In this document: one piece after another, positions 1 through 64,000 of the stretch
How positions within the stretch are numbered: the stretch's first letter is position 1
Layout: every line of letters begins with the position of its first letter
Program-made: the position numbers and the translations under genes
Notes under the pieces: model-generated
What the model saw: the letters and a program-made list of their open reading frames with translations, nothing else
What the model was told of the DNA's origin: nothing
Databases searched by the model: none
From: Sandaracinaceae bacterium
GTDB lineage: Bacteria > Myxococcota_A > Polyangia > Polyangiales > JAFGIB01
Assembly: GCA_017881055.1 (NCBI GenBank)
Contig: JADGRF010000040.1
Span: forward strand, 1 to 64,000
Length of the DNA stretch: 64,000 bases
Direction: 5' to 3'

Positions 1-522
1 CACGCTCGGGATTGCGTTCACGAGCAAGAACACTGCGCGGTCGATGTTCTGGTGACGGATCTCGTGGCGCAGGGAGTTCAGCTGGCCGCGCACAGTCTCG
101 GCGAGCTTCTCTTCGAAGTCGTAGATGCGCTTGAGCTCGCCGATCTTCGGGACTTCCTGGCAGAGCACGTGGTGCAGCTTCGGGTCGAGGCGGTAGGCGA
201 CGATCAGCGCGTCGACCATGCGGCGCGTGTGCGCGGCGAGGTCGGTCGCGGTGCCCGTGGCGAGCGCGCGTTGCACGATGCCGAGCATGCGGCTGACGTG
301 CTCGTCGACCAGCGCGGACACGAGCGCTTCCTTGCTCGGGAAGTACTGGTAGAGCGAACCGATGCTGACGCCGGCCGCCTGCGCGATGCGGTTGGTGCTC
401 GCGCGGTCGTAGCCGTCCTCGATCAGGACGCGGGCGGTGGCTTGGATGATGGCGTCGACCGTGGCCTGGGCACGGGCCTGACGGGGGCGGCGGCGGGGAC
501 GCATGACGGGAATCGCTCGCAT
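1..522 (-). CDS. TetR/AcrR-family transcriptional regulator (3' end beyond window)
   Basis: This gene is read on the minus strand from ATG at 522 and runs off the left edge after 174 codons, so the C-terminus is missing. The start is preceded by AGAAGG five bases upstream. After a basic arm (RPRRRPRQ) the N-terminus carries a TetR helix-turn-helix: a helix with IIQATARVL, then TNRIAQAAGVSIGSLYQYF and PSKEAL, which are hallmark residues of the family. The rest is alpha-helical, as expected for the ligand-binding/dimer domain. TetR proteins usually repress neighbouring genes. The nearest genes are the aldehyde dehydrogenase on the same strand and whatever lies left of the window, so the target cannot be named. 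The family call is secure; the ligand is unknown. Confidence 0.9.
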   Translation of the reverse strand, partial: MRAIPVMRPRRRPRQARAQATVDAIIQATARVLIEDGYDRASTNRIAQAAGVSIGSLYQYFPSKEALVSALVDEHVSRMLGIVQRALATGTATDLAAHTRRMVDALIVAYRLDPKLHHVLCQEVPKIGELKRIYDFEEKLAETVRGQLNSLRHEIRHQNIDRAVFLLVNAIPSV

Positions 523-706
523 GGGTACCTTCTTTTAGGCTCGGGCAGGGTCGGTGTTCCAGGACGACCCGCGGTTCTGATCTGTCGTCGTCCGAGCGAG
601 CGCTTATTTCCGGACGACTGTGAAGATTTCGTGCAATCGAGGTCAAAAAAACCTGCCGTTTGCGGCCACACCTGCAGATTCGGCCACTTTTCGGGCTCGT
701 GACGGC

Positions 707-2206
707 TCACAGGTCCGTGCCCGGCCAGGTTGGGAGCGGACCGCTGGCGACGCCCTCCAGCTGCACGGCGAGCGGGTACGCGCACGCGAGACCGGCGGCG
801 AGACCGGCAGGACGGTGATTTCCGCTGTCCTTGATGCCGCCGAAGGGAAGTTGGCTGCTGGCACCTGCGGTCGAGCGGTTCCAGCTGAGCGACCCGACGC
901 GCAGCTCGTCCGCCGCCAGCTCGAAGCTGTCCCGCGACGCGGTGAAGACAGCGGCACTCAGGCCGAAACGGGTGGCGTTGGCGACAGTTAGCGCCTCGTC
1001 GAGGTCGCGCACGACGTACACGGCCAGGTCGGGAGCGAATAGCTCCGTGTCGCTGTAGCTGGGCACGGATGCGTGGGCGTCCGGTGCGCGATGCACAGCG
1101 GGGCGGAGGTAGTGCCCGACGTGCCCGGCAACTTCGTAGCTGCCTCCCGGAACGACCGCCCGAAAACCGCCAGCACGCGCGGCGGTCTGGGCTGCGAGCA
1201 GGCGCGTACGCGCGTCTTCGGAGATGACCGGTCCCATGAACACGTTCGCGTCGAGCGGATGACCCACGCGCATGCCGCGCGCGATCTCGGCGATGCGGTC
1301 GATCAATGCATCCGCGACACCGCGTGTGACCACGAGCCTGGAGGTGGCCGTGCAGCGCTGTCCCGCGGTGACGAACGCCGCGAACGCGATCGCTCGTGCG
1401 CTGCGTTCGAGCGCACAGTCGTCGAGCACGATCGAGACGTTCTTGCCGCCGAGCTCGAGCGCGACCAGCCGATCGATGCGCTCACCCTGCGCCTGCAAGA
1501 TACGGCGACCCACTGCAGCCGACCCGGTGAACATGACCGCGTCGACCTCGGGGTGACTCGCAAGCTGCGCACCGAACGCGCCAGGTCCCTGCACGAGGTT
1601 GAACACCCCCGCGGGCAGGCCCGCCGCGTGGAAGCAGCGCGCCATGAACGTTGCTGCGCTCGGTGTGCGCTCACTGGGCTTGTGCACGACGGTGTTGCCG
1701 AGCAAGAGCGCCGGCACGATCTGGCCGTTGGGCAGGTGACCAGGGAAGTTGAACGGGCCGATCACCGCAACGACGCCGTGCGGCCGGTGCCGAATCTCCG
1801 CCGGCAACTCAGGGAGAACGCGATCCTCGGTGTAGCGCGCGCCTTCGCCGAGCATGATGTCGACCTTGGCGATCATCGCGTCGACTTCAGTCGCTGCTTC
1901 CCACAAGGGCTTGCCGACTTCGCGCGCAAGGATCTGCGCGAGCTCGCCGCGCTGCTTGCGCAGTTGTTCTTGGTAGCGGCGCAGGTACACCGCCCGTTCG
2001 AGCCGCGAGGTGCGTCGCCAGCTTGGAAACGCATTGCGAGCGAAGGTCAAGGCATCGTGCAGGGCTTGGCTGGCGTACGGATGGATGGCGGTGGTGTCGC
2101 TCAGGTCGGCGGGGCTTTGGATCCGCAGCTCCCCTTCGGTTGCGTTCGCCACCCGGAACGCGCCGCCGAGGTAGTCGCCCGGTCGATCGAGACACGCCAG
2201 CTTCAT
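707..2206 (-). CDS. astD: Succinylglutamate-semialdehyde dehydrogenase-like NAD(P)+ aldehyde dehydrogenase
   Basis: The protein has 499 residues, full length for the aldehyde dehydrogenase superfamily. The nucleotide-binding region has GPFNFPGHLPNGQIVPALL (about 150-168), a sequence typical of AstD. FTGSAAVGRR follows near 227-235. The catalytic residues are E251 (LELGGKN) and C285 (AGQRCTA). AstD oxidises N-succinylglutamate semialdehyde to succinylglutamate in the arginine succinyltransferase pathway. No other ast genes are seen in the window, so the in vivo substrate could be another semialdehyde. ATG 2206 is chosen because the family N-terminus begins there; the open frame extends far upstream only because of high GC. 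It is divergent from the carboxylesterase gene, with about 63 bp between starts. Confidence 0.8.
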   Translation of the reverse strand: MKLACLDRPGDYLGGAFRVANATEGELRIQSPADLSDTTAIHPYASQALHDALTFARNAFPSWRRTSRLERAVYLRRYQEQLRKQRGELAQILAREVGKPLWEAATEVDAMIAKVDIMLGEGARYTEDRVLPELPAEIRHRPHGVVAVIGPFNFPGHLPNGQIVPALLLGNTVVHKPSERTPSAATFMARCFHAAGLPAGVFNLVQGPGAFGAQLASHPEVDAVMFTGSAAVGRRILQAQGERIDRLVALELGGKNVSIVLDDCALERSARAIAFAAFVTAGQRCTATSRLVVTRGVADALIDRIAEIARGMRVGHPLDANVFMGPVISEDARTRLLAAQTAARAGGFRAVVPGGSYEVAGHVGHYLRPAVHRAPDAHASVPSYSDTELFAPDLAVYVVRDLDEALTVANATRFGLSAAVFTASRDSFELAADELRVGSLSWNRSTAGASSQLPFGGIKDSGNHRPAGLAAGLACAYPLAVQLEGVASGPLPTWPGTDL

Positions 2207-2269
2207 CCGATAATTGTAGCGCGAAAAGGCCTTGGCCCACGCCTGCGTTCGTGAAAGAAGAAACCGGTG

Positions 2270-3790
2270 ATGAAAGTCGTAACGACGCGAAGTGGGCGCC
2301 TCGAAGGTGATGTCGGCGCGCTCGGTATAAGCATTTTCCGGGGTGTTCCGTTCGCCGCGCCGCCGCTCGGCGCGCACCGCTTCAGGCCGCCGCAGCCGGC
2401 GGCTCCATGGCACGGCACGCGCGAAGCCAAGCGCTTCGGTGCACCGGCGCCGCAGGATCGCGGCCTCATGCAGGACATCGGCGAGCCCAACGAGGACTGC
2501 CTGTTCTTGAACGTGTGGACGCCCGTGTGCGATGCGAAGCGGCGCCCGGTGATGGTGTTCATTCACGGCGGGGGCTTCACGATCGGCGCGGGCTCGCAGG
2601 ACATGTACGACGGCGAAGTGCTCGCACAGCGCGGCGACGTGGTGGTGGTGACGTTCAACTATCGCCTCGGAGTGTTTGGCTTTGGGTTTTTCGGGGATCT
2701 GCTCGACTCGTCGCTGGGCGCCACGTCCAACAATGGCCTGCGCGACCAGATCGCGGCGCTGACTTGGGTGCGTGACAACATCGACGGCTTCGGGGGCGAC
2801 CCCGAGAACGTCACCATCTTCGGCGAGTCCGCGGGGGCGATGAGCATCGGCAGCTTGCTTGCGATTCCGTCTGCGCGCGGCTTGTTCCGGCGCGCGATTG
2901 CGCAGAGCGGCGCAGCGCATCATGCCACCACGCGCGCGGAGTCCACGCGCATGACCGAGCTCGTGCTGCGGGGTGTCGACGCGAGCGCAGCACACCCCGA
3001 CAAGCTGTGGAGCGCGAGCACCGCCGAGCTCGTCGTCGCGCAGCGCGCGTGCTTTCGCGAGACGATCCTGCGCGGTCCCGTTGGGCGTCGCTTGCCGCAA
3101 GCTGCCATGACGCTGCTGCCGGTCGGCGACGGCGACCTGATGACAGACGGACCTTTCGATTCGATCGCAGCGGGAGCGGCTGCCGGGATCGATCTCCTGG
3201 TCGGCGCGACTGCGGACGAGTGGAACTACTTTCTGTTCTTCGTCGAGCCGAACAAGCGGCGTATCGACGCAGCCGCGCTCTCCAAGATTTGCGAAAAGCG
3301 CCTGCCCGGTCGCGGTGACGAAGCGATCGCGCTCTACACGCGCGTGTTCGGCGAGAGCCTGCCGCTGTGGCGAATCTACGCCGCGATCGAGTCGGACCGC
3401 ATGTTCCGCATCCCTGCGCTGCGCTTGGCCGAGGCACAGAGCGCGCGCCACGCGAAGACTTTCATGTATCACTTCACGTTCCGCTCGCCGCTCTGCGAAG
3501 GCGAGATGGGCGCGTGTCACGCGATCGAGATTCCGTTCGTCTTCGGCTTGGTCGACGGCACGTTCGGTCGCGCGTTCACGGGTGGCGGCGCCGATGCGTT
3601 GGCGCTCGCACCGCGCGTGCTTCATGCGTGGGCGAGCTTCGCGCGCACGGGTGATCCCAGCCACGACGGGTTGCCAGCGTGGCACCCGTACGACACGAGC
3701 ACGCGCTACACCATGCGGCTTGGGCCCACCTGTGAGCTCGAGAGCGCTCCGCTTGAAGCCGTCCGCGCGTTCTGGGACGACGTGCAGTAG
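2270..3790 (+). CDS. Type-B carboxylesterase/lipase (alpha/beta hydrolase)
   Basis: This is a 506-residue type-B carboxylesterase, the family of para-nitrobenzyl esterases and cholinesterase-like enzymes. It hydrolyses carboxylic esters. The oxyanion-hole segment is HGGGF (about 99-103) and the nucleophile elbow is FGESAGA with Ser187. The typical EDCLFLNVWTP signature is at 75-85. The C-terminal half has the usual HAIEIPFVFG segment with the candidate catalytic histidine. No signal peptide is visible, so it is probably cytoplasmic. ATG 2270 is preferred, but GTG 2267 directly precedes it. AAAGAAG lies a few bases upstream and serves either start. It is divergent from astD. The substrate cannot be told from sequence. 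Confidence 0.9.
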   Translation: MKVVTTRSGRLEGDVGALGISIFRGVPFAAPPLGAHRFRPPQPAAPWHGTREAKRFGAPAPQDRGLMQDIGEPNEDCLFLNVWTPVCDAKRRPVMVFIHGGGFTIGAGSQDMYDGEVLAQRGDVVVVTFNYRLGVFGFGFFGDLLDSSLGATSNNGLRDQIAALTWVRDNIDGFGGDPENVTIFGESAGAMSIGSLLAIPSARGLFRRAIAQSGAAHHATTRAESTRMTELVLRGVDASAAHPDKLWSASTAELVVAQRACFRETILRGPVGRRLPQAAMTLLPVGDGDLMTDGPFDSIAAGAAAGIDLLVGATADEWNYFLFFVEPNKRRIDAAALSKICEKRLPGRGDEAIALYTRVFGESLPLWRIYAAIESDRMFRIPALRLAEAQSARHAKTFMYHFTFRSPLCEGEMGACHAIEIPFVFGLVDGTFGRAFTGGGADALALAPRVLHAWASFARTGDPSHDGLPAWHPYDTSTRYTMRLGPTCELESAPLEAVRAFWDDVQ

Positions 3791-3875
3791 CGTCGCTCAG
3801 GCGCGATCACTCCGGAGAGAATACGTCGCACGGGGTCACGCAGCCCAGGTAGCTCAAGAGTCGACGGCGCTCGCG

Positions 3876-4523
3876 TCAGGGTTGCGCCGCGCGCAGCGCT
3901 GCGCGGACCTCGGCCAACAGCTGGGGTCCTGAGCTCACGAGCTCTGCTTTAGCCGAACGCACCCAATCGTGGACTGCCGCGAGATCGCCTTCACGCAGGG
4001 CGAGGCGGGGGCGCGGTGCCAGCATGTGGTGCAGCCTAGCCACGACGAACTCCGGGTCGCGATAGCCCTGGGGTACGGGCGCCGCGATCAACCGGGTGAT
4101 GCCTCGCCGGAGCACCTCATGGTGGTCGGCGTTGCGCAGCACGACGAGCTGGTCGAGCGGCGTCTGGTTGGCTTGGGCAAGAGCCTCGGTGTAACGGCGC
4201 CGGGCGTCCTTATCGTGGCTGAGCGTGCCGTCGAGTAGCAGCTCGATGCCGACGTGACCGACCGCGCGCGCGCTTCCGCGCTCGAGACCGCGCGTGGTCA
4301 GCGTGTGAATCGCCTCAGCGCACAGGCGCGCAAAGCACGGGGAGCCGTGGAACGCGGCGTCGGTCGCGTGATGATGCGCGACGCCGGCGCGCACCTCCGA
4401 GTCGGGTAGCTCGGCAATGCGCGCACCGAGCATTCCGGTCAGATCCGGCAGCATCGATCCGAGCAGAAAGCGCGGGTGCTCGGCACGGTCGGCGGCGATG
4501 AACGAATGGGCGAAAAAATTCAT
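3876..4523 (-). CDS. ACP phosphodiesterase-like (AcpH/HD-fold related) protein
   Basis: This 215-residue protein begins MNFFAHSFIA and continues with RFLLGSMLPDL, a layout like acyl-carrier-protein phosphodiesterases (MNFLAH..., LLGN...D). AcpH removes the 4'-phosphopantetheine arm from holo-ACP. Candidate metal ligands are H6, D27 and the HHHATD cluster (about 50-55), with another conserved-looking HDKD further on. Similarity is recognised from these N-terminal motifs only, and the second half is not diagnostic. It could also be another zinc- or manganese-dependent HD-like hydrolase. The gene stands alone: it converges with the carboxylesterase on one side and is divergent from the glycosidase on the other. 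Confidence 0.5.
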   Translation of the reverse strand: MNFFAHSFIAADRAEHPRFLLGSMLPDLTGMLGARIAELPDSEVRAGVAHHHATDAAFHGSPCFARLCAEAIHTLTTRGLERGSARAVGHVGIELLLDGTLSHDKDARRRYTEALAQANQTPLDQLVVLRNADHHEVLRRGITRLIAAPVPQGYRDPEFVVARLHHMLAPRPRLALREGDLAAVHDWVRSAKAELVSSGPQLLAEVRAALRAAQP

Positions 4524-4675
4524 GGATAGGGGCCCCGTGCAGGGTACACGCGGCGCGACCCCTCGGCACGGGACCGAGCTCCGGAGTGGGGGTACGACGA
4601 GCCGTTTCTCCTAGCCATATCAATATGTTGTGCGACGCCGGACGGCTGGGCACACTGGCCCTAGAAAGGCTTCCC

Positions 4676-6085
4676 GTGATTGCTATTTCGTTCCGCCATG
4701 TCGCGTTCGGCTGCGTGTGCTTTTGCGCGAGCGCCTGTGCTTCCGCCGCGACCAGCGGCAATCAGTCGCCCGAGCGTCCGGCTGCGCACGCCGTCGAAGA
4801 ACCCCCGGTCGTGTCAGCTGAAGCGAAGGCTCCGGCCGTCAACGAACAGACCCCCGCGGAGGCCGTCACGCCCGCAGCAATTGAGCCGACGCGTGCAGCG
4901 CCAACCGTTGCAGCTGCTTCTGTCGAGCCAGCACCCGCCGAGGACGACGCACGGCGCTACGTCGATGTGGTTTCGGAACAAGGTCAGCGCGCGCACGGTC
5001 TGTACATCAACGCGCCTCTGGCCCATAAGCTGGGTGCGAGCGGGGTCGCCAAGCTGGTGCACGGAGTCGGCCTCGACGCGGCCGTGATCGACATCAAAGG
5101 CAGCGACGGCCTGGTCGTGTACGACACGCAGATTCCCGAGCTCGCGGGCTCGAAGCACATCTTGTTGCGCGATGCGCCCGCGTTCGTGCGTCAGCTGAAG
5201 GACGCGGGCATCTACACGATCGCGCGGATCGTGTGCTTCAACGATCCAATCTTGCCCCGCGCGTTTCCCGATCGTTCGATCCAAGACGGGCGTCCCGGGC
5301 ACGAGGGCGACATCTGGCTCAAGACTTCGCGCGTCAAACGGAACACGTGGCTCGACCCGTACAACGAGAAGAACCACGAGATGCTCGTGGCCATCGCCAA
5401 GGAAGCCGAAGCGATCGGCTTCGACGAGATCCAGCTCGACTACATCCGTTTCCCTGTCGACGTCGCCACGAAATTCGCGGTTTATCCCGCCCACACTGAC
5501 CAGTCGCACGTGGACGTGATCCTCGGCGTGTTGCGTAAGATCGACGCGGCGATCCACATCCCGATCGGCGCCGACGTGTTCGGGCTCGCTGCGTTCAAGA
5601 AGGGGGATCCGACCGGCCTGCTCGGTCAGGACCTCGCGCTCTGGACGCAGTACATAGAGGTGTTCTCGCCCATGCTCTACGTGTACGCGATGCGCGATTG
5701 GATGAAGCACGTGAAGGACGGTCGCGCGGGCTTGTTGGTCGAGCAGGGTGTGAAAGAGCTGCGGCAGCGCGTCGGCGCCGGTCCGGTGATTCGCCCGTTC
5801 CTGCAGGCGTTCTCGAGCCGTGCCGACTACTACAACGCGGAGTTCATTACCGAGCAGATCCGCGGCACGCGCAACGCGGGCGGCGACGGGTTCTTATTTT
5901 GGAGCCCGACCTCCACGTACAACATGGTGCGCGTAGGCATGGAGGGTCCGGCGCGGCCCCTGGTGCCGTTTCCGATCGAGCGGCGCGAGGCGTTCCGCGC
6001 GAAGCAGTGGGGCGAGACGGAACAGCCTGAGGTCGCCGCTCCCAGCCTGCCGCGGGCGTGGCCGAGAAGCCGGCGAGCTGAGTGA
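4676..6085 (+). CDS. Secreted GHL/DUF4015-type putative glycoside hydrolase
   Basis: Read from GTG 4676 the protein has 469 residues. This start is chosen because AGAAAGG lies six bases upstream and it gives a clean export signal (hydrophobic run with Cys and Ala residues up to ACASA). An Ala/Pro/Glu-rich linker of about 75 residues follows. The rest is a TIM-barrel-like domain with signature segments of the putative glycosyl-hydrolase family DUF4015: AAVIDIKGSDG, KDAGIYTIARIVCFND, WLDPYNEKN, FDEIQLDYIRFP and FSPMLYVY. Related proteins are thought to act on cell-surface polysaccharides. Acidic residues in IDIKGSDG and EIQLDYIRFP are candidate catalytic groups. The C-terminus is Pro/Arg-rich. 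The exact substrate is unknown. Confidence 0.8.
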   Translation: MIAISFRHVAFGCVCFCASACASAATSGNQSPERPAAHAVEEPPVVSAEAKAPAVNEQTPAEAVTPAAIEPTRAAPTVAAASVEPAPAEDDARRYVDVVSEQGQRAHGLYINAPLAHKLGASGVAKLVHGVGLDAAVIDIKGSDGLVVYDTQIPELAGSKHILLRDAPAFVRQLKDAGIYTIARIVCFNDPILPRAFPDRSIQDGRPGHEGDIWLKTSRVKRNTWLDPYNEKNHEMLVAIAKEAEAIGFDEIQLDYIRFPVDVATKFAVYPAHTDQSHVDVILGVLRKIDAAIHIPIGADVFGLAAFKKGDPTGLLGQDLALWTQYIEVFSPMLYVYAMRDWMKHVKDGRAGLLVEQGVKELRQRVGAGPVIRPFLQAFSSRADYYNAEFITEQIRGTRNAGGDGFLFWSPTSTYNMVRVGMEGPARPLVPFPIERREAFRAKQWGETEQPEVAAPSLPRAWPRSRRAE

Positions 6086-6089
6086 ACGA

Positions 6090-6575
6090 CTACTTGCGGT
6101 GACGCTGCTCGACCTGCGCGAGCAGCTCGACGCCTGCTGCCCCACGATCGCCGGGCTCTGTGTCGAACCAGGCTGCGAGCAGCTCTTTCGCGAGATCATC
6201 GGCGAGCGTGCGGTTGGACAAGCACAGCACGTTCGCGTGGTTCCAGACGCGTGCCGCGGCGGCTTGTCCCGGGTCGGTGCACAGGGCGGCCCGGACGCCT
6301 GCGACCTTATTGGCGGCGATGCTGATGCCGGTGCCCGTCCAACAGAAGAAGATGCCTTGTTCGCAGCGCCCACTCGCCACCGCCTCGGCCGCTTGTTCAG
6401 CGATCACGGCCCAGCCGTGGGGGGCCGCAGGCTGCTCCGCGGGTAGGTTACTAGCTTCCTCGTTCCCCTCGGCGATCGCGCCGAACGGTACGACCTCGTG
6501 CCCGCGCTCCGCGAGCCAGCGCGCGACGGTCGCGTGCACGGGGTACGATTCGTCGGAACAGAGCGCGATCCGCAT
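6090..6575 (-). CDS. rpiB: RpiB/LacA/LacB-family sugar-phosphate isomerase with an unusual insert
   Basis: This 161-residue protein interconverts aldose and ketose phosphates, classically ribose-5-phosphate and ribulose-5-phosphate. The catalytic segment GIFFCWTGTGISIAANK carries the expected active-site Cys (C78), with VRAALC and NHANVLCLSNR following. Residues about 40-52 (EASNLPAEQPAAP) are extra compared with what I know of close relatives, where FGA...G is followed within about a dozen residues by WPEVAEQ-type sequence. The DNA for this insert (about 6416-6454) matches the hairpin repeat found at 42.6 kb, with TACCCGC-GAGCAGCCTGCGGC nearly identical on the minus strand. The insert is about 39 bp, so the frame is kept. 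It converges with the preceding glycosidase. Confidence 0.85.
   Translation of the reverse strand: MRIALCSDESYPVHATVARWLAERGHEVVPFGAIAEGNEEASNLPAEQPAAPHGWAVIAEQAAEAVASGRCEQGIFFCWTGTGISIAANKVAGVRAALCTDPGQAAAARVWNHANVLCLSNRTLADDLAKELLAAWFDTEPGDRGAAGVELLAQVEQRHRK
6416..6454 (+). repeat. Hairpin element copy inside rpiB
   Basis: Stem arms CCGTGGGG (6416-6423) and CTCCGCGG (6435-6442) pair with two G-T wobbles. They enclose GCC-GCA-GGC and an unpaired TG. The tail GGTAGGTTACTA follows. The plus strand reads in the same orientation as the 42.6 kb array, with GCCGCAGGCTGCTC shared exactly. It lies wholly within the rpiB coding region, antisense to it. Confidence 0.75.
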
Positions 6576-6747
6576 GCGCCCGTGAGCATAGCAAAGTGGC
6601 GCGCTGGCGGGGCATCCAGACCGAACGCCGGTGTCAGCGAGCGTTGCCCGCGGCTGCGCACGCGGTTACAACGTGGCGCCCGGATAGGTCGCGGCGTCGC
6701 GGTCTCACCGCGCCCCGCGCCGACCCCTTGGGGCGTAGCCGCCGTCT

Positions 6748-8169
6748 GTGAACTTCCATTCGCTCGACTACTTCGTGTTCTTGGCGTGCGCGCTCGTGGG
6801 CTACCACGCGCTCGCCCGACGCGGCAGCCTCCGTCTAGGCTTTTTGTTCGTCGCGTCGTGCGTGTTCTACATGGCGTGGAACCCGGCGTACATCGCGCTG
6901 GTTCTGTTCTCGATCACGGTCGACTACGTCGCGGGCGGTGCGATCGCAGGCGCCAAAGATTCGCGCGGGAAGCGCGCCTGGCTCACTGCCAGCGTGGTCG
7001 TGAACCTGGGCCTGCTCGGGACCTTCAAGTACTTCAACTTTTTCGCGCGCGCGTTCGCCGACACCGTTCACGTGTTCGGCGTTCCGATCTCGCCGGCACA
7101 CCTCGACGTGATCTTGCCGATCGGCATTTCGTTCTACACGTTCGAGAGCTTGAGCTACACGATCGATGTCTATCGCGGGCGGATCGAGCCCACGCGCAAC
7201 TTCATTCGCTTCGCGTGCTTCATCACGTTCTTTCCGCACTTGGTCGCAGGACCTATCGTGCGCGCGTCCGACTTCTTGCCGCAGCTCGATGGGCCGCGCC
7301 GCTTGGACTCGAAGCTCGTGAGCGAGGGCGTGTTCCTGATTGCGACCGGGCTCGTGAAGAAGATCGTGTTCGCGGACTACCTGGCCGTGAACCTGGTCGA
7401 TCGCGTGTTCGACGATCCGACAGCGTATTCGTCGTTGGAGGTCATGGTCGGCCTGTACGCCTACACGATGCAGATCTTCTGCGACTTTTCCGGCTACACC
7501 GACGTCGCACGCGGCAGCGCCATGCTGTTTGGTCTGCGCCTACCCGAGAACTTCGATCGTCCGTACCAGGCCACGAGCCCGGCGGAGTTCTGGCGGCGCT
7601 GGCACATGACGCTGTCGACCTGGCTGCGCGACTATCTGTACTTCCCGCTGGGCGGCTCGCAGGTCGCGCCGCTGCGCGCGTACTTCAACCTTTGGATCAC
7701 GGTGTTTTTGGTCGGCCTGTGGCACGGCGCGGCGTGGACGTTCGTGATCTACGGCCTTCTGCACGCGACCGCGATGGTGATTCACCGCTACTTCGTTCGG
7801 CGGCTTGGGCGTGGGGCGCGCCAGCCGGATCCGCTGCATTTGCGTGTGCTCAAGGTGCTGGGCACGCTGCATTTCGTGGTCCTGTCGCGCATCTTCTTCC
7901 GGGCTCCCGATGTGCACAGCGCGTTCGGCGTGATTCGCCAACTGGGCGCCGGATCGACGGCGCTGTTCCACGTCACTGCATCGCTTTGGTGGCTCCTGCT
8001 CGCCGGCTACTTCGCGCACTACACACCGCGCGGCCTGTTCGACGGTCTGCGCGAGCGCTTCTCCATGCTGCCGGCGCCAGCACAAGGCGTGCTGCTGGCG
8101 GGCGTCGCCGCGACGCTGATGCTCGTCGCCACCCAAGATGTTGTACCCTACATCTACTTCCAGTTTTGA
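6748..8169 (+). CDS. MBOAT-family membrane O-acyltransferase (AlgI-like)
   Basis: This 473-residue multispanning membrane protein belongs to the MBOAT family with AlgI/PatA-like features: NLGLLGTFKYFNFF, LPIGISFYTFESLSY, FFPHLVAGPIVR, FDRPYQATSPAEFWRRWH and the catalytic-histidine motif GLWHGAAWTF. Such proteins move acetyl groups from the cytoplasm to partner proteins in the periplasm that O-acetylate polysaccharides. GTG 6748 is used because the family N-terminus (YFVFLACALVGYH) starts there. No strong ribosome-binding site is visible. The next gene starts six bases after the stop and encodes an SGNH protein. A second SGNH gene follows on the opposite strand, so the cluster looks like a complete acetylation module. 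Confidence 0.93.
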   Translation: MNFHSLDYFVFLACALVGYHALARRGSLRLGFLFVASCVFYMAWNPAYIALVLFSITVDYVAGGAIAGAKDSRGKRAWLTASVVVNLGLLGTFKYFNFFARAFADTVHVFGVPISPAHLDVILPIGISFYTFESLSYTIDVYRGRIEPTRNFIRFACFITFFPHLVAGPIVRASDFLPQLDGPRRLDSKLVSEGVFLIATGLVKKIVFADYLAVNLVDRVFDDPTAYSSLEVMVGLYAYTMQIFCDFSGYTDVARGSAMLFGLRLPENFDRPYQATSPAEFWRRWHMTLSTWLRDYLYFPLGGSQVAPLRAYFNLWITVFLVGLWHGAAWTFVIYGLLHATAMVIHRYFVRRLGRGARQPDPLHLRVLKVLGTLHFVVLSRIFFRAPDVHSAFGVIRQLGAGSTALFHVTASLWWLLLAGYFAHYTPRGLFDGLRERFSMLPAPAQGVLLAGVAATLMLVATQDVVPYIYFQF

Positions 8170-8175
8170 ACGCAG

Positions 8176-9744
8176 ATGGCTTTGGATTTGGCATTGGCTG
8201 CGCAATCCCGCGAAACACCTGAGCAGCCCGCCGCGACGAGCGAGTCCGTTGCGACTGAGCCCGTTGCGCCTCACGACAATACGCGCGTGGCGTTGCGGCG
8301 CCTGGCGGTGATCTCGGCGACGATGATCGCGTGCGGCGTCGCGAGCTACGCAGTGCCCGGGCTCGCACGCGTGCGGCCTTGGGTCGCGGGCGAAGGTGTG
8401 CCGGTGGTGCGCTTGTTCGTGGCGCCCGTGCGCTCCGAATTGCCCGAGTTCGAAGGCGGCGGCGCGGCCGTTGCCAGCGCTACGCCAGACAAAGCCGCAG
8501 CGGGTGCTCCGTCGATGGAACCGGACGACGGCGACTCCGACAGCGAGACCCACGGCACGCTCGCAGGCTCGGGCTTGACGATTGATCCTGCCGAATACGC
8601 CGAGCTGACTCAGCCGATTGAATTTCCCGAGGCCCTCGGCGCATTCTATGCCGCACTGCAGAAGAGCGCACAGGGCCAGACCGGCGCCATCACGCGTATC
8701 GCGCACTACGGTGACTCGGCGATTGCAGCTGACGAGATCACGCACACCGTGCGTCGCAAGCTGCAGAAACGCTTCGGCGACGCCGGTCACGGCTTCATGC
8801 TGATCGCGCACGGCACGATGCATTACCTGCACTACGACATCGCGCACCGCGAGAGCGACGGCTGGGACGTGCTCACGATTGTGCAGCGCCAGATGAAGAA
8901 CGGCCACTACGGCTACGGCGGCGTCGTCGCGCGCGGAGCCGCCGGTGAGCACGTGGTGTTCGGCACCGTCGCGGATGGGGTGGTCGGTCAGCACGCCTCG
9001 CGTTTCGAGCTGTTCTATCAGAAGTTTCCCGGCGGCGGCGACGTGCGCCTGGTCGTCGATGGCACGCCGGAAAAGACCATCAGCACCCGCGCGACGGACG
9101 TCGAAGATGCCTGGGAGAGCGTGCTGGTGCCGGACGGCGCGCACATGTTCTCGGTCCGCGCGCTCGGCAATGAAGTGCGGCTCTATGGCATCGCACAAGA
9201 GCGCGAAGGTCCGGGGGTCGTGTACGACTCGATCGGCCTGGTCGGTGCGCAAGCCGTGCGCTTGCTGAACGCCGATGCCGAGCATATGGCCGCGCAGATC
9301 GCGCATCGCAAGCCGGACTTGCTCGTGCTCGGCTTCGGCGGCAACGAGGCGGGCAACGAGTGGCTCGACACCGACCGCTACGCCGAGGGGCTCACGCGCG
9401 TCGTGAAGCTGATGCGCGCGGGTAACCCTGGCATGTCGTGTCTCTTGTTCGCTCCGCTCGATCAAGGTGAGCGTAACTCACGCGGCGATCTCGTCTCGCT
9501 CAAGGTCTTGCCGGCGATCGTCGAAGCGCAACGAAAGATCGCAAAAGAGCAGGGCTGCGCGTACTACGACACGTTCCAGGCGATGGGCGGTCAGAACTCG
9601 GTCGCGCGTTGGTTTCGTAAGCATCCGCGGCTGATCAGCTCGGACTTCCGGCACGCGACGCCTGCCGGCTACATCGCGGTGGCCGACCAGTACTACAAAG
9701 CGTTGATCAAGGGCTTTGCGGACTACCTGGCGCAGCGTCACTGA
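8176..9744 (+). CDS. Membrane-anchored SGNH/GDSL acetyl-transfer/esterase protein
   Basis: This 522-residue protein starts six bases after the MBOAT gene and is probably co-transcribed. It has one N-terminal membrane segment (about 40-62, LAVISATMIACGVASYAV), an Ala/Asp-rich spacer, then an SGNH fold. Block I is HYGDSAIAADEIT with the candidate catalytic Ser. Block III is GFGGNEAGNE. The Asp/His pair lies in SDFRHATPAGY near the C-terminus. In alginate and peptidoglycan acetylation systems such proteins receive the acetyl group from the MBOAT partner and pass it to the polymer. The last 38 bp overlap the 3' end of the converging SGNH lipoprotein gene. The polymer acted on is unknown. Confidence 0.85.
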   Translation: MALDLALAAQSRETPEQPAATSESVATEPVAPHDNTRVALRRLAVISATMIACGVASYAVPGLARVRPWVAGEGVPVVRLFVAPVRSELPEFEGGGAAVASATPDKAAAGAPSMEPDDGDSDSETHGTLAGSGLTIDPAEYAELTQPIEFPEALGAFYAALQKSAQGQTGAITRIAHYGDSAIAADEITHTVRRKLQKRFGDAGHGFMLIAHGTMHYLHYDIAHRESDGWDVLTIVQRQMKNGHYGYGGVVARGAAGEHVVFGTVADGVVGQHASRFELFYQKFPGGGDVRLVVDGTPEKTISTRATDVEDAWESVLVPDGAHMFSVRALGNEVRLYGIAQEREGPGVVYDSIGLVGAQAVRLLNADAEHMAAQIAHRKPDLLVLGFGGNEAGNEWLDTDRYAEGLTRVVKLMRAGNPGMSCLLFAPLDQGERNSRGDLVSLKVLPAIVEAQRKIAKEQGCAYYDTFQAMGGQNSVARWFRKHPRLISSDFRHATPAGYIAVADQYYKALIKGFADYLAQRH

Positions 9745-11182
9745 GCGGCGCAGGGGCATCGGGTCGCTCCGCGGCTGCGGGCGCGGGTTGCGTGGGCGTC
9801 GCTGGCGAAGGCGTTGGATCTTCGTAGCCCGCGAGTAGCGCATCGTGGAGCGTGTGCCCGAGCGCTTCGTATCCGTGTCGGGTGAAGTGGATGTAGTCCT
9901 GGGCGCCGAGCGGCGGCGTTGCGTCGACCCAGCGGACCATCGACATCGGGCCGCCCATGAAGGTCACGAGATCGAAGAAGCCGCAGCCGTCGGCGGCAGC
10001 CACGCGTCGTTGCGCGTCGATCACTTCCTGCGTTCGCGGACGCGGCGAGAACGTGTGATCGGGGTTTCGAATCGGGCGATCGCTTGGACCGATCAACAGG
10101 CACGACGCCTCCGGCGCGACCTCGCGGATGCGCGCCACGACGTTCTGCATGTTGGCCTCGTAGGTCGCCATCGGGAAGTCGTCGTCGCCCGCCTCGTTGG
10201 TCCCGTACGCGAGCACGACGAGATCAGGCTTTCTGCGCGCGAGCTGTTCGCGATACAGCGCGTCGTCCCAAAGCAGCTGGTAACCCACGCGCGCGCCTGG
10301 GATGCCCAGCGTGTCGAGCACGACGCCCGGTGTCTTTCGCTCGACGGACACACCGAACACGCGCGTGGGGCCGTCGCCTTGGGCGTGCAGCTCGAAGTGG
10401 TGTGGGCCTTCCGGAACGTCGAGCGTTTCGTAGCCGGTCGTGAAACGCGCCGCGCTCGTGTGCAGCGTACGAGTCTTGTCGTCGACGCTCATCACCAGCG
10501 TGCCGCCCCCAGGCTGCTTCGCGTAGTACAGCTCGAAACGCGACGCGTCGCCGGAGTGCCCGGCGTGTGCGCGCGTGAGAAACCCAGCCGTCGCCGCCTT
10601 CTTGTGCGTGTGCAGATAGCTGCCGGCGAGCCCGTAGCGATCGGGCAGCTGGGTCTTCACCTTTACGTCGACGCCGAGGAAGCCCGAGCCATGATCGAGC
10701 TGAATGCCGGCGTTGCGGTACGACTGGAACGACGGCGCGGGCAGCACGAAGCCGGTCCCTGCGTCGCCGAAGCGGGTTTGCAGCTGCGTCCGGACCACGT
10801 CGGTGTAGAGATCGGATGCCACGTGCGAGGCGCCGTAGAACACGATGCGAGCTTGACCTTCGCCGCGGGCCGCGCGGGCCAGCGCACGATGGAACCCCGC
10901 GAGCGCGTGGCCGGACGCGTCCTCGATCGTGCTCTCGAGCGGACTTTCGCCGGAGTCTGGCGCAGCGTTCGAGAGCGGCCCACCGGCAGCGCCGGGCTCA
11001 CCCGTCTGCGCTTGGGCGATCGTTTCGTCGTACTTGGCCGACGGACTGCCGTGCGCTGGGTGACGCCGTGCGCGATCGCCGGTGGCGCCGTGCGTCGTGT
11101 GCGCAGGGGGCAACGTCTTGCAGCCAACAGCTGCAGACGCACAGAGCGCGAAGATCGAGACAGCGCAGCTCGTGCAGCGCAC
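9707..11182 (-). CDS. SGNH/GDSL-fold lipoprotein, paralogue of the neighbouring SGNH protein
   Basis: From GTG 11182 the protein has 491 residues. It opens with a lipoprotein signal ending in SAAVGC, so it is likely anchored in a membrane facing the periplasm. The SGNH domain has block I as FYGASHVASD: the Ser is kept but the usual Asp of GDS is Ala. Block III is AYGTNEAGDD and the catalytic pair is DYIHFTRHGY. Shared segments with the plus-strand paralogue (QTRFGDAGTGF versus QKRFGDAGHGF, SRFELYYAKQPGGG versus SRFELFYQKFPGGG) show a duplication followed by inversion. Pro/Ala-rich tails sit at both ends. The first GTG compatible with a signal peptide was used; no strong ribosome-binding site is visible. 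It probably serves the MBOAT cassette. Confidence 0.8.
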   Translation of the reverse strand: MRCTSCAVSIFALCASAAVGCKTLPPAHTTHGATGDRARRHPAHGSPSAKYDETIAQAQTGEPGAAGGPLSNAAPDSGESPLESTIEDASGHALAGFHRALARAARGEGQARIVFYGASHVASDLYTDVVRTQLQTRFGDAGTGFVLPAPSFQSYRNAGIQLDHGSGFLGVDVKVKTQLPDRYGLAGSYLHTHKKAATAGFLTRAHAGHSGDASRFELYYAKQPGGGTLVMSVDDKTRTLHTSAARFTTGYETLDVPEGPHHFELHAQGDGPTRVFGVSVERKTPGVVLDTLGIPGARVGYQLLWDDALYREQLARRKPDLVVLAYGTNEAGDDDFPMATYEANMQNVVARIREVAPEASCLLIGPSDRPIRNPDHTFSPRPRTQEVIDAQRRVAAADGCGFFDLVTFMGGPMSMVRWVDATPPLGAQDYIHFTRHGYEALGHTLHDALLAGYEDPTPSPATPTQPAPAAAERPDAPAPLSDAAPGSPQSP

Positions 11183-11214
11183 AGTGTTACGGTTCCGATG
11201 CGCGAGGGTACGCG

Positions 11215-11604
11215 TCAGCCGCCGTTGCCCGCCGTGCTGCCGGCCGTGCCGCCCGCCGTGCTGCCGGCCGTGCCGCCCGCCGTGCTGCCCGCCGTGCTGC
11301 CCGCCGTGCCCTGCGCGTGGCACATCGTATCGTCGTACACGCACATGGACGGAACGCAAAACAGCGGGCCGGTACTGCCGGCGGCCAAGTCACCGCAGGT
11401 CTTGTCGTGCACCAAACACGACTCCTTGGCGCCGGCTTCGCACTCACACAGCTCAGTTCCCTCGAGCTTGCCGTTGCCGCACATCGGCGCATTTCCAAGT
11501 CCTGCGTCTCCCTTCCAGGGGAGGACAGTCGCACCCTGAGCACACGATGCCGCAAGAGCGGATAGAAACAGCATGACCACAACTTGGCGGGCGCGATTGA
11601 TCAT
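11215..11604 (-). CDS. Small Cys-rich lipoprotein with Thr-Ala-Gly-Ser repeat tail
   Basis: This 129-residue lipoprotein starts at ATG 11604, preceded by GGAG eight bases upstream. The signal ends in SALAASC, a good lipobox. The middle has paired cysteines (CGNGKLEGTELCEC, CLVHDKTC), resembling the Cys-rich repeat regions of myxobacterial surface proteins. The C-terminal 30 residues are a pure repeat of TAGS/TAGG tetrapeptides encoded by 12-bp tandem units, probably a flexible spacer. It lies 32 bp upstream of the SGNH lipoprotein on the same strand and may be co-transcribed. No function can be assigned. Confidence 0.7.
   Translation of the reverse strand: MINRARQVVVMLFLSALAASCAQGATVLPWKGDAGLGNAPMCGNGKLEGTELCECEAGAKESCLVHDKTCGDLAAGSTGPLFCVPSMCVYDDTMCHAQGTAGSTAGSTAGGTAGSTAGGTAGSTAGNGG
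11222..11311. repeat. 12-bp coding tandem repeat (Thr-Ala-Gly-Ser/Gly)
   Basis: Units of the type CCGTGCTGCCGG and CCGTGCCGCCCG alternate about seven times. Each 12-bp unit adds one tetrapeptide to the lipoprotein on the minus strand, so gain or loss of units changes length without shifting the frame. Confidence 0.85.
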
Positions 11605-11881
11605 CTTTGGTACTCCGACAGGCAATATAACGTGGCCAGGTCGGGATTGCCAACGGCCACCTTGCCCGAAGACGCCATAAAAGGCGGCGATATGTGCATC
11701 TATCGGACAATGCGCGCCAGGGCAAGAGCCCGGCGCCCTTTCGGGCTGCCTAGCTAGGCTATGCAGGCGAGCACAAACGGCTCGCGCACGTGGTCTCCCA
11801 TGTCGGGATACGACGCATCCTGCGCGGTCGAGCAGCCGCGGAAATGAGTTGATCTGTCGCGCGCTGCGATCACGCTCTAGG
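11605..11881. other. Divergent intergenic region with two inverted repeats
   Basis: This is 277 bp between the Cys-rich lipoprotein (minus) and the MopE-type lipoprotein (plus), so it must hold promoters for both. AGCCCG (11727-11732) pairs with CGGGCT (11742-11747) over a 9-base loop. It is followed at once by the perfect 12-bp palindrome GCCTAGCTAGGC (11748-11759). I see no clear sigma-70 boxes. Confidence 0.5.
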
Positions 11882-13114
11882 ATGACCGCCGACATGAGCG
11901 TCGCACGCCATCGAATCTCGAGTCTCGTCGCATGCATTGGCTCCGCGTGGCTTGCGAGCTGCAGCTTGCTGGTCGATCCCGGGTCGCTCGAGATCAAGTG
12001 CCAGCCGGCGCTCGGCGTCAATGACGTGGATCCATGCAACGAGCCGGGCCTTCACTGCGTTGCCGGGACGTGCCAGTCGTGTGCCGGTGCGCGCGAGCTT
12101 TGCAACGGCGTCGACGACGACTGCGACGGCAAGATCGACGAAGGATACGATCCGGACGGCGATCACTACACGTGGTGTGGCGGCGGCGTCTCCGAGCTCG
12201 CCGACTGCGCCCCGAACGATCCCACGATCCACCCGTCGCCGACCAACACGCTCGACGGAATCGCCAACGCGGCCGCGATCGAGCTGTGCGACGGCAAGGA
12301 CAACGATTGCGACGGCAAGGTGGACGAATCACCGGAGTGCATGCAGACCCAGAGCTGTACGCAGACCGGTTGTCGTCTCCAAGGCCAATACTGCGATGCG
12401 CAGAGCGGTCGCTGCATCACGCCGCGTCCGGTCGGCTCGGGCTGCAGCAACGACGCCGAGTGCGAGGGTGGATTCTGCGTGAATCCCAGCATGTTTCACG
12501 TAAACGGCGACGCGCAGGCGAAGCGCTGCGCGCGCGCATGTTGCACGGATTCGGACTGCGCGTCGGGGACCGTGTGCGAAGTCGGCAGCTCAGGCGTGCG
12601 TGCGTGCTTGCCGACGGACATCGTGACGCGTGGCGATGCGCGTGCCGGAGCACTATGCAGCGACGCGTCCGACTGCGCTTCGGGCGTGTGCGTGCTTAAG
12701 ACGTGCCGCGCACGCTGCAAGAGCGAAGCGGATTGCTCCGGAGAAAGCTGCGTGCTGAGCCCGTCGTCCTTGAACGGGCCGCAGACATGGTTGTGTGGAG
12801 CTGCTGCAGGGCGCGGCAGCACGGGCGATCTCTGCACGGTGTTCGATCCGACGGCGTGTAAGTCGGCGCTGTGCCAAGGCACGAACTGCGCAGGAGCGTG
12901 CGGTCGCACGAGCGACTGCCCGAGTGACGAGGGCTGCGGGCTCGTGGAGATCGCCTCGTTGGTTCCACTATCCACCTCGGCCCTCGCGATCTGCGCGAAG
13001 AGCAAGGACGCCACCGATTCGCTGTGCTGCACGACTCAGGATTGCGCGTCCGGACAGCTGTGCAAGCCGAGGGCGCTCGGCATGCACTTCGGAATGGCCT
13101 GCCAGGCGCCTTGA
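11882..13114 (+). CDS. Cys-rich lipoprotein with two MopE-type metal-binding motifs
   Basis: The protein has 410 residues from ATG 11882; ATG 11894 is an equally good start. A lipoprotein signal ends in AWLASC. Two copies of the putative Cu/Ca-binding motif known from MopE follow: CNGVDDDCDGKIDEG (about 74-88) and CDGKDNDCDGKVDE (about 136-149). The rest is rich in disulfide-type repeats of the form C..DSDCASGTVCE, CSDASDCASGVCV and CTTQDCASGQLC. This architecture is common in myxobacterial exported proteins of unknown role. Surface display is inferred from the lipobox. The gene is divergent from the small lipoprotein. Binding of metal by this copy is not shown by the sequence alone. Confidence 0.85.
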   Translation: MTADMSVARHRISSLVACIGSAWLASCSLLVDPGSLEIKCQPALGVNDVDPCNEPGLHCVAGTCQSCAGARELCNGVDDDCDGKIDEGYDPDGDHYTWCGGGVSELADCAPNDPTIHPSPTNTLDGIANAAAIELCDGKDNDCDGKVDESPECMQTQSCTQTGCRLQGQYCDAQSGRCITPRPVGSGCSNDAECEGGFCVNPSMFHVNGDAQAKRCARACCTDSDCASGTVCEVGSSGVRACLPTDIVTRGDARAGALCSDASDCASGVCVLKTCRARCKSEADCSGESCVLSPSSLNGPQTWLCGAAAGRGSTGDLCTVFDPTACKSALCQGTNCAGACGRTSDCPSDEGCGLVEIASLVPLSTSALAICAKSKDATDSLCCTTQDCASGQLCKPRALGMHFGMACQAP

Positions 13115-13243
13115 GTCAGTCGCTTCACGTCGAGGCTCCGGCGCCTTCTTCGGCGTGAGCTCCCACAGGCGCGCGCGCCGTGACAAGACTGGGACGCTTT
13201 GCGCTTCGTTCGGAGCGAGGTTAGCCTTGCGACGGTGCACGCG

Positions 13244-13783
13244 ATGCAGAGCAGTCCCGTAGTTCTTCTCCTGGCGCTCTTTGGTTTCTTCATTCCTGCG
13301 CAGACGCGTCACACGAGCCACATGGCGTTCGAGACGCATCAGGATGCATGCACGGGCCTCAGCTCCGGCGAGTGCTGCGCACAGATGCTGGAGATCGCGG
13401 TGTTCCGCGCCACGGGCGATCAAGTTCCGAAAGCTGCGAAGACGCCGGTGCGCTTGAGCTGCGCCGCTCCGAGCTCGGTGGTTCCGGAAGGCGCGTGCCG
13501 CAGCATCGCGATGGCGCGTGGCTTCGCCGTGAAGGACGTCTCCGGGCTGTGCGCCGTGGACAAGATCGGCAAGCGTTGCGAGGACAACGCCGGCTGCAAG
13601 AGCTGCGCACGGGAGCTCGTGAAGCTCGGGTTTCAGAATGCGGAGCGCGCCTGCTTGGCCGCCACGTATGTTCCCGCTTCAGCTGACGGAGGCGATACCG
13701 TGATCGTGCTGCACGACGGCAAGTCGGATGCCAGCGGTAGCGGCATCGAGGTTCGCAAGCGTCGCACCGTGGTGCAGAAGTAG
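13244..13783 (+). CDS. Exported Cys-rich protein of unknown function
   Basis: From ATG 13244 this is a 179-residue protein with an export signal (SSPVVLLLALFGFFIPAQT) and about ten cysteines, including SSGECCAQ and CEDNAGCKSC. I do not recognise a family. The even number and spacing of cysteines suggest disulfide bonds in the periplasm or outside the cell. GTG 13235 is an alternative start. It follows the MopE-type lipoprotein by 130 bp on the same strand and converges with the alpha/beta hydrolase, whose stop lies two bases away. Confidence 0.65.
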   Translation: MQSSPVVLLLALFGFFIPAQTRHTSHMAFETHQDACTGLSSGECCAQMLEIAVFRATGDQVPKAAKTPVRLSCAAPSSVVPEGACRSIAMARGFAVKDVSGLCAVDKIGKRCEDNAGCKSCARELVKLGFQNAERACLAATYVPASADGGDTVIVLHDGKSDASGSGIEVRKRRTVVQK

Positions 13784-13784
13784 C

Positions 13785-14681
13785 TCAGGCGCCCGCTCGC
13801 GCCGGCCTTGGCACCGAGTGCTCCCAGTCCGAGAGCAGAGCGCGCAGCGCCGCGATGAACGCCAGCGGTTGATCGAGGATCAAGTGGTGATGCGCCTCGG
13901 GGATCTCCACCATCGGCGCGTTGCGGTTCAAGAGCTCGTACATGTACTCGCCGGTCTCGGGCGGGACCACCAAGCTGCGCTCGCCGCGCATCAACGCGAT
14001 TCGGCAGCGCACGTTGGCGAGGTAGTCCGAGAGCAGATCGTTCGAGACGTTCATGAACACCCTTGGGTCGAACTTCCAGGTCACCCCGTTTTCGACTTCG
14101 CGTAGCGAGTGATCCGCGATGTAGTCGAGGATGAATTGGTTCTCGCACGGCTGGTTGGGCACCAAGCGAAAGCGCGCACGCGCTGTTGCGCGATCCGGAT
14201 ACACCTTGGGGTTACGAAACTCGGCGCCGCGGCGCGCGCTGTCGCTCTCGGGATCGGGGCGACGTACGGGCGCGTCCACGATCACCGCACCCGCGAGCTT
14301 GTCGCCGTGGAGCGACGCCGTGACGATGCCGACGATGCCGCCCATGCTGTGACCGACGACGATCGGCGGGCCGGGAAAGCCTGCGGTCTCGGCAACCGCC
14401 ATCACCTCGTCGGACCAAATGCGCCGCGGATACTCGTTGCGTCGACCGCTGTCGCCGTGACCGCTCAAGTCGAGCGCGACGACCGAGTAGCGGTTGGTGA
14501 GCAACGGCGCGAGGAAGCTCCACCAGTGCGCATGCGCAGCGCCGCCGTGCACGAGCAGAAGTCCGGGCAAGCGCAGGTCGCCCCAGACCAGATAGCGGAT
14601 CGGGCAGCCTTTGACCTCGACCACGCGGCTCTCGGGCTGGACGGCCACCGCGTCTTCAAACCACTTGGGTGCTTGGGTCAT
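13785..14681 (-). CDS. Alpha/beta-hydrolase fold protein
   Basis: This 298-residue alpha/beta hydrolase has LLVHGGAAHAHWW as oxyanion-hole region, DLSGHGDSGRR after strand 4, and the nucleophile elbow VGHSMGG (Ser about 120). The general-acid histidine is in PEAHHHLILDQP near residue 265, the usual distance from the C-terminus. A candidate catalytic Asp lies in the IALMRGERS region between them but is not certain. There is no signal peptide, so it is cytoplasmic. The family includes esterases, haloalkane dehalogenases and epoxide hydrolases, and nothing here fixes the substrate. It is divergent from the PilZ gene by 68 bp. Confidence 0.85.
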   Translation of the reverse strand: MTQAPKWFEDAVAVQPESRVVEVKGCPIRYLVWGDLRLPGLLLVHGGAAHAHWWSFLAPLLTNRYSVVALDLSGHGDSGRRNEYPRRIWSDEVMAVAETAGFPGPPIVVGHSMGGIVGIVTASLHGDKLAGAVIVDAPVRRPDPESDSARRGAEFRNPKVYPDRATARARFRLVPNQPCENQFILDYIADHSLREVENGVTWKFDPRVFMNVSNDLLSDYLANVRCRIALMRGERSLVVPPETGEYMYELLNRNAPMVEIPEAHHHLILDQPLAFIAALRALLSDWEHSVPRPARAGA

Positions 14682-14749
14682 GCGCGCAACTTTTTTGGGC
14701 AGGGTAGTGGGGCAATGTAGCCTTCATCTTACACGAAGCGGAGGGCAGC

Positions 14750-15259
14750 ATGCTCGAGACCACTTTTCATCGTCGCGCCGTGCGTAGAGCCGTTCGTTCC
14801 CGGTGTCACGCTGTTGCGAGTCGAGAGTTTTCGCTGCTCGGCGAGCGCATGTTGGATCTGTCGCCGCGCGGCATGTTGATCGCGTGCGATGGTCCGGCGC
14901 AGATCGGTGACGACGTAGTGGTGAGCTTTCGAGCCCCCGGCCTCGACGGTCCGTGGCTCGATGCGGAAGCGACCGTTGCGCGCATCATCGAAGGACTTCG
15001 CCCGGGCGATCCCGGGTACTGCATTGGCTTGGACTTCACCTACTTCGAGAAGTGCTCGCGGGATGAGCTTTTGACTCGTCTGGCGGGGCTTCCGCCTCCG
15101 GTTCCGCAGCGGCGTCTGCGCACGCTCGCCGAGCGCGTGAGTGAGCCGCGGCCTCCCGCCGTGCTCGTGCACAAGGTCGTGACGCTCTGGGACGAGCCGG
15201 TGTTTCCGTTGACGCGCCGCCGCTTCGTGCACCCGAAGGGCGTGTTCGCGTCCGCATAA
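14750..15259 (+). CDS. PilZ-domain protein
   Basis: This 169-residue protein has a GGAGG ribosome-binding site just before ATG 14750. It has a PilZ-like beta-barrel region: RRAVRRAVRSRCHAVA at the N-terminus supplies an RxxxR-like arginine cluster, and LDLSPRGMLIAC matches the (D/N)xSxxG motif. GYCIGLDF follows at the end of the barrel. PilZ domains bind cyclic di-GMP and control motility or exopolysaccharide. The C-terminal 60 residues (RRLRTLAERVSE...) do not match a family I know. It lies just upstream of the lexA2 operon on the same strand but is separated from it by the lexA2 operator. Confidence 0.75.
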   Translation: MLETTFHRRAVRRAVRSRCHAVASREFSLLGERMLDLSPRGMLIACDGPAQIGDDVVVSFRAPGLDGPWLDAEATVARIIEGLRPGDPGYCIGLDFTYFEKCSRDELLTRLAGLPPPVPQRRLRTLAERVSEPRPPAVLVHKVVTLWDEPVFPLTRRRFVHPKGVFASA

Positions 15260-15295
15260 CTCGCAAAATTAGCTGGGAAAAGCAGGTCCGTTTGT

Positions 15296-15317
15296 ATACC
15301 AGACATATGTCTGGTAT
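15296..15317. promoter_or_regulatory. Perfect 22-bp palindrome, putative LexA2 operator
   Basis: The half-site ATACCAGACAT is followed directly by its exact reverse complement. It lies 14 bp upstream of the chosen lexA2 ATG, where a repressor would block transcription of the lexA2-imuA-imuB-dnaE2 operon. Assignment as the LexA2 box is inference from position and symmetry. Confidence 0.75.
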
Positions 15318-15330
15318 GGTTCGTTCTGCC

Positions 15331-16017
15331 ATGCCCCGCACCCGTCCTGGAGAAACGCGCGCCGACGTCTACCGCTTCGTTCGCGAGCGCTTGGTCGCCG
15401 GCCGCCCGCCCACGTTGCGCGAGATCCAAGCCGAGTTCGGCTTCCGCGCCGTCGAGACTGCGCGTGAGCACCTCACGGGCCTGGTGACCGAGGGCAAGCT
15501 CTTGCACGAGCCCGGTCGCTCGCGCGGCTACACGCTGCCGGGTAGCGCGAGCACGCAGGCCATGAAGCTGGTGCCGCTGCTTGGTTTGCACGAGCGGCTG
15601 GTGCCGCTCTTGGGACGTGTACAAGCCGGAGCGCTCGTGACCGCAGTCGAGGAGTTGGAAGGCTGGATCCCCGTGCAAGCGTCGGTTGCGCGCGGCAACA
15701 GCGAGGATCTGTTCGCGCTGCGCGTACGCGGTGAAAGTATGACCGGCGCCGGCATCTTGCCTGGTGACATCGTGGTGGTGCGACGCGGTGCTGCCGCCGT
15801 CAGCGGCGAGATCGTGGTGGCTCTGGTCGACGACGAAGCCACCGTCAAGCGTCTGCGTAAGGGCGGGCGTGTGCCGCGCGGCAGCGTGGAGCTGCATCCC
15901 GAGAACCCGGCGTTCGAGGTGATCGTGCGGCCTGCGCGCGCAGTCACGCTGCTCGGCAAGGTGATCGAGGTCCGGCGTTACTTGGAAACCACGCAGCTCA
16001 TCAAGACGGCAGAGTAG
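15331..16017 (+). CDS. lexA: LexA-family SOS repressor (second copy, mutasome operon)
   Basis: This 228-residue protein has a winged helix-turn-helix N-terminus (RPPTLREIQAEFGFRAVETAREHL) and a LexA peptidase domain. The self-cleavage bond is A99-G100 (RVQAGAL) and the Ser/Lys dyad is S136 (RGESMTGAGI) with K173 (DEATVKRL). It should repress its own operon and be cleaved through RecA-ssDNA after damage. ATG 15331 is chosen because ATG 15307 and 15316 lie inside the palindromic operator. The start is not certain, since no strong ribosome-binding site precedes it. imuA follows after 19 bp. It differs from the canonical LexA encoded at 29.6 kb, for example in the recognition-helix region, and probably has a different DNA target. 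Confidence 0.9.
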   Translation: MPRTRPGETRADVYRFVRERLVAGRPPTLREIQAEFGFRAVETAREHLTGLVTEGKLLHEPGRSRGYTLPGSASTQAMKLVPLLGLHERLVPLLGRVQAGALVTAVEELEGWIPVQASVARGNSEDLFALRVRGESMTGAGILPGDIVVVRRGAAAVSGEIVVALVDDEATVKRLRKGGRVPRGSVELHPENPAFEVIVRPARAVTLLGKVIEVRRYLETTQLIKTAE

Positions 16018-16036
16018 GAGCAGAGTAGGAGCGCTC

Positions 16037-16681
16037 ATGGTCAGTACCGCACACGTGGTTAGCCGCCTTCGCCGCGTGAGTCGCACGCCTGTAGAGCAGA
16101 GGCCGGCGCGCTTCTGTCTGCCGGAGCTTGCGGGCCGCTTCGTGGAGCTGTCGGGCGAAGGCGCTTCGGCCGTGCTCACCTACGCGGTGGGCCTGGTGCT
16201 CGATGCGCAGCTGCGCTCGGAGCCCGTAGCGTGGGTGACGCTCACGGATAGCGTGTTCTATCCGCCGGATCTCGCCGACAGTGGTGTGGATCTCCACGCG
16301 CTGGTGGTGGTGCGTGTGCCTGTGCTGCAGGGGCCCGTCCACGCGCACAAGCAGCAAGCCATCGCGGCCGAGCGGCTGCTACGTTCGGGAGCGTTTGGCC
16401 TAGTCGTGATCGATTTCGGGCAGAACGCCGTGCTCGCACAGCCGCTGCAAACGCGTCTGCTCGGTCTCGCGCAAAAGCACGACGCGGTGCTTTTGTGTTT
16501 GACCGAAAAAGGCGCCGACGTTCCGTCGCTCGGCTCGCTCGTGTCCTTGCACGTGAACGCCAAGCGCCACTGGCTCGCGGAAGATCGCTTCGAGTGCTCG
16601 CTGCGCGTCCAGAAAGACAAGCAGCGCGGGCCGACCTGGAGCGAGAGCGAGGTGTGCCGTGGACCGCTGGGCTTGCGTTAG
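16037..16681 (+). CDS. imuA: ImuA-like RecA-related mutasome protein
   Basis: This 214-residue protein starts at ATG 16037 with AGGAG upstream. It sits between lexA2 and imuB, the standard position of imuA. ImuA proteins are RecA-fold relatives that support ImuB and DnaE2 in damage-induced mutagenesis. The RecA-like core is visible (VAWVTLTDSVFYPPDLADSG, LVVIDFG, HDAVLLCLTE), but the Walker A position reads SGEGASAV with no GKT, so nucleotide binding is probably lost. The last 23 bp overlap imuB, which implies translational coupling. Overall similarity is weak and the call rests partly on gene order. Confidence 0.75.
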   Translation: MVSTAHVVSRLRRVSRTPVEQRPARFCLPELAGRFVELSGEGASAVLTYAVGLVLDAQLRSEPVAWVTLTDSVFYPPDLADSGVDLHALVVVRVPVLQGPVHAHKQQAIAAERLLRSGAFGLVVIDFGQNAVLAQPLQTRLLGLAQKHDAVLLCLTEKGADVPSLGSLVSLHVNAKRHWLAEDRFECSLRVQKDKQRGPTWSESEVCRGPLGLR

Positions 16682-18158
16682 CGTCGCAGAGCTTCCGTTG
16701 CAGTTGCTGCTGCGTCGGGAGCGTAGCTGGGTGCGCGAGTCGGTCGTCGTGGTGAGCGAGGACAAGCCGCAGGGCACCGTGCTGTGGGTCAATGCGCGGG
16801 CGCGAGAGCGCGGTGCTCTGCCAGGTCAAAGCTACGCGCTGGCGCTCTCGATCGTGCCTGGCCTACGTGCGGGAGTCGTGGCGGACGTGGAGCTTCGCGA
16901 GGCGCGCGAAGAGCTCATGATCGAGTTGTGGCGGTTTTCGCCGCGCGTCGAAACCGCAGAAGAGCAGGGCGTGTTCTGGCTCGACGCCAGCGGGCTCGGT
17001 CTGTTGTTTCCGAAGCTGTCCCGTTGGGCTCACGAGCTGCGCGTGCGTCTTTCCGTGTGTGGCTTTGCGGCCAACGTGGTGGTCGGTTTTTCGCGTTTTG
17101 GAACGTACGCAGTCGCGCGCGCCGGCCGTGACAACCGCGTGTTCACGAGCGCTGACGAGGAACGAGCCTCGTTCGTGGGTGTCCCGCTCGCGTGCCTCGA
17201 CATCGAGCCGGAATTCCGCGATGTGCTGCACAAGCTCGGCGTGCACAGTATCGCGGATCTGTTGCAGCTGCCGGCTGCAGGGCTCCTGCAGCGCTTCGGC
17301 AAGATCGCGCATCGTCTGCATGCGCTCGCGGCGGGCGAGCTGCTCTCGCCATTCGATCCCACGCGCTGGCTCGAGCCGCTGGCCTCGTGCGCACACTTGG
17401 ATGACGCCGAGACGAGCTCTACGGCTCTTCTGTTCGTGATCAAGCGTCTGCTCGACGCGTTACTGCCCAAGCTCGTCGTGCGCGGTCAAGCGCTGTCTGC
17501 GTTGCGGTTTACCTGCAAGCTCGATCGTGCCGCGGGGCAGCTCGGGCCCGAAGAGCTACGTCCGGCGGTGCCCACGCTTTCGAGCAGCGAGCTGATGGAC
17601 CTCGTGCGCTTGCGCTTGGAGACGCTGACGCTTGCCGCAGGTGTGATGACGGTGGAGCTCGACGTTACGGGTGTCGAAGCTTCCGCCGAGCAGCTCAGCG
17701 TGTTCGTCGAGCAACCTCGTCGCGATCTCGCCGCAGGCTCGCGCGCGCTGTCGCGTCTGCGTGCCGAGTTCGGAGAGGCTGCAGTCGTAGCTGCCGTGCT
17801 CACGCCGGGGCATCTGCCGGAAGCGTGCTTCGTATGGAAACCGATCGCGCAGCTGCGCTTGCCGCGCTCTGCGGTACGCGTCGCCAGCGGGAATCGTCCG
17901 CTGGTGCGACGCATCCATGCCAAGCCGGAGACGTTGCACGCGCCACCGCGGCACGTACGCGACGACGGCTGGCTGGTGCGCGGAGCCCTATGCGGTCCCG
18001 TCACGCATCAAGCGGGACCGTTCATCGTGTCGGGTGGTTGGTGGGTGCGCGAAGTGCACCGCGACTATCGAATGCTGCTCACGCGGCGCGGAGATCTGTT
18101 CTGGGTCTTTCACGATCGTCGCCGTCGTCGGTTTTTCCTGCATGGCGAGGTGCAGTGA
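16659..18158 (+). CDS. imuB: ImuB, Y-family polymerase-like mutasome subunit
   Basis: This 499-residue protein starts at GTG 16659 inside the end of imuA. ImuB resembles Y-family polymerases but usually lacks catalytic acidic residues and acts as the hub that links ImuA and DnaE2 to the beta clamp. Here the N-terminus has [16 protein letters not shown] where a Y-family enzyme would have a DMDAFYA-type motif. [35 protein letters not shown]-type palm sequence and [25 protein letters not shown] (helix-hairpin-helix) follow the family order. The dnaE2 start overlaps the stop (TGATG). Expressed from the lexA2 promoter. Confidence 0.9.
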
Positions 18159-21100
18159 TGGTCCACGCGTGCGCACCGCTGTGGTGCAAGAGCAACTTCT
18201 CGTTTCTCGAGGGTGCGAGCCACCCCGACGAGCTGATCGAGGAAGCGCAGCGGCTCGGGTTTTCGTCGCTAGCGTTGACGGACCGCGACGGTGTGCACGG
18301 TGTCGTGCGTGCGCATCAGAAAGCTTTGGAGCTCGGCATGAAGCTGATCGTCGGCTCCGAGATCACGATCGATGACGGTTCCACGATCGTGCTGCTCGCG
18401 AAGGATCGTGCGGGCTACGCCAACTTGTGTCGGCTGATCACACGCGGTCGCTTGCGCCACGAAAAGGGTAAATCCAGCGTGAGCTGGGCCGAGGTGTGCG
18501 AGCACGCGCCTGGGCTCATTGCGCTGTTCGGCGGCGACAGATCGCTGCTGCTAGCGCCCGAAGAGCCGCTGCTCGTGACCAACCAGCTGCGGGATGCGTT
18601 CGGCGAATCGCTCTACGCGCTGTGGACGCGCCACCGACGTGCCAAAGAGCCAAACGTCGAGGCGTTGCTGCGCGAACGCGCCGCTCGCTACGAGTTGCCG
18701 CTCGTGGCTGCAACCGAGATTCTCTATCACACACCCGCGCGAAGGCCGCTGCAGGACGTGCTCACTTGCATCAAGCATCGCGTCACGCTGCAGGAAGCGC
18801 GTACGCTGCTCAAGCCGAACGCGGAGCACGGGCTCAAGGGCCCTCATGCGCTCGGCGCCTTGTTCGTCGATGCGCCGTCCGCGCTCGAGCGCAGCGCCGA
18901 GATTGCAGCGCTCTGCAGTTTCTCGCTCGGTGACATTCGCTATCGGTATCCGTCCGAAAACTTGCCGGATGGGTCCACGTCGTCGTCGTGGCTGCGCAGC
19001 CTGGTGTCTTCCGGTGCACGCAAACGCTACGGGAACGAGGTTTCTTCGGCGGTTCGGCTGCAGCTGGACAAAGAGCTCGATGTCATCGACCGGCTCGACT
19101 ACTGCGGCTACTTTTTGACGATGTGGGAGATTGTCGAATTCTGCAATGCGCAGGGCATTCTCTGCCAAGGTCGAGGGTCAGCTGCAAACTCTGCGGTGTG
19201 TTATTGCTTGGGCATCACGGCGATCGATCCCGTGCGCATGGGCCTTTTGTTCGAGCGATTTTTGTCGATCGAGCGCGCCGAGCCGCCGGACATCGATCTC
19301 GACATCGAGCACGAACGTCGCGAAGAAGTGATTCAGCACGTTTATGCGAAGTACGGACGCACGCACGCAGCGATGGTCGCAAACGTGATCCGCTATCGTT
19401 CGCGTTCGGCGTTGCGGGACGTGGGTAAAGCGCTTGGCATGCAGGAGACTACGCTCGATCGCATTGCCAAGTTGCTTTCGCACTGGGATAAAGCGGACGG
19501 CGAAACGCTGCGCGTGGCAGGCCTCGACATGGACGCGCCGCTGACTCGGCACTTGGTCGAGCTGTCGGAAGAGATCCACGGGTTTCCAAGGCATCTGTCG
19601 ATTCACCCAGGAGGTTTTCTGCTCGGGCACGAGCCGGTGCACGACCTCGTGCCGATCGAAAACGGTGCGATGGTCGATCGAACCGTGATCCAGTGGGACA
19701 AGGACGACGTCGAGGCGATCGGCCTGTTCAAGGTGGACTTGCTCGGGCTCGGTGCGCTCACGCAGCTGCACATGGCGTTCGACCTGCTGCGTGTCGAACG
19801 TGGGGTCGAGCTGTCGATGGCCACGATCCCCCCGGAAGATCCCGCGACCTACGCGATGATCCAGCGTGGCGATACGGTCGGAGTATTTCAGATCGAGAGC
19901 CGTGCGCAGATGGCGATGCTGCCGCGGCTTCGGCCCGAGAACTTCTACGATCTCGTGATCGAGGTCAGCATCGTGCGCCCAGGCCCGATCACCGGCGGCA
20001 TGGTCCATCCCTATCTGCGTCGTCGCAAAGGCGAAGAAGAGATCACGTACCCGCACGAGTGCCTGATCCCCGTACTGAAGAAGACTCTGGGCGTTCCGCT
20101 GTTTCAGGAGCAAGTGATGCGCTTGGCCGTGGTTGCGGCCGACTACACCCCCGGCGAAGCGGATCAGCTACGGCGTGACATGGCTGCGTGGCGAAAGAGT
20201 GGGCGGATCGAGTCGCACCGTGAACGCTTACTCTCGCGCATGCAGAAAAGGGGCATACCAGAGGAGTTTGCCGATCGCGTGTTCAAGCAGATCCTCGGCT
20301 TCGGCGAGTACGGCTTTCCGGAGAGCCATGCGGCGAGCTTCGCGTTGATCGCATACGCCACGGCATACCTGCGCTGTCATTGGCCGGCCATCTTCACGTG
20401 CAGCCTGCTCAACGCGCAGCCGATGGGCTTCTACTCGGCTGCGACGATCGTCGACGACGCCAAGCGACACGGCGTGATCGTTCATCCGATTCGCGTCCAC
20501 GACAGCGCCGTCGAGTGCACCTTGGTAGAAGAGAATGGTGTGCGCATGGGTCTGCGTTACGTGAAAGGGTTGTCCCGCGAGCAGGCGCTGCGCATCGTGA
20601 AAACGCGCGAGCTCGAAACGTTTGCGTCGCTCGAGGATTTCGTGGAACGCACTGCACTCGATGCCAAAGCGCTGTCGGTGCTGTCGGAGGCAGGCGCTTT
20701 CGATGGCTTCGGCACCGCGCGCCGCGATGCGCTGTGGGATGTGCGCTCCCTTTTGCGCGAGCGCGACACGACGCTTTCACTCAATCGGTTGGCCAGCAGC
20801 GCGAGCTTCGCAGCGCTACTTCCACTCGAGGAAATCGTCTGGGACTACCGCAGCACGCAGCACAGTCCGCGCGCCCATCCGTTGTCCATGCTGCGGAAGG
20901 AGCTGCGTAAGCAGGGGTTGCCCAATGCGTTTGACATCGGCGCGCTGCGCCACGGAACGCGTGTCCGCTACGCGGGCCTCGTGATCTGTCGTCAGAGGCC
21001 AGGCACGGCGTCGGGCGTGACGTTCATGACTCTCGAAGACGAAACTGGTTTCGCCAACGTAGTGCTCTGGAAGCGCGTCTTCGATGCGCAAACGCTGCTC

Positions 21101-21238
21101 GCTCGCACGGCTTCGTTCCTCGGTGTGACGGGGAAGATTCAAACCGAAGGCGGTGTGGTTCACATCGTCGCCGAAGAGCTCTGGGAGCCGCACGTACAAG
21201 ACGCGCCGCTTTCACCCAAGAGTCGCGACTTTCATTAG
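18158..21238 (+). CDS. dnaE2: Error-prone DNA polymerase III alpha-type subunit DnaE2
   Basis: This 1026-residue polymerase is the third mutasome member (ImuC). It has a PHP domain at 1-200 ([24 protein letters not shown]), the catalytic palm with [15 protein letters not shown] carrying the two active-site Asp residues, then [17 protein letters not shown], and a C-terminal OB-fold ([25 protein letters not shown]). This matches DnaE2 in length and motifs rather than the larger replicative DnaE. The start is ATG 18158, overlapping the imuB stop. It performs translesion synthesis under SOS induction. The stop codon's last base is the first base of a hairpin element that fills the gap to the converging kinase gene. 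Confidence 0.97.
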
Positions 21239-21273
21239 CGAAAAGCCGAAGGCTGTTTCGCGTGTATATAATC
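21238..21273 (+). repeat. Hairpin element at the dnaE2/kinase convergent junction
   Basis: Stem GCGAAA (21238-21243) pairs with TTTCGC (21256-21261). Inside are AGCC-GAA-GGCT and an unpaired G at 21255. The tail GTGTATATAATC runs into the kinase stop codon at 21272-21274. It has the core architecture of the 42.6 kb and nuo copies and may act as a terminator in both directions. Confidence 0.75.
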
Positions 21274-24200
21274 AAGCGCCGGAAGTGATCTCGTCGGTCA
21301 CGTTGCGCGCGATCGCCTCGAGCACGGACTTCCGAATGGGCCGAAGCATCTCGCTGCCGATGCGCAAGGCCACTGCGCCGATCAGCTTGCTGCTGCGGCC
21401 TCCGGTGGCGAGCATGATCGTCGCACAGCGTTCGTCGTTGGTACCGCCCTCGCTGCCCGGTGCGACGACGGCAATCTCCATGGGTGCATGCGCGTCGCCG
21501 GGAGTCGGCGGGTCGATGTTCGCACGCGTGGCTTCGAAGCGCTCCGAGAGCAAGCGCTCGACGTCGTCGGTGGCTTCGCGAGCCGAGAGATTCGCGACGA
21601 GCCTCAAGCGCTCTTCGCGCCAAAGATACAGATGCCCCGACGTGCCCGCGCACTGCTCGACGATGATGTGCAGCGCACGCGCCGCGCGCTCATCGAGGTT
21701 CTTGCAGTCGTCGAACAGCTCGTCGATGCTGGCGATCTGTCGCTGGGTCGTGACCCGCGTCACGGCTTCTTGACTCGGAGGAATCGACGGTGCGTGACCC
21801 TCGCGGGTCTCGAGCTCTCTGAGCCCTTCTGCGACTCGCTGTGCGCGCATCAGTAACGACGGGTTACGCGTCAGCGCGTACCAGCGCTTCATGAGGTCGA
21901 CGTGTGCGTCGCGACGTCCACGATCGCGAGCCTGGTCCGCGACCTTCGCGCCAACCTCGTGCAAAAGGCCGACCATGACGGGCTGGTCCGCGTCCTTCAT
22001 CTGCTCCATGAGCCGATCGATGCGTGCCAGCGCGGACGCCGTGTCGTGAAGCTCGGCCTCGGCGCGAGCCAGCTGCAGCTCGAGCGTCAACGTCATCGCC
22101 GAGGGCACCGCCTCCCGCGCGGCATCGCTTGCCAATGCGGTTTGCATGAGCTCACGCGCGCGATGCGGATCTCCGACGGCGAGCAGCATGTCCGCGTAAC
22201 TCGTGTACAACGAATCCCAGCCAGCGATGTCTCCGGGCTTCACCGCCGGAATCCACTTGGCCATGGTCGTCAGCGCTTCTTGCGGTTTGCCGAGGCTGAA
22301 GCTCAGGTACGCACGCGACTGATCCAAGAACGGCGCCAGCACCGGATACTGCGGCGTGAGCTGCACCAGTAGCTCTCCGCTGCGTCGCAGAGCTGCAAGA
22401 TCCATCATGCGTTGCGCAACGCGCAGATCGATCAGCGTGCGCCAGACATCGAACTGGAACTGCAGCCCGGTCTGGATCGTGTGCATGTGCAGCTTGTCGC
22501 GATGGGCCTCGGCCTTCTCGCGCTCGCCGCGCATCAGGTGATAGACCATGCGAATCTGATGCGCCGCCATCGTCAGCTCCGGCGTCGTGATGCCGCCTTG
22601 CTGCGCGATCTCGGCGCTGCCGGGCTCGAGCACGCTCGGATCGCTCGTCAGCTTCGCCAGCTCGTCGATCATGTCGAGCGCGCGCTGTCCGCGCACCGAG
22701 TACTGCGTCTCGATCATGCCGAGGCCGATGTAGATGCTCGCGATCACGCCGCGCCGCGCCGCAGAGCCGATGCGACCACCGAAGTTCTGCGAGGCTTTCG
22801 CCAGCTCGAGCGCCTTTTGCTGGTGGTTGCGCGCTTGCTCGGGCATCGAGCGCAGCGTGAATGTCGCACCGCGCAGAAACAGCGCCGTCACCTGACCCAT
22901 CGGACCCGCTGCCGAGAGCATCTCGGCCTGCGTGGTCAGTCGCTCCATTCCCACGATGTCCATCGTGGACGTGCGCATAGTCATCAGCGCATAGGCGGTC
23001 CGGTAGAACGCTGCAATCGCCGTCAAGGGGCGCGGTCCGCGCTTGCTGTGTGGGGTGAGCCAGCGTCGCATCGTCGCGAGCAACACCGCGATCACGAGGC
23101 TTGCGGTCGCGCCAAACAGCGGACGCAAGGTCTCCGCCATGGGCGCGCCTGCATAGTAGAGCAGGGCGATCGCCGTCTCGTCGCCGTAACGTGCACAGAT
23201 TCGTCGGTCCAACGAGCCAACCATCGTCGTGCGTAACCGCAAGCACTCGCGCGGCGCACGCCCCTGTTTTTCATACAGCTCGAGCGCTGCTTCCAGGGCC
23301 GGCAGTGCAGCTGACGTTGCGATTCCTCGGCCCGCGAGCTTTGGTGCCGCTTCGGCTAGCAAGTCGGCGCCGCGTCGTTCGTCGCCGCCGCGCAGCACGT
23401 GCCAGCCCGCCTCGACTCGTTCCTCCGGACGTTGCGCGCCGCCTGCGAGCAGGGCCTCGCCGAGGCGCCGGTGCAACAGCTGGCCGCGCTCGGGCGCGAG
23501 CTCCGACAGCAATACTTCGCGCAGCGCTTCCTGGCCGAAGTGATAGCCATCGGGTGCGTCCGCGAGCACACCCTTTGCGACCAGCTCATCGATCGTCCGA
23601 AATACATCCGCCGGGGTCTTCTCTTCGGCTAACGCGAGGCAGAGCTGCAGCGGGATTGCACCGCGGCGGACGCATAGCGCTTCAGCCATTCCGCGCTCGG
23701 CCGGTGAAAGCGCCGCGGCCCGCGCGCTCATCGTGGCCGCGAGGCTCAACGGGAGTTGATCTTTAGGCACCGATGGCGGCAGCACCCACATGCCATCCGA
23801 GAAGCGAATCAGACGCTTGTCCGCGAGGTGCCGTGACAGCTCGATGATCTGCGTCGGACTGCCTGTGGTGATGTCATGGATCCAGTTGCCGAGCTCGTCG
23901 ACGTTCGGCACGTCACCGAACATCGAACGGATCAGCAGCAACGTGTCCTTGCGGCGCAAGCGATGAATGCGAATGCGACGCGACTGATCCGCGATGGCAG
24001 CTACCGCTTCCGGTGCCGACACGGAGCTCGCCAGACGGCGCGTCGCAATCAGCAGCACGCGCCTATGCTTGGCTTCTTGCGTCAGCACGCCCAAGAGCGC
24101 GGCCGAGCCTTCATCGACGCGATGCAGATCGTCGACCAGAATCACGAGCGTGTGATCTTCACTGACGGCCAAGAGCCATGCTTGGAATGCCGCATGCAGC

Positions 24201-25432
24201 TGCGTTCGCAGCACGCCTGGATTGCCGGGCAACGATGCGCGCGGCTGATCGCTCTCGAAGGCATCGAAGAAGTGCGCGAGCACCGGAGCATGAGGGACAG
24301 CGGCTTCTCTCGCATCGTGGGGTGCGGCATGCATGATGCCCTTGGCGATGGCCTGCGCGACCGCGTTCGGCCCCCGGTTGCTGCGCGCTTCGACGCGAAT
24401 CGTGAGCGCCCCGGTGAGCTGTGCTTGCAATGCAGCTTCGTCGAGCAACCGTGTCTTGCCTACGCCGGGATTGCCCTCGATCAGCACGGCTCCGCCCTGC
24501 TTGGCATGGGCTCGCGCGATCCGCCGATGGATGGTCTCCATCGGCCGCGAGCGACCGATCAAGCGCGAGCTGAGCAAGTAGCTCTCGGCGGTGCGCACGA
24601 GGTCATCGTCCGGTGGCAGCTCCCCGATGGACGTGAGCCGGTCGATCACCTCGGACGTGCTCACCGGTCTGTACACCGGGTCCAAGCTGAGCATCGACAT
24701 CACGAGGTCATCGAGCTCGACCGGCACGTCTTCGACCAGCTCGGAAACGCGCGGCGGCGGCGTTCGCCACAGCTCCGGCAGGTCTTCCAGCTGACGCGCG
24801 CGATATGCATGGCGCGTGGTGAGTAGCCGGTACGCGAGCGCGCCCAGCGAATACAGATCCGAGCGATGGTCGAGAGACATCGCACGCAGCGCTTCGGGTG
24901 GCACCATCGGCGGTGTGCCCACGATCTCGTCGGGTACGCCGAAGTTCGCCATCGTGCCGAAGTCGAGCAGCTTGCAGCGACCATCGCTGGTGATGCGTAC
25001 GTTGCGCGGACTGAGATCGCGGTGCAGGCGCTTGCGCGTATGCAGAAGCGCGAGAGACGACGCGACGTCACGCAAGTAACGGCACGCATCCCGGTAAGGA
25101 ATGGGTGCGAGCTCGCTCAGGTCGCGCCCGTCGAGCAGCTCCATGGTGTAATACGGGCCGACCTCGTCGATGCCGTAGTCAAATACCTCGACGATGCGCG
25201 GATGCTTGAGTCGCGCCAGCGTGTGGTACTCGCGCTCGAACAGCGCGGAGATGCGTGGGTTGTTCGAGACCGTCGGCGAGAGTCGCTTCAGCGCGACGTG
25301 ACGATTGGTGGACAGATCGAACGCGCGATACACGACACCGACGCCGCCGCGCGCCAGCTCGCGCTCCAGGCGGTAACGGCCCACGACCAGCACGGGGTCC
25401 GCGGTCTCGGTTGCGGCGTGCTCGGTTTGCAC
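21272..25432 (-). CDS. Ser/Thr protein kinase fused to AAA ATPase, helical repeats and GAF-like domain
   Basis: This 1386-residue protein starts at GTG 25432. Residues 19-265 form a Hanks-type kinase: glycine loop ARGGVGVVYRA, K49 (VALK), catalytic HRDLSPRN (D139), DFG (157-159) and an activation segment ending in VPPE. A P-loop ATPase follows with Walker A EGNPGVGKTR (about 319-328) and Walker B LVILVDDLHRVDE. About 600 residues of TPR-like helices come next (FLRGATFTLRSMPEQARNH, LMQTALASDAAREA). A GAF-like domain ends the protein (about 1210-1380). This STK-AAA-TPR-GAF layout is a known giant-kinase type in myxobacteria and some cyanobacteria, used for sensing and signalling. The ligand and target are unknown. 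It is monocistronic and converges with dnaE2. Confidence 0.92.
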   Translation of the reverse strand: MQTEHAATETADPVLVVGRYRLERELARGGVGVVYRAFDLSTNRHVALKRLSPTVSNNPRISALFEREYHTLARLKHPRIVEVFDYGIDEVGPYYTMELLDGRDLSELAPIPYRDACRYLRDVASSLALLHTRKRLHRDLSPRNVRITSDGRCKLLDFGTMANFGVPDEIVGTPPMVPPEALRAMSLDHRSDLYSLGALAYRLLTTRHAYRARQLEDLPELWRTPPPRVSELVEDVPVELDDLVMSMLSLDPVYRPVSTSEVIDRLTSIGELPPDDDLVRTAESYLLSSRLIGRSRPMETIHRRIARAHAKQGGAVLIEGNPGVGKTRLLDEAALQAQLTGALTIRVEARSNRGPNAVAQAIAKGIMHAAPHDAREAAVPHAPVLAHFFDAFESDQPRASLPGNPGVLRTQLHAAFQAWLLAVSEDHTLVILVDDLHRVDEGSAALLGVLTQEAKHRRVLLIATRRLASSVSAPEAVAAIADQSRRIRIHRLRRKDTLLLIRSMFGDVPNVDELGNWIHDITTGSPTQIIELSRHLADKRLIRFSDGMWVLPPSVPKDQLPLSLAATMSARAAALSPAERGMAEALCVRRGAIPLQLCLALAEEKTPADVFRTIDELVAKGVLADAPDGYHFGQEALREVLLSELAPERGQLLHRRLGEALLAGGAQRPEERVEAGWHVLRGGDERRGADLLAEAAPKLAGRGIATSAALPALEAALELYEKQGRAPRECLRLRTTMVGSLDRRICARYGDETAIALLYYAGAPMAETLRPLFGATASLVIAVLLATMRRWLTPHSKRGPRPLTAIAAFYRTAYALMTMRTSTMDIVGMERLTTQAEMLSAAGPMGQVTALFLRGATFTLRSMPEQARNHQQKALELAKASQNFGGRIGSAARRGVIASIYIGLGMIETQYSVRGQRALDMIDELAKLTSDPSVLEPGSAEIAQQGGITTPELTMAAHQIRMVYHLMRGEREKAEAHRDKLHMHTIQTGLQFQFDVWRTLIDLRVAQRMMDLAALRRSGELLVQLTPQYPVLAPFLDQSRAYLSFSLGKPQEALTTMAKWIPAVKPGDIAGWDSLYTSYADMLLAVGDPHRARELMQTALASDAAREAVPSAMTLTLELQLARAEAELHDTASALARIDRLMEQMKDADQPVMVGLLHEVGAKVADQARDRGRRDAHVDLMKRWYALTRNPSLLMRAQRVAEGLRELETREGHAPSIPPSQEAVTRVTTQRQIASIDELFDDCKNLDERAARALHIIVEQCAGTSGHLYLWREERLRLVANLSAREATDDVERLLSERFEATRANIDPPTPGDAHAPMEIAVVAPGSEGGTNDERCATIMLATGGRSSKLIGAVALRIGSEMLRPIRKSVLEAIARNVTDEITSGA

Positions 25433-25534
25433 GGCGCGCGGCCGGGCATTGTGGGTGGGCCGATCCGTTGGGCCGCTGCCTTGTCGATCCTCGTCCAGAA
25501 CGATCCTTTCCCCGCGTGAAAAGTATGCGGGATG

Positions 25535-25570
25535 CGCCGTTTCTTAGTGATGATAGCGGGAGAAACGGCG
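25535..25570. promoter_or_regulatory. 10-bp inverted repeat in intergenic region upstream of TRAP protein gene
   Basis: CGCCGTTTCT (25535-25544) is repeated as its exact complement at 25561-25570 over a 16-base spacer. It lies in the 235-bp gap between the divergent kinase and TRAP genes. It could be an operator or a hairpin; no T-tract follows. Confidence 0.4.
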
Positions 25571-25667
25571 TCGAAGGCCCAACACGTGCGAGCGTCGCGT
25601 TTTCGGTGAGCCCGGACCGCGTAAGTAGCCAACTGTGGGCGGCACACACGTAACCCGGAGGATTCGA

Positions 25668-26687
25668 ATGCAAAAGTGGGCGTCATTGGTGCTGATCGTC
25701 GCTGCCCTCTTGGCTCTGCCCGATGCCCCCACGCTGAAGGCCGAGGGTGAAAGCGCCCCGCAGCTCATGATCAAGATCGCGACCATGATTCCGCGCACGC
25801 CCGAGGTCGCCGTGCAGGAGAAGCGCTACAACCAGCAGCTCGCCGACGCCACCGCCGGTCGTATCCAATTCAAGACGTATTACGGAGGAAGCGCGGGCGA
25901 TGACAACACCGTCATGCGCAAGCTGCGCTCCGGCCAGATCGACGCGGCGCCGCTCGGCACCGACGTCGTCGCGCAGTTCGTCCACCAGTGCACGATCCTG
26001 ATGGCGCCACAAACCTTCTTCAACTACCGGCAGGTCGACGCCGTGCGCGAGGCGCTTCGCCCCGACTTCGACAAGGAAGCCTATCAGGGCGGCTTCAAGG
26101 TCATGTCGTGGTGGGATGCGGGTCGCGTCCGCATCTTCAGCAAGAAGCCGGTCAAAACCTTCCAGGACCTTCGCAGCGGCCGGCCGTGGCTGTATCCGCA
26201 GAGCGTGCTGCTCAAAGAGTTCTACAAGATGACGGGCGTCAGCGGCGTGCCGCTCGATCTGCCCGAGGTCTACGGTGGTCTGCAGACGAACATGATCGAC
26301 ACCGTTTGGATCTCCTCCGTGCTCGGAGCGGCGTTTCGCTGGTCGGGCCTGACGCAGTACGTCTCGGCGACGCCAGTGAACGTGATTCAAGGTGCGTTCT
26401 TGCTGCGCAAGGAATCATGGGAATCGCTGAGCAAGGACGACCAGAAAGCGCTCGCCACCGTGATCGACGAGCAAGCCGCAAAGACCCAGAAGCAGTTTCG
26501 TCAGGACGACGACCGAACATACGACAAGCTCTTGGCGCACGGTGTGACGCCGGTCAAGTTCGACAACGTCGCCGAGTGGCAGGAAGCGGGGCGCAAGCTA
26601 CGCGAGAAGATGGTCGGTCGCGTCTACACGAAGCAGCTGCTGGACCGCGTCGAGTCGATCACGAAGCAGTACCCCGGCGACAACTGA
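25668..26687 (+). CDS. TRAP-transporter solute-binding protein (DctP family), orphan
   Basis: This 339-residue exported protein has GGAGG six bases before ATG 25668 and a signal peptide (WASLVLIVAALLALPDAPTLKAEG). The mature protein follows the DctP/TAXI-like TRAP receptor fold: IKIATMIPRTPEVAVQEKRY, LRSGQIDAAPLGTDVV, FKVMSWWDAGRVRIFSKKPVKTFQDLRG-type hinge and LPEVYGGLQTNMIDTVW. TRAP receptors bind organic acids in the periplasm and hand them to DctQ/DctM membrane partners. Neither partner gene is present nearby, and the converging acyl-CoA dehydrogenase stops 12 bases away. Related myxobacterial proteins without partners may serve other roles. Confidence 0.85.
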   Translation: MQKWASLVLIVAALLALPDAPTLKAEGESAPQLMIKIATMIPRTPEVAVQEKRYNQQLADATAGRIQFKTYYGGSAGDDNTVMRKLRSGQIDAAPLGTDVVAQFVHQCTILMAPQTFFNYRQVDAVREALRPDFDKEAYQGGFKVMSWWDAGRVRIFSKKPVKTFQDLRSGRPWLYPQSVLLKEFYKMTGVSGVPLDLPEVYGGLQTNMIDTVWISSVLGAAFRWSGLTQYVSATPVNVIQGAFLLRKESWESLSKDDQKALATVIDEQAAKTQKQFRQDDDRTYDKLLAHGVTPVKFDNVAEWQEAGRKLREKMVGRVYTKQLLDRVESITKQYPGDN

Positions 26688-26698
26688 GCATCGTGGAC

Positions 26699-27907
26699 TC
26701 AGCCGTGAAAACGGCGCAGCTCGAGCCGTGCGATCTGATCCATGTGCACTTCGTCGGGCCCGTCAGCAAGACGTAGCGTACGCACGTTGGCCCATGCGGC
26801 CGCGAGGAACGTGTCCTGACAAACGCCCATGCCGCCGTGGATCTGAATCGCGCGGTCGAGCACCGTGAGTGCCATGCTCGGGGCAACGACCTTGATCGCT
26901 GCAATCGCCGTGCGCGCATTCTTGTTGCCGACGGTGTCCATCATGTGGGCGGCCTGCAGCGTCAGTAAGCGCGCTTGCTCGATCTCGATGCGCGACTTGG
27001 CAATGTCTTGGCGCACAGAACCCATGTCGGCGAGCTTCTTGCCGAACGCGAAGCGCTCTTCGGCGCGCCGGCACATCAGCTCGAAGGCGCGTTCGGCCAC
27101 GCCGATCGTGCGCATGCAGTGATGGATGCGCCCAGGCCCGAGGCGACCCTGTGCGATCTCGAAGCCGCGGCCTTCCCCGAGCAAGATGTTGCTGGCGGGT
27201 ACGCGTACGTTCGTGAACTCGATCTCGGCGTGGCCGTGCGGCGCGTGGTCATAGCCGAACACGCTCAGCGTGCGCTTGATGTTCACGCCCGGCGCGTCAC
27301 GCGGGACTAGGACCATCGACTGCTGCAGATGCGGAGCCGCGCGCTCATCGGTCTTGCCCATGAACACGAAGATCTTGCAGCGCGGATCGCCGGCGCCCGA
27401 CGACCACCACTTGCGGCCGTTGATCACGTACTCGTTGCCCTGCTTTTCGATGCGCGAATGGATGTTGGTCGCGTCCGACGAGGCGACGTCCGGCTCGGTC
27501 ATGCAGAACGCCGAGCGAATCTCACCCGCCAGCAACGGCTTCAGCCACTTCTCTTTGTGCTCGTCGTTGCCATAGCGCACGAGCACTTCCATGTTGCCGG
27601 TGTCAGGCGCGGAGCAGTTCGTTGCCTCGGCTGCGAGGGTGTAGTGCCCCATGATCTCGCACAGCGGTGCGTACTCGAGGTTGCTCAACCCTGCACCGTG
27701 CTCGCTCTCCGGCAGGAACAGGTTCCAAAGACCCAGCGTCTTCGCGCGCCTCTTCAAGTCTTCCACGACCGGCACGGGCGCCCAGCGATCGGCGGCCGCT
27801 TCGTGCTGCGTGGCGAATGTCGCTTCCGCGGGCAGGCACTCCTCCACCGCGAACTTCTGTAAGCGTGCGTGGAGCTCTTTCGCCTTTGCGGACATTTCGA
27901 AGAACAT
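26699..27907 (-). CDS. Acyl-CoA dehydrogenase
   Basis: This 402-residue flavoprotein oxidises acyl-CoA to enoyl-CoA. It starts at ATG 27907 with AAGAAGG seven bases upstream. Family landmarks are in order: [57 protein letters not shown], and near the C-terminus [36 protein letters not shown], split here between flavin contacts. The position of the catalytic Glu in some subfamilies is not obvious. The [10 protein letters not shown] ending resembles the long-chain and ACAD10/11-type bacterial enzymes. It lies 42 bp downstream of a quinone-oxidoreductase gene on the same strand and probably shares its transcript. Confidence 0.92.
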
Positions 27908-27949
27908 TCGTCGACCTTCTTTCGGTAGCAGCCCAGTTGGAGTCGTGAC

Positions 27950-28939
27950 TCAATCGCGACCGGTGGTGATGACGCACTTGCCTACGACTTCGCGGTTGAT
28001 GATGGCGTTGAGCGCATCGGCCGCGCGCTCGAGCGGAAACTTGTGCGAGACGATGGGCGAGAGCTTGCCCGCCTCGTACCACTCGAACATGCGCTCGAAG
28101 TTCGTGCGATTGACGTGCGGCTCGCGTCCGAGCCACGCGCCCCAGAACACGCCGACCAGCGAACAGCCTTTGAGCAGCACCATGTTCGCGGGGATCTTGG
28201 GGATGTCACCGCCTGCGAAACCGATCACCAGGATTCGGCCGTTCCACGCGACGCAACGAAGCGATTGCTCGAGCACATCGCCTCCGACAGCATCGTAGAT
28301 CACGTTCGCGCCGGCGCCGCCGGTGAGCGTCTTGACCTTGTCTTTCCACTGGGGGTCGGTCTTGTAGTTGAGCACGTGCGCAACGCCGTAGTGCTTGGCG
28401 ACGCGCGCGAGCTTGTCGTCGTTGCCGCCGGTCGCGATCACCGTCGCGCCGAGGTTGCGAGCGATATCGATGGCTGCGGTGCCCACCCCGCCTGCAGCAC
28501 CGTGCACGAGCAATGTCTCGCCGGGCTGGAGCTGGGCGCGTTGCACGAGAGCGTAGTAGCTCGTGCCGTAGGTCATGGAAAAGCCTGCTGCCGTGGCGTA
28601 GTCCATGTGCGGCGGCAGCTTCATGCATGCGACCGCAGCGGCCACGGCTTCGTCGGCGAACCCGTTCGCACCGACCATCGCCATCACGCGATCGCCGACC
28701 TTCACGTTCTGCACGTCGGCCGCGACCTCGGTCACCTCACCGGCAACCTCGGCACCGGGAGCGAACGGGAAGGGCGGCTTGAACTGATACTTGCCCTGGA
28801 TCATCAGCACGTCCGGGAAGTTCACCCCCGCAGCGTGTGTGGCGAGCCGCACCTGTCCGGGCCCGAGCGCCGAACGCGGTACTTCCTCGAGCACGAGGCT
28901 TTCCGGTGGCCCGAACGCTTTACACAGCATCGCTTTCAT
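27950..28939 (-). CDS. NADPH:quinone oxidoreductase-like MDR-family protein
   Basis: This 329-residue medium-chain dehydrogenase/reductase starts at ATG 28939 with GGAG eight bases upstream. The N-terminal GroES-like half has GVNFPDVLMIQGKYQ and PGAEVAGEV. The Rossmann half has VHGAAGGVGTAAIDIA for NADPH. The ligands of the catalytic zinc are absent, which fits quinone reductases (QorA type) rather than zinc alcohol dehydrogenases. It reduces quinones or enoyl compounds with NADPH. It lies between a HAD gene and the acyl-CoA dehydrogenase on the same strand, suggesting shared expression in lipid or carbonyl metabolism. Confidence 0.9.
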   Translation of the reverse strand: MKAMLCKAFGPPESLVLEEVPRSALGPGQVRLATHAAGVNFPDVLMIQGKYQFKPPFPFAPGAEVAGEVTEVAADVQNVKVGDRVMAMVGANGFADEAVAAAVACMKLPPHMDYATAAGFSMTYGTSYYALVQRAQLQPGETLLVHGAAGGVGTAAIDIARNLGATVIATGGNDDKLARVAKHYGVAHVLNYKTDPQWKDKVKTLTGGAGANVIYDAVGGDVLEQSLRCVAWNGRILVIGFAGGDIPKIPANMVLLKGCSLVGVFWGAWLGREPHVNRTNFERMFEWYEAGKLSPIVSHKFPLERAADALNAIINREVVGKCVITTGRD

Positions 28940-29006
28940 CGGCGGTTCTCCATGTGCGCGGCTTGCTTACGGGTCTGTCAGCAGTCCGCGTGTATACCGC
29001 ACGTCG

Positions 29007-29603
29007 TCAGCGCAGTGAAAGGAGGCCGTGCGCGATCAGCTCTTCGCGTAGCGCGGCCACGTCACCGGAAAAACGCAGGCTGGGCATGCCCAGGGCACTG
29101 GCCGCCTGGCAGTTGATCTCGCGGTCGTCGATGAACAAGCACTCGGCGGGCTGTTTTCCGAGAGCCGCACACGCACCGAGGTAAGCGCCCGGCGATGGCT
29201 TGCGCACACCCGTCTTGCACGACACGAACGACAGCTCGACGTAGCGCGAGAGCTGCAAGCGCTCCTCGATCAGCTCGTACCAACGCGGGTAGTTGGACAG
29301 CGCATGCATGCTGACCCGCGCGCGCTTAAGCTCCGCAAGCAGCGGCTCCACGCCCTCGATGAACGCATACGCATCGCGCATGCAGCGCTTCAACCCCGGA
29401 CCGTCCAGCACGGACCCGTCGTTGAAGAAGCTGGCGTAGAGCTCCGCCTCGTGCAGCTTGCCCAGCTCGAAGTCGCGCCACGCCGTCGGGTGCTTCTTCG
29501 CGATCAGCTCGTCGAACGACAGACCGAGAAAGCCCGGCATGTGTGTGAAGAACGGATCACGCACCAGCGTGTCCATGATGTCCCAGAGAATGACGCTCGC
29601 CAT
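29007..29603 (-). CDS. HAD-superfamily hydrolase with variant nucleophile motif
   Basis: This 198-residue HAD protein starts 13 bp after the lexA1 stop on the same strand. Motif I reads ILWDIMDTLV: the nucleophile Asp8 is present, but the usual acid/base Asp at +2 is Met10, with Asp11 next to it. Motif II is ALSNYPRW (Ser), motif III is TGVRKPSP (Lys), and motif IV is FIDDREINC. A cap of the alpha-helical C1 type lies between motifs I and II. HAD proteins of this kind are mostly small-molecule phosphatases. The +2 substitution may change activity, but the adjacent Asp could compensate. The substrate is unknown. Confidence 0.85.
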   Translation of the reverse strand: MASVILWDIMDTLVRDPFFTHMPGFLGLSFDELIAKKHPTAWRDFELGKLHEAELYASFFNDGSVLDGPGLKRCMRDAYAFIEGVEPLLAELKRARVSMHALSNYPRWYELIEERLQLSRYVELSFVSCKTGVRKPSPGAYLGACAALGKQPAECLFIDDREINCQAASALGMPSLRFSGDVAALREELIAHGLLSLR

Positions 29604-29616
29604 GGCGAGACGGACG

Positions 29617-30300
29617 TTAGTTCAAGCGACGGTAGATGCCCACCACGACGCCCATGATCTGTGTCGAACGCCAGTCGTCCTTGCTGATGATGATGTCGGT
29701 CATGCGGTCGTTGGCGGGCACGAGGCGGATGCGGTCGCTCTCGGGGTAGTAGTACTTGCAGGTGGCTTCGTCGCCAACGAGCGCGACGATGATCTCGCCC
29801 TTGCGCGCTTCCAGCTGCTTCTTCACGAACACGTAGTCGCCGTCGTGGATGCCGGCTTTGATCATCGACTCGCCCTTCACGCGCAGGCCGAACACGTCAC
29901 GTACGCCGCCGACCAACATGCGATCGATGCGCACGGTGTCCTCGCGCGTCTCGAAGGCGTCGGTGAGAGCGCCCGCTGCGACGCGACCGATGATCGGGAT
30001 CTCGATCATGTTGTCGTTCGCGACATCGGAATGCTCGCGGCTGTGGCCATTCGCGCCGTTTCCATTCGCGCCCGTGACAGCATTCCCTTGCTGCGTCGGC
30101 CGCAGTGCGCGCGACTTCATGTCTTCCCGCGTCAGGTAGCCTTTGCGTTCCAGCGCGCGCAGGTGATCGTTCACGCCGTTGGTGCTGCGAATGCCCATGA
30201 AGTTGCCGATCTCCCGCAACGTTGGCGGGTAGCCGCGGTCGACGATCGACGACTGGATGTACTGCAGGACCATTTCTTGGCGTTGCGTGAGCTTCTGCAC
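29617..30300 (-). CDS. lexA: LexA SOS repressor (canonical copy)
   Basis: This 227-residue repressor begins MQKLTQRQEMVLQYI and has the classic winged HTH with GYPPTLREIGNFMGI and VNDHLRALERKGYL. The cleavage bond is A109-G110 (RVAAGAL), the nucleophile S145 (KGESMIKAG) and the base K182 (DEATCKYY). A Gly/Asn-rich linker of about 25 residues between the domains is longer than in E. coli. It blocks SOS genes until RecA filaments trigger cleavage. The promoter candidates at 30387-30413 carry palindromes that could be autoregulatory. It leads a same-strand run of HAD, oxidoreductase and dehydrogenase genes. Confidence 0.95.
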   Translation of the reverse strand: MQKLTQRQEMVLQYIQSSIVDRGYPPTLREIGNFMGIRSTNGVNDHLRALERKGYLTREDMKSRALRPTQQGNAVTGANGNGANGHSREHSDVANDNMIEIPIIGRVAAGALTDAFETREDTVRIDRMLVGGVRDVFGLRVKGESMIKAGIHDGDYVFVKKQLEARKGEIIVALVGDEATCKYYYPESDRIRLVPANDRMTDIIISKDDWRSTQIMGVVVGIYRRLN

Positions 30301-30374
30301 GGTGGGCCTCGTGCGCGGGATGGTCGTCTGCGAGGGCGTTCCCCTAAACGGACTTCCACTGTGCGCGTGGATAG

Positions 30375-30413
30375 GTGAGTCACGTGATTACAGAACGTGC
30401 GACCAGATGTCAA
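30375..30413 (-). promoter_or_regulatory. Putative lexA1 promoter and overlapping palindromes
   Basis: On the minus strand TTGACA (30408-30413) is followed after 15 bases by TGTAAT (30387-30392). Just downstream lie the palindromes TCACGTGA (30380-30387) and GTGAGTCAC (30375-30383), candidate operator sites. Spacing is shorter than the ideal 17, so the -10 call is tentative. Confidence 0.4.
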
Positions 30414-30423
30414 ATTCTATGAC

Positions 30424-30462
30424 GCACCTGTTCGAGGCGCGCGTGTGCCTCCTCCGAGGTGC
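30424..30462 (-). terminator. Nested hairpin, possible terminator
   Basis: GCACCT (30424-30429) pairs with AGGTGC (30457-30462), and inside it GAGGC (30434-30438) pairs with GCCTC (30447-30451). It lies downstream of the gene ending at 30500 and upstream of the lexA1 promoter. No T-run follows on the minus strand, so an intrinsic terminator is possible but not typical. Confidence 0.4.
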
Positions 30463-30499
30463 CTGTAAGAACACGAGAATTGGCGTGCAGGGGGGTCGC

Positions 30500-31501
30500 C
30501 TACTCGGCGTCGCGATGCTCTTTGGAGCGCAGGCGTGCTGCTAGGACGTGCAGCGGATTCCAGCCCAGAAGGCCCGTGACGCTCGCAACCTGCGCGACCT
30601 GCTGTCGGATCCCGCGCGCGAACGGCTCGAGCCAAGACAAGAAATCGATCCCACCGAGCCACTCGCCCGTCTTCTTCGCGGAAGCACGCATGGCATCGGC
30701 CGAGACTGCAACGTGTACGTACGCGGGCGCCGGATCGATGATCACTTCGCGCAGCGCCACGGCTTTGGCCCAGGCACCTGGATGCGGATCGCGCAGCAAG
30801 CTCTGGAAGCGCTCGCGCTGCGCGAACAGACCAATGTGCACGGGCGCGATCGCGCTGCTCACAGCGCTGCGCAGCGCACGATGATCGCGCCGGTAGTCGC
30901 CACCGAGCGGTCCGGTCACATCGAGCACCGCATCCGGGCCCGCGATCAGATCGATCTGGCCCGCGCGGCGACGCAAACAGAGCGCGGACCAAATCTCCGA
31001 GCCGTCCCAGAGCACCGCGAGAAAGCAGTGCTCGTTTGGCAGCACCAGGTCGAGAGCGCGGCTGAGCATCGCGCTATTCGGCAGGGGAATTTGCGCAGCC
31101 TCCGGCCAGAAGTAGAGCAGACCTTCCCGGGTGAGCTCACGCGTGGCCTCGAACAGGAGCAGCCACTGCGCTGCGAAATCATGCTCGGCGACGATGCGCG
31201 TCGCGACGCGCTCCGTCAGCTCTTCGACGGCGCCGCGCCGCACGACCACACCGCGCCGTGCCAGCTGACGCTCGCACAGCGCCGGTAGGTCCGAGCGCGA
31301 GGCGTAGCCTTCGGGGTCGATCCGACCGAGCAAGGTGTGAAACGCGGCGCTCGGCAGGCCGTCGGCATTCTCCACGATCACGAGCGTGCCGCGCTTTTCG
31401 GCCGTCGTGGGCTCGGTCTCGCTGCCGACACCGAAGAGCGAGAGCAGCCGCAGCCACGACTCCGCGGAGAACCCATGGACTCGCAGGTCGAGACTCAGCA
31501 T
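30500..31501 (-). CDS. Conserved-looking protein of unknown function, coupled to GH35 gene
   Basis: This 333-residue protein starts at ATG 31501, overlapping the last seven bases of the GH35 gene, so the two are probably co-translated. I recognise no family. It has no signal peptide or clear membrane helix. The N-terminus (LSLDLRVHGFSAESWLRLLSLFG) and a segment with many aliphatic and acidic residues (FLAVLWDGSEIWSALCLRRRAGQIDLIAGPDAV) look like a folded globular protein. The C-terminal part (IRQQVAQVASVTGLLGWNPLHVLAARL) may be helical. Coding character and tight coupling support a real gene. Its role is open. Confidence 0.65.
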   Translation of the reverse strand: MLSLDLRVHGFSAESWLRLLSLFGVGSETEPTTAEKRGTLVIVENADGLPSAAFHTLLGRIDPEGYASRSDLPALCERQLARRGVVVRRGAVEELTERVATRIVAEHDFAAQWLLLFEATRELTREGLLYFWPEAAQIPLPNSAMLSRALDLVLPNEHCFLAVLWDGSEIWSALCLRRRAGQIDLIAGPDAVLDVTGPLGGDYRRDHRALRSAVSSAIAPVHIGLFAQRERFQSLLRDPHPGAWAKAVALREVIIDPAPAYVHVAVSADAMRASAKKTGEWLGGIDFLSWLEPFARGIRQQVAQVASVTGLLGWNPLHVLAARLRSKEHRDAE

Positions 31502-33600
31502 GGCGCGCTGCTCCTGCGCGCCGAAGGCGGCTTCGAACGCGTGCCGGTGGAGGGCTCGCTCTCCGCTGCCAGTGCACTACGCGGCTCGCACGCGAACATG
31601 CGACAGCTGCAACCGGGCATGGGAATCGTGACCGATGCCTCGCCTTCGTAGCGCTCGTCGTTGAGCAGGTCGACGAGCGTCATGGGTTCGGGCAGCTGGA
31701 TCTCTGCGGCGCAGAGCGTGCGCTCCGGCTGAACCACGAACAACACGCGCGCGCCCGACGCATCTTCGTGAGCTGCGGTGCCGCAGCTGCGCGGTGAGCA
31801 CGGGAAGGGGCGGGCAAGGCCGTGTTCGGCGACCAACCGGTGGACCAGGTCGTCGGCGTCGACCTGCTCGAACGACATGATGCGCAGCGCGTTCGGCGGC
31901 TCGCTGAACGCGCGCGGTTGCAGCGCGCCATCGAGCGTCGGCAGCTCGGGTCCGTAGAGCACGCGAACTCCGCGAACGCCTAGGTCGTGGAGCAGCTGCC
32001 AGCGATCGGACTCGGCGAACTCGTAGCTCGGCGCGATCACCAGCTTGAGATCGGCGTAGCGCGCGAGCCCAGCATCACTCTCGATGTACACGTAGGGCAC
32101 GCCCGCGTATGACAACGCCTGCGCGAAGCGCGCCACGAGCTCGGGCCATTCGAGTTGAATCGGGCGGCCGAAGCCGAGCGAATCGTGGAGCGACGCCGCG
32201 CTCGCACCGATGCCGGAGAGGTCGAGCAGCGTCGGGCTGACTGCGCCCAACGTGTGGGTCGCTCGTGATAGGCGCGCGTACTCTTTGGGCAAGACGATGG
32301 CGACTTCCGTCTTGCGCGTGAGGTCGTGGAAGTTGACTCGCGCCATCGCTTCGAACAGACGCTGGAAGGTCGCGGCTTGCGGGCGTTCGTTCCCGTCTTC
32401 GTCGATCGGAGCGCCGTACCAGCGATCGCGATCCACCGCCATGTAGAGGTTCATTCCACGCACGCCGTACGCGCACGCGCACAGCACCGTGTGCAGCGAG
32501 TCGTCGTCCGAGCGCGGGGCGAACCACGGGGGGGCGCCCACGCCCATCTCCGGCGAGTACGCGACCTGGGCTGAGCCCACTAGACGAAGAGTACGCTCAC
32601 GCACCGCGTGCAGCTCATGGCGGCGGTGGTAGTAGTCGAGGCCGACCAGGTCGAAGTCGCGATCGATGCGCGCGAGCATCGCCGGTAGGCCTGCTTCTCC
32701 CAGCGGAAGATTGTGCGTCATGGGCAACGCACCAAGACCGTGCGCGCGCAGGGACTCCCGCATGCGCACGAGCGCGCCGCAGATCAGCTCTTCCTGAAAG
32801 CGCATCCAGTCGAGCTGTCTGCGGAGCTCGCCGCGGCTTGCGCTCTCGAACCGCACGGGCGGATCGATCGTGTCCCACTCGGCGTATTCGGCCTCGTAGG
32901 CGTCGCTGAGCTCGTGCAGCGAGCCGTACCGCGCGCGGATCTGCTCGCGAAACTTGCTGACTGCGTCCGGGTGGTAGTCCTGGTCGTACGGCGCGTCGCG
33001 GAAGTAGAACGCGGCCTCGTTGTCGACCTGAACCATGACGATCGGGCCATTGGGCCAAAGTCTGGGCCGCATCACACGCGCGACTTCGCCGAACCAGGCG
33101 TCGGTCTCGCCGAGGAACCGCTCGCTCGCGTACGAGGGCACGGGGAACATGCGCGGGGGCGCGACGAACGGAACCGGATTCCCACGCGGTGAGCGGGCTT
33201 GGCAGCTCTCGTCGTAGATGATCCGTGCCGGCAGCCCGAAGTAGGTGAGCTCGGCGTTGATGTTGGGGCCGGGCCGGACGAGCGCGTACATGCCGAGCGA
33301 ATGAACGAGGTCGAGGAAGGCGCCGAGGTCTTTGCTTGGATCCTCCTGCCCCCAGTCGAAGCGGCCGTCGAGGGTTTCGTGCACGCCCCAAGGCACGTAC
33401 GTCTCGATCATGCCGAGGCCCATGCGCTTCATCGCGGTCAGGGCCGGAAGCCAGGCGCTCGGCTTCAAACGGAAGTAATGGATCGCGCCGGAGTGGAGTG
33501 GAACGTGCTCCGCGCCGAGCGCGAGCGAGCGGCCGGTGATCTTCGGAGTCACGGCGGCGGGGCTCGTGGAGGCTCGTGCCGATGTGCGCGCGCGGCTCAT
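31495..33600 (-). CDS. GH35-family beta-galactosidase-like glycoside hydrolase
   Basis: This protein has 701 residues from ATG 33600. The N-terminal TIM barrel has the GH35 hallmarks LHSGAIHYFRLKPSAW, MGLGMIETYVPWGVHE and RPGPNINAELTYFGLP. The acid/base Glu is in MVQVDNEAA, where most relatives have QVENE. The candidate nucleophile Glu is in YSPEMGVG. It hydrolyses terminal beta-galactosides. The C-terminal beta domains have FFSEPP/RIMSFEQ-type strands and end in a Ser/Arg-rich tail. No signal peptide is evident from ATG 33600. An ATG at 33621 would add seven residues. The partner gene at 30500 overlaps the 3' end. Confidence 0.85.
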   Translation of the reverse strand: MSRARTSARASTSPAAVTPKITGRSLALGAEHVPLHSGAIHYFRLKPSAWLPALTAMKRMGLGMIETYVPWGVHETLDGRFDWGQEDPSKDLGAFLDLVHSLGMYALVRPGPNINAELTYFGLPARIIYDESCQARSPRGNPVPFVAPPRMFPVPSYASERFLGETDAWFGEVARVMRPRLWPNGPIVMVQVDNEAAFYFRDAPYDQDYHPDAVSKFREQIRARYGSLHELSDAYEAEYAEWDTIDPPVRFESASRGELRRQLDWMRFQEELICGALVRMRESLRAHGLGALPMTHNLPLGEAGLPAMLARIDRDFDLVGLDYYHRRHELHAVRERTLRLVGSAQVAYSPEMGVGAPPWFAPRSDDDSLHTVLCACAYGVRGMNLYMAVDRDRWYGAPIDEDGNERPQAATFQRLFEAMARVNFHDLTRKTEVAIVLPKEYARLSRATHTLGAVSPTLLDLSGIGASAASLHDSLGFGRPIQLEWPELVARFAQALSYAGVPYVYIESDAGLARYADLKLVIAPSYEFAESDRWQLLHDLGVRGVRVLYGPELPTLDGALQPRAFSEPPNALRIMSFEQVDADDLVHRLVAEHGLARPFPCSPRSCGTAAHEDASGARVLFVVQPERTLCAAEIQLPEPMTLVDLLNDERYEGEASVTIPMPGCSCRMFACEPRSALAAESEPSTGTRSKPPSARRSSAPC

Positions 33601-33626
33601 GGGCCGGCGAGGATAAATCATTCGCG

Positions 33627-33640
33627 CCACCACGTGGTGG
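33627..33640. promoter_or_regulatory. 14-bp perfect palindrome upstream of the GH35 gene
   Basis: CCACCACGTGGTGG lies 27 bp upstream of the GH35 start, between it and the stop of the upstream gene. LacI-type and other sugar regulators use sites like this, but no regulator gene is adjacent. Operator function is inferred from position only. Confidence 0.4.
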
Positions 33641-33672
33641 GCGCATTGGGCGCATCCCTGATCTCACGCGTC

Positions 33673-34275
33673 TTACGCCGCGCGCGGGACGATGCTCGGC
33701 GGTGCTTCCCGATCCGTGAAGTCGACGCGAAGGATCGTGGCGCCCAGCCGATGCAACACATCGCCGAGCGTCCACGCTGCCGTATCTGCGTCGGGCTCCG
33801 CTCCGTCGAGCGCGTAGCTGGGCGTGATACGCACCGCCGGGCGACGCCACTTCTCGAAGCAGAAGCCGAGCAGGTCTTTCCGCCAGACGCGGTCTGCTTC
33901 GACACCGAGCACGAGCGCAGCAAGCTCGTCGCGATCGAACACGATGTGCGGAGCCAAGGCCGGCTGTTCGTGTCCTCGGTCGCCGGCAGTCGCGGCTGTG
34001 GTCACACAAACCGGAACCGGCGCACCGGGCACGTCGACCCAGACGGTCACGGGCAGCGGTAGACTTGGTAGAAGTTTTGCGTTCAAGAGGCTGATTTCAT
34101 GTATGAATTTGACCTGCTCACGCTCTTGTGTCAGCCGATCCGGAGAGCGTGGGCGGCGCGCTGTGAAGCGTGCGGCGGAGCGCTTCTGCCGCTCTGGCGC
34201 GCGTAGGGCTGCGTGCTGCTCGGAGCGCTGTTTGGGGCTCGTGGTCCGTTTTGCCGTTTGTTTTACGGTGGCCAT
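33673..34275 (-). CDS. Hypothetical protein with basic N-terminus
   Basis: This 200-residue frame begins at ATG 34275 with a Lys/Arg-rich stretch of about 50 residues (VKQTAKRTTSPKQRSEQ). A more ordered part follows (PVTVWVDVPGAPVPVCVTT, HIVFDRDELAALVLGVEAD, LGDVLHRLGATILRVDFTDRE). I recognise no family. The ordered part has amino-acid use like a real protein, but the N-terminal 50 residues could be an artefact of a start chosen too far upstream. It fills the only gap between ubiB and the GH35 gene on the same strand. Confidence 0.5.
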   Translation of the reverse strand: MATVKQTAKRTTSPKQRSEQHAALRAPERQKRSAARFTARRPRSPDRLTQEREQVKFIHEISLLNAKLLPSLPLPVTVWVDVPGAPVPVCVTTAATAGDRGHEQPALAPHIVFDRDELAALVLGVEADRVWRKDLLGFCFEKWRRPAVRITPSYALDGAEPDADTAAWTLGDVLHRLGATILRVDFTDREAPPSIVPRAA

Positions 34276-34342
34276 GGCTGCTCTGTCGTTCAGTATAATC
34301 CCGCAACGACATTGCGCAAGCTTGCGCGTGACAAATGTTCAG

Positions 34343-35983
34343 CTATTTACTGCGGCCTCGACTGAGGGCGAGCGCGACGCCGCTCGAGAACGTGATCAGC
34401 GCGGCGAGTCCGAACATCGAGCCAGCGATTAGGGTGCGGCCGTGATCGAGCAGGACCGTGCCAGAGATGATCAGCGACGATACGACGAGACCCGAGAAGA
34501 TGCGGCGGCCCAAGCGCTCGTTCGCTGTCGCATGCGTTGGCTGACGGATCTCGACGCTCATGCGGCCTTGGCGGAGGTCCTCGAGGATGTCGTCGGCGCG
34601 TCCCGGGAATTCCGACATCGCGTTCGCGAAGCGCGTCGCCACGTGAAGCAAGTCGCTGGTCAGCCGCTCCGGTGAGTAGCGATAGCCGACGATGTCCGTG
34701 AGGTACGGGCGGATCTCCTCGACCACGTCGAGGCTCGGATAGATCTGACGGGCGATGCCCTCGACCGTCATCAGCGCCTTGCCCACCATCAGGAACTCGG
34801 GGGGCGCCTCGATGCCGTACTTCACGGCGTTGGTCGCGAGGTCGCGCAGGAAGTCGGAGAAGTCGACGTCACCGAGCTTGCGGCCCAGGTACTTGTCGGC
34901 GAGCCGAGCGACCTCGGCTTCGTAGGCGACCCGGTCGATCTTCTTGGTGGGCCGGCCGATCGCGAAGAGCGCATCGGCGATCACGCGCGGGTCCTTGAGA
35001 CCGATCGCAATCACCAGGTCGACCAGTCGATCGCGAAAGCGTGGGCTCAACCGCCCGACGAGCCCGAGGTCTACGAGGCCCAGCACGGGCTGCTCCGCGG
35101 TGCCCAGAATCAAGATGTTGCCGGGGTGGGGATCGGCGTGGAAGAAGCCGTGCTCGAAGATCATCTTCACGACGATCTGCACGGCGTTCTTGGCGATGCG
35201 TTCCGCGCTCGCGCCCTGCGCCACGGCCGTGAAGACGTTCTTGCCGGGCAGGTACTCGAGCGTGATCGCTTTGCGCGACGAGACCTGCCTGTAGACCTTC
35301 GGGAACGCGACGGTCGGCAGGTCGGCAAAGTTCTGCGCGAAGCGCTCGGCGTTGTCCGCCTCCTGCGCGAAGTCGAGCTCGGCGCGAATCGCGCGATCGA
35401 ACTCCTCCACGAGGCGCGCCGGGCGATAGATCTGCGACTCGGGGATTGTGCGCTCGACGCTGCGCGCCAAGAAGTAGAGAAGGTCGATGTCGCGATCGAT
35501 CGTGTGCGCGATGTTGGGGCGCTGAGCCTTCACCACCACGTCCAGCTCGCCATCCTCGATGCGCAGGCCGGCCCGATACACCTGTCCTATCGATGCGGAC
35601 GCGAGCGGCGTCTCGTCGAAGCGTGTGAATAGCTCCTCGATCGGCGCACCGAGCTCCGCCTCGATGGCCTGCTTCATCTCGGGCCACGGGGCAGCCGGCA
35701 CGTTGTCTTGCAGGCGCTGCAGCTCGTCGATGATCTCGGCGGGCAGAAGGTCCGCGCGCGTGGACAAGAGCTGCCCGAGCTTCACGAAGCTGGGCCCAAG
35801 CTCTTCCAGCACCAAACGCACGCGCACGGGCAGGCGCAGCTCGGGGCTCTCCGCCTTCTTGCCTGGAACTAGGCTCGCGAGGCCGGTGCGCTGCACGAGC
35901 TCGCCGAAGCCGTGCTTCGCCAACACGAGCGCGATCTCGCGCAAACGTCCGAGATCGCGCACCGTGTCGAGCAGGAAAGCCAT
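34343..35983 (-). CDS. ubiB: UbiB/ABC1/ADCK atypical kinase family protein
   Basis: From ATG 35983 the protein has 546 residues, the usual UbiB length. It has the family fingerprint: ELGPSFVKLGQLLSTRADLLP (KxGQ motif), FDETPLASASIGQVYRA (Ala-rich loop), VVVKAQRP (Lys), EYLPG, HADPHPGNILI and LVDLGLVGRL (in place of DFG). Two predicted membrane helices lie at the C-terminus (IFSGLVVSSLIISGTVLL and MFGLAALITFSSGVALAL). UbiB proteins bind ATP and support ubiquinone synthesis or lipid handling at the membrane. Quinones used here are unknown. The open frame continues upstream, but only low-complexity Arg/Pro sequence lies there. A lipoprotein gene ends 34 bp before the start. Confidence 0.93.
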   Translation of the reverse strand: MAFLLDTVRDLGRLREIALVLAKHGFGELVQRTGLASLVPGKKAESPELRLPVRVRLVLEELGPSFVKLGQLLSTRADLLPAEIIDELQRLQDNVPAAPWPEMKQAIEAELGAPIEELFTRFDETPLASASIGQVYRAGLRIEDGELDVVVKAQRPNIAHTIDRDIDLLYFLARSVERTIPESQIYRPARLVEEFDRAIRAELDFAQEADNAERFAQNFADLPTVAFPKVYRQVSSRKAITLEYLPGKNVFTAVAQGASAERIAKNAVQIVVKMIFEHGFFHADPHPGNILILGTAEQPVLGLVDLGLVGRLSPRFRDRLVDLVIAIGLKDPRVIADALFAIGRPTKKIDRVAYEAEVARLADKYLGRKLGDVDFSDFLRDLATNAVKYGIEAPPEFLMVGKALMTVEGIARQIYPSLDVVEEIRPYLTDIVGYRYSPERLTSDLLHVATRFANAMSEFPGRADDILEDLRQGRMSVEIRQPTHATANERLGRRIFSGLVVSSLIISGTVLLDHGRTLIAGSMFGLAALITFSSGVALALSRGRSK

Positions 35984-36017
35984 GCGGCGACCATCTTGGA
36001 GGTAGCCGAAAGGTCCG

Positions 36018-37013
36018 TCAATTCTTGACGGGCATTGCCGAGGCGGGAGCCGTCGGGGCTGCAGCTGCGGGGAGCGCAGGCCCAGCCGGTGTGGCCGTGG
36101 TCGCAGTCGGAGCCGCAGCGACCGGCGTCGCGGCGGCAGCGGGCGCAGCCGGCTTCTTGCATTCCGTTTGTACTTTGATCGTACGCGTGATGTCGTTGAA
36201 CGGCCCGGGCACGGGCGCACCGTTCGCATCTGTCAGCTGCAAATGAAGCGTGTGTTCGCCCTCGGTCAGGTTCTCGATGTAGTGCGGCGTCCAGCCGAGC
36301 ATGTCGCCACCGGAGGCACCGTCGATCGTCACGTGCACGCGGTCGCCCTGCGCGCTCAGCTTGTCGTTCGCGACGTAGAAGTCGAGCAACGCACGCTGGC
36401 CGAGCTCCACGCAGCCCTTCGGGCGACTGTACGTGAGCAGCTTGGCTTTCGGATCGAAGCTGAGTTCCGCTGTCTTCTTTTTGAAGTGAAAGACGACGAA
36501 CGCGAACGCGCCGGGCTCTTTCACCGACTCGTGATGCCCGCGACTCGGAAATGCGCGCAGCACGTGCGTGCCTTCCGGGAGATCATGACCAAGCTCTTTC
36601 TGCATCAGCGCGCGCAGATCGATTGGCTTCGATGCATCGCGAATCGCCATGTACGGCTCGTTGTCCACGATCAGATGCACGTGATTGCCGGGATCGGGCG
36701 CAAGCGCCCAGCTCTTGAGGGCCAGCGTGACTTCGACTTTGTCGGTCTTGAGCACTTGCCCGTTCTTCGGCGCGCGGATCTGCAGCGTCGGTGCGGGGCC
36801 TTCGATCGGCGTGTTCTCGCCGGCCACCACTTGTACGGGGGCCGCGGGTACCGGCGGAGGCGGTTCAGGTGCGGGCGGCGCGGCCGCCGGTGCAGCGACG
36901 AGCGCCGGCGTTGCTTCGCGCGGCGCGTACTCGGCAGCGGGTGCCGGTTCGCTGGCACAAGCGCACAACAAGAAGGGAAGGATCGCGGCGCGGGATACGG
37001 TGCGGGGGAACAT
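36018..37013 (-). CDS. Lipoprotein with Ala/Pro-rich linkers, unknown function
   Basis: This 331-residue protein has a lipoprotein signal ending in LCACASE. A Pro/Ala-rich linker (about 20-70) leads to two beta-rich segments: TLQIRAPKNGQVLKTDKVEVTLALK and later HVTIDGASGGDMLGW with LTEGEHTLHLQLTDANG. These look like immunoglobulin-like or cadherin-like folds, and HVHLIVDNEPYMAIRD with EGTHVLRAFPSRGHHES repeats the same theme. The last 45 residues are again Ala/Pro/Thr. It is likely an outer-membrane or periplasmic structural lipoprotein. It is divergent from glnB and upstream of ubiB on the same strand, 34 bp apart. Confidence 0.75.
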   Translation of the reverse strand: MFPRTVSRAAILPFLLCACASEPAPAAEYAPREATPALVAAPAAAPPAPEPPPPVPAAPVQVVAGENTPIEGPAPTLQIRAPKNGQVLKTDKVEVTLALKSWALAPDPGNHVHLIVDNEPYMAIRDASKPIDLRALMQKELGHDLPEGTHVLRAFPSRGHHESVKEPGAFAFVVFHFKKKTAELSFDPKAKLLTYSRPKGCVELGQRALLDFYVANDKLSAQGDRVHVTIDGASGGDMLGWTPHYIENLTEGEHTLHLQLTDANGAPVPGPFNDITRTIKVQTECKKPAAPAAAATPVAAAPTATTATPAGPALPAAAAPTAPASAMPVKN

Positions 37014-37092
37014 GTCTCACCTCGGGTGCGTTGGTAGGCGACGGTGATAGCCGAGACGCCAGGCAACCCGCAATCCGGCCTGGAAAGCGTAG

Positions 37093-37530
<438 letters not shown>

Positions 37531-37652
37531 CGCGCGCTGGTGGCATTGGCCCGCGGAGTGGGCGAGGCTGCGGTCCGCGGATCGCATGACCCCACCATCC
37601 GTGGGTTGTGACTGAAGCGGCGGTCCAGGCGATCGACTGCACAAGCTACTGA

Positions 37653-37676
37653 AGCGCCGGTTGAAGTTTCGGCGCT
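37653..37676 (+). promoter_or_regulatory. Hairpin in the glnB-glnA spacer
   Basis: AGCGCCG (37653-37659) pairs with CGGCGCT (37670-37676) over a 10-base loop, 48 bp before the glnA ATG. It may be an attenuator or mRNA-stability stem in the glnA leader. No terminator T-tract follows. Confidence 0.4.
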
Positions 37677-37724
37677 CCGGCGATTCGGCACCGAGAAACG
37701 AGGGTTACGTGGGAGATTTGAAGC

Positions 37725-38735
37725 ATGGCAATTAAAGCTGAGTACATCTGGGTTGACGGAACGGAACCGACCAAGCAACTACGCTCGAAGACGAAGATTC
37801 TGCCGGGTCCCGTCAAAGACGTGAAGGCATTGCCCGTCTGGGGCTTCGACGGTTCGAGCACCAATCAGGCCGAAGGCCATGCCTCCGACTGCATCATGAA
37901 GCCGGTGTTCATGTGCCCGGATCCAATCCGCGGCGGTGACAACATCCTCGTCATCACCGAAGTATTCTCGGCCGATGGCAAGCCGCACTCGACCAACACG
38001 CGTGCGCCGCTGCGCGCCGTGGCGGAGAAGTACGCTGCGTTCGAGCCGATGTTCGGCATGGAGCAGGAGTACACGCTGCTCGGTGAAGACGGCCGTCCGC
38101 TCGGCTTCCCCGAGGGTGGTTACCCCGCGCCGCAGGGTCCGTACTACTGCAGCGTCGGCGCGAGCACCGCGTTCGGTCGCGAGATCGTCGAAAAGCACAT
38201 GGACGCATGCTTGGCTGCCGGTCTGAAGTTCGCCGGCATCAACGGCGAGGTCATGCCGGGTCAGTGGGAGTACCAGATCGGCGTTGCCGGCATCCTCGAA
38301 GTTGGCGACCACCTGCACCTCGCGCGCTGGCTGATGCAGCGGATCGCGGAAGATCACGGTGTGTCGGTGACGCTCGATGCGAAGCCGGTCAAGGGCGATT
38401 GGAACGGCACCGGTTGTCACACCAACTACTCGACCAAAGAGATGCGCGCCGACGGCGGTATGAAGGCGATTCTCGCGGCCTGCGAGAAGTTCGGTCCCCG
38501 CGCCGACCTGCACATCGCGAACTACGGTGCCGGCATCGAAGAGCGCCTCACTGGCAAGCACGAGACCGCTTCGTACAAGCAGTTCTCGTTCGGCGTCGGC
38601 AACCGTGGCGCTTCGATCCGTATCCCGCTCGCGTGCGAGCAGGAGGGGAAGGGCTACCTCGAGGATCGTCGCCCCTGCGCGAACTGCGATCCGTATGTGG
38701 TGGCTCGCCTGATCGTCGAGACCACCTGCGGGTGA
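37725..38735 (+). CDS. glnII: Type II (eukaryote-like) glutamine synthetase
   Basis: This 336-residue enzyme makes glutamine from glutamate and ammonia with ATP. Its length and motifs are of GSII, the short form found in eukaryotes and some bacteria, rather than the 470-residue GSI: WGFDGSSTNQAEG, FGMEQEYTLL, GPYYCSVGA, INGEVMPGQWEYQIG, HTNYSTKEMR and NRGASIRIP. The active-site Glu residues fall in these motifs. GSII lacks the adenylylation loop of GSI. It follows glnB by 194 bp. The last codons (IVETTCG) are encoded by DNA that closely resembles the inverted copy of the palindromic repeat that follows the stop. No other glutamine synthetase is seen in the window. Confidence 0.95.
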   Translation: MAIKAEYIWVDGTEPTKQLRSKTKILPGPVKDVKALPVWGFDGSSTNQAEGHASDCIMKPVFMCPDPIRGGDNILVITEVFSADGKPHSTNTRAPLRAVAEKYAAFEPMFGMEQEYTLLGEDGRPLGFPEGGYPAPQGPYYCSVGASTAFGREIVEKHMDACLAAGLKFAGINGEVMPGQWEYQIGVAGILEVGDHLHLARWLMQRIAEDHGVSVTLDAKPVKGDWNGTGCHTNYSTKEMRADGGMKAILAACEKFGPRADLHIANYGAGIEERLTGKHETASYKQFSFGVGNRGASIRIPLACEQEGKGYLEDRRPCANCDPYVVARLIVETTCG

Positions 38736-39131
38736 CCTGGGGATGACATACGCGCAGGTCGTCTCGACGACCTGGGGATGACATACGCGCAGGTCGTCTC
38801 GACGACCTGGGGATGACATACGCGCAGGTCGTCTCGACGACCTGGGGATGACATACGCGCAGGTCGTCTCGACGACCTGCGGCTGACCGACACGCTCGGT
38901 TAGACAGCGGCCTCCGGATCGGCACTTTGCCAGTTCGGGGGCCGTCGTCGTTTCGCTCGTGTTCGTACGCGGCTGGCTTTCAGTGGCAGCGGATCTCGCG
39001 CAAGTCTGTTTGACGCCCTCCGCGCGGGTCGGCTAGCATCGAAAAATGTGTCCGCGCGGGCCGTTTTCGCAGGCCTCGGCTCGGGGTTCGCTGCTGCGGG
39101 CTTCATCGGTGAACGCGCGGCGCGGCTAAAC
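38736..39131 (+). other. glnA-psd intergenic region
   Basis: This holds the four-copy palindromic array (38755-38879) and then about 250 bp with no gene that I can support. An open frame extends from GTG 39048 into psd, so part of this stretch may be an N-terminal extension of Psd. No promoter boxes could be fixed. Confidence 0.6.
38755..38879. repeat. 35-bp palindromic tandem repeat array after glnA
   Basis: Four identical 20-bp palindromes (CAGGTCGTC-TC-GACGACCTG) start at 38755, 38790, 38825 and 38860. Each is separated by the same 15-base linker GGGATGACATACGCG. A partial linker copy also follows the glnA stop at 38740. On the minus strand the hairpin is followed by CGCGTATGTCATCC, like the GGGTATGT tail of the other hairpin elements. 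Confidence 0.9.
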
Positions 39132-40016
39132 ATGCCTATTCGTCCCTCTCGCGTCGCTGCCGCTTCGCTCAACGTGTTGCCCCGCAAAGGCATCAGTCGA
39201 GTGCTCGGCAAGGTTGCACGGGTTTCCGCACCGAAGTCGCTCCTGCGCGCGGCCATGCAGGTGTATTGCCGTGCGTACTCCGTGGATCTCGCCGACTTCA
39301 TCGTTCCGGCGCAGGGCTTCGCTTCGTTCGACGCGTTCTTCACGCGTCAGCTGCGCCCGGGTTTGCGCCCGCTCGACGCCGATCCGCACGCGCTACTGTC
39401 ACCGGCAGACGGCCTGATCGCCGAGCTCGGCCCCATCGACGTGGGCTGCACGCTGCGCGTAAAGGGGCGTAACTACACGGTCGGTGAGCTGATCGGCGAC
39501 GAACGCGCCGCCAGCGTCTATGCCGGCGGCAACTTCGTGATCGTGTACTTGTCGCCACGTGACTACCACCGCGTGCACGCGCCGGTTACCGGGCGCGTGC
39601 GTTCGTTGCGACATGTGCCTGGGACCCTGTTCCCCGTGAACGACATCGGCCTCGAGCACGTGCCGCGCCTGTTCGCGCGCAACGAGCGCGTCGTGGTCGA
39701 GCAAGAGAGCGCGCAACACGGTGCGGTCGCCACGGTGATGGTCGGCGCGATCGGTGTCGGCCGCATCACACTGAGCTTCGACGACGACGTCGTGACCAAC
39801 GACGGCACCGAGTTCGGCGAGCGCGTGTACTCGGAGCACGACGCACCCGTGCTGGAGCGTGGTGCGGAGCTCGGAGCGTTCCATCTCGGGTCTACCGCCA
39901 TCGTGTTCACTGGTCCGGCGTCGGGATTGTCGTTCGTCCGGCATGTCGGCGAGTCCGTGCGTTTCGGTGAGGCGCTGCTTCGTCAGCAGCAAACACGGAG
40001 CAACAGCGAGGTATGA
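39132..40016 (+). CDS. psd: Phosphatidylserine decarboxylase proenzyme
   Basis: From ATG 39132 the protein has 294 residues. It decarboxylates phosphatidylserine to phosphatidylethanolamine at the membrane. The signature LGST motif (FHLGSTAIVF) provides the Ser that becomes the pyruvoyl cofactor after self-cleavage. YLSPRDYHRVHAPV and DGLIAELG are also typical. GTG 39048 would add 28 residues. ATG 39132 is preferred because the family N-terminus (LNVLPRKGISRVLG) follows it closely. Neither start has a clear ribosome-binding site. The stop overlaps the start of the methyltransferase gene (ATGA). Confidence 0.93.
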   Translation: MPIRPSRVAAASLNVLPRKGISRVLGKVARVSAPKSLLRAAMQVYCRAYSVDLADFIVPAQGFASFDAFFTRQLRPGLRPLDADPHALLSPADGLIAELGPIDVGCTLRVKGRNYTVGELIGDERAASVYAGGNFVIVYLSPRDYHRVHAPVTGRVRSLRHVPGTLFPVNDIGLEHVPRLFARNERVVVEQESAQHGAVATVMVGAIGVGRITLSFDDDVVTNDGTEFGERVYSEHDAPVLERGAELGAFHLGSTAIVFTGPASGLSFVRHVGESVRFGEALLRQQQTRSNSEV

Positions 40017-41884
40017 CGGACGACCTCGGCATGCGCAAAGCCGGGCGCAGACGGCGTACGACTCGTCGCTTGACGCGTCGTGCGATCCGCGTGCCCGGTG
40101 ATGACGTGCCGCGTCAGAGCAAAGTGGGCGACGACGAGACTGGCCTCGACGGCGACGAGCATGAGCACGACGCTCCGGCCACCGAGACCGCCGACAGCGG
40201 CGACCGTCCTTCGGTCGACATGTTGGACGTCGATCTCGAGGTCGACGGCGAACAACCGTTCTCGGGCGTAGTGCTGGCGCCGCCGCGTGCGCCGATTTCG
40301 CTGGCGCCCCCGCTTGCTGTGAGCCTGCCGAAGGCTGTCGCGATGCACGCCAGTGTGCCGTTTCCCGTGCCGGGACCGGCGACAGCTGCATCGCTGCCAC
40401 CGCCGGCGCCGTTGTCCGTGCCGCCACCGGCGACGACGTCGGTTCCTCCGCCGGCTCTCGACGCGTTGCCGCCCGAGCGCGAACGACGTGACTCGGTGCC
40501 CGATGAGAAGACCAATCCGCAGATTCGGCTCGCGCGCTCGCATCCGCCTGCGACGTCGCATCCGCCGCGGGTCCCGAACGAGGAAGCCGATCTCGACACC
40601 AATCCTCGCATCCCGATCGAGGTGGAAGAAGAGTCGTCGGTGATCGTGACGCGCTCGCGGGTGATCACGGACCGACTCGCTGGCGAATACGACGACGATA
40701 TCGTGCCCACGCGGCCCAGCAGGTTGCCACCGGCGTCCGTCGAAGTCGACGACATCGAGCCGATCGATCTCGACGACGAAGCTGCGGGTAAGCTCGAGCT
40801 TCCGGCGTTGCCGGGGCAAGGCGTTGCGGCCCGGCCCGGCGAAGGGCAGCGTTCGTCGAAGGCGCCGCCGCCGCCGATGTCGATTGCGCCGAGGCTGCCT
40901 CCGCGTAAAGCCGGCGCGAATGTGTCCGTCACCCCCATGCCGCCGGCAGCTGCATCGCAGGCTCCGCAACCTCCGGCGATGACGCAGAAAGCGCCGCCGC
41001 CCCCGCCACCCGGTACGCCGAAGAAGTCGACAGCACCCGTGGCGCCGGCCGCCGGGGCGCCGAAGCAGAAGCGGCGTTCTTGGTGGGAAGACTTCTTCTC
41101 GGACGACTACCTGCACAGCGTGATCCGGCCCACGGCGGCTCAGATCTCGGGGCAGGTCGACTTCATCGAGAGCAGCCTCGGCCTCAGCAAAGGGCAGACG
41201 GTCCTCGACGTTGGCTGCGGTCTCGGGTTGCATGCGCTCGAGCTCGCGCGGCGCGGTTACCTGGTGGTAGGTCTCGATCTTTCGCTACCCATGATCACGC
41301 GCGCCGCCGAAGCGGCGCAGCAGGAAGGCCTGCGCATCAACTTCCTGCACAGCGATCTTCGCGAGATCGGCTTTCAGGGAATGTTCGACGCGATCGTCTG
41401 CGTCGGCACGACGTTCGGATTCTTCGACGACGACACCAACCGCGACGTGCTCGCGCGCCTGTGCGCGTCACTGAAGCCGGGTGGTCGGTTGCTGCTCGAT
41501 GTCGTGAATCGTGACCACGTGATCTCGTCGCAACCGAACCTGGTGTGGTTCGAGGGCGACGGCTGCGTCGTCATGGAAGAAAGCGACGTCAACTACTTCT
41601 CGTCGCGCTTGGTCGTGAAGCGCACGATGATGCGCGACGACGGAAGGCAGAGCGAAGCCGAGTACTCGCTGCGCTTGTACGCGCTGCATGAGCTCGGTCA
41701 GATCATGCAGCAGGCGGGCTTCCGCGTGAACGAGGTCAGCGGTCAAGAAGCGACGCGCGGCGTGTTCTTTGGTTCGTGCTCGGTTCGCATCATCATGCTG
41801 GCCGAGCGTCGCGCGAAAGTGCCGAACGGATCCGTCGTTGCGGCGCCTCCGGAAGAATCCAGCTCGGACAGCGGCAAGTCGTAG
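40013..41884 (+). CDS. SAM-dependent methyltransferase with long disordered N-terminal region
   Basis: This 623-residue protein overlaps the psd stop by four bases. Residues 1-350 are low-complexity: Arg-rich start, acidic middle and many Pro/Ala runs (PPPAPLSVPPP, APPPPMSIAP, APPPPPPGTP). Residues about 355-600 form a class I methyltransferase: WWEDFFSDDYLH, TVLDVGCGLGLHALELARRG (motif I), GLDLSLPMI, FDAIVCVGTTFGFFDD and LKPGGRLLLDVV. The core resembles small-molecule methyltransferases such as those acting on glycine or lipids. Coupling to psd hints at phosphatidylethanolamine N-methylation, but PmtA-type features are not certain. The 350-residue tail is unusual for such an enzyme and may tether it to a partner. 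Confidence 0.85.
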   Translation: MTDDLGMRKAGRRRRTTRRLTRRAIRVPGDDVPRQSKVGDDETGLDGDEHEHDAPATETADSGDRPSVDMLDVDLEVDGEQPFSGVVLAPPRAPISLAPPLAVSLPKAVAMHASVPFPVPGPATAASLPPPAPLSVPPPATTSVPPPALDALPPERERRDSVPDEKTNPQIRLARSHPPATSHPPRVPNEEADLDTNPRIPIEVEEESSVIVTRSRVITDRLAGEYDDDIVPTRPSRLPPASVEVDDIEPIDLDDEAAGKLELPALPGQGVAARPGEGQRSSKAPPPPMSIAPRLPPRKAGANVSVTPMPPAAASQAPQPPAMTQKAPPPPPPGTPKKSTAPVAPAAGAPKQKRRSWWEDFFSDDYLHSVIRPTAAQISGQVDFIESSLGLSKGQTVLDVGCGLGLHALELARRGYLVVGLDLSLPMITRAAEAAQQEGLRINFLHSDLREIGFQGMFDAIVCVGTTFGFFDDDTNRDVLARLCASLKPGGRLLLDVVNRDHVISSQPNLVWFEGDGCVVMEESDVNYFSSRLVVKRTMMRDDGRQSEAEYSLRLYALHELGQIMQQAGFRVNEVSGQEATRGVFFGSCSVRIIMLAERRAKVPNGSVVAAPPEESSSDSGKS

Positions 41885-41901
41885 CCGAATCGTAGACGAG
41901 G

Positions 41902-42555
41902 CTACTGCTTGCTCGTGGAGTCGCTCGGGTCGAGCGTGCCTTCGAGCGAATAGTGCGCCATGCAGGGCAGAGTGAGGTAGCTGCCGCCGTTAGCTGCAAG
42001 CACGGCCGAGCAGTCCGCGCCCGCGGCGACCGTGACTTCGATCGTGTTGTCGCCCGAGAGATCGGCGCCGCGACCCGCGTCTTCCTCGACTACGCCGCCG
42101 TCGATCGAACGCATGCGATGCAGCGTGCCGAAGATGCTCTCTGTCGTGAGCAGCGTGCAGTTGGTCTTCTTGAGATCGAAATCGGGTTGATTGGTGAAGA
42201 AGTCCGACGGCTGCAGATTCGTCTTCGCCATCGTCTGCGGGCCGAGGTTGTTCGAGGCTTCGGTCACGAAACGATACGAGCCATCGTCGCGCAGCACGCC
42301 GGTGGACGCGGGGCCTTTTGCGATCTGCCAGTTGATGACGCCGTCGGAGTCACGGATCGCCGCGGTGAACGTGAGTGGGTTTTGCGTGGGCAGCCCGGCG
42401 CCGCAGCTGTTCTCGATCAGCGTCCCGGTGATCGCGTATTCGCCGACGAGCACACCCGGCGCCGTCTCCTGCTTCTTCATGCAGCCGAGGGACGACAGCG
42501 CGAGTGCGGTGAGCACGATCGCGAGAATTCGGAAGCGAATGCTGCGGCTGGGCAT
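41902..42555 (-). CDS. Lipoprotein of unknown function
   Basis: This 217-residue lipoprotein starts at ATG 42555 with a signal ending in LSSLGCMKK. The mature part is beta-strand rich (GEYAITGTLIENSCGAG, LTFTAAIRDSDGVINWQIA, NTIEVTVAAGADC) with seven cysteines that may form disulfides. I recognise no family. The Gly/Ser-rich style and the closing YSLEGTLDP resemble many exported Myxococcota proteins. It converges with the methyltransferase gene. Its promoter must lie in or next to the four-copy hairpin array at 42607-42766. Confidence 0.7.
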   Translation of the reverse strand: MPSRSIRFRILAIVLTALALSSLGCMKKQETAPGVLVGEYAITGTLIENSCGAGLPTQNPLTFTAAIRDSDGVINWQIAKGPASTGVLRDDGSYRFVTEASNNLGPQTMAKTNLQPSDFFTNQPDFDLKKTNCTLLTTESIFGTLHRMRSIDGGVVEEDAGRGADLSGDNTIEVTVAAGADCSAVLAANGGSYLTLPCMAHYSLEGTLDPSDSTSKQ

Positions 42556-42606
42556 GTCCGAGAGCTAAACGCTCCCGGGCTCACCCGTCAAAAAATGCGC
42601 CGCTCC

Positions 42607-42766
42607 GCCGAGAGCCGCAGGCTGCTCGGCGGGTATTTCGCTACTTGGCCGAGAGCCGCAGGCTGCTCGGCGGGTATTTCGCTACTTGGCCGAGAGCCGC
42701 AGGCTGCTCGGCGGGTATTTCGCTACTTGGCCGAGAGCCGCAGGCTGCTCGGCGGGTATGTGATTA
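42607..42766 (+). repeat. Four-copy 41-bp hairpin element array
   Basis: Copies begin at 42607, 42648, 42689 and 42730. Each has outer stem GCCGAG with CTCGGC, core AGCC-GCA-GGCT and a bulged G, then the tail GGGTATTTCGCTACTTG. The last copy has the variant tail GGGTATGTGATTAAGG, which contains the TAA stop of the minus-strand TSP3 gene. The spacers are identical, so this is not a CRISPR. Confidence 0.92.
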
Positions 42767-44293
42767 AGGTTTGCCAGCCGCCTTGGGCGCAGTAGCACCG
42801 TGCGTCGGAGCGGGAGGGCCGCCCTCTTCGGGGCAGCCGTCGTCGTCCTCGAAGCCGTCTTTGTCTTCGGCTTGATCGGGACACTGATCCTGATCGTCGG
42901 GGATGCCGTCGCCATCGAAGTCGACTTCGGGGCAGCCGTCGTCGTCGCCGAAGCCGTCGGTGTCCTCGGGCTGGTCCGGACACTTGTCCTTGGAGTCCTC
43001 GATGCCGTCGCGGTCGCGGTCGTCGTCGGGGCAGCCGTCGTCGTCACGATCGCCGTCTTTGTCTTCGGCTTGATCGGGGCACGAGTCGTAGCCGTCGAGG
43101 ATGCCGTCGTTGTCGTTGTCCTTGTCGGGACAGCCGTCTTGATCTTGGAAGCCGTCCGGATCCTCGGGATCGTTCGGACACTTGTCCTGCGCGTCGGGGA
43201 TGCCGTCGCCGTCGTTGTCGGTGTCGGGACAACCGTCGTCATCGAGGTAACCGTCTTTGTCTTCCGGCTCGGTGGGGCAGGCATCGACGTTGTCACCGAT
43301 GCCGTCGCCGTCGCTGTCGATGCCGGCCGGCTGGTACGCAGCACCCGCGATGATGCGGAACACAGGTGTACCGACGCCGGAGAGCACGCCGGCACCGCCG
43401 CCCGCCTGGAACACGAAGTCCCCCTGCGTGAGCTTGCCGCCGAGGCGCCACTCGATCGGATTGCCGTCGGTGTTGCGGTTGAAGCGCGTCGCGCCCGCGA
43501 CTTCGCTGACGACTGCGAGCAGCGAGGTCACGTCGAAGCCCGCTGCGACGCCGTACGTCATCTCCGAGCCGGTCGTCGTGGAAAGCAGCTGACGCTCCGG
43601 GCGGAACGCGCCGCCGAGGTTCGCGCCGAAGCGAAGACGAGCCATTCGATACTCGGCCGCGAGATTCGCGCCGGCCGTGACGCCGTCGTCGCCGATGTTG
43701 TGACCTTTGGCGATCGCATTGCCGAGCGGCAGCGTCATGTAACCGATGCCAGCGAGCAGGAACCCTTTGGTGCCTTCACCGGCCAAGCGCACCTTCGCGG
43801 ACAAGCGCGGGTCGCCGACGCCGAACGCGCTGCCACCGCGGATGTCGACGTACGGCTGGCTGAGCGCAGGACCCGTGCTCGCGTGGTAGCTGTCACCGGT
43901 CGTGTACACGAGCGGCAGGAGCAGACCGAACTGCACGCGCTGCCACATGGTCAGCGTGCCGCCGAAGTAGCTCGCCAGCTGCATCTTCACGATGTCGCGC
44001 TTGGAAGCTTCGAGCGAGCAGTTGCTGGTGTTGCCACCTGGGCACTTCGCTTCGTAGATCACGAACGGGCGATGCGCGTAATCGACGACGATTTCTGCGC
44101 TCGGCGTCACGTGACCGCCGACCATCGCGCCATCGACCTGCAGATAGTTGCCGGCACCGACCGCTGGCACGAAGCGGTTGGTAGAGACCTGTTGATTGGG
44201 GACCTTCTGAGCGTGCGCGGTACCGGTCCCTGAAGGACCGAGCATCACGCAACCCAGGCACAATCCGATTAGGAAGCCGAGCCTTCCGCGCAT
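42764..44293 (-). CDS. Outer-membrane protein with thrombospondin type 3 repeats
   Basis: This 509-residue exported protein starts at ATG 44293 with AGGAG upstream and has a signal ending in TAHAQ. Residues about 40-320 are amphipathic strands typical of a beta-barrel (FGLLLPLVYTTGDSYH, FGVGDPRLSAKVRL, TYGVAAGFDVTSLLAV). Residues 325-490 form Ca-binding thrombospondin type 3 repeats (DSDGDGIGDNVDACP, DNDGDGIPDAQDKCP and similar). Relatives usually end in an OmpA-like peptidoglycan-binding domain. Here only PAPTHGATAPKAAGKP follows and the stop falls inside the hairpin array, so the domain may have been lost. It is upstream of, and divergent in direction from nothing: the same-strand tonB operon ends 238 bp before it. 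Confidence 0.88.
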   Translation of the reverse strand: MRGRLGFLIGLCLGCVMLGPSGTGTAHAQKVPNQQVSTNRFVPAVGAGNYLQVDGAMVGGHVTPSAEIVVDYAHRPFVIYEAKCPGGNTSNCSLEASKRDIVKMQLASYFGGTLTMWQRVQFGLLLPLVYTTGDSYHASTGPALSQPYVDIRGGSAFGVGDPRLSAKVRLAGEGTKGFLLAGIGYMTLPLGNAIAKGHNIGDDGVTAGANLAAEYRMARLRFGANLGGAFRPERQLLSTTTGSEMTYGVAAGFDVTSLLAVVSEVAGATRFNRNTDGNPIEWRLGGKLTQGDFVFQAGGGAGVLSGVGTPVFRIIAGAAYQPAGIDSDGDGIGDNVDACPTEPEDKDGYLDDDGCPDTDNDGDGIPDAQDKCPNDPEDPDGFQDQDGCPDKDNDNDGILDGYDSCPDQAEDKDGDRDDDGCPDDDRDRDGIEDSKDKCPDQPEDTDGFGDDDGCPEVDFDGDGIPDDQDQCPDQAEDKDGFEDDDGCPEEGGPPAPTHGATAPKAAGKP

Positions 44294-44530
44294 CCGTTTC
44301 TCCTGCCGCAGCCGTCCGATGGAATGGGAAAGGCGAACCCCGCAGAGGGCCGTGCTCGCCCACGCTTCCCCACGATTTTATGGACCGCGTCGGCGGTGAT
44401 AGTCGCACCGAAACCTTCGCGCTTGCAACGCAAACCGGAAATTCCCGTAGCTCCGGGCGGCGACGTGCGAGGATCTGCACCGGACGTAAAACCTGCTGCG
44501 GTCAGCGCGTCACGGGTGGGTAACTCGCGC

Positions 44531-45340
44531 TCAGTACCCGACCTCGAAGTCGCAGTCGTAACGGATGTCGCTTGCCACGGGTTTTCCTTCGCGATCGAGC
44601 GGCGGTTGCCAGCGGCGCATGCGGAGGATCTTCGTGCACGCGGCCCCGAAGCCGTAGTCGCCCGTTTCTTTGATCACATGGATGTTACCGGTCTGGCCGT
44701 CGGCTTGGATGCGCACGCGCAGATGCGCCGAGCCCGAGACACCCTGCGCGCGAGCACGCGGCGGGTAGTTCTTCTCGAGCAAGTCGTTCATGTCGCCCGG
44801 AGGAATCGGTTTGCGTGACAGCGAACCTTCGGGCACCACGACTGCTGCCACGATCGGACCGCCCGAGCCGGCGCGATCGCGACCCGTCACGGTGGCGATT
44901 CGGCCGACGGGACCATGCAAGGCCTGACCGTTGCCGACAGCCGTGCTCCATGACGAAGCACCTGCCGTCTCGGTGAAGCCGCCAAAATCGACGGGCGCCT
45001 CGGCGGCAGCTGCCTTGGGCGGATCGGGCGTGGGTGTTGGTGTTGGTGGAGGCAGCGCTGCCTTCGGCGCAGCGCGCGGCTTTTCCGGCTCGGGCTCCGG
45101 CGCCTTGGGTTTCTCGGGCTCCGGCGCCGGAGGCGGCGGTGGCGGCGGTTCCGGCTCGATCACCTCGAGCTCCACCGGCTGATGCGCAAAGATCTGCTGG
45201 GGCGTGGGCATGTAGCCGAGCACGCCGAGCACCAGCATGTGCGCGCCGATGCTCATGAGCGCGATGCCCACGCCGCGTGCAGCTGATGGCTGCGCTGCCG
45301 ATACGGTGCGCGAGCTCAGGGTACTCACTTCGTGGATCAC
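44531..45340 (-). CDS. tonB: TonB energy-transducing protein
   Basis: This 269-residue protein has an N-terminal membrane anchor (about 24-44, GIALMSIGAHMLVLGVLGY), a Pro/Glu/Lys-rich periplasmic spacer (PEPPPPPPPAPEPEKP) and a TonB C-terminal domain (NYPPRARAQGVSGSAHLRVRIQADG, followed by MRRWQPPLDREGKP). It carries energy from ExbB-ExbD to outer-membrane receptors. Its start overlaps the exbD stop by four bases, so the genes are translationally coupled. The operon order is exbB-exbD-tonB on the minus strand. No TonB-dependent receptor gene is nearby, so it likely serves receptors elsewhere in the genome. Confidence 0.92.
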   Translation of the reverse strand: MIHEVSTLSSRTVSAAQPSAARGVGIALMSIGAHMLVLGVLGYMPTPQQIFAHQPVELEVIEPEPPPPPPPAPEPEKPKAPEPEPEKPRAAPKAALPPPTPTPTPDPPKAAAAEAPVDFGGFTETAGASSWSTAVGNGQALHGPVGRIATVTGRDRAGSGGPIVAAVVVPEGSLSRKPIPPGDMNDLLEKNYPPRARAQGVSGSAHLRVRIQADGQTGNIHVIKETGDYGFGAACTKILRMRRWQPPLDREGKPVASDIRYDCDFEVGY

Positions 45341-45762
45341 TTCGCTTCTTTGATCTCGAGGGGGCTCGTATTGATGGCGAACTTCGTCACCTTCTCGCGC
45401 CGCAATAAGTCAATCACCGCCACGACCTGCATGTGCTTGACCCGACCGTCGGCCGATAGGATGGCTTTGACGTCGTGATCCTTGGTGTAGGCCTCGCGGA
45501 CCTTCGTCTGCAGCTGGGATTCGGTCACGACTTGGCCGTCGACGTAGAGCTTGCCTTCGACATCGATGGAGATCGAAAGCGTGGGGGTGATGGTCTCGCC
45601 CGTGGAGGCCTTCGGCAGCTCCACGCTGATCGACTTGTTGACCAGGTAGCTCGACGTCACCATGAGCACGATCAAGAGCACGAGCACGATATCGACCAAC
45701 GGCGTGACGTTGATCGCCGAGATCGTCTCGTCTTCGTCGCCTGACTTCCCGGTGCCTGCCAT
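45337..45762 (-). CDS. exbD: ExbD/TolR-family biopolymer transport protein
   Basis: This 141-residue protein has a short cytoplasmic N-terminus, one membrane helix and a periplasmic domain. INVTPLVDIVLVLLIVLMVTS carries the conserved membrane Asp (VDIVL) that takes part in proton movement. SVELPKASTGE and KAILSADGRVKHMQVVAVIDLLR follow as in the family. With ExbB it forms the motor that powers TonB. It sits between exbB (four bases away) and tonB (four-base overlap). Confidence 0.95.
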   Translation of the reverse strand: MAGTGKSGDEDETISAINVTPLVDIVLVLLIVLMVTSSYLVNKSISVELPKASTGETITPTLSISIDVEGKLYVDGQVVTESQLQTKVREAYTKDHDVKAILSADGRVKHMQVVAVIDLLRREKVTKFAINTSPLEIKEAK

Positions 45763-45765
45763 GGA

Positions 45766-46422
45766 CTACTCCGCCGCCGACGGCTGCGTGCCGTTGTGCT
45801 TCTCGGCGAGCAGGTGCGAGACGACGTCGCTGCCGAGCGCGCTGCCGCGTGAGATGCGCGTCTTGATCACGCGCTGGAAGAAGTTGAACGCGGCGACCGC
45901 GGGCAACGCGACGAGAATGCCGATCGCGGTGGCGACTAGCGCCTCGCCGATGTCCGACATGAGACCCGCCGTCACCTTGCCCTGACTCTGATCCAGGCTG
46001 TGGAAGGAGCGGATGATGCCGATGACCGTGCCGAGCAGACCGACGAACGGCGCGTTGTTGCCGACCGTACCGAGGAACACGAGGTTCCGTTCCATCGAGA
46101 CGCGCGCGATCTTTTCCTCGCCCGAGATGCGCTCGGTCGCGGACGCTGCGCCGTCTTCCGCAGAATCGAGGCCTGCCATGGCGAGGCTGGCTTCGATCGA
46201 GGGTGAGGTGCGCAGGCGCTTCTTCGCGCCTTCGAGGTCGTTCTTACGAAGCAGCTCGAGCAGGTCTTTACGCAGCTTGGCGATATCGTCGCGCGTCGAG
46301 ACGAAGAAGTACGCGCGTTCGAGCATGATCGCGACTCCGAGCACGGAGAGGCCGACCAAGAGCCACATGACCCAGGTGGCGCCGAGCATGGCGAAAGCTG
46401 TGAGGCGGTGCTGAATATCCAT
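45766..46422 (-). CDS. exbB: ExbB/TolQ-family proton channel
   Basis: From ATG 46422, with GGAG five bases upstream, the protein has 218 residues. It has three membrane helices: MLGATWVMWLLVGLSVLGVAIML, then NAPFVGLLGTVIGIIRSF, then IGEALVATAIGILVALPAVAAFNFF, the last two being the family signature. A cytoplasmic loop of about 90 residues connects the first and second. It assembles as the pentameric channel around ExbD. The longer frame upstream of ATG 46422 has no support. Transcribed first in the exbB-exbD-tonB operon. Confidence 0.95.
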   Translation of the reverse strand: MDIQHRLTAFAMLGATWVMWLLVGLSVLGVAIMLERAYFFVSTRDDIAKLRKDLLELLRKNDLEGAKKRLRTSPSIEASLAMAGLDSAEDGAASATERISGEEKIARVSMERNLVFLGTVGNNAPFVGLLGTVIGIIRSFHSLDQSQGKVTAGLMSDIGEALVATAIGILVALPAVAAFNFFQRVIKTRISRGSALGSDVVSHLLAEKHNGTQPSAAE

Positions 46423-46549
46423 CGAATCTCCGTCGAAGCTGCTGAGGGGCAACAAAGTACGCAACCGCTCGTTGCCGAGCAAGGCATCGGCGGCTGATCC
46501 GTCGTTCATCGCGAACGACCGGGTTCATGTGTCGTTCCGGGGCTGTCGA

Positions 46550-47644
46550 TCAAGTCTGCGCGTCGTCGAGGACTTCGGGGACTTCCTGCTGGCTGTGCGC
46601 AGGCGACGGCGCATCGAGCTCGGGTTTGCAGATCTCGCGCAGGATCATGGTCGCGTAGGCGCCGCTGGGTAGATCGAAGCGCAGCACGAGCGCGTCGGGC
46701 TCGGTGTCGACCTCGACCGCGCGAGGGCGGATGCGCGCGACACGCCGAGTGCCTTCTCCGTACTTCGCGTGCTGCGCGAGCGTATCCATGTCGATCTCCG
46801 AGCGACGCAGCAGGTCGCGCTCGTGATCCCCCGCGGCGCCTTCGGGCCAGCGCATCTTGGCGCCGAACATGGGACCCGTGGGGCTCACCTCCCAGGTTTG
46901 CATGCGCCGCGCGGCGTCGGCTTGGTCCTCATTCAAGAACATGCCGCCGCTGTCTTCTTTACGGAGCAGGTCACCGGGCAGCGGGGCTTCGTAATGGCCG
47001 TTGTCGATGCGCTCGGCCAGCCAGGTGTTGAAGAGAGTCGACTGCAGGGTCGAAAATAGGAGCTTGCGCTCGAAGCGATCGCGGGGAGCCCGACCCCCAG
47101 CGAGGATCCAGGCGCGGGCGCGGTCGAGGTTGCGGGCGTCGATTCCGAAACGTTGTTCTCCGTAATAGTTGGGGGCCCCGACGCGCTGCATTTGCTCGAG
47201 CACAGCGCGCGCCGCCTGCGCGTCGATTCCTTCGCCGCGCAAGCGCAATGTGAAGCGGTTTTCCCGCAGGTGGCCGGTGCGCAGCTTGTGCGGGTGCAGC
47301 GCGGCCTCCAGGATCTGGATTTCAGGCAATTTCAGAGCTAACGCCGCTTCGGGCGTAGCGCCGAAAAAACTCGCCCATTGAGTCGTGACCGCGTGCCGGT
47401 CTTTGAGGCCCGCAAAGCCGGCCTCGCGAGGGTTTCCGCCGAGGGCCAACGCGATGCGTTCCACAGCGTCGCGCGTGGTCAAACCGCGCTTCTGGAAACG
47501 CACGAAGAGGTGGGTCCCTTGACCCGTCGGGACGTAGGCGGGGATTTCATCGACTACGAAATCCTCCGGTACACTACGAATTTTTCCGATTGTCCTCAGC
47601 GATTTGGCGGTAGCATAAGGCAACTCGCGGAACGGGGCGTGCAT
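46550..47644 (-). CDS. truD: tRNA pseudouridine(13) synthase TruD
   Basis: From ATG 47644 the protein has 364 residues. It makes pseudouridine 13 in tRNA-Glu and some other tRNAs. The family signature is clear: PEDFVVDEIPAY, GTHLFVRFQKRGLTT, and the catalytic Asp in GFAGLKDRHAVTTQ. GAPNYYGEQRFG and the C-terminal LPSGAYATMILRE end complete the fold. Upstream in-frame sequence is low quality, so the later ATG is used. It lies 127 bp upstream of exbB on the same strand and is divergent from the serine hydrolase gene by 72 bp. The C-terminus (PSPAHSQQEVPEV) is a short acidic tail. Confidence 0.95.
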   Translation of the reverse strand: MHAPFRELPYATAKSLRTIGKIRSVPEDFVVDEIPAYVPTGQGTHLFVRFQKRGLTTRDAVERIALALGGNPREAGFAGLKDRHAVTTQWASFFGATPEAALALKLPEIQILEAALHPHKLRTGHLRENRFTLRLRGEGIDAQAARAVLEQMQRVGAPNYYGEQRFGIDARNLDRARAWILAGGRAPRDRFERKLLFSTLQSTLFNTWLAERIDNGHYEAPLPGDLLRKEDSGGMFLNEDQADAARRMQTWEVSPTGPMFGAKMRWPEGAAGDHERDLLRRSEIDMDTLAQHAKYGEGTRRVARIRPRAVEVDTEPDALVLRFDLPSGAYATMILREICKPELDAPSPAHSQQEVPEVLDDAQT

Positions 47645-47716
47645 GGTGCGCTCAGGGGAAGTGGGCCGGAGACGGCGTGAAAACGGCGCCCCGCCTGTCG
47701 ATAGAGACGAAGCTAC

Positions 47717-48829
47717 GTGAGCGCAGAAGAACTCAAGCAGCGAGTGCAGCGAGAAGCCGCACGCCTGATGGACGCCGGGGTGGCGGGCCAAGCTTTCCCA
47801 GGTGGCGTGGCTTGCGTCAACTGGCGTGAGGGCGATGCCGTCCACACGGTCGAGGTTGCGGCTGGGCGCCTGCGCGCGGGCGAGGCCGAGGTGCGCAGCA
47901 CGACGCCCTACGACCTTGCGTCTCTGACCAAGCCGATCGTCGCGATGTCGGCGTTGCGCCTGGTCGCGAGCGGCAGGCTCTCACTCGACGTCCGGACCGA
48001 TTCGGTGGTGACCGACGTGCGTGGCGGAGTGGGTGGAGCCGCGACGCTCGAGATGCTGCTCACGCACCGCTCGGGCCTCGCCGACTGGGGCGGTTTGTAC
48101 CTCGACGTGCCGCACGATCCCGGCACTGCGGCTGCGCGCCGCTGGATCTTGAGCGAAGCCTCGCGCCGTCCGGCTGAGGGCGAGCTGAAGGGGCCGCTCT
48201 ACAGCGATCTCGGGTATTTGATCGCTGGCGAGGTGATTGCTCGGACCGCGGGTGAAAAGCTCGATCGCGTCGTACAGCGCGAGGTCACCGACCCACTCGG
48301 CATCACGCCCGATCTGTTCTTCCCAGGCGCGCTGCCGCCCGATCGGCGCGCTGTGATCGTGCGCGAAGCGGCTCCCACCGAGTGGTGCGAGTGGCGCGGT
48401 CGGCTGATTCGCGGCGAGGTTCACGACGAGAACAGCGCGGCCTTCGGCGGTGTCGCTGGCAACGCGGGCATGTTCGGCACGGCGCGTGGCGTCGCTACGT
48501 TCGGTCGTGCGGTGCTCGACTCGCTGCTCGGTCACGGCGACTTTCTGCGCAAGGATCTGATCGAGCACGCGCTCGCACCGATTCCCGGCACGTCGATTCG
48601 TCTCGGTTGGGACGCGAAGAGCTCCGAGAACAGCTCGGCGGGTCGCCGAATGAGCGCGAAGACGTTTGGTCATCTCGGCTTCACCGGCACGTCGATCTGG
48701 TGCGACCCGGAGCGCGACCTGGTGATCGTGCTGCTCACGAACCGTGTGCATCCGAGCCGTGCGAACGAGCGAATCAAGGGGTTTCGCCCAGGCTTCCACG
48801 ACGGCGTTATCGCTGCTCTCGGTAAGTAG
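47717..48829 (+). CDS. Serine hydrolase of the class C beta-lactamase/penicillin-binding fold
   Basis: This 370-residue protein starts at GTG 47717. It has the SxxK nucleophile (LASLTKP, Ser69-Lys72), LLTHRSGL after it, the YxN position as LYSDLGY and a KTG-like HLGFTGT near the C-terminus. This is the beta-lactamase/D-aminopeptidase/esterase EstB fold. There is no signal peptide, so it is cytoplasmic, and drug resistance is unlikely. It may hydrolyse small esters or peptides. In the YxN motif Asn is Asp, seen in some esterases. It converges with recD2. Confidence 0.88.
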   Translation: MSAEELKQRVQREAARLMDAGVAGQAFPGGVACVNWREGDAVHTVEVAAGRLRAGEAEVRSTTPYDLASLTKPIVAMSALRLVASGRLSLDVRTDSVVTDVRGGVGGAATLEMLLTHRSGLADWGGLYLDVPHDPGTAAARRWILSEASRRPAEGELKGPLYSDLGYLIAGEVIARTAGEKLDRVVQREVTDPLGITPDLFFPGALPPDRRAVIVREAAPTEWCEWRGRLIRGEVHDENSAAFGGVAGNAGMFGTARGVATFGRAVLDSLLGHGDFLRKDLIEHALAPIPGTSIRLGWDAKSSENSSAGRRMSAKTFGHLGFTGTSIWCDPERDLVIVLLTNRVHPSRANERIKGFRPGFHDGVIAALGK

Positions 48830-48849
48830 CGCGTCGCGGTGAGCTGATC

Positions 48850-48967
48850 GCGTCGCGCTTTGGGCGCATCCGCGGCTTACGTCCTCGCTCGGGTCGGTCA
48901 CGTACGGGAAGTACGCTCCCTCGCCGAGCTGCGGGCGCGCTCGCGGCTGCATCCCAAATCGCGACGC
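48850..48967. repeat. 118-bp imperfect inverted repeat between converging genes
   Basis: The ends GCGTCGCG (48850-48857) and CGCGACGC (48960-48967) are perfect complements, and TTTGGG pairs with CCCAAA next to them. Further in, GCA-CCGCG-type and CTCGG/CCGAG arms pair. The tip is CGTAC-GGGAA-GTACG (48900-48914). This is a long structured element, possibly a mobile or REP-like repeat. Confidence 0.7.
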
Positions 48968-48991
48968 TCGCGTTGTCGAGAGGGTGAGCGC

Positions 48992-49011
48992 GCGCGGCCC
49001 TTCGGGCGCGC
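48992..49011. terminator. Hairpin at converging serine-hydrolase/recD2 ends
   Basis: GCGC (48992-48995), a bulged G, GCCC (48997-49000), loop TTC, GGGC (49004-49007) and GCGC (49008-49011). It lies seven bases before the recD2 stop and could terminate both transcripts. No T-tract is present. Confidence 0.5.
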
Positions 49012-49017
49012 CCGTGG

Positions 49018-51165
49018 TTATTGGGCGGTGAGGCGAACACGGAGGTGGGTGTTCACTTTGCGTTGATCGGCGTTTTGGATGGCTCGGGTTAGGGCTCTGG
49101 GGTCGCCGATGATTACGGCTAGTTTTCGGGCTCGGGTTACGGCGGTATAGACGAGGGCTCGGGTCAGGAGCATGTGGTGCGAGCCGTGTAGGACGATGAT
49201 GACAGCTGGAAACTCGCTGCCCTGAACCTTGTGCACGGTGCAGGCGTAGGCGAGGGAGATGGCGTCGAGCGAGTCGGGTTCGTAGCTGACATCGCGGGTT
49301 CCCATGCGTACGAACGTGATGCCGGCGTCGATGCGGGTGACTTCGCCGAGGTCGCCGTTCCAGACCTCGCGGTCGTAGTCGTTGCGAAGCTGCATGACTT
49401 TGTCGCCGACGCGAAGGCGGCGGGAGCCGGTTGGGGCGGGTATGCCCGCTAGGCTTGCCGCGGGGTTGTTGGCGTTCTGCAACAGCTCGTTCAGGGCTTC
49501 GGTGCCGAGCGGGCCGCGCCGCATCGGCGTGAGGACTTGTACGTCGCGCATCGGATCGAGCCCGTAGGCGGTGTGCATGCGCTTGAGCGTTTCGGTGAGG
49601 CGTGCGTGGATTGCGTGCGGATCGCTGGCGCGGATAATGAAGAGATCGCCGCTGCCGCGCGTGCCAGGCGTCGTGGGCGTTGGCGTGTGTCCAGCCAAGA
49701 TGGCGTGCGCGGCGCGAACGATCGCGCTCTCTTGCGCTTGTCGAAACACTTCCGTGAGGCGCACGACCACGCAGACTCTGCTGTCGATCAGCTCGCGCAG
49801 AACCGGGCCGGCGCCGATCGGTGGCAGCTGATCGACGTCGCCGACCAAGACGAGCGTGGCGCTCTGCGGCAGCGCGTCGAGCAGGCGTTCGGCGAGCAGT
49901 ACGTCGAGCATCGACGCTTCGTCGACGAGCACGAAGTCGGCTTCGATCGGTGAGCTGGCGTTGCGAGCGAAGGTGCTCGACGCAGGGTTCCACTCGAGCA
50001 GGCGATGCAGTGTCTGCGCGGGTAGATCCGTGGCGTCGCTCAGGCGCTTCGCGGCGCGGCCGGTGGGCGCGCATAGGATCACCCGGCGACCGACGGCTTG
50101 CTGCGCTCGCACCAACGCGGACGTCGTGGTGGTCTTGCCGGTGCCCGGGCCGCCGGTGAGCACCATCAGGCCCGCTGCGAACGACGCACGCACCGCGTCG
50201 CGCTGCGCGCTCGCGAAGAATTCCGGCAGTGCGTCGCTGATCGCGGCGTCCATGTTGGCCGGCGGTTCGCGTTTTCCGGAGAGCGCGCGCAGGCGTCGTG
50301 CGACTGCGAGCTCGGCGTGATGCAACGGCGGCGCGTACACGCGGTCGTCATCCAGGATCACCATGCCGCGCAGCGAAAGCTCAGTCAGCGCGGGCAGGAT
50401 GCGCTGCTCGGGCACATCGAGCGCGCGCACCCGGCCATCCAACTCGCGTTGCAGCACGAACGAATGGCCGTCATCCGCGGCTTGACCGAGCACGTGCAGA
50501 ATCGCGCCTGCGGCTCTGCGCGGATCGTCGTGTGCGTAGCCAAGGGCGCTGGCCATCGCGTCCGCCGTGCGAAAGCCGATGCCGGCGACCTGCTCGGCGA
50601 CCAAGTAGGGATCCTCGCGCACGACGCGCACGGTCTGTTCGCCGTACTTCACGCTGACACGTCGCGCGAACGCGGGGCCGAGGCCGAGGCCTTGCAGGAA
50701 TGCGAACACTTCGGCTTCCGCGTGCCGACTGCGCACGGCATCGGCGATCGATTGCGCGCGCTGCGGGCCGATACCGGCCACATCGCGCAGGCGCGAGGAC
50801 TGCGTGGTGATCACATCGAGCGTGCGGTCGCCGAACTGTGCCACCAAGCGCTTCGCGATCTCCGGACCGATGCCGGGAATCAAGCCCGAACCGAGGTAGC
50901 GTGTGATGCCGAGCGCGGTCGTAGGCGTGACGGGCGTGAAGCTCTGCACGCGAAAGCGTCGCCCGAATGCGCGGTGATCTTCGAAGCGACCTTCGACGCG
51001 CAGCGTTTCGCCGGGTGCGCTCTCGCGCAGATCTCCGACGAGCACGATCTTCTCGTCGCGGTCCTCACGCGTCGTCGCGAGCACGCTGAAGCGGCCGTCC
51101 GGGCTGCGGTAGAGCAACTCGTCGACCGTGACACGCAGTGTTTCGCCACGTTCCTGTTGAGCCAT
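49018..51165 (-). CDS. recD2: RecD2-type helicase
   Basis: This 715-residue SF1 helicase starts at ATG 51165. It has an N-terminal OB-like region and tandem helix-hairpin-helix motifs (GSGLIPGIGPEIAKRLV, RDVAGIGPQRAQSI, VAGIGFRTADAMA), which distinguish RecD2 from the RecBCD subunit. Helicase motif I is LTGGPGTGKTTTT, motif II is VLVDEASMLD, and the C-terminal motif VI is VYTAVTRARKL. RecD2 moves 5' to 3' on single-stranded DNA and acts in repair and fork maintenance in bacteria lacking RecBC. No recB or recC gene is seen here. The next gene begins 33 bp upstream on the same strand. Confidence 0.95.
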   Translation of the reverse strand: MAQQERGETLRVTVDELLYRSPDGRFSVLATTREDRDEKIVLVGDLRESAPGETLRVEGRFEDHRAFGRRFRVQSFTPVTPTTALGITRYLGSGLIPGIGPEIAKRLVAQFGDRTLDVITTQSSRLRDVAGIGPQRAQSIADAVRSRHAEAEVFAFLQGLGLGPAFARRVSVKYGEQTVRVVREDPYLVAEQVAGIGFRTADAMASALGYAHDDPRRAAGAILHVLGQAADDGHSFVLQRELDGRVRALDVPEQRILPALTELSLRGMVILDDDRVYAPPLHHAELAVARRLRALSGKREPPANMDAAISDALPEFFASAQRDAVRASFAAGLMVLTGGPGTGKTTTTSALVRAQQAVGRRVILCAPTGRAAKRLSDATDLPAQTLHRLLEWNPASSTFARNASSPIEADFVLVDEASMLDVLLAERLLDALPQSATLVLVGDVDQLPPIGAGPVLRELIDSRVCVVVRLTEVFRQAQESAIVRAAHAILAGHTPTPTTPGTRGSGDLFIIRASDPHAIHARLTETLKRMHTAYGLDPMRDVQVLTPMRRGPLGTEALNELLQNANNPAASLAGIPAPTGSRRLRVGDKVMQLRNDYDREVWNGDLGEVTRIDAGITFVRMGTRDVSYEPDSLDAISLAYACTVHKVQGSEFPAVIIVLHGSHHMLLTRALVYTAVTRARKLAVIIGDPRALTRAIQNADQRKVNTHLRVRLTAQ

Positions 51166-51198
51166 GAGCAGGCATCGCTGCGACACGCGCGTTGGTCT

Positions 51199-52815
51199 TC
51201 ACGGATCCCGAGCGCACGTACCGCTGGCATCGTAGCCGAAGGTCCCCGGCTCGCCGCTACGCGGATCATCGACGATTCGCTGGAGACACACACCGGGCTT
51301 GGGGCGCGGTGTAGCCGGCGCGGCGCTGACTCGGCGGCCCCGCGGGTCTCGCAGGTAGACAGAACCCCCCGCGTTGGAAAGGCCGCGTTTGCCGAGACAC
51401 GGGCCGACGTGGACCAGCAGGGCGCCCGCGGGCGGCGGTGAATCGCGTGGATCGCTCGGGTCGAATGCATCGGGGACCAACAGCACGCGCGCCTGCGGAT
51501 ACGCGATCGCATCGCTCCGGATGGGCGTGCCCGCTTGGTCGGGCTTGTCGCTCAAGCTGAAGCCCGCGAGCGGCACCGGCGTGTCACCGTAGTTGCGAAT
51601 CTCCACCAGCTCTTGCGCGGGCTCGGGGCCGAGCGGATCGGCACGCACGTCTGTGATCGAGAGCGCAGCAAGATCGGTCTCGGTGGTCAGCGCGAACGAG
51701 TCGCGAGCTTGGTTGCCGGCAGCATCGATCGCACGCACGGTCAGGTCGACGTTGTCGCCAGGCGCGAGAGCGTTGCGGCTCCAGGCGAATGCGCCAGCCG
51801 GCGCTAGCTGCGCCCAGGTCTCCGTACCGTCATCGATCAGAATGCGTGCGGGTTCGTCGGCCTCCGCGCGTAATGAGACGTGGGTGTCGTCGACGAGCGC
51901 GCAGCCGAACGGCAGCGCTTGCTCGTCACGTGCGCAGGGTAGGGTTCGCCAGCCCGGTGCCTGCTGGTCGACGTGGTCGCCGGCCGTGAACGTCGAACTC
52001 CACGGTTCGAGGGCCGCGCCGTGATCGTCGCGCAGCTCACTGCCTGTGCGCAGCGCGTAGCGCGCGAGCGGTTCAAGCGCGCCATCGGGCACGAGCGCAA
52101 TGCATGCAACGCCGTTGGCGTCGAGCTCGTGACAGTCGAAACGCAGCGTGTGCGCAGGCACGGCGAGACCGCGCGAGTCCTCCAGCCAGATGCCGCGGGC
52201 TTCGCCGGACACGGCACCGTCGAAGATGAGCGCGCAGAAGCGCAGGTTGGGTGGCACGCTGGAGCTGCCCTCTGCAGGAAACGCGCTCACGACACTGCCG
52301 CCTGCGGACGAGGCGGCGGACACGCCGAGCGCCGCGTGGAACGCCGAGCCGTTCCCGTTCACCTTCGAGCCGTCGCTGAAACGAGCGAAGCCTGCGACGG
52401 CGAAGACGTAGCTGCCGCCATTCTGGAGCGGTGCGCTGGGCGTGACCGTGACGCTGGCATCGTTGTCGTACGCGATGCGGCTTGGCACGACACGAGCTGC
52501 ACTCTTGGCGGTCAGCGGGCTGCGTTGGAGGTCTTCCGCGAGGCTCGCGTCGTAGTCGCCTTCGAAGAGGAAGATGGCTTGGCTCTCCGGATCGAGCGGA
52601 CGTGTGGCGTGCAGGACGAGTGTCGGTCGGCGTGGCAACGCCGTGAGGTCCGCCTGTTGACCCTCGAAGTCGCGACCCTCGACTGAAAGCCCTGCGTCGC
52701 CGTGTGCTGCCGAGCGAGCCAGATCGCGCGCAGGGGACAGGCATGCGCTCAGCCATGCGCCCAAGCTGCACCACAGAATCACGGGAAACGCGGGGCGGCT
52801 GGGACGTGCGCTCAT
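51199..52815 (-). CDS. Lipoprotein with Ig-like and lamin-tail domains
   Basis: This protein has 538 residues from ATG 52815, with a lipoprotein signal ending in WLSACLS. The middle has bacterial Ig-like repeats (VVSAFPAEGSSSVPPNLRF resembles the SbsA-type FPA.G...V motif; ARYALRTGSELRDDHG also fits). Near 440-510 a lamin-tail domain is seen: ALSITDVRADPLGPEPAQELVEIRNYGDTPVPLAGFSLSD, given here only in part as VEIRNYGD and LAGFSLSD. Such proteins are exported and common in Myxococcota, with roles in adhesion or surface structure suspected. It is divergent from the HNH gene by 146 bp. A longer upstream frame lacks support. Confidence 0.8.
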   Translation of the reverse strand: MSARPSRPAFPVILWCSLGAWLSACLSPARDLARSAAHGDAGLSVEGRDFEGQQADLTALPRRPTLVLHATRPLDPESQAIFLFEGDYDASLAEDLQRSPLTAKSAARVVPSRIAYDNDASVTVTPSAPLQNGGSYVFAVAGFARFSDGSKVNGNGSAFHAALGVSAASSAGGSVVSAFPAEGSSSVPPNLRFCALIFDGAVSGEARGIWLEDSRGLAVPAHTLRFDCHELDANGVACIALVPDGALEPLARYALRTGSELRDDHGAALEPWSSTFTAGDHVDQQAPGWRTLPCARDEQALPFGCALVDDTHVSLRAEADEPARILIDDGTETWAQLAPAGAFAWSRNALAPGDNVDLTVRAIDAAGNQARDSFALTTETDLAALSITDVRADPLGPEPAQELVEIRNYGDTPVPLAGFSLSDKPDQAGTPIRSDAIAYPQARVLLVPDAFDPSDPRDSPPPAGALLVHVGPCLGKRGLSNAGGSVYLRDPRGRRVSAAPATPRPKPGVCLQRIVDDPRSGEPGTFGYDASGTCARDP

Positions 52816-52961
52816 GCCGGTGCATCGACCGGAGCAGGCTTCGGTTGCCCCCGTGCGGCGGGAGGCTCGAACATGCGCTACGCTGAAGGTCGTGTAGCGC
52901 CGCGTGTGTGCGAGGCACGCGGGGTCTTCGTGAGTAAGGTGGTCAGAAGAGGCTCTTCGAA

Positions 52962-53552
52962 ATGCCTTACGGGCTCGATGCACCGGTTCTGGTGCTCAAC
53001 CGCCATTATCAACCCGTGCGCGTGACGCCTGCGCGTCGCGCGCTGCTGCTGCTCTTCGGCGGTTCGGCGCGGGCACTCGATCACAAGTTCGACGCCTACG
53101 ATTTCAGTACTTGGATGAGCACGCCGCCGCGGCATGGCGACGAGACCATTGGTACTACCTCGGGCCCTTTGCGTGTGCCGCGCGTGCTGCTCCTACACCG
53201 CTACGGACGCGTGCCGATGACCACGCTGCGCCTGTCGCGGCGCAACGTGTACCTGCGCGACGATCACACCTGCCAGTACTGCGGGCGCAAGCCGCCAGTG
53301 AAAGACTTGAATCTCGACCACGTGAAGCCGCGCTCGCAGGGCGGCACGTCCTCGTGGGAAAACCTCGTCACGTCGTGCCGGCGCTGCAACTTCAGGAAGG
53401 GCGGGTTCACGCCGGAGGGCGCAGGCATGCACTTGCTGCGTGAGCCGACGCGCCCCAACTGGACGCTGGCCGTGGCGCTGTCGGCTGCGCCGCGTCACTT
53501 CGCAGAATGGGAGCCGTTTTTGCCGTCCATTTCAGTGGCGGCGACCGGCTGA
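52962..53552 (+). CDS. HNH endonuclease-domain protein
   Basis: This 196-residue protein starts at ATG 52962 with AGAAGAGG upstream. The N-terminus (PVLVLNRHYQPVRVTPARRAL) is typical of small bacterial HNH proteins. The HNH core reads TCQYCGRKP, LNLDHVKPRSQGGTSSWENLVTSCRRCNFRKG: two CxxC zinc knuckles and the catalytic His in LDHV, followed by N. It probably cuts DNA. Close relatives are widespread chromosomal genes of unknown purpose, not clearly tied to phage or restriction. The gene stands alone upstream of the ParA-like fusion gene on the same strand. Confidence 0.88.
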   Translation: MPYGLDAPVLVLNRHYQPVRVTPARRALLLLFGGSARALDHKFDAYDFSTWMSTPPRHGDETIGTTSGPLRVPRVLLLHRYGRVPMTTLRLSRRNVYLRDDHTCQYCGRKPPVKDLNLDHVKPRSQGGTSSWENLVTSCRRCNFRKGGFTPEGAGMHLLREPTRPNWTLAVALSAAPRHFAEWEPFLPSISVAATG

Positions 53553-53621
53553 ACCCCGATTGGGCGCCGCCGGAAGGGGTGGTTTGCTTCGCGGCAGCGT
53601 GCTTGGTACAGAGCCCGTCCC

Positions 53622-55349
53622 ATGTCTGCGGAGCAACCCAGAAGACCGCCCGGCGGCGCGGACGAAGAACTCGACGAGACCGCGGACGACGAGCTGGATC
53701 TGTACGAAGAGCCGGACGCCGACGACGAGAGCGTGCTGGCGGCCGAAGCCGAGCTGCGCGCTTTGCCCGAGCCGCCCGACGCGCCATCCATCGACGTGTC
53801 GTTCGACGAGACCGCCGAGGCGCGCACCGGCCGACCCGTTCGCATCATCGCGATCGGGGGGGCCCGCGGCGGAGTCGGCAAGACCGTGCTCGCGAGCAAC
53901 CTGGCGCTGTACCTCGCGACCATCGGGCGCCGCGTCGTGCTGGTCGACGCGGATCCGAGCGGCGCGAACCTGCACACGTGCTTGGGCATGCGCAAGCCGG
54001 GCTCGCTCGCGCGCGCAGGTCGCATGGGTGTGCGTCGCGACGGCACCGTGATGATCGAAGAGGCGCTCGTGAAAACGCCGTTCCCGGGTCTGCGCCTCTT
54101 GCACGCGGGCCTCGATGACCCGGGCCCCACGACCGCGAGCACCGAGCGCTTGGTCAAGCTGTTCGCGAAGCTGCGCTTGCTCGACGTCGAGTACGTCGTC
54201 GTAGACATGGGCCCGGGCTGGAGTCGCGAGGTAGTGGACGCGTATCTCGCGTCCGACCTGCCGATCCACATGACGGTGCCCGAGCCGACCGCGCTCGAGA
54301 ATACGTACTTGTTCCTGCGTGCGGCCTTCGCGCGTTTCGTGCTGCACGATGTGAAGGACCCGGCGGATCGCGAGGCGCTCTCGAAGCTGCTGAAGGCGTA
54401 CGGCTCTGCGCCGCCTCCGCTCGACCTCTTGCGCGAGCTGGACCGACAGAGCTCGCCGCTGGCAGCTGTCGTGCGCGCAGCGATGGAAGCGTTTCGGCCG
54501 CACGTGGTCATCAACCAGACGCGTCTGCGCGCGGATCTGCAGCTTGGCTTCGACATGCAGAGCGCGGCGCGACGCAGGCTCGGTCTGGCGATCGAGTACA
54601 TGGGGCACATCGATCACGACGACACCGTCTGGACGTGCGTGCGTAACCGTCGACCGCTGTTGCTCGAGGTGCCGGGCGCGAAGTCGAGCAAGAAGCTCGA
54701 GAAGATTGCGCGGCGTGTGCTGGCGCTGGAAGCTCCGCGCTCCACCGGCGGTCGCAGCTCGGCTGTGCCTCTCGACAATCACCTCGATCTCTTGGAAGTC
54801 GAGCGCGGTGCGACCGACGAAGAGATTCGGCGCGCGTACAAGCGCTGCCGCGAGCTGTACGCGCACGATTCGCTGGCGTGCTACGGGCTGCTCGAGCCGC
54901 ATGAAATCGAGACACTGCGCGTGCGCTTGGATGAGGCGTTCGACGTGCTGCTCGATCCCGCGCGTCGGCGTCCGTACGAGCTGTCGATGTTCCCTCCGGG
55001 CATGCACCCCGAGCCGGAGGTGGCGCCTGCTGTCGTCGAGGACGACTCGCCGCGCGCGCTGCCCGAGATCACGGCCGACACGGTGTTCACGGGCTCGATC
55101 CTGAAGCAGGTACGCGAAGCGCAGCGCGTGACGCTGCGCGACGTCAGTCAGAAGACGAAGATCGGCGTGCCGTACCTGAAGGCGATCGAAGAGGACGACT
55201 TCGCGCGCTTGCCAGCGGTCGTGTACACGTCCGGCTTCGTCGGCGAATACGCGAAGGCGCTGAAGCTCGACTCGCAGCACGTGAGCCGCACCTATGTGCG
55301 CCGATACAAGCGCTACTTGGAAGACAAGGAGCGCGGACTGCCGCGCTAG
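53622..55349 (+). CDS. ParA/MinD-like ATPase fused to J-like and RodZ-type HTH domains
   Basis: This 575-residue protein has an acidic N-terminal 70 residues, then a MinD/ParA-like P-loop ATPase (about 72-365). Walker A is GGARGGVGKT: the signature Lys of the deviant motif is Arg82, while K87 is kept. VVLVDADPSGANLH and YVVVDMGPGW follow. Residues about 386-454 resemble a J domain (LLEVERGATDEEIRRAYKR, FDVLLDPARRRPYE), but the HPD tripeptide is AHD, so DnaK stimulation is doubtful. Residues about 488-570 form a RodZ-type Xre HTH (LKQVREAQRVTLRDVSQKTKI, YLKAIEEDDFARLPAVVYTSGFVGEYA). The combination suggests a spatial or gene-regulating switch. maf follows after nine bp. Confidence 0.85.
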   Translation: MSAEQPRRPPGGADEELDETADDELDLYEEPDADDESVLAAEAELRALPEPPDAPSIDVSFDETAEARTGRPVRIIAIGGARGGVGKTVLASNLALYLATIGRRVVLVDADPSGANLHTCLGMRKPGSLARAGRMGVRRDGTVMIEEALVKTPFPGLRLLHAGLDDPGPTTASTERLVKLFAKLRLLDVEYVVVDMGPGWSREVVDAYLASDLPIHMTVPEPTALENTYLFLRAAFARFVLHDVKDPADREALSKLLKAYGSAPPPLDLLRELDRQSSPLAAVVRAAMEAFRPHVVINQTRLRADLQLGFDMQSAARRRLGLAIEYMGHIDHDDTVWTCVRNRRPLLLEVPGAKSSKKLEKIARRVLALEAPRSTGGRSSAVPLDNHLDLLEVERGATDEEIRRAYKRCRELYAHDSLACYGLLEPHEIETLRVRLDEAFDVLLDPARRRPYELSMFPPGMHPEPEVAPAVVEDDSPRALPEITADTVFTGSILKQVREAQRVTLRDVSQKTKIGVPYLKAIEEDDFARLPAVVYTSGFVGEYAKALKLDSQHVSRTYVRRYKRYLEDKERGLPR

Positions 55350-55358
55350 GGGTGGGCG

Positions 55359-55964
55359 ATGCCCAAGCAGAAGCGAGCGTTGGTGTTGGCTTCGGCGTCG
55401 CCGCGGCGTCGCGAGATCCTCGGGCAGCTTGGCGTCGAGTTTCGTGTGCTGCCGAGTGGCATCGACGAAACGGCGCTTCCGGCTGAGACGCCGGATGTGC
55501 ACGTACGGCGTCTGGCAGCGGAGAAGGCCGAGGAGGTGACGCAGCGCTTGGCCGGAGAGCCCGAGCAACCGCTGGTGCTGGCCGCGGATACCATCGTGGT
55601 GATCGACGAGCTCATCCTGGGCAAGCCGACCGATGACGCCGACGCCGAGCGCATTCTCCTGCGCTTGGCCGGTCGCACGCACCGCGTGATCACCGCGCTC
55701 AGCTTGCGCGACGTCAGTGGCTTGCGGCGCGAGGACTTCGCGCTGTCCACCGAGGTGCGTTTTCGCACGTTCGATGCGCAGGTGGCGCGCTCGTACGTGG
55801 CGTCGGGCGAAGGGCGCGACAAGGCGGGCTCGTATGCGATTCAGGGTTTGGGCGCGGGCTTGGTCGCGGCGATCAATGGCTCGTACACGAACGTCGTGGG
55901 GTTGCCAGCTGTCGAGACGCTCGAGCTGCTGACGCGTGCGGGGTTGATCGAGGCGTGGCCGTGA
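55359..55964 (+). CDS. maf: Maf-family nucleoside-triphosphate pyrophosphatase
   Basis: This 201-residue enzyme hydrolyses non-canonical or dTTP/UTP-type nucleotides to the monophosphate. It has LASASPRRREIL (phosphate-binding), VLAADTIVVIDELILGKP and KAGSYAIQGLGAGLV, in family order. It starts nine bp after the ParA-like fusion and overlaps yggS by ten bp, so the three are likely one transcript. Maf proteins are linked to septum and cell-shape control in some bacteria. Confidence 0.95.
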   Translation: MPKQKRALVLASASPRRREILGQLGVEFRVLPSGIDETALPAETPDVHVRRLAAEKAEEVTQRLAGEPEQPLVLAADTIVVIDELILGKPTDDADAERILLRLAGRTHRVITALSLRDVSGLRREDFALSTEVRFRTFDAQVARSYVASGEGRDKAGSYAIQGLGAGLVAAINGSYTNVVGLPAVETLELLTRAGLIEAWP

Positions 55965-56653
55965 GCGATGACGACGCTGGCGTGGCCATCGCGGAGCGCT
56001 TGGCAGGCGTGCGTGAGCGCATCGCAAGCGCATGCCGGACGGCGCGACGCGAGCCCGCCAGCGTTCGCTTGATTGCGGTGAGCAAGCGCCATCCCGTGGC
56101 GGCGATTCGCGCGGCCTATGCCGCGGGGCAGCGCGACTTCGGCGAGAACTACGTGCAGGAGCTGGCCGAGAAAGCCGATGCGCTCGTGGACTTGCCGGAG
56201 CTCAGGCTGCGCTTGATTGGCCGGTTGCAGCGCAATAAATGCAAAGACGTGGTGCGTGTGCAGGCTGGCGTCGACACGGTGGATTCGCTGCGTGTGGCGC
56301 GGGCGCTGGCCGAGCGCGCAGCAGCTACGGGCTGCACAGTGCCGGTGCTGGTGCAGGTCAACATTGGCGACGAGCCCCAGAAAGCGGGCGCCCCGATCTC
56401 CGAAGTGGCCGAGCTGGTTGCCGCGATTCGCGCCATGCCGGCTCTCACGCTGAACGGACTCATGGCGATTGCACCCGCGACCGAGCGGCCCGACGAGGCG
56501 CGCCCATTCTTTCGACGCTTGCGCGAGCTCGCACAAACCCACGGCCTGCCCGAGCTGTCGATGGGCATGAGCGACGACCTCGAGGTCGCGATCGAGGAGG
56601 GCGCCACGATGGTCCGCGTCGGCACGGCGATCTTCGGACCACGTCCCGGTTGA
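55955..56653 (+). CDS. yggS: YggS-family PLP-homeostasis protein
   Basis: This 232-residue protein binds pyridoxal phosphate on Lys in AVSKRHP. RDFGENYVQEL, LIGRLQRNKCKDVV and SMGMSDDLEVAIEEGATMVRVGTAIFG complete the family signature. It is a non-catalytic PLP carrier that keeps vitamin B6 and amino-acid pools balanced. The GTG at 55955 is used; GTG 55961 is equally possible. It overlaps maf and converges with proC, whose stop lies just one base away. Pairing of yggS with proC is common in bacteria. Confidence 0.95.
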   Translation: MAVSDDDAGVAIAERLAGVRERIASACRTARREPASVRLIAVSKRHPVAAIRAAYAAGQRDFGENYVQELAEKADALVDLPELRLRLIGRLQRNKCKDVVRVQAGVDTVDSLRVARALAERAAATGCTVPVLVQVNIGDEPQKAGAPISEVAELVAAIRAMPALTLNGLMAIAPATERPDEARPFFRRLRELAQTHGLPELSMGMSDDLEVAIEEGATMVRVGTAIFGPRPG

Positions 56654-56654
56654 C

Positions 56655-57494
56655 TCAGGAACCCGCGCGCAACTTCGCGCTGGCCTCGCGTCCGAGCTCG
56701 CGCCCGCGGTCGCGTGCGGCTTCGATGCCGGCGCTGCACGCTTCGCGCAGGCCCTTTCCCTCCATCGCGGCGATGCCAGCCTGTGTCGTGCCGCCAGGGC
56801 TCGTCACCTTGCGCCGCTGTTCGCTCGCGGATTCGGAGCCGGAGGCGAGTAACTTGCCCGCGCCGAACACAGTCTGTGTCGCCAGCTGCGTCGCCTGTTC
56901 GCGCGAGAGGCCGACGTTCACGCCGGCGTCGATCATGGCTTCGGCCATCAGAAACACATAGGCGGGTCCGGAGCCACTGAGCGCGGTGACGGCGTCCATC
57001 AGCTCTTCGGCGACGGTCACCGTGACACCGACGCTTGCGAAGATCTGCGAGGCAACCTGGAGGTCGCGCGCGGTTGCGCGTGAGCCGGCGGACAGCGCGG
57101 TCGCGCCTGCGCCCACGAGCGCGGGTGTGTTGGGCATCGCGCGGACGACCCGCGCGCCGGCTCCGAGGCGTGCTTCGATCGCCTCGAGCGGCACGCCTGC
57201 CGCGATGCTGATCACGAGCTTCTTGTCATCGATGTGCCCCGCGATCTCCGGCAGCAGCACCGGGAAGATCTGCGGCTTCACGCTGAGGACGATGACGTCG
57301 GCAGCGCACGCGCGTGCGTTGTCGCGCGTGGTCTCGATCCCGTGCTGTGCGCGCAGCGCAGCCAGCGCCTCGTCGCGTAAGTCGCTGGCGCACAGCTGGT
57401 CGGGTCGTGACGTGCCTGCGCGGAGCAAGCCTTGGATGAGGGCGCCGGCCATGTTGCCGCCGCCGAGAAACGAGATGCGTACATCGAGCGCCAT
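56655..57494 (-). CDS. proC: Pyrroline-5-carboxylate reductase
   Basis: From ATG 57494 the protein has 279 residues. It carries out the last step of proline synthesis, using NAD(P)H to reduce pyrroline-5-carboxylate. The Rossmann motif is ISFLGGGNMAGALI, followed by IVLSVKPQIFPVLLPEI and VRAMPNTPALVGAG. The C-terminal dimer helix carries the family signature ALSGSGPAYVFLMAEAM and TSPGGTTQAGI. Upstream in-frame sequence is Arg-rich and not part of the fold. It is divergent from the unknown protein gene at 57605. Confidence 0.95.
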   Translation of the reverse strand: MALDVRISFLGGGNMAGALIQGLLRAGTSRPDQLCASDLRDEALAALRAQHGIETTRDNARACAADVIVLSVKPQIFPVLLPEIAGHIDDKKLVISIAAGVPLEAIEARLGAGARVVRAMPNTPALVGAGATALSAGSRATARDLQVASQIFASVGVTVTVAEELMDAVTALSGSGPAYVFLMAEAMIDAGVNVGLSREQATQLATQTVFGAGKLLASGSESASEQRRKVTSPGGTTQAGIAAMEGKGLREACSAGIEAARDRGRELGREASAKLRAGS

Positions 57495-57604
57495 GCGCGG
57501 CAGCCTACGACCGAGCGGCCGGCTCGTGCAAACGGTTCGAAAGCGGGTCGATTTCCTGCGCACACCCCCGCCGGGGGCACGCGCTCGTGTAGATTGCCCG
57601 AAGC

Positions 57605-59035
57605 ATGTCACGCGCCGTCCAGCCGCTACGCGACGCAATTGACGCGTTCCATCGCCAGCGCTCGGCGGCGGACATCGCCTACTTCGGGCGCGGCGAGCTG
57701 GACGAGACCTGGCGCTCGACAGCGGACAGCCTGCTCGGCGAGCGTGGCGACGAGCTGTTCTACGAGGCGCGCGGCTCGCACGAGCTCGACGCGGAGCAGC
57801 ACGCGGCGATGTTGCGTCAACGTGCTTTCGTGGCCGCTCACGTCGAGCTTGCAGGCGTGCGCCGGAGCCTGCACGCGTTCATGAGCACGAAGTTGCCCTG
57901 CGCCTCTTCTGCCGTTCCGCCTGCGGCACTGCTCGACTCCCTGCTCGGGCCGGCCGACACGCACTACGGCGTGCTCGCGATTCAAGCGCTCGCGGATGCG
58001 CTCGGGGCACGGGCCGCGGATCTGTGCGAGGCTCGTGGTGCAGCTGACGACGCATTGCTGCTCTTCGGCGGCGATCCGAAGGCGCCATCGAGCGCTCTGG
58101 CCTGCGCCGAAGCGTTGCTGCGCGCCACCGATGACGCCGCGCAGGATCTGGTGCCATGGCTCGTGCGCACCGTTGCGCCGCGCGCGGGCGCGCCTGCGCA
58201 TGCGCTGCTCTTGGCACTGCGCCAGCGCGAGCTCGATGGCTTCGCGAAGGCTGATCGCCGCTTCTTTCGCTTGGCGGCGGGGCTGCGCGGGCTCGGGTTC
58301 GAGCGCGACTTGAATGCGCGCGTTCGTGTGGAGGGCGCGCCACACGCCGCGTTCATCGGTGCGGCGCGCAGTACGCCCAACGCCGTGCCGCGCGATGTGC
58401 GCTTCGTTTCGCCTACGCGGAATTTCGGCGTGCTCTCCGACGTGGAAGGCGCTGCAGCCGTGGGCGGCGGTCTTGCGCTCGCTCTGGTGTCCCCGGCGTT
58501 GCCCGTCGAGCTGCGCTGGCCGACTGGTCAGGGCGTCCCCGATGCGCTTGGTGCGCTGTTGCAACGACTGCGCGCGGACCGACTTTATCTGCGCCGTATC
58601 GAAGGGCTCAATGCCAGCGACGCCGAGAAGGTCGCGCGTCACGCCGCCATCATTCTGCTGCTCGCGGTCCGTGCCAGCGCTGCGCTGGAGCTCGCCGCCG
58701 GCCTGCACGCACGCAACAGCGCCGAGCGCAGCGAAGCGCTCACGGCCGGGCTATCGCGTGCGCTCACGCTCGATCTCCCGACCGGGTTCGCCGTGCTGGC
58801 GTGGAGCTCGTTACCGGTCTTTCAAGCCGATCTGCGCGGCCGGCTCGCAGGGTTCGCGCTGCATCCCGCCCTGCGCGACCACTTCGACGAGGACTGGTTC
58901 GAAAATCCGCGGGCGGCCGAGCCCTTGCGCGGTGCCGCTGCCCGCGGCAACACGCTCGCTGCCGAGGGTTTTTGCGCCGAGCTCGGTACCGAGCTTGGCG
59001 CCGGTGTCAAAGGCCTGCTCGAGCTCCTCGCTTGA
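57605..59035 (+). CDS. Large protein of unknown function
   Basis: This 476-residue protein is rich in Ala, Arg, Leu and Glu and looks all-alpha. No signal peptide, membrane segment or catalytic motif is visible, and I recognise no family. The N-terminus (AIDAFHRQRSAADIAYFGRGELDETWR) resembles the helical start of M3-type oligopeptidases, but there is no HExxH. The LYLRRIEGLNASDAEKVARHAA segment is a convincing helix pair. It is divergent from proC by 110 bp and precedes pepP by 30 bp, so it may be co-transcribed with pepP. Confidence 0.7.
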   Translation: MSRAVQPLRDAIDAFHRQRSAADIAYFGRGELDETWRSTADSLLGERGDELFYEARGSHELDAEQHAAMLRQRAFVAAHVELAGVRRSLHAFMSTKLPCASSAVPPAALLDSLLGPADTHYGVLAIQALADALGARAADLCEARGAADDALLLFGGDPKAPSSALACAEALLRATDDAAQDLVPWLVRTVAPRAGAPAHALLLALRQRELDGFAKADRRFFRLAAGLRGLGFERDLNARVRVEGAPHAAFIGAARSTPNAVPRDVRFVSPTRNFGVLSDVEGAAAVGGGLALALVSPALPVELRWPTGQGVPDALGALLQRLRADRLYLRRIEGLNASDAEKVARHAAIILLLAVRASAALELAAGLHARNSAERSEALTAGLSRALTLDLPTGFAVLAWSSLPVFQADLRGRLAGFALHPALRDHFDEDWFENPRAAEPLRGAAARGNTLAAEGFCAELGTELGAGVKGLLELLA

Positions 59036-59065
59036 CGGATCGCGCGCCAGCAGCACAATCGCTGC

Positions 59066-60382
59066 ATGGTCACCCAGGTTGAATTCGCCGAGCGCCGTCG
59101 TCGTTTCCTAGAGAGCATGGGGCAGGGCGTCGCGCTGATCGCCTCGACTCCGGTCGCGATTCGCAACAACGATGTCGAGCACGATTTTCGGCAGGATAGC
59201 GACCTGTTCTACCTGACGGGCTTCGACGAGCCGGCGAGCGTCCTCTTGCTCACGACCGAGCACGCCGAGCAGCGCATGGTGTTGTTCGTGCGTCCGCGCG
59301 ATCCCGAGCGCGAGACCTGGGATGGTCCGCGAGCCGGCGTCGACGGCGCTGTGCAGCGCTTCGGCGCCGACGCAGCGTTTCCAGTCGCCGAGCTCCAGAA
59401 GCGCTTGCCGGAGTACTTGCAAGATGTGAAACGTCTGCACTACCGGCTCGGTCACGACCGCGCGTTTGACAGCGTAGTGCTCGACGCTATTGATAACGTT
59501 CGTGCGCGCGCACGCGCAGGCATCACGCCGCCGCGCGAGATCGTCGACCCGGGCGTGATCGTGCACGAGATGCGTTTGCGGAAGTCCGAGGCGGAAGTCG
59601 AGACCATGCTGCGCGCGGCCGCGATCACCCGCGACGCCCATCTACGCGCGATGCAGGTCGCGCTGCCGACGCGCTACGAATACGAGGTCGAGGCGGAGCT
59701 ATTGCGCGTGTTCCGCGCGCATGGCGCCGAGCGACCCGCATACGGCAGCATCGTCGGCTCCGGCGTGAACGCGACCGTATTGCACCATCGTCGCAACGAT
59801 CGCCAGATGCAGGCGGGCGAGCTCTTGCTGATCGATGCCGGCGCCGAGTACGGCTACTACGCAGCGGACGTGACCCGCACGTTCCCGATCGGTGGACGGT
59901 TCAGCGCCGAGCAGCGCGCGGCCTATCAAGTGGTGCTCGATGCGCAGCTGGCGGCAATCGACGCGGTGCGGCCGGGCGCAACGCTGCCCGGCATTCACGC
60001 GGTAGCGCTGCGCGTGCTGGTGCGCGGCTTGATCGCGCTCGGTGTGATCGAGGGACCCGAAGACGCGGCCATCGAGAAGGAGACCTACAAGCCGTACTAC
60101 ATGCATCGCACGTCGCACTGGCTCGGCATGGACGTGCACGACGTCGGCGACTATCACGTCGGCAAGAACCCGCGTCCGATCGAGCCCGGCTTCGTGCTCA
60201 CGATCGAGCCCGGTCTGTACTTCGCTCCGAGCACGCCTTGCGATCCCAAGTGGCACGGCATCGGCATTCGCATCGAGGACGACGTCCTCGTCACCGCCTC
60301 CGGTTCGCGCGTGCTGACCGACGGCATCCCGAAGACGATCGACGAGATCGAGCGCGTGCTGGCCGCGCGGCAGGCGGCTTGA
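59066..60382 (+). CDS. pepP: Xaa-Pro aminopeptidase
   Basis: This 438-residue metallopeptidase removes N-terminal residues before proline. The creatinase-fold N-domain has FRQDSDLFYLTGFDEPAS. The pita-bread catalytic domain carries the metal ligands in order: D in LLLIDAG, D in ADVTRTFP, H in HRTSHWLGMDVHD, E in LTIEPGLY and E in GIRIEDD. GSIVGSGVNATVLHH lies between. It is cytoplasmic. The next gene, a GST, starts three bases after the stop, so both are likely on one transcript. Confidence 0.96.
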   Translation: MVTQVEFAERRRRFLESMGQGVALIASTPVAIRNNDVEHDFRQDSDLFYLTGFDEPASVLLLTTEHAEQRMVLFVRPRDPERETWDGPRAGVDGAVQRFGADAAFPVAELQKRLPEYLQDVKRLHYRLGHDRAFDSVVLDAIDNVRARARAGITPPREIVDPGVIVHEMRLRKSEAEVETMLRAAAITRDAHLRAMQVALPTRYEYEVEAELLRVFRAHGAERPAYGSIVGSGVNATVLHHRRNDRQMQAGELLLIDAGAEYGYYAADVTRTFPIGGRFSAEQRAAYQVVLDAQLAAIDAVRPGATLPGIHAVALRVLVRGLIALGVIEGPEDAAIEKETYKPYYMHRTSHWLGMDVHDVGDYHVGKNPRPIEPGFVLTIEPGLYFAPSTPCDPKWHGIGIRIEDDVLVTASGSRVLTDGIPKTIDEIERVLAARQAA

Positions 60383-60385
60383 GCC

Positions 60386-61048
60386 ATGACTTCAAAACCA
60401 CCCGCAGTCGTTCGCCTCTACGAGTCCACGATTCCCTCAGGCAACGCGTACAAGGTGCGCCTTCTGTGCGCGCAGCTCGGCCTGTCTCCCGAGATCGTGG
60501 AGCTCGACATCCTCGCGCAGCCCTCGCAGACGCGCACGCCCGAGTTTCTCGCGAAGAATCCGAACGGTCGCATTCCGGTGATCGAGCTCGAAGACGGCTC
60601 GTTTCTCGCCGAGAGTAACGCAATTCTCTGCTACTTGGCCGATGGCACGCACTACCTGCCGAGCGAGCCGCTCGCGCGAGCACGCGTGTTGCAGTGGCTG
60701 TTCTTCGAGCAGTACAGCCATGAGCCGTATCTCGCAGTGTTGAAGTTCTGGACGCACTGGGGCGGGCTGGATCGCAAGCGTCCGGACGAGATCGCCCTCT
60801 GGAAGACGCGTGGGCAAGCGGCGCTCGGCGTGATGAATCAGCAGCTCGAGCGTCAGCCGTGGTTCTCCGGCGCGCACTACGGCATCGCGGATATCGCGCT
60901 CTATGCGTACACCCAAGACGCCGACGACGTGGGCTTCGATTTCACCACGCTCGCCGCGCTGCGAACGTGGCTCGAGCGCGTGCGTGCGCAGCCGGGCTAC
61001 GTCGCGATGAAGCCCGATCCGCTGGGTAAGAAGCCGACGCTTCCCTGA
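60386..61048 (+). CDS. Glutathione S-transferase
   Basis: This 220-residue protein has a thioredoxin-fold N-domain with LYESTIPSGNAYKVRLLC (Ser in the position that activates the thiol), NPNGRIPVIELEDG (cis-Pro) and LAESNAILCYLADG (glutathione contact). The C-domain is helical, ending in FTTLAALRTWLERVRAQPGYV. It conjugates or reduces substrates with glutathione. It follows pepP by three bases and converges with the GT-C gene. The class (for example Nu or Ure2-like) cannot be fixed. Confidence 0.93.
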   Translation: MTSKPPAVVRLYESTIPSGNAYKVRLLCAQLGLSPEIVELDILAQPSQTRTPEFLAKNPNGRIPVIELEDGSFLAESNAILCYLADGTHYLPSEPLARARVLQWLFFEQYSHEPYLAVLKFWTHWGGLDRKRPDEIALWKTRGQAALGVMNQQLERQPWFSGAHYGIADIALYAYTQDADDVGFDFTTLAALRTWLERVRAQPGYVAMKPDPLGKKPTLP

Positions 61049-61057
61049 GCGACGACC

Positions 61058-62674
61058 TCACGCTTCGGGAGGGTCCGTTTCGAAGATGAGCAGCTTCGTA
61101 CCCTTGACGGAGCGCTTGCTCGTCGCGTGGTAGCCCGCGTTTCGGATGCTAGCGAGTAGGTGTCGCGTGGTCGTCGCGTCGATCTTCACGCAGATCAGAA
61201 ACAGTCGGCGATACGCCTGCTTGGTAAGCGGGTTCTTGCCGAGCCGTTGCTGCGCGGGCACCACGCGCGGCAGCATGATCACACCGGGCTCTCGCACGCG
61301 AATGTCGTAGCCCGAGCCAATGCCGGGCCTGCCCGTGATCTGGACGTTCCAGTGCGTGTAGAGCGCAAACACGTAGCGGTCTTCCGGATAGACCAGCGCG
61401 GCATCGTCCGCGGTCTTCTCCTGCTCCATCACGGCGATCAGGTCGGCAGCTCCCTGACCTTCGGGATAGGTGATGCGCGGTGCGCCGATCCCTGGCAGAA
61501 AGCGCGCCGCGATCAGCAGTGTGAGTAGCGAGGTCGCGAGGGCACGGAACCGTTCGTCACGCACGTGCTCGAGCAGGTACGCGAGCCCACTCACTACGAG
61601 CAGGAGGTGCACGGGGTGCAGGTAGATGTCGATCCGGTAGCCGCCCAAAGGGTAGAGCCGCAGCGCGGAGAGCACGAGCGACTGCGCGTACAGCGCCAGC
61701 ACAGCCAGGCCGAACCAGCGCTGCTCTGTGCGCCGGAGCGAGACGACGAGTCCGAGCGCCGCCAGCGCGGCGCAGATCAAGAGCACGACCTGGCCGCCCT
61801 GGGGGAATGAGCCGGCCAGGAAGTTCCGCCACACATGATCACGCAGGAACAGCACCCAGTCCTTGTGCGACTCGCCCAGCGGCATGAAGACGTGGCGCCC
61901 CTCCCAGTAATGCTCGAGCGAGCCGGTCTTCTGCCGACGCAGAAGCAGCGCGTAGTACAGCGCGAGCGCGAGATCGAACGCGGCGCAGCACGCGACGCTG
62001 AGCGCACGCCTCCCACGAAGCGAACGCGTCGCAGCTTCGTGGCGTTCCTGGTGTTCGCGCGGGGCAAGCCAGAGTGCGAGTGCGCCGAGATGGATCAGCA
62101 CGACGGCGACGAAGCACACGCTGTGGCCGAACGGCTGCAGCAACACGCTCACCGTGACCAGCGCCGCCAGCGGACGCAGCGCGCGGGTGCTGATCACCTG
62201 CAGGAAGATTCCCAACAACAGAAGTGTCGCGAGTCCTTCGAGCGTGTATTGCTTCACGTGCGTCGAGTACGTGACAATGGCCGGCGACACCGCGATCAGA
62301 GCCGCTGCCAAAACGCCGAGGCTCCGACTGCGGAACATGCGCAGCACGAGCAGTCCGAACACCGGAATGAGGGCCAGGCCCGCGGCGAACGGCAGCGCTT
62401 GGCCCGCAAGCTCGACATCGGTGCCCGCATCGAGGATCACTTTCATGATCAGCGTGAAGCCCACCGGCGACGACCGGCCCGCACCAAGCACGCCCTCGTG
62501 CCAGCCGACCTTCCTGACCAGCGCGACCCAGGCGTCGTCGTACCAGAGGGCTCCGGGGTCGAGTCCGGTGCGCCGCGCCCAGGCCGCGGCGACGCAGATC
62601 GCGGCCAGTCCGACTGCGAAGCCGATTCGTGCAGTTCGCGACGCGGCGGGTCCGTTGAGCGAAGGCGTGTCCAT
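61058..62674 (-). CDS. GT-C/PMT-type integral-membrane glycosyltransferase
   Basis: This 538-residue protein has about ten to eleven membrane helices. The first periplasmic loop carries the acidic pair WYDDAWVALV, the hallmark of GT-C enzymes such as ArnT and PMT, which transfer sugars from lipid-linked donors. LAAALIAVSPAIVTYSTHVKQYTLEG is also typical of ArnT-like proteins. The C-terminal 150 residues are soluble and face the periplasm. The acceptor could be lipid A, protein or another glycolipid. It is divergent from the nuo operon and lies downstream of the GST gene, converging with it. Confidence 0.85.
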   Translation of the reverse strand: MDTPSLNGPAASRTARIGFAVGLAAICVAAAWARRTGLDPGALWYDDAWVALVRKVGWHEGVLGAGRSSPVGFTLIMKVILDAGTDVELAGQALPFAAGLALIPVFGLLVLRMFRSRSLGVLAAALIAVSPAIVTYSTHVKQYTLEGLATLLLLGIFLQVISTRALRPLAALVTVSVLLQPFGHSVCFVAVVLIHLGALALWLAPREHQERHEAATRSLRGRRALSVACCAAFDLALALYYALLLRRQKTGSLEHYWEGRHVFMPLGESHKDWVLFLRDHVWRNFLAGSFPQGGQVVLLICAALAALGLVVSLRRTEQRWFGLAVLALYAQSLVLSALRLYPLGGYRIDIYLHPVHLLLVVSGLAYLLEHVRDERFRALATSLLTLLIAARFLPGIGAPRITYPEGQGAADLIAVMEQEKTADDAALVYPEDRYVFALYTHWNVQITGRPGIGSGYDIRVREPGVIMLPRVVPAQQRLGKNPLTKQAYRRLFLICVKIDATTTRHLLASIRNAGYHATSKRSVKGTKLLIFETDPPEA

Positions 62675-62962
62675 TTTGGGCCTAGCGAGCGCCGCTTTCT
62701 AGCGCGCGCACGACTCGGGGGATAGGGCGGCCCACATGCACGCACCCGAATGGGGGCGGCCGGGCCCAGCGCCGACCGCTCGCCCGGCCCGACAAGCGTT
62801 GACACCCGGATAGCGTACGACTAGAAACGGGTGGCACTTTTGTGCGGGATTTACGAACAATTCCGCGATGGTTACGGCCCGCGAAACAGCCTTCGGCTTT
62901 TCGCGGAGGTCACACACCCGCGAAACAGCCTTCGGCTTTTCGCGGAAGCGAAATTCCACGGC
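62675..62962 (+). promoter_or_regulatory. nuo operon upstream region with promoter and two tandem hairpins
   Basis: TTGACA (62799-62804) is followed after 17 bases by TAGAAA (62822-62827), a good sigma-70-type promoter. The hairpins at 62880-62905 and 62919-62944 lie downstream of it, so both should be transcribed in the nuo leader. No other gene is visible in this 288-bp stretch. Confidence 0.7.
62880..62944 (-). repeat. Two-copy 39-bp hairpin element array in nuo leader
   Basis: Two identical 26-bp hairpins start at 62880 and 62919. On the minus strand each has outer stem CGCGAAA with TTTCGCG, core AGCC-GAA-GGCT and a bulged G. GGTGTGTGACC follows one copy and GGCCGTAACC the other. Same core and bulge as the 42.6 kb array, with a different but self-complementary outer stem. 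Confidence 0.9.
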
Positions 62963-63322
62963 ATGGTCAGCACCTACCTACCAGCGTTCCTCATGCTCGC
63001 GGTCGCCACCCTTTTCGCGGTGGCGATCTTCACGCTCACGTCGGTGCTTGGCACAAAGCACATGACCGCGGAGAAGGCGATCCCGTACGAGAGCGGATCG
63101 GACTCCGACGGCGCGAATCACATCCGGTTGAGCGTCAAGTTCTACCTCACGGCGATTCTGTTCGTCGTGTTCGATATCGAAGCGGTCTTCCTCTATCCGT
63201 GGGCCGCCACGTTCCGTCAGCTGGGTTGGTTCGGCTTGATGGAGATGTTCGCGTTCATCATCAGCTTGGTAATCACGCTGGTCTACGCGGTTAAGAAAGG
63301 TGCGCTCGAATGGGAAAAGTGA
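62963..63322 (+). CDS. nuoA: NADH-quinone oxidoreductase subunit A
   Basis: From ATG 62963 the protein has 119 residues and three membrane helices (TYLPAFLMLAVATLFAVAIFTL at the start, given here in part as PAFLMLAVATLF; FYLTAILFVVFDIEAVFLYPWA; LMEMFAFIISLVITLVYA). FDIEAVFLYPW is the NuoA signature. It is part of the membrane arm of complex I. The longer upstream frame is only the translated hairpin array. The stop overlaps the nuoB start by 13 bp. The gene is first in the nuo operon, with nuoB and nuoC following. Confidence 0.93.
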   Translation: MVSTYLPAFLMLAVATLFAVAIFTLTSVLGTKHMTAEKAIPYESGSDSDGANHIRLSVKFYLTAILFVVFDIEAVFLYPWAATFRQLGWFGLMEMFAFIISLVITLVYAVKKGALEWEK

Positions 63323-63876
63323 CGACCGTGCTCGGCGAAGGCCAGACGGGCTTCGCCACCACCAAGTTCGACGCGCTGCTCGGTTGGGCTCGCAAGTTCT
63401 CGCTGTTTCAGTACCCGTTCGTGACGGCGTGCTGCGGCATGGAGCACATGGCGACCGCCGGTCCGCGCTACGACGTGGAGCGCTTCGGCGCGGGTGCACC
63501 GCGCTTCAGCCCGCGCCAGAGCGACTTGATGTGGGTGGTCGGAACGATCACGCAGAAGCAAGCGCCTGCGCTCAAGCGCATCTACGAGCAGATGGCCGAT
63601 CCGAAGTACGTGATCGCGTTCGGCACCTGCGCGTCGTGTGGCGGCTTCTACGACAACTACACGACCGTCCCCGGTATCGACAAAGTGATCCCGGTCGACG
63701 TGTTCATTCCCGGCTGCCCGCCGCGCCCTGAAGCGGTACTCGACGGCCTGATACTGCTGATGGAAAAAATTCAGAACGGCGATCGCGAGCCGGCCGTGTT
63801 GCCCCCGCAGAAGATCGAGCCGCTCGTGCAGCTTCGCGCCAAGCAGGCGCAAGACGCCGCCAAGACTGCGAAATGA
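63310..63876 (+). CDS. nuoB: NADH-quinone oxidoreductase subunit B (cluster N2)
   Basis: This 188-residue subunit carries the terminal 4Fe-4S cluster N2, which passes electrons to quinone. The four cysteine ligands are in TACCGME (two adjacent), GTCASCG and PGCPPRPE. YPFVTACCGMEHM and RYDVERFG also match the family. The first residues after GTG/ATG are short and the C-terminus ends in a Lys/Ala-rich tail (AKQAQDAAKTAK) longer than in E. coli-like versions. It overlaps nuoA and is followed by nuoC. Confidence 0.97.
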   Translation: MGKVTTVLGEGQTGFATTKFDALLGWARKFSLFQYPFVTACCGMEHMATAGPRYDVERFGAGAPRFSPRQSDLMWVVGTITQKQAPALKRIYEQMADPKYVIAFGTCASCGGFYDNYTTVPGIDKVIPVDVFIPGCPPRPEAVLDGLILLMEKIQNGDREPAVLPPQKIEPLVQLRAKQAQDAAKTAK

Positions 63877-63919
63877 GCAGCGTTAGCGGTTGCCGTAGCT
63901 CGAGATCAGGAACTTCGTC

Positions 63920-64000
63920 ATGAGCGTCAACGTACTCAAGCGCCTGCAGTCTGCGTTCGGCGCGCGCATCCTCGAGACCTCGAGCTTTCGCGGCGACGAC
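63920..64000 (+). CDS. nuoC: NADH-quinone oxidoreductase subunit C, N-terminal fragment
   Basis: Only 27 codons are present before the right edge. ATG 63920 has AGGAA upstream. The fragment (NVLKRLQSAFGARILETSSF) fits the NuoC N-terminus, and gene order nuoA-nuoB-nuoC supports the call. Whether it is fused to nuoD cannot be seen. Confidence 0.75.
   Translation, partial: MSVNVLKRLQSAFGARILETSSFRGDD

Follow-up and report, generated by a model that had tools for sequence, protein, structure and literature searches.

A hairpin of 42 letters occurs in more than 100 copies in genomes of one uncultured bacterial group, and its copies are tied to the direction, the stop codons, and the reading frame of genes. 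This tie is the main feature beyond the preliminary description of the window (the whole stretch of 64,000 nucleotides analysed here, contig C81 of the source draft genome G000, which has 5.88 Mb and is 94% complete). The best explanation of the family is that of a small non-autonomous mobile palindrome of the REP or RPE kind, which we regard as probable.

The unit and its copies in the window

We gathered 186 copies, counting identical contexts as one, from G000 (about 1.0 Mb), G002 (0.93 Mb, partly duplicated), and G001 (0.20 Mb). Their information content is high between 10 bases 5' of the core and about 19 bases 3' of it, and at background beyond, so the unit was set at 42 bp. Its consensus, CTMCGCSRAR-AGCC-GMA-GGCT-G-YTYSGCGG-GTATGTNAYYAA, corresponds to a bulged hairpin with a C(GNA)G loop and a GGGTATGTNAYYAA tail. 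GNA loops closed by C-G form very stable DNA minihairpins. The C(GNA)G triloop is borne by the strand opposite to the host gene, and the strand running with the gene reads TTRRTNACATACCC, then the hairpin with one bulged C and a TNC loop, and then GKAG.

Eight copies at four loci had been reported in the window, and all are present. The first copy (6413..6454, + strand; placed at 6416 in the preliminary description) lies inside an rpiB-like gene of the ribose/galactose isomerase family (6090..6575, - strand; PF02502, LacAB_rpiB, E 2.8e-32) and matches the covariance model with 30.7 bits. The second (21234..21275, +) lies between convergent genes: its left end overlaps the TAG stop of a dnaE-like gene (17825..21238, +) and its right end the stop of a kinase gene (21272..25432, -). 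The third locus is a head-to-tail array of four units with a 41-bp period (42603..42767, +), whose right end overlaps or supplies the TAA stop of the gene at 42764..44293 (-). The fourth is a head-to-tail pair with a 39-bp period (62867..62945, -), just upstream of a nuoA-like gene (Oxidored_q4) whose conserved part runs from about 62962, the position where similarity with G001 and G002 starts. The covariance model finds all four loci (E at most 2.2e-6); its training set took copies from three of them, and not the 6413 copy. In the window, Rfam gave no match above the gathering score, and the core with at most one mismatch occurs 12 times for 2.1 expected.

The preliminary description of these copies stands, including outer stems that differ among loci and a unit length of 39-41 bp (41 bp in the 42.6-kb array, 39 bp in the 62.9-kb pair), with small amendments. 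The common core is exact (AGCCGMAGGCTG) in seven of the eight copies, the rpiB copy having GGCCGCAGGCTG instead. All stems had been said to be paired, which in the rpiB copy is fully so only via G-T wobble on the + strand. The GGGTRTRT-like tail is altered in that copy (GGGTAGGT), in the 21238 copy (GTGTATAT), and in one of the 62.9-kb copies (GGGCCGTA).

Expansion in one genus

Confinement to these four loci had been set beforehand as grounds for giving up the family, and what we found is a genome with 215 exact cores (AGCCGNAGGCTG), compared with 9 matches of the reversed pattern that served as a control. Exact-core counts were taken in 56 genomes, including three of one genus of Sandaracinaceae (a family of Polyangiales, Myxococcota) and four other members of the family. 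Next to G000, the other two genomes of the genus stand out, with 152 cores vs 8 control matches in G001 and 55 vs 14 in G002. The remaining 53 genomes hold 1-23 core matches, a few of them slightly above control, with a largest excess of 6 (G015, 14 vs 8). The search of the genome and its relatives with a covariance model, which had been proposed earlier, places the family in the same three genomes (at least 141, at least 132, and 49 matches in drafts that are 94, 86, and 94% complete) and gave no match in the four Sandaracinaceae outside this genus. Among named genomes, a pattern scan matched 44 stretches, 43 of them in the MAGs Sandaracinaceae Chersky_785 and Proteobacteria Chersky.17_24 (i.e., G001 and G002); the remaining match, in a Lentisphaeria contig, is taken as chance. 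As a test of phage transfer, viral contigs were scanned with one exact element pattern, which had no match.

Filled and empty sites

Empty sites had also been called for, and they are frequent. We could make 26 orthologous comparisons with both flanks (some of them reciprocal or of the same site), and in 21 the target has no hit of the covariance model. The pheS gene of G000 has a 42-bp in-frame insert absent from both sister species, and the ABC-F gene of G002 has one of 36 bp just 5' of its second ABC domain, which G000 lacks. Inserts of several units are also found: three units of 39 bp (117 bp) in a nitrilase-family gene of G000, without counterpart in G002, and two units (84 bp) in L057 of G001, without counterpart in G000. 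In the window, the rpiB copy amounts to a net in-frame insertion of 39 bp, coding for ASNLPAEQPAAPHG, that its orthologues in G001, G002, G004, and G006 lack. All clean in-gene inserts are multiples of three. Outside coding regions, the dnaE stop in G001 (L043) has no adjoining element, unlike that of the window; the kinase gene is missing there, so one flank aligns. Conversely, the window at 30.4 and 37.6 kb is without copies that G001 carries. The gene beside the 42.6-kb array was found in contig C327 of G002, with no element there among the 40 of 240 candidates scored. A few sites are common to species. At one of them (L071/L082) the stems differ and each is largely paired.

These comparisons support the claim that a REP-like unit has moved, and so does the expansion limited to one genus. 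Several of the less clean comparisons show a net length that is no gain. No target duplication was seen at the cleanest sites, where flanks are about 73-79% identical, as they are overall; because many flanks have diverged, the ends of the insertion and the absence of a duplication rest on few sites. One 'empty' target (L078, in the comparison with L121) still contains a degenerate remnant that resembles the core.

Gene direction, stop codons, and reading frame

What is surprising is how strictly the copies follow the direction of genes. Genes were called with a simple codon-usage caller of our own, on which the counts of orientation and frame rest, and from the 140 arrays we left out 16 that lie close to the end of a stretch and 4 that have no called gene beside them. 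Between co-directional genes, the CAGCCTNCGGCT strand is the coding strand in 70 arrays (the 42.6-kb array of the window enters twice) and the opposite strand in 5. Arrays between convergent genes number 14 and those between divergent genes 6. Inside genes, 25 of 25 copies have the orientation of the host gene. One further in-gene core, on the opposite strand (L046), is not among the hits of the covariance model and hence falls outside this count. A bias of replication strand was rejected as the cause of orientation because both strands occur in 11 of the 29 loci with at least two arrays, the window included.

Could selection alone have produced this rule, with both orientations being inserted and one of them purged? 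Purifying selection must shape the surviving copies, as the clean in-gene inserts in multiples of three illustrate. However, open frames predict a sense share of 0.46, and the orientation that is never used among the 25 in-gene copies is somewhat more open (shares of 0.72, 0.92, and 0.58 in its frames, vs 0.58, 0.43, and 0.88 in the orientation used), although it could still be harmful at the RNA level. We give this explanation a sizeable chance, if one short of even.

The association with stop codons is also close. Among the 70 co-directional arrays in coding orientation, 43 lie at most 6 bp from the upstream stop, vs a mean of 22 under random placement in the same spacers, and in 32 this stop falls within the element. 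Copies inside genes tend to share one frame, which we call the QPxA frame: 19 of 25 use it and read xIPAEQPSALGx (IPAEQPSALGG), a preference with p about 0.003 from frame openness alone. Five of the 25 lie at most 16 codons from the called start, the nuoA copy of the window among them, and may be leader sequence; one is at the very end of its gene, and the other 19 are internal, with 16 in the main frame.

The genes that carry these copies encode recognisable proteins. A Pfam scan of 16 of the 24 host genes gave a match in all 16, including the alpha subunit of PheRS, AlaRS, carbamoyl-phosphate synthase, glutamate synthase, UvrB, RpiB (two), a LeuA-like protein, formamidopyrimidine glycosylase, a CysN/C-like protein, a nitrilase, and an ABC-F protein. 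The copy lies within the matched domain in PheRS, AlaRS, carbamoyl-phosphate synthase, glutamate synthase, the LeuA-like protein, the glycosylase, and the nitrilase; it lies outside or between domains in UvrB, ABC-F, a permease (L096), and a methyltransferase (L109).

Direct arrays and the search for a mobiliser

Units are repeated head to tail only. None of the 44 arrays with at least two model hits has mixed orientation, and the arrays scored have no neighbour of opposite orientation within 500 bp. Among 22 neighbouring array pairs listed (one of which joins two parts of the window's own array), five have opposite orientations; they are 0.5-2.7 kb apart, with genes between them in each case. 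Units of one array are near-identical, differ between loci, and can take in flanking bases, which speaks for local duplication. Arrays lie at the ends of several contigs, and flanks match at the ends of C12 and C110. This suggests that arrays break the assembly, so that array lengths are probably underestimates.

The preliminary description saw no transposase in the window. For Y1 enzymes (RAYT type, PF01797) this extends to the whole genome: a search of G000 and six relatives gave no match in G000 or in G002, an absence that is provisional because both are drafts. G001 has two Y1 genes, whose contigs (4.1 and 4.6 kb) carry no element; they were discarded as mobilisers for want of any linkage to it. 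Matches to TnpB (PF07282) were absent from six genomes and matches to IS110 from the three genomes of the genus. Reverse transcriptases (1, 1, and 3 matches in G000, G001, and G002) are not specific, because the element-free genomes G003, G004, and G006 carry them too (3, 2, and 1). IS91-like Y2 transposases number 8, 1, and 9 in G000, G001, and G002, but G004 (7), which is without the element, and G006 (1) have them too. In the two stretches read that have a Y2 match, L161 and L158, the match is not beside an element. No mobiliser emerged from these searches.

This bears on whether we are dealing with a classical REP family, moved by a Y1 enzyme of the RAYT type that is now lost, left unbinned, or borne by a plasmid. 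The architecture is of the same class, since REPs as portrayed in parts of PMC3733652 are also bulged short palindromes of high copy number, found at gene 3' ends and inside genes, and an enzyme could be missing from drafts that are 94, 86, and 94% complete. Three observations disagree. First, neither G000 nor G002 has a Y1 match. Second, the GTRG head is nearly absent 5' of the stem (2 of 186 copies on one strand and none on the other). Third, mixed-orientation arrays are absent, while inverted HH dimers predominate in the REP families that the same parts of PMC3733652 describe. A classical family is conceivable and somewhat doubtful.

Covariation and the level at which the fold matters

The preliminary description had read the compensatory changes in the stems as selection for the fold. 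At the level of the family, covariation bears this out. We aligned 122 first-of-array copies, after omission of 6 of the 128 as stemless; in this alignment, ungapped, 92.0% of pair cells are standard pairs vs 80.8% in shuffles, a share that the omission raises. Double-sided changes fill 156 cells vs 45 in shuffles, which overstates independent events because copies are related. The covariation score is 0.302, vs 0.101 in shuffles and 0.05-0.08 in slid versions. Mutual-information and pair counts use all 128 first-of-array copies, and there the two top pairs are outer-stem pairs, one being G-C in 75 copies, A-T in 27, and C-G in 13, the other G-C in 63, C-G in 50, and A-T in 4.

The pattern search had fixed the core, so the covariance model was built to find other cores. 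It made 198 hits (108 + 36 + 54), and six duplicates of G002 were removed for the count of core changes. The exact core is missing from 26 hits, of which 7 show changes on both core sides that match each other: AACC/GGTT (L100), ACCC/GGGT (L082), AGGC/GCCT (L054, L096, and two in L075), and AGTC/GACT (L059). All 7 retain the loop-closing C-G pair. In the remaining 19, loops, bulges, or end pairs are altered or the changes are unmatched (e.g., the pair of units of L096 at 8.5 kb).

The resident copies tell another story. Selection on pairing of the RNA would favour G-U on the transcribed strand, and the outer-stem mismatches split evenly, with 40 cases of G-T on each strand (eight outer pairs in 186 copies, non-independent as arrays are included), so there is no sign of selection on an RNA strand. 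In the rpiB copy, the G-T wobbles of the + strand are A-C mismatches on the coding strand of the host gene, and the fold predicted for that strand is no better than in shuffled sequences, as DNA or as RNA. The fold seems to matter more for the lineage of the element than for each site where it resides.

These results also weigh on the possibility that the element is selected site by site as RNA, e.g., as a 3' stabiliser of mRNA, an attenuator, or a processing hairpin, and has spread through its usefulness. Copies that are nearly always on the transcribed strand, often adjoin stop codons, and have covarying stems would fit. The even split of wobbles and the rpiB copy do not, nor do the copies inside housekeeping proteins and the 21 of 26 comparisons in which the element is not common to species. 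Besides, a scan of both strands at two loci (42.5-42.85 kb and 21.15-21.35 kb) found no intrinsic terminator (a hairpin followed by a T-run). We find this explanation unlikely. Chance similarity of GC-rich hairpins, which would leave about 9 exact cores per genome and has left six stemless core matches, is ruled out for all practical purposes by the count of 215 vs 9, by model E-values down to 1e-13 (in-sample), and by the filled and empty orthologous sites.

A possible course of spread

For the small non-autonomous palindrome that we favour, the following course would account for these patterns. An enzyme acting in trans would recognise the single-stranded hairpin and its tail, and would insert one unit without visible target duplication, preferably so that the hairpin strand becomes the non-template strand of a gene that is being transcribed. 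Copies would survive where harm is small: at gene 3' ends, where the first codons of the element would often act as stop; between genes; and in frame inside proteins, where each unit would add about 11-14 residues. Single copies could then become head-to-tail arrays by local tandem duplication, for which slippage is a candidate source, and most differing sites would reflect gain rather than loss. A more specific version is tentative: a 42-nt hairpin, on the non-template strand or via RNA, might be inserted strand-specifically and coupled to transcription into active genes by an enzyme other than a RAYT or any further Y1 transposase, and so write IPAEQPSALGG into many housekeeping proteins of one genus.

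The family may be of use beyond its own case. REP-like palindromes are common, and how those without RAYT move is an open question. Here, filled and empty alleles are available across sister species, and the direction of host genes gives a clear rule that any mechanism must account for. Moreover, the natural peptide inserts in PheRS, AlaRS, carbamoyl-phosphate synthase, glutamate synthase, and others would reveal where enzymes tolerate new loops.

Comparison with known systems

Palindromic insertions inside protein genes are known from RPE-1, which to our knowledge is confined to Rickettsia, and the small dispersed repeats of cyanobacteria are very short mobile units whose mobiliser is unknown. 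Like the Rickettsia palindromic elements as a kind, the present element forms in-frame inserts in conserved genes that are absent from orthologues (pheS, ABC-F, nitrilase family, rpiB). RPE-1 is longer, as far as the account given in parts of PMC3733652 goes, and is set apart here by description, not by sequence. MITEs have terminal inverted repeats and a target duplication, and no duplication was seen at the cleanest sites of the present element, whose flanks are about 73-79% identical. In the open-access literature searched, we found nothing relevant on REP or other palindromic repeats in myxobacteria.

REPs have GTAG or CGTC tags, lie near gene 3' ends, sometimes supply a stop codon, and are sometimes found inside genes, and those with CGTC tags have no transposase (parts of PMC3733652). 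CGTC REPs, including RPE-4 and RPE-6 of Rickettsia, resemble the present element in lacking a dedicated transposase and in having copies in housekeeping genes, as the same source describes them in part. Unlike them, the present element has a CGTC tag 5' of the stem in only 2 and 1 of 186 copies on the two strands and forms direct tandem arrays; its stem has 8 + 4 bp with a bulge and a 3-nt loop, vs 8-9 bp and a 4-5 nt loop.

GTAG REPs are characterised by a GTRG head and an association with RAYT, according to the relevant parts of PMC2817692. The likeness with them, as drawn in parts of PMC3733652 and PMC2817692, extends to short imperfect palindromes of high copy number that lie between co-directional or convergent genes, adjoin stops, occur at times inside genes, and have alternative complementary residues in their stems. 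The differences are 1) the 5'-GT(A/G)G head before the stem, seen in 2 of 186 copies on the + strand and in none on the coding strand; 2) a GKAG-like motif on the 3' side of the stem; 3) the lack of a RAYT (PF01797) in G000 and G002; 4) units that are only head to tail, with no inverted (HH/TT) dimers, BIME or REPIN; 5) a conserved tail of 12 nt on one side; and 6) a strict rule of gene direction, not met in the portions of the REP accounts compared. The present family differs from REPs in its tags, dimers, and, so far, transposase, while sharing their habits.

Element arrays and sequence differences between genomes

Arrays of the hairpin element stand at contig ends of the draft genome (G000 stretches L094, L098, L097, L123, L111, L126, L101, and L152), and their units match between the ends of C8 and C13, C12 and C110, C36 and C129, and C18 and C300; at the ends of C12 and C110, the flank is shared as well. 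These matching units, together with the flank common to C12 and C110, suggest that the contigs of each pair adjoin, and that the true arrays are probably longer than the assembly shows.

In G000, a large kinase/AAA gene (window 21272-25432) adjoins the dnaE-like gene. When the window is compared with stretch L043 of the congeneric genome G001, the aligned blocks skip from 25647 to 21189, and the kinase/AAA gene seems to be absent from G001 between the same neighbours. Elsewhere, two aligned blocks are separated by ~3.4 kb in G000 (L144:9446-12866) versus ~0.2 kb in G001 (L045), and an element copy adjoins this segment in both genomes.

Numerous partial matches to an IS91-like (Y2) transposase occur on several contigs of G000 and of G002, another genome of the genus. 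At L110:6046-6087, a match to the element core is followed by a GC-rich stretch of different build (AGGCTGAGGCTGCTCCCG), perhaps another repeat.

Two distinct RpiB-family genes of G000 (L121:10031-10513 and window 6090-6575, minus strand) carry one element copy each, located near the N-terminus in one and internally in the other.

Follow-up and report, generated by a model that had tools for sequence, protein, structure and literature searches.

The rpiB gene studied here carries, in frame, a hairpin element that adds 13 residues to its product, and this insert is very probably a copy of a dispersed, non-autonomous palindromic element of ~41 nt, restricted to one genus, that would be spread by an enzyme and survive in places where it is tolerated. 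The gene lies in a stretch of 64,000 nt (the window) from the draft genome of a Sandaracinaceae bacterium (G000; 5.88 Mb, 341 contigs), which we compared with drafts of two other species of the genus (G001 and G002), the three being 86-94% complete.

Apart from the insert, rpiB is intact. Its alignment with four genomes of the same family contains one net gap of 39 nt, i.e. 13 amino acids: the RpiB proteins of the two congeneric genomes (75-76% identity) and of two further genomes of the family are 146-148 residues long and lack the insert. These relatives have DEP-WA or EEP-WA at the site (EQP-WA in one), whereas the window protein has EE-ASNLPAEQPAAPHG-WA. The extra DNA lies within 6414-6455, with 6414-6452 and 6417-6455 as alternative placements of the net 39 nt. 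A preliminary description, made from the letters of the window, had located an insert of about 39 bp at 6416-6454 and stated that it keeps the reading frame; the length is exactly that of 13 codons, and the placements fall within 2 nt of that location. The same description proposed aligning RpiB homologs from sister species. In all 34 relatives aligned, chosen among 80 further loci, the 13 residues are missing from the site. The relatives without the insert, taken with the four family genomes, include some that have the repeat family and some that do not.

That description held that the insert would be an old loop, and not an element insertion, if close relatives without the repeat also had it; no such relative was found among those aligned. 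A rival reading along these lines takes the 13 residues for a long-standing loop of an ordinary kind in this RpiB subfamily, resembling the repeat by accident. The loop does vary slightly in length, as two of the 34 relatives (L093 and L121) have small, unrelated length differences near the site, but no aligned relative, including both genomes of the same genus, has the insert, a model built independently of rpiB recognizes it (see below), and the same element occurs in many unrelated genes. This alternative is already refuted by the empty sites, and we consider it extremely improbable. Judged from the alignments, the insertion in rpiB is shown to be the derived state, with a net gain of 39 nt.

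The sequence GCCGCAGGCTGCTC is found exactly in both the rpiB insert and the array at 42.6 kb, and the insert matches the first unit of that array at 84% over 31 nt. The preliminary description had called the two nearly identical, which is correct for one half of the hairpin; the other arm of the rpiB copy has decayed. When up to 2 mismatches are allowed, GCCGCAGGCTGCTC occurs 10 times in the window, compared to 2.7 expected, and none of 100 shuffled sequences reached 10. In addition, a covariance model, constructed from a 48-column alignment of 20 copies from which rpiB was left out, detects the copy in rpiB (6410-6457; 33.2 bits, E=3e-11), and a pattern derived from the 42.6-kb array has 116 matches genome-wide in G000 versus 0 for the reversed pattern. 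Together, these three results exclude a chance resemblance of the rpiB insert to the repeat.

The column profile of 166 clusters revealed a sharply bounded hairpin, with information at background level beyond ~41 positions. In the orientation of the model, the consensus is CT(A/C)CGC(C/G)(G/A)A(G/A)AGCCG(N)AGGCTG(C/T)T(C/T)(C/G)GCGGGTATGTNA(C/T)(T/C)AA. The stem comprises 11-12 pairs with one bulged G, and its core pairs covary strongly: pair 5-24 is C-G in 89 copies, G-C in 86, and A-T in 7, and pair 6-23 is G-C in 136, A-T in 41, and C-G in 8. The 3-nt loop has the form C(GNA)G (GAA 92, GCA 71, GTA 10), a loop that is exceptionally stable in DNA. On the gene strand, nearly all copies begin with an unpaired tag, (TTA)GTNACATACC, followed by the hairpin; in the surveyed G000 DNA, TNACATACC has 107 occurrences, compared to one for the reversed sequence. 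Of the three sense frames, one meets stop codons in the tag, another is often blocked, and the last is stop-free, encoding IPAEQPAAL(G/R)G. No match to Rfam was found within the window. The mismatches give no support for selection acting on the hairpin in the mRNA by way of G-U pairs, as the trend is the opposite (14 sense G-U versus 29 antisense G-T).

We surveyed ~1.6 Mb, of which 1.09 Mb came from G000 and 0.50 Mb from G001 and G002. The DNA was taken in pieces of at most 20 kb surrounding listed copies, and in this copy-enriched sample the covariance model has 141 matches in G000 and 91 in G001 and G002. Element matches number at least 138 in G000, at least 136 in G001, and at least 54 in G002, so that two of the three species have more than 100 copies. 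Among the matches listed, which may miss weak ones, none came from the 181 other genomes of the order (184 examined), and the element thus appears to be specific to one uncultured myxobacterial genus. The copies in the window and others referred to here are collected in Table 1. Six G000 contigs (C12, C36, C39, C110, C129, and C273) end inside or beside element arrays, so that the draft probably understates how many units the arrays hold. Two other repeats were noted in the window. At 38734-38908, four exact 35-bp tandem units contain GATGACATACGCG together with a palindrome of another kind, CAGGTCGT..ACGACCTG; the element tag may here be joined to another hairpin. Beside the 42.6-kb array, at 42818-43312, lies a coding repeat with a 99-bp period that is rich in Asp and looks calcium-binding by eye.

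Table 1 Coordinates of rpiB, its paralog, and element copies (positions in the window unless a locus is given).
Feature	Position	Strand	Evidence or context
rpiB, RpiB/LacAB family sugar-phosphate isomerase, 161 aa	6090..6575	minus	PF02502 E=2.8e-32; orthologs in sister genomes
Element copy inside rpiB	6413..6454	+ (model orientation, antisense to rpiB)	covariance model, empty sister site, column-profile boundaries
Single unit	21231..21278	+	at 3' end of plus-strand gene 18158-21238
Four-unit head-to-tail array, 41-bp period	42605..42770	+	downstream of minus-strand gene 42764-44293
Two head-to-tail units, 39-bp period, CGCGAAA-stem subfamily	62878..62950	minus	
Second, canonical rpiB paralog	L140:10031-10513 (G000 contig C100)		13-residue in-frame copy at N-terminus
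Half-units	L139:9238; L140:3645; L151:3797; L159:17310; L172:12505 and 14383; L176:8770		

In order to identify copies within genes, we called genes with a home-made hexamer model, by which 91% of the surveyed G000 DNA is coding, and retained as strictly internal those clusters lying in a gene with a score of at least 100 and at least 60 nt from both of its ends. Twenty clusters passed. One of these was rejected as a readthrough artefact: at L211:1219-4680 (G001), two ORFs are joined through two elements with an open frame, and the alignment with the sister genomes starts only where the second gene itself begins. The remaining 19 clusters all run in one direction with respect to their host gene (p=4e-6); 17 of them are read in one frame, encoding variants of the IPAEQPAAL(G/R)G peptide. 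Among the host genes, pheS, gltB, carB, uvrB, and hflX all score above the NCBIfam equivalog cut-offs; further hosts encode a MaoC-domain protein, an amine oxidoreductase, a transporter permease, an ABC-F-like ATPase, a formamidopyrimidine-DNA glycosylase, and an EF-Tu-type GTPase resembling CysN. In the surveyed part of G000, 21 of 137 copies are internal although 91% of the DNA is coding, as expected if most insertions into genes have been purged. Separately, the gene at L235:4214-4801 (G002), which by eye resembles that of ribosomal protein L15, has an N-terminus that is apparently extended by two elements, its start codon being uncertain.

Avoidance of stop codons could in principle fix the orientation of the internal copies. 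In intergenic copies, the sense frame encoding IPAEQPAAL is free of stops in 91% of cases, compared to 71, 94, and 55% for the antisense frames; because one antisense frame is thus open in 94%, stop avoidance alone fails to explain the orientation lock. The shared frame and peptide of 17 of the 19 internal clusters would also fit a functional peptide motif spread by selection or gene conversion, rather than a DNA element. Against this, the majority of copies are intergenic, lie beside stop codons, and show compensatory changes in the stem, unrelated enzymes carry the element at unrelated positions, and the frame used is the one that, among the sense frames, is stop-free in the most copies. We give a peptide motif next to no chance.

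Twelve genes gave clear alignments over the insertion site, and each of them has a counterpart without the additional residues in a sister species. Eleven of these genes are filled in G000 (rpiB, its paralog, pheS, gltB, carB, uvrB, hflX, the MaoC protein, the permease, and two unnamed proteins), and the ABC-F-like gene shows the reverse situation, being filled in G002 and empty in G000. Empty sites were read from per-gene alignments only, and four sites with poor or ambiguous alignments (L174, L135, the first site of L173, and the GTPase in L240) were excluded from the 12. The rpiB paralog, for instance, reads MTESSDIPRKQPSAFPGIKPIAIASDHAG in its N-terminal part in G000 versus MTEATKPIAIASDHAG in G002. 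Net insert lengths are mostly 30-45 nt (39 in both rpiB and its paralog, 45 in uvrB, 36 in hflX and in the ABC-F gene), so that not every gene shows a single clean insertion of one unit; in gltB, carB, and the MaoC protein, both junction and length are uncertain since the surrounding loop also varies. From this presence and absence between species, we infer that the element is mobile.

The orientation bias extends to the intergenic copies. In spacers between co-directional genes, 78 clusters share the direction of the upstream gene and 6 have the opposite one (p=5e-17). Between the hairpin and the upstream stop codon, the commonest distances are 8 nt (19 cases) and 5 nt (12 cases), and at these spacings the tag itself can provide the stop codon. 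One explanation is that the orientation is retained for an effect of the gene-strand hairpin on the transcript, namely 3'-end protection, termination, or pausing, the intragenic copies being by-products. The 78:6 ratio and the position of the tags 5-8 nt from stop codons agree with such a role, as does the predicted folding of the consensus RNA (~-19 kcal/mol, z ~-3.5). However, in the column profile the gene strand after the hairpin has background composition without a U-tract, and thus lacks this feature of intrinsic terminators, G-U pairs are not favored among the gene-strand mismatches, and the internal copies have the same orientation though no transcript needs to end there. We regard a role in the transcript as a serious alternative, while stopping short of calling it probable.

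The arrangement of the copies bears on how they arose. All 43 multi-copy clusters are head-to-tail, core identity is 94% within clusters versus 81% between them, and no target-site duplication was detected (p=0.08). In several intergenic arrays, half-units with the tag and one arm are located just upstream of a full unit; since they keep the tag and end before the loop, they suggest copying that stalls at the hairpin. The one-way intragenic copies, the same direction in more than 90% of the intergenic clusters of co-directional spacers, the head-to-tail arrays, and the tag-side half-units would be consistent with insertion or copying that is tied to transcription or to the RNA strand and is not the work of a RAYT, in which case the element would form a palindrome class with its own GTNACATACC tag. 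We advance this tentatively, as a possible but doubtful mechanism.

The element might also be a standard RAYT-mobilized REP whose transposase has been lost, or missed in drafts that are 86-94% complete. Being an imperfect palindrome with a high copy number, located downstream of genes and carrying a tag that can give a stop codon, it does resemble REPs (PMC3733652, PMC2817692). Yet the GTAG/GT(A/G)G head is missing from the 5' side, where the conserved tag is GTNACATACC, and GTAG appears only at the 3' end, in 35 of 163 clusters; the arrays are exclusively head-to-tail, an arrangement that is rare among REP dimers (PMC3733652). Moreover, no repeat-flanked RAYT (Y1_Tnp) gene was found in the three drafts: G000 and G002 have no Y1_Tnp match, and the two weak matches in G001 (L273 and L274) have no element nearby. 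We therefore consider a standard RAYT-mobilized REP rather unlikely.

Palindromes inside genes are known among both Rickettsia palindromic elements (RPEs) and REPs (PMC10969869, PMC3733652). Di Nocera et al. described REPs that provide stop codons and REPs that lie in uvrA, uvrB, and other genes (PMC3733652); the uvrB gene of R. conorii also bears such repeats (PMC3733652, PMC10969869), and RPE-4 and RPE-6 are CGTC REPs. The preliminary description had likened the rpiB insert to RPEs, as mobile palindromes tolerated in proteins, and this likeness is borne out by the same element lying in frame in about 20 genes in three species, with empty sister sites. Like RPEs (RPE-1, and also RPE-4 and RPE-6), it is a many-copy palindrome dispersed within one genus, inserted in frame in unrelated genes whose relatives are empty (12 of 12 alignable), with a recurrent peptide in a tolerated place. 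The reading of the rpiB insert as an RPE-like insertion is thus supported by sequence comparison, although host and size set the element apart from RPEs proper: the reviewed RPEs are ~150 nt long and found in Rickettsia, compared to ~41 nt in myxobacterial genomes of ~6 Mb whose closest named relatives are myxobacterial MAGs. The element further differs from RPEs in its own tag and in an orientation lock that extends to intergenic copies.

In size the element is closer to REPs, and it has the features of a REP in the broad sense, i.e. a short imperfect palindrome, mostly extragenic and downstream of genes, in more than 100 copies. It shares with the GTAG and CGTC REPs that have intragenic members (Opitutus terrae, Thauera, Xanthomonas; PMC3733652) a hairpin of 20-40 nt with an unpaired tag at one end, a location near gene 3' ends, a tag that can provide the stop, and some intragenic copies; it differs from them in the GTNACATACC tag, the exclusively head-to-tail arrays, the lack of a RAYT link, and the single orientation to transcription. 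The terminal CGTC, A/T first stem pairs, and 4-5 nt loop of CGTC REPs were not found, the loop here being 3 nt (GNA). With RAYT-mobilized REPs and BIMEs (PMC2817692), it has in common a GC-rich imperfect palindrome that can fold as single-stranded DNA and more than 100 copies per genome, but here there is no GT(A/G)G head, no BIME of alternating orientation, and no transposase found.

Short dispersed palindromes confined to one genus are also represented by the Wolbachia palindromic elements (WPE). These are named in PMC3733652 and are likened to the present element by description only, their host being unrelated. Overall, the element works like RPEs and intragenic REPs, and it is best filed with the REP/RPE kind, with a tag of its own.

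In the explanation that we favor, copies would spread through a putative enzyme acting on the single-stranded hairpin, and most insertions into genes would be lost. The survivors at gene ends would be those whose tag provides the stop codon, and the survivors within genes, as in rpiB, those placed in tolerant loops and read in the one open, bland frame. The rpiB copy may then decay like ordinary coding sequence, the mRNA hairpin weakening while the RpiB fold is kept. The changes in its arm produce G-T pairs on the antisense strand and A-C mismatches on the mRNA strand, and the predicted mRNA fold goes from ~-19 kcal/mol for the consensus to a different fold of -12.5 kcal/mol. An AlphaFold model of RpiB (19 sequences) has a mean pLDDT of 89.6, and residues 39-52 are the sole segment below 50. 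They form a loop between the strand at 27-32 and the helix at 54-67 that precedes the CWTGTG segment, in agreement with the preliminary description, which had put the insert after strand 2 and before the active-site segment. The insert is thus modelled as a flexible, disordered surface loop in an intact fold.

In-frame palindromes are best known from Rickettsia, i.e. obligate intracellular bacteria with reduced genomes, whereas the present case comes from a genus with genomes of ~6 Mb. It offers a set of natural insertions of 10-15 residues in housekeeping enzymes, with uninserted sister enzymes available for comparison, and it shows a path from a mobile hairpin to protein sequence.
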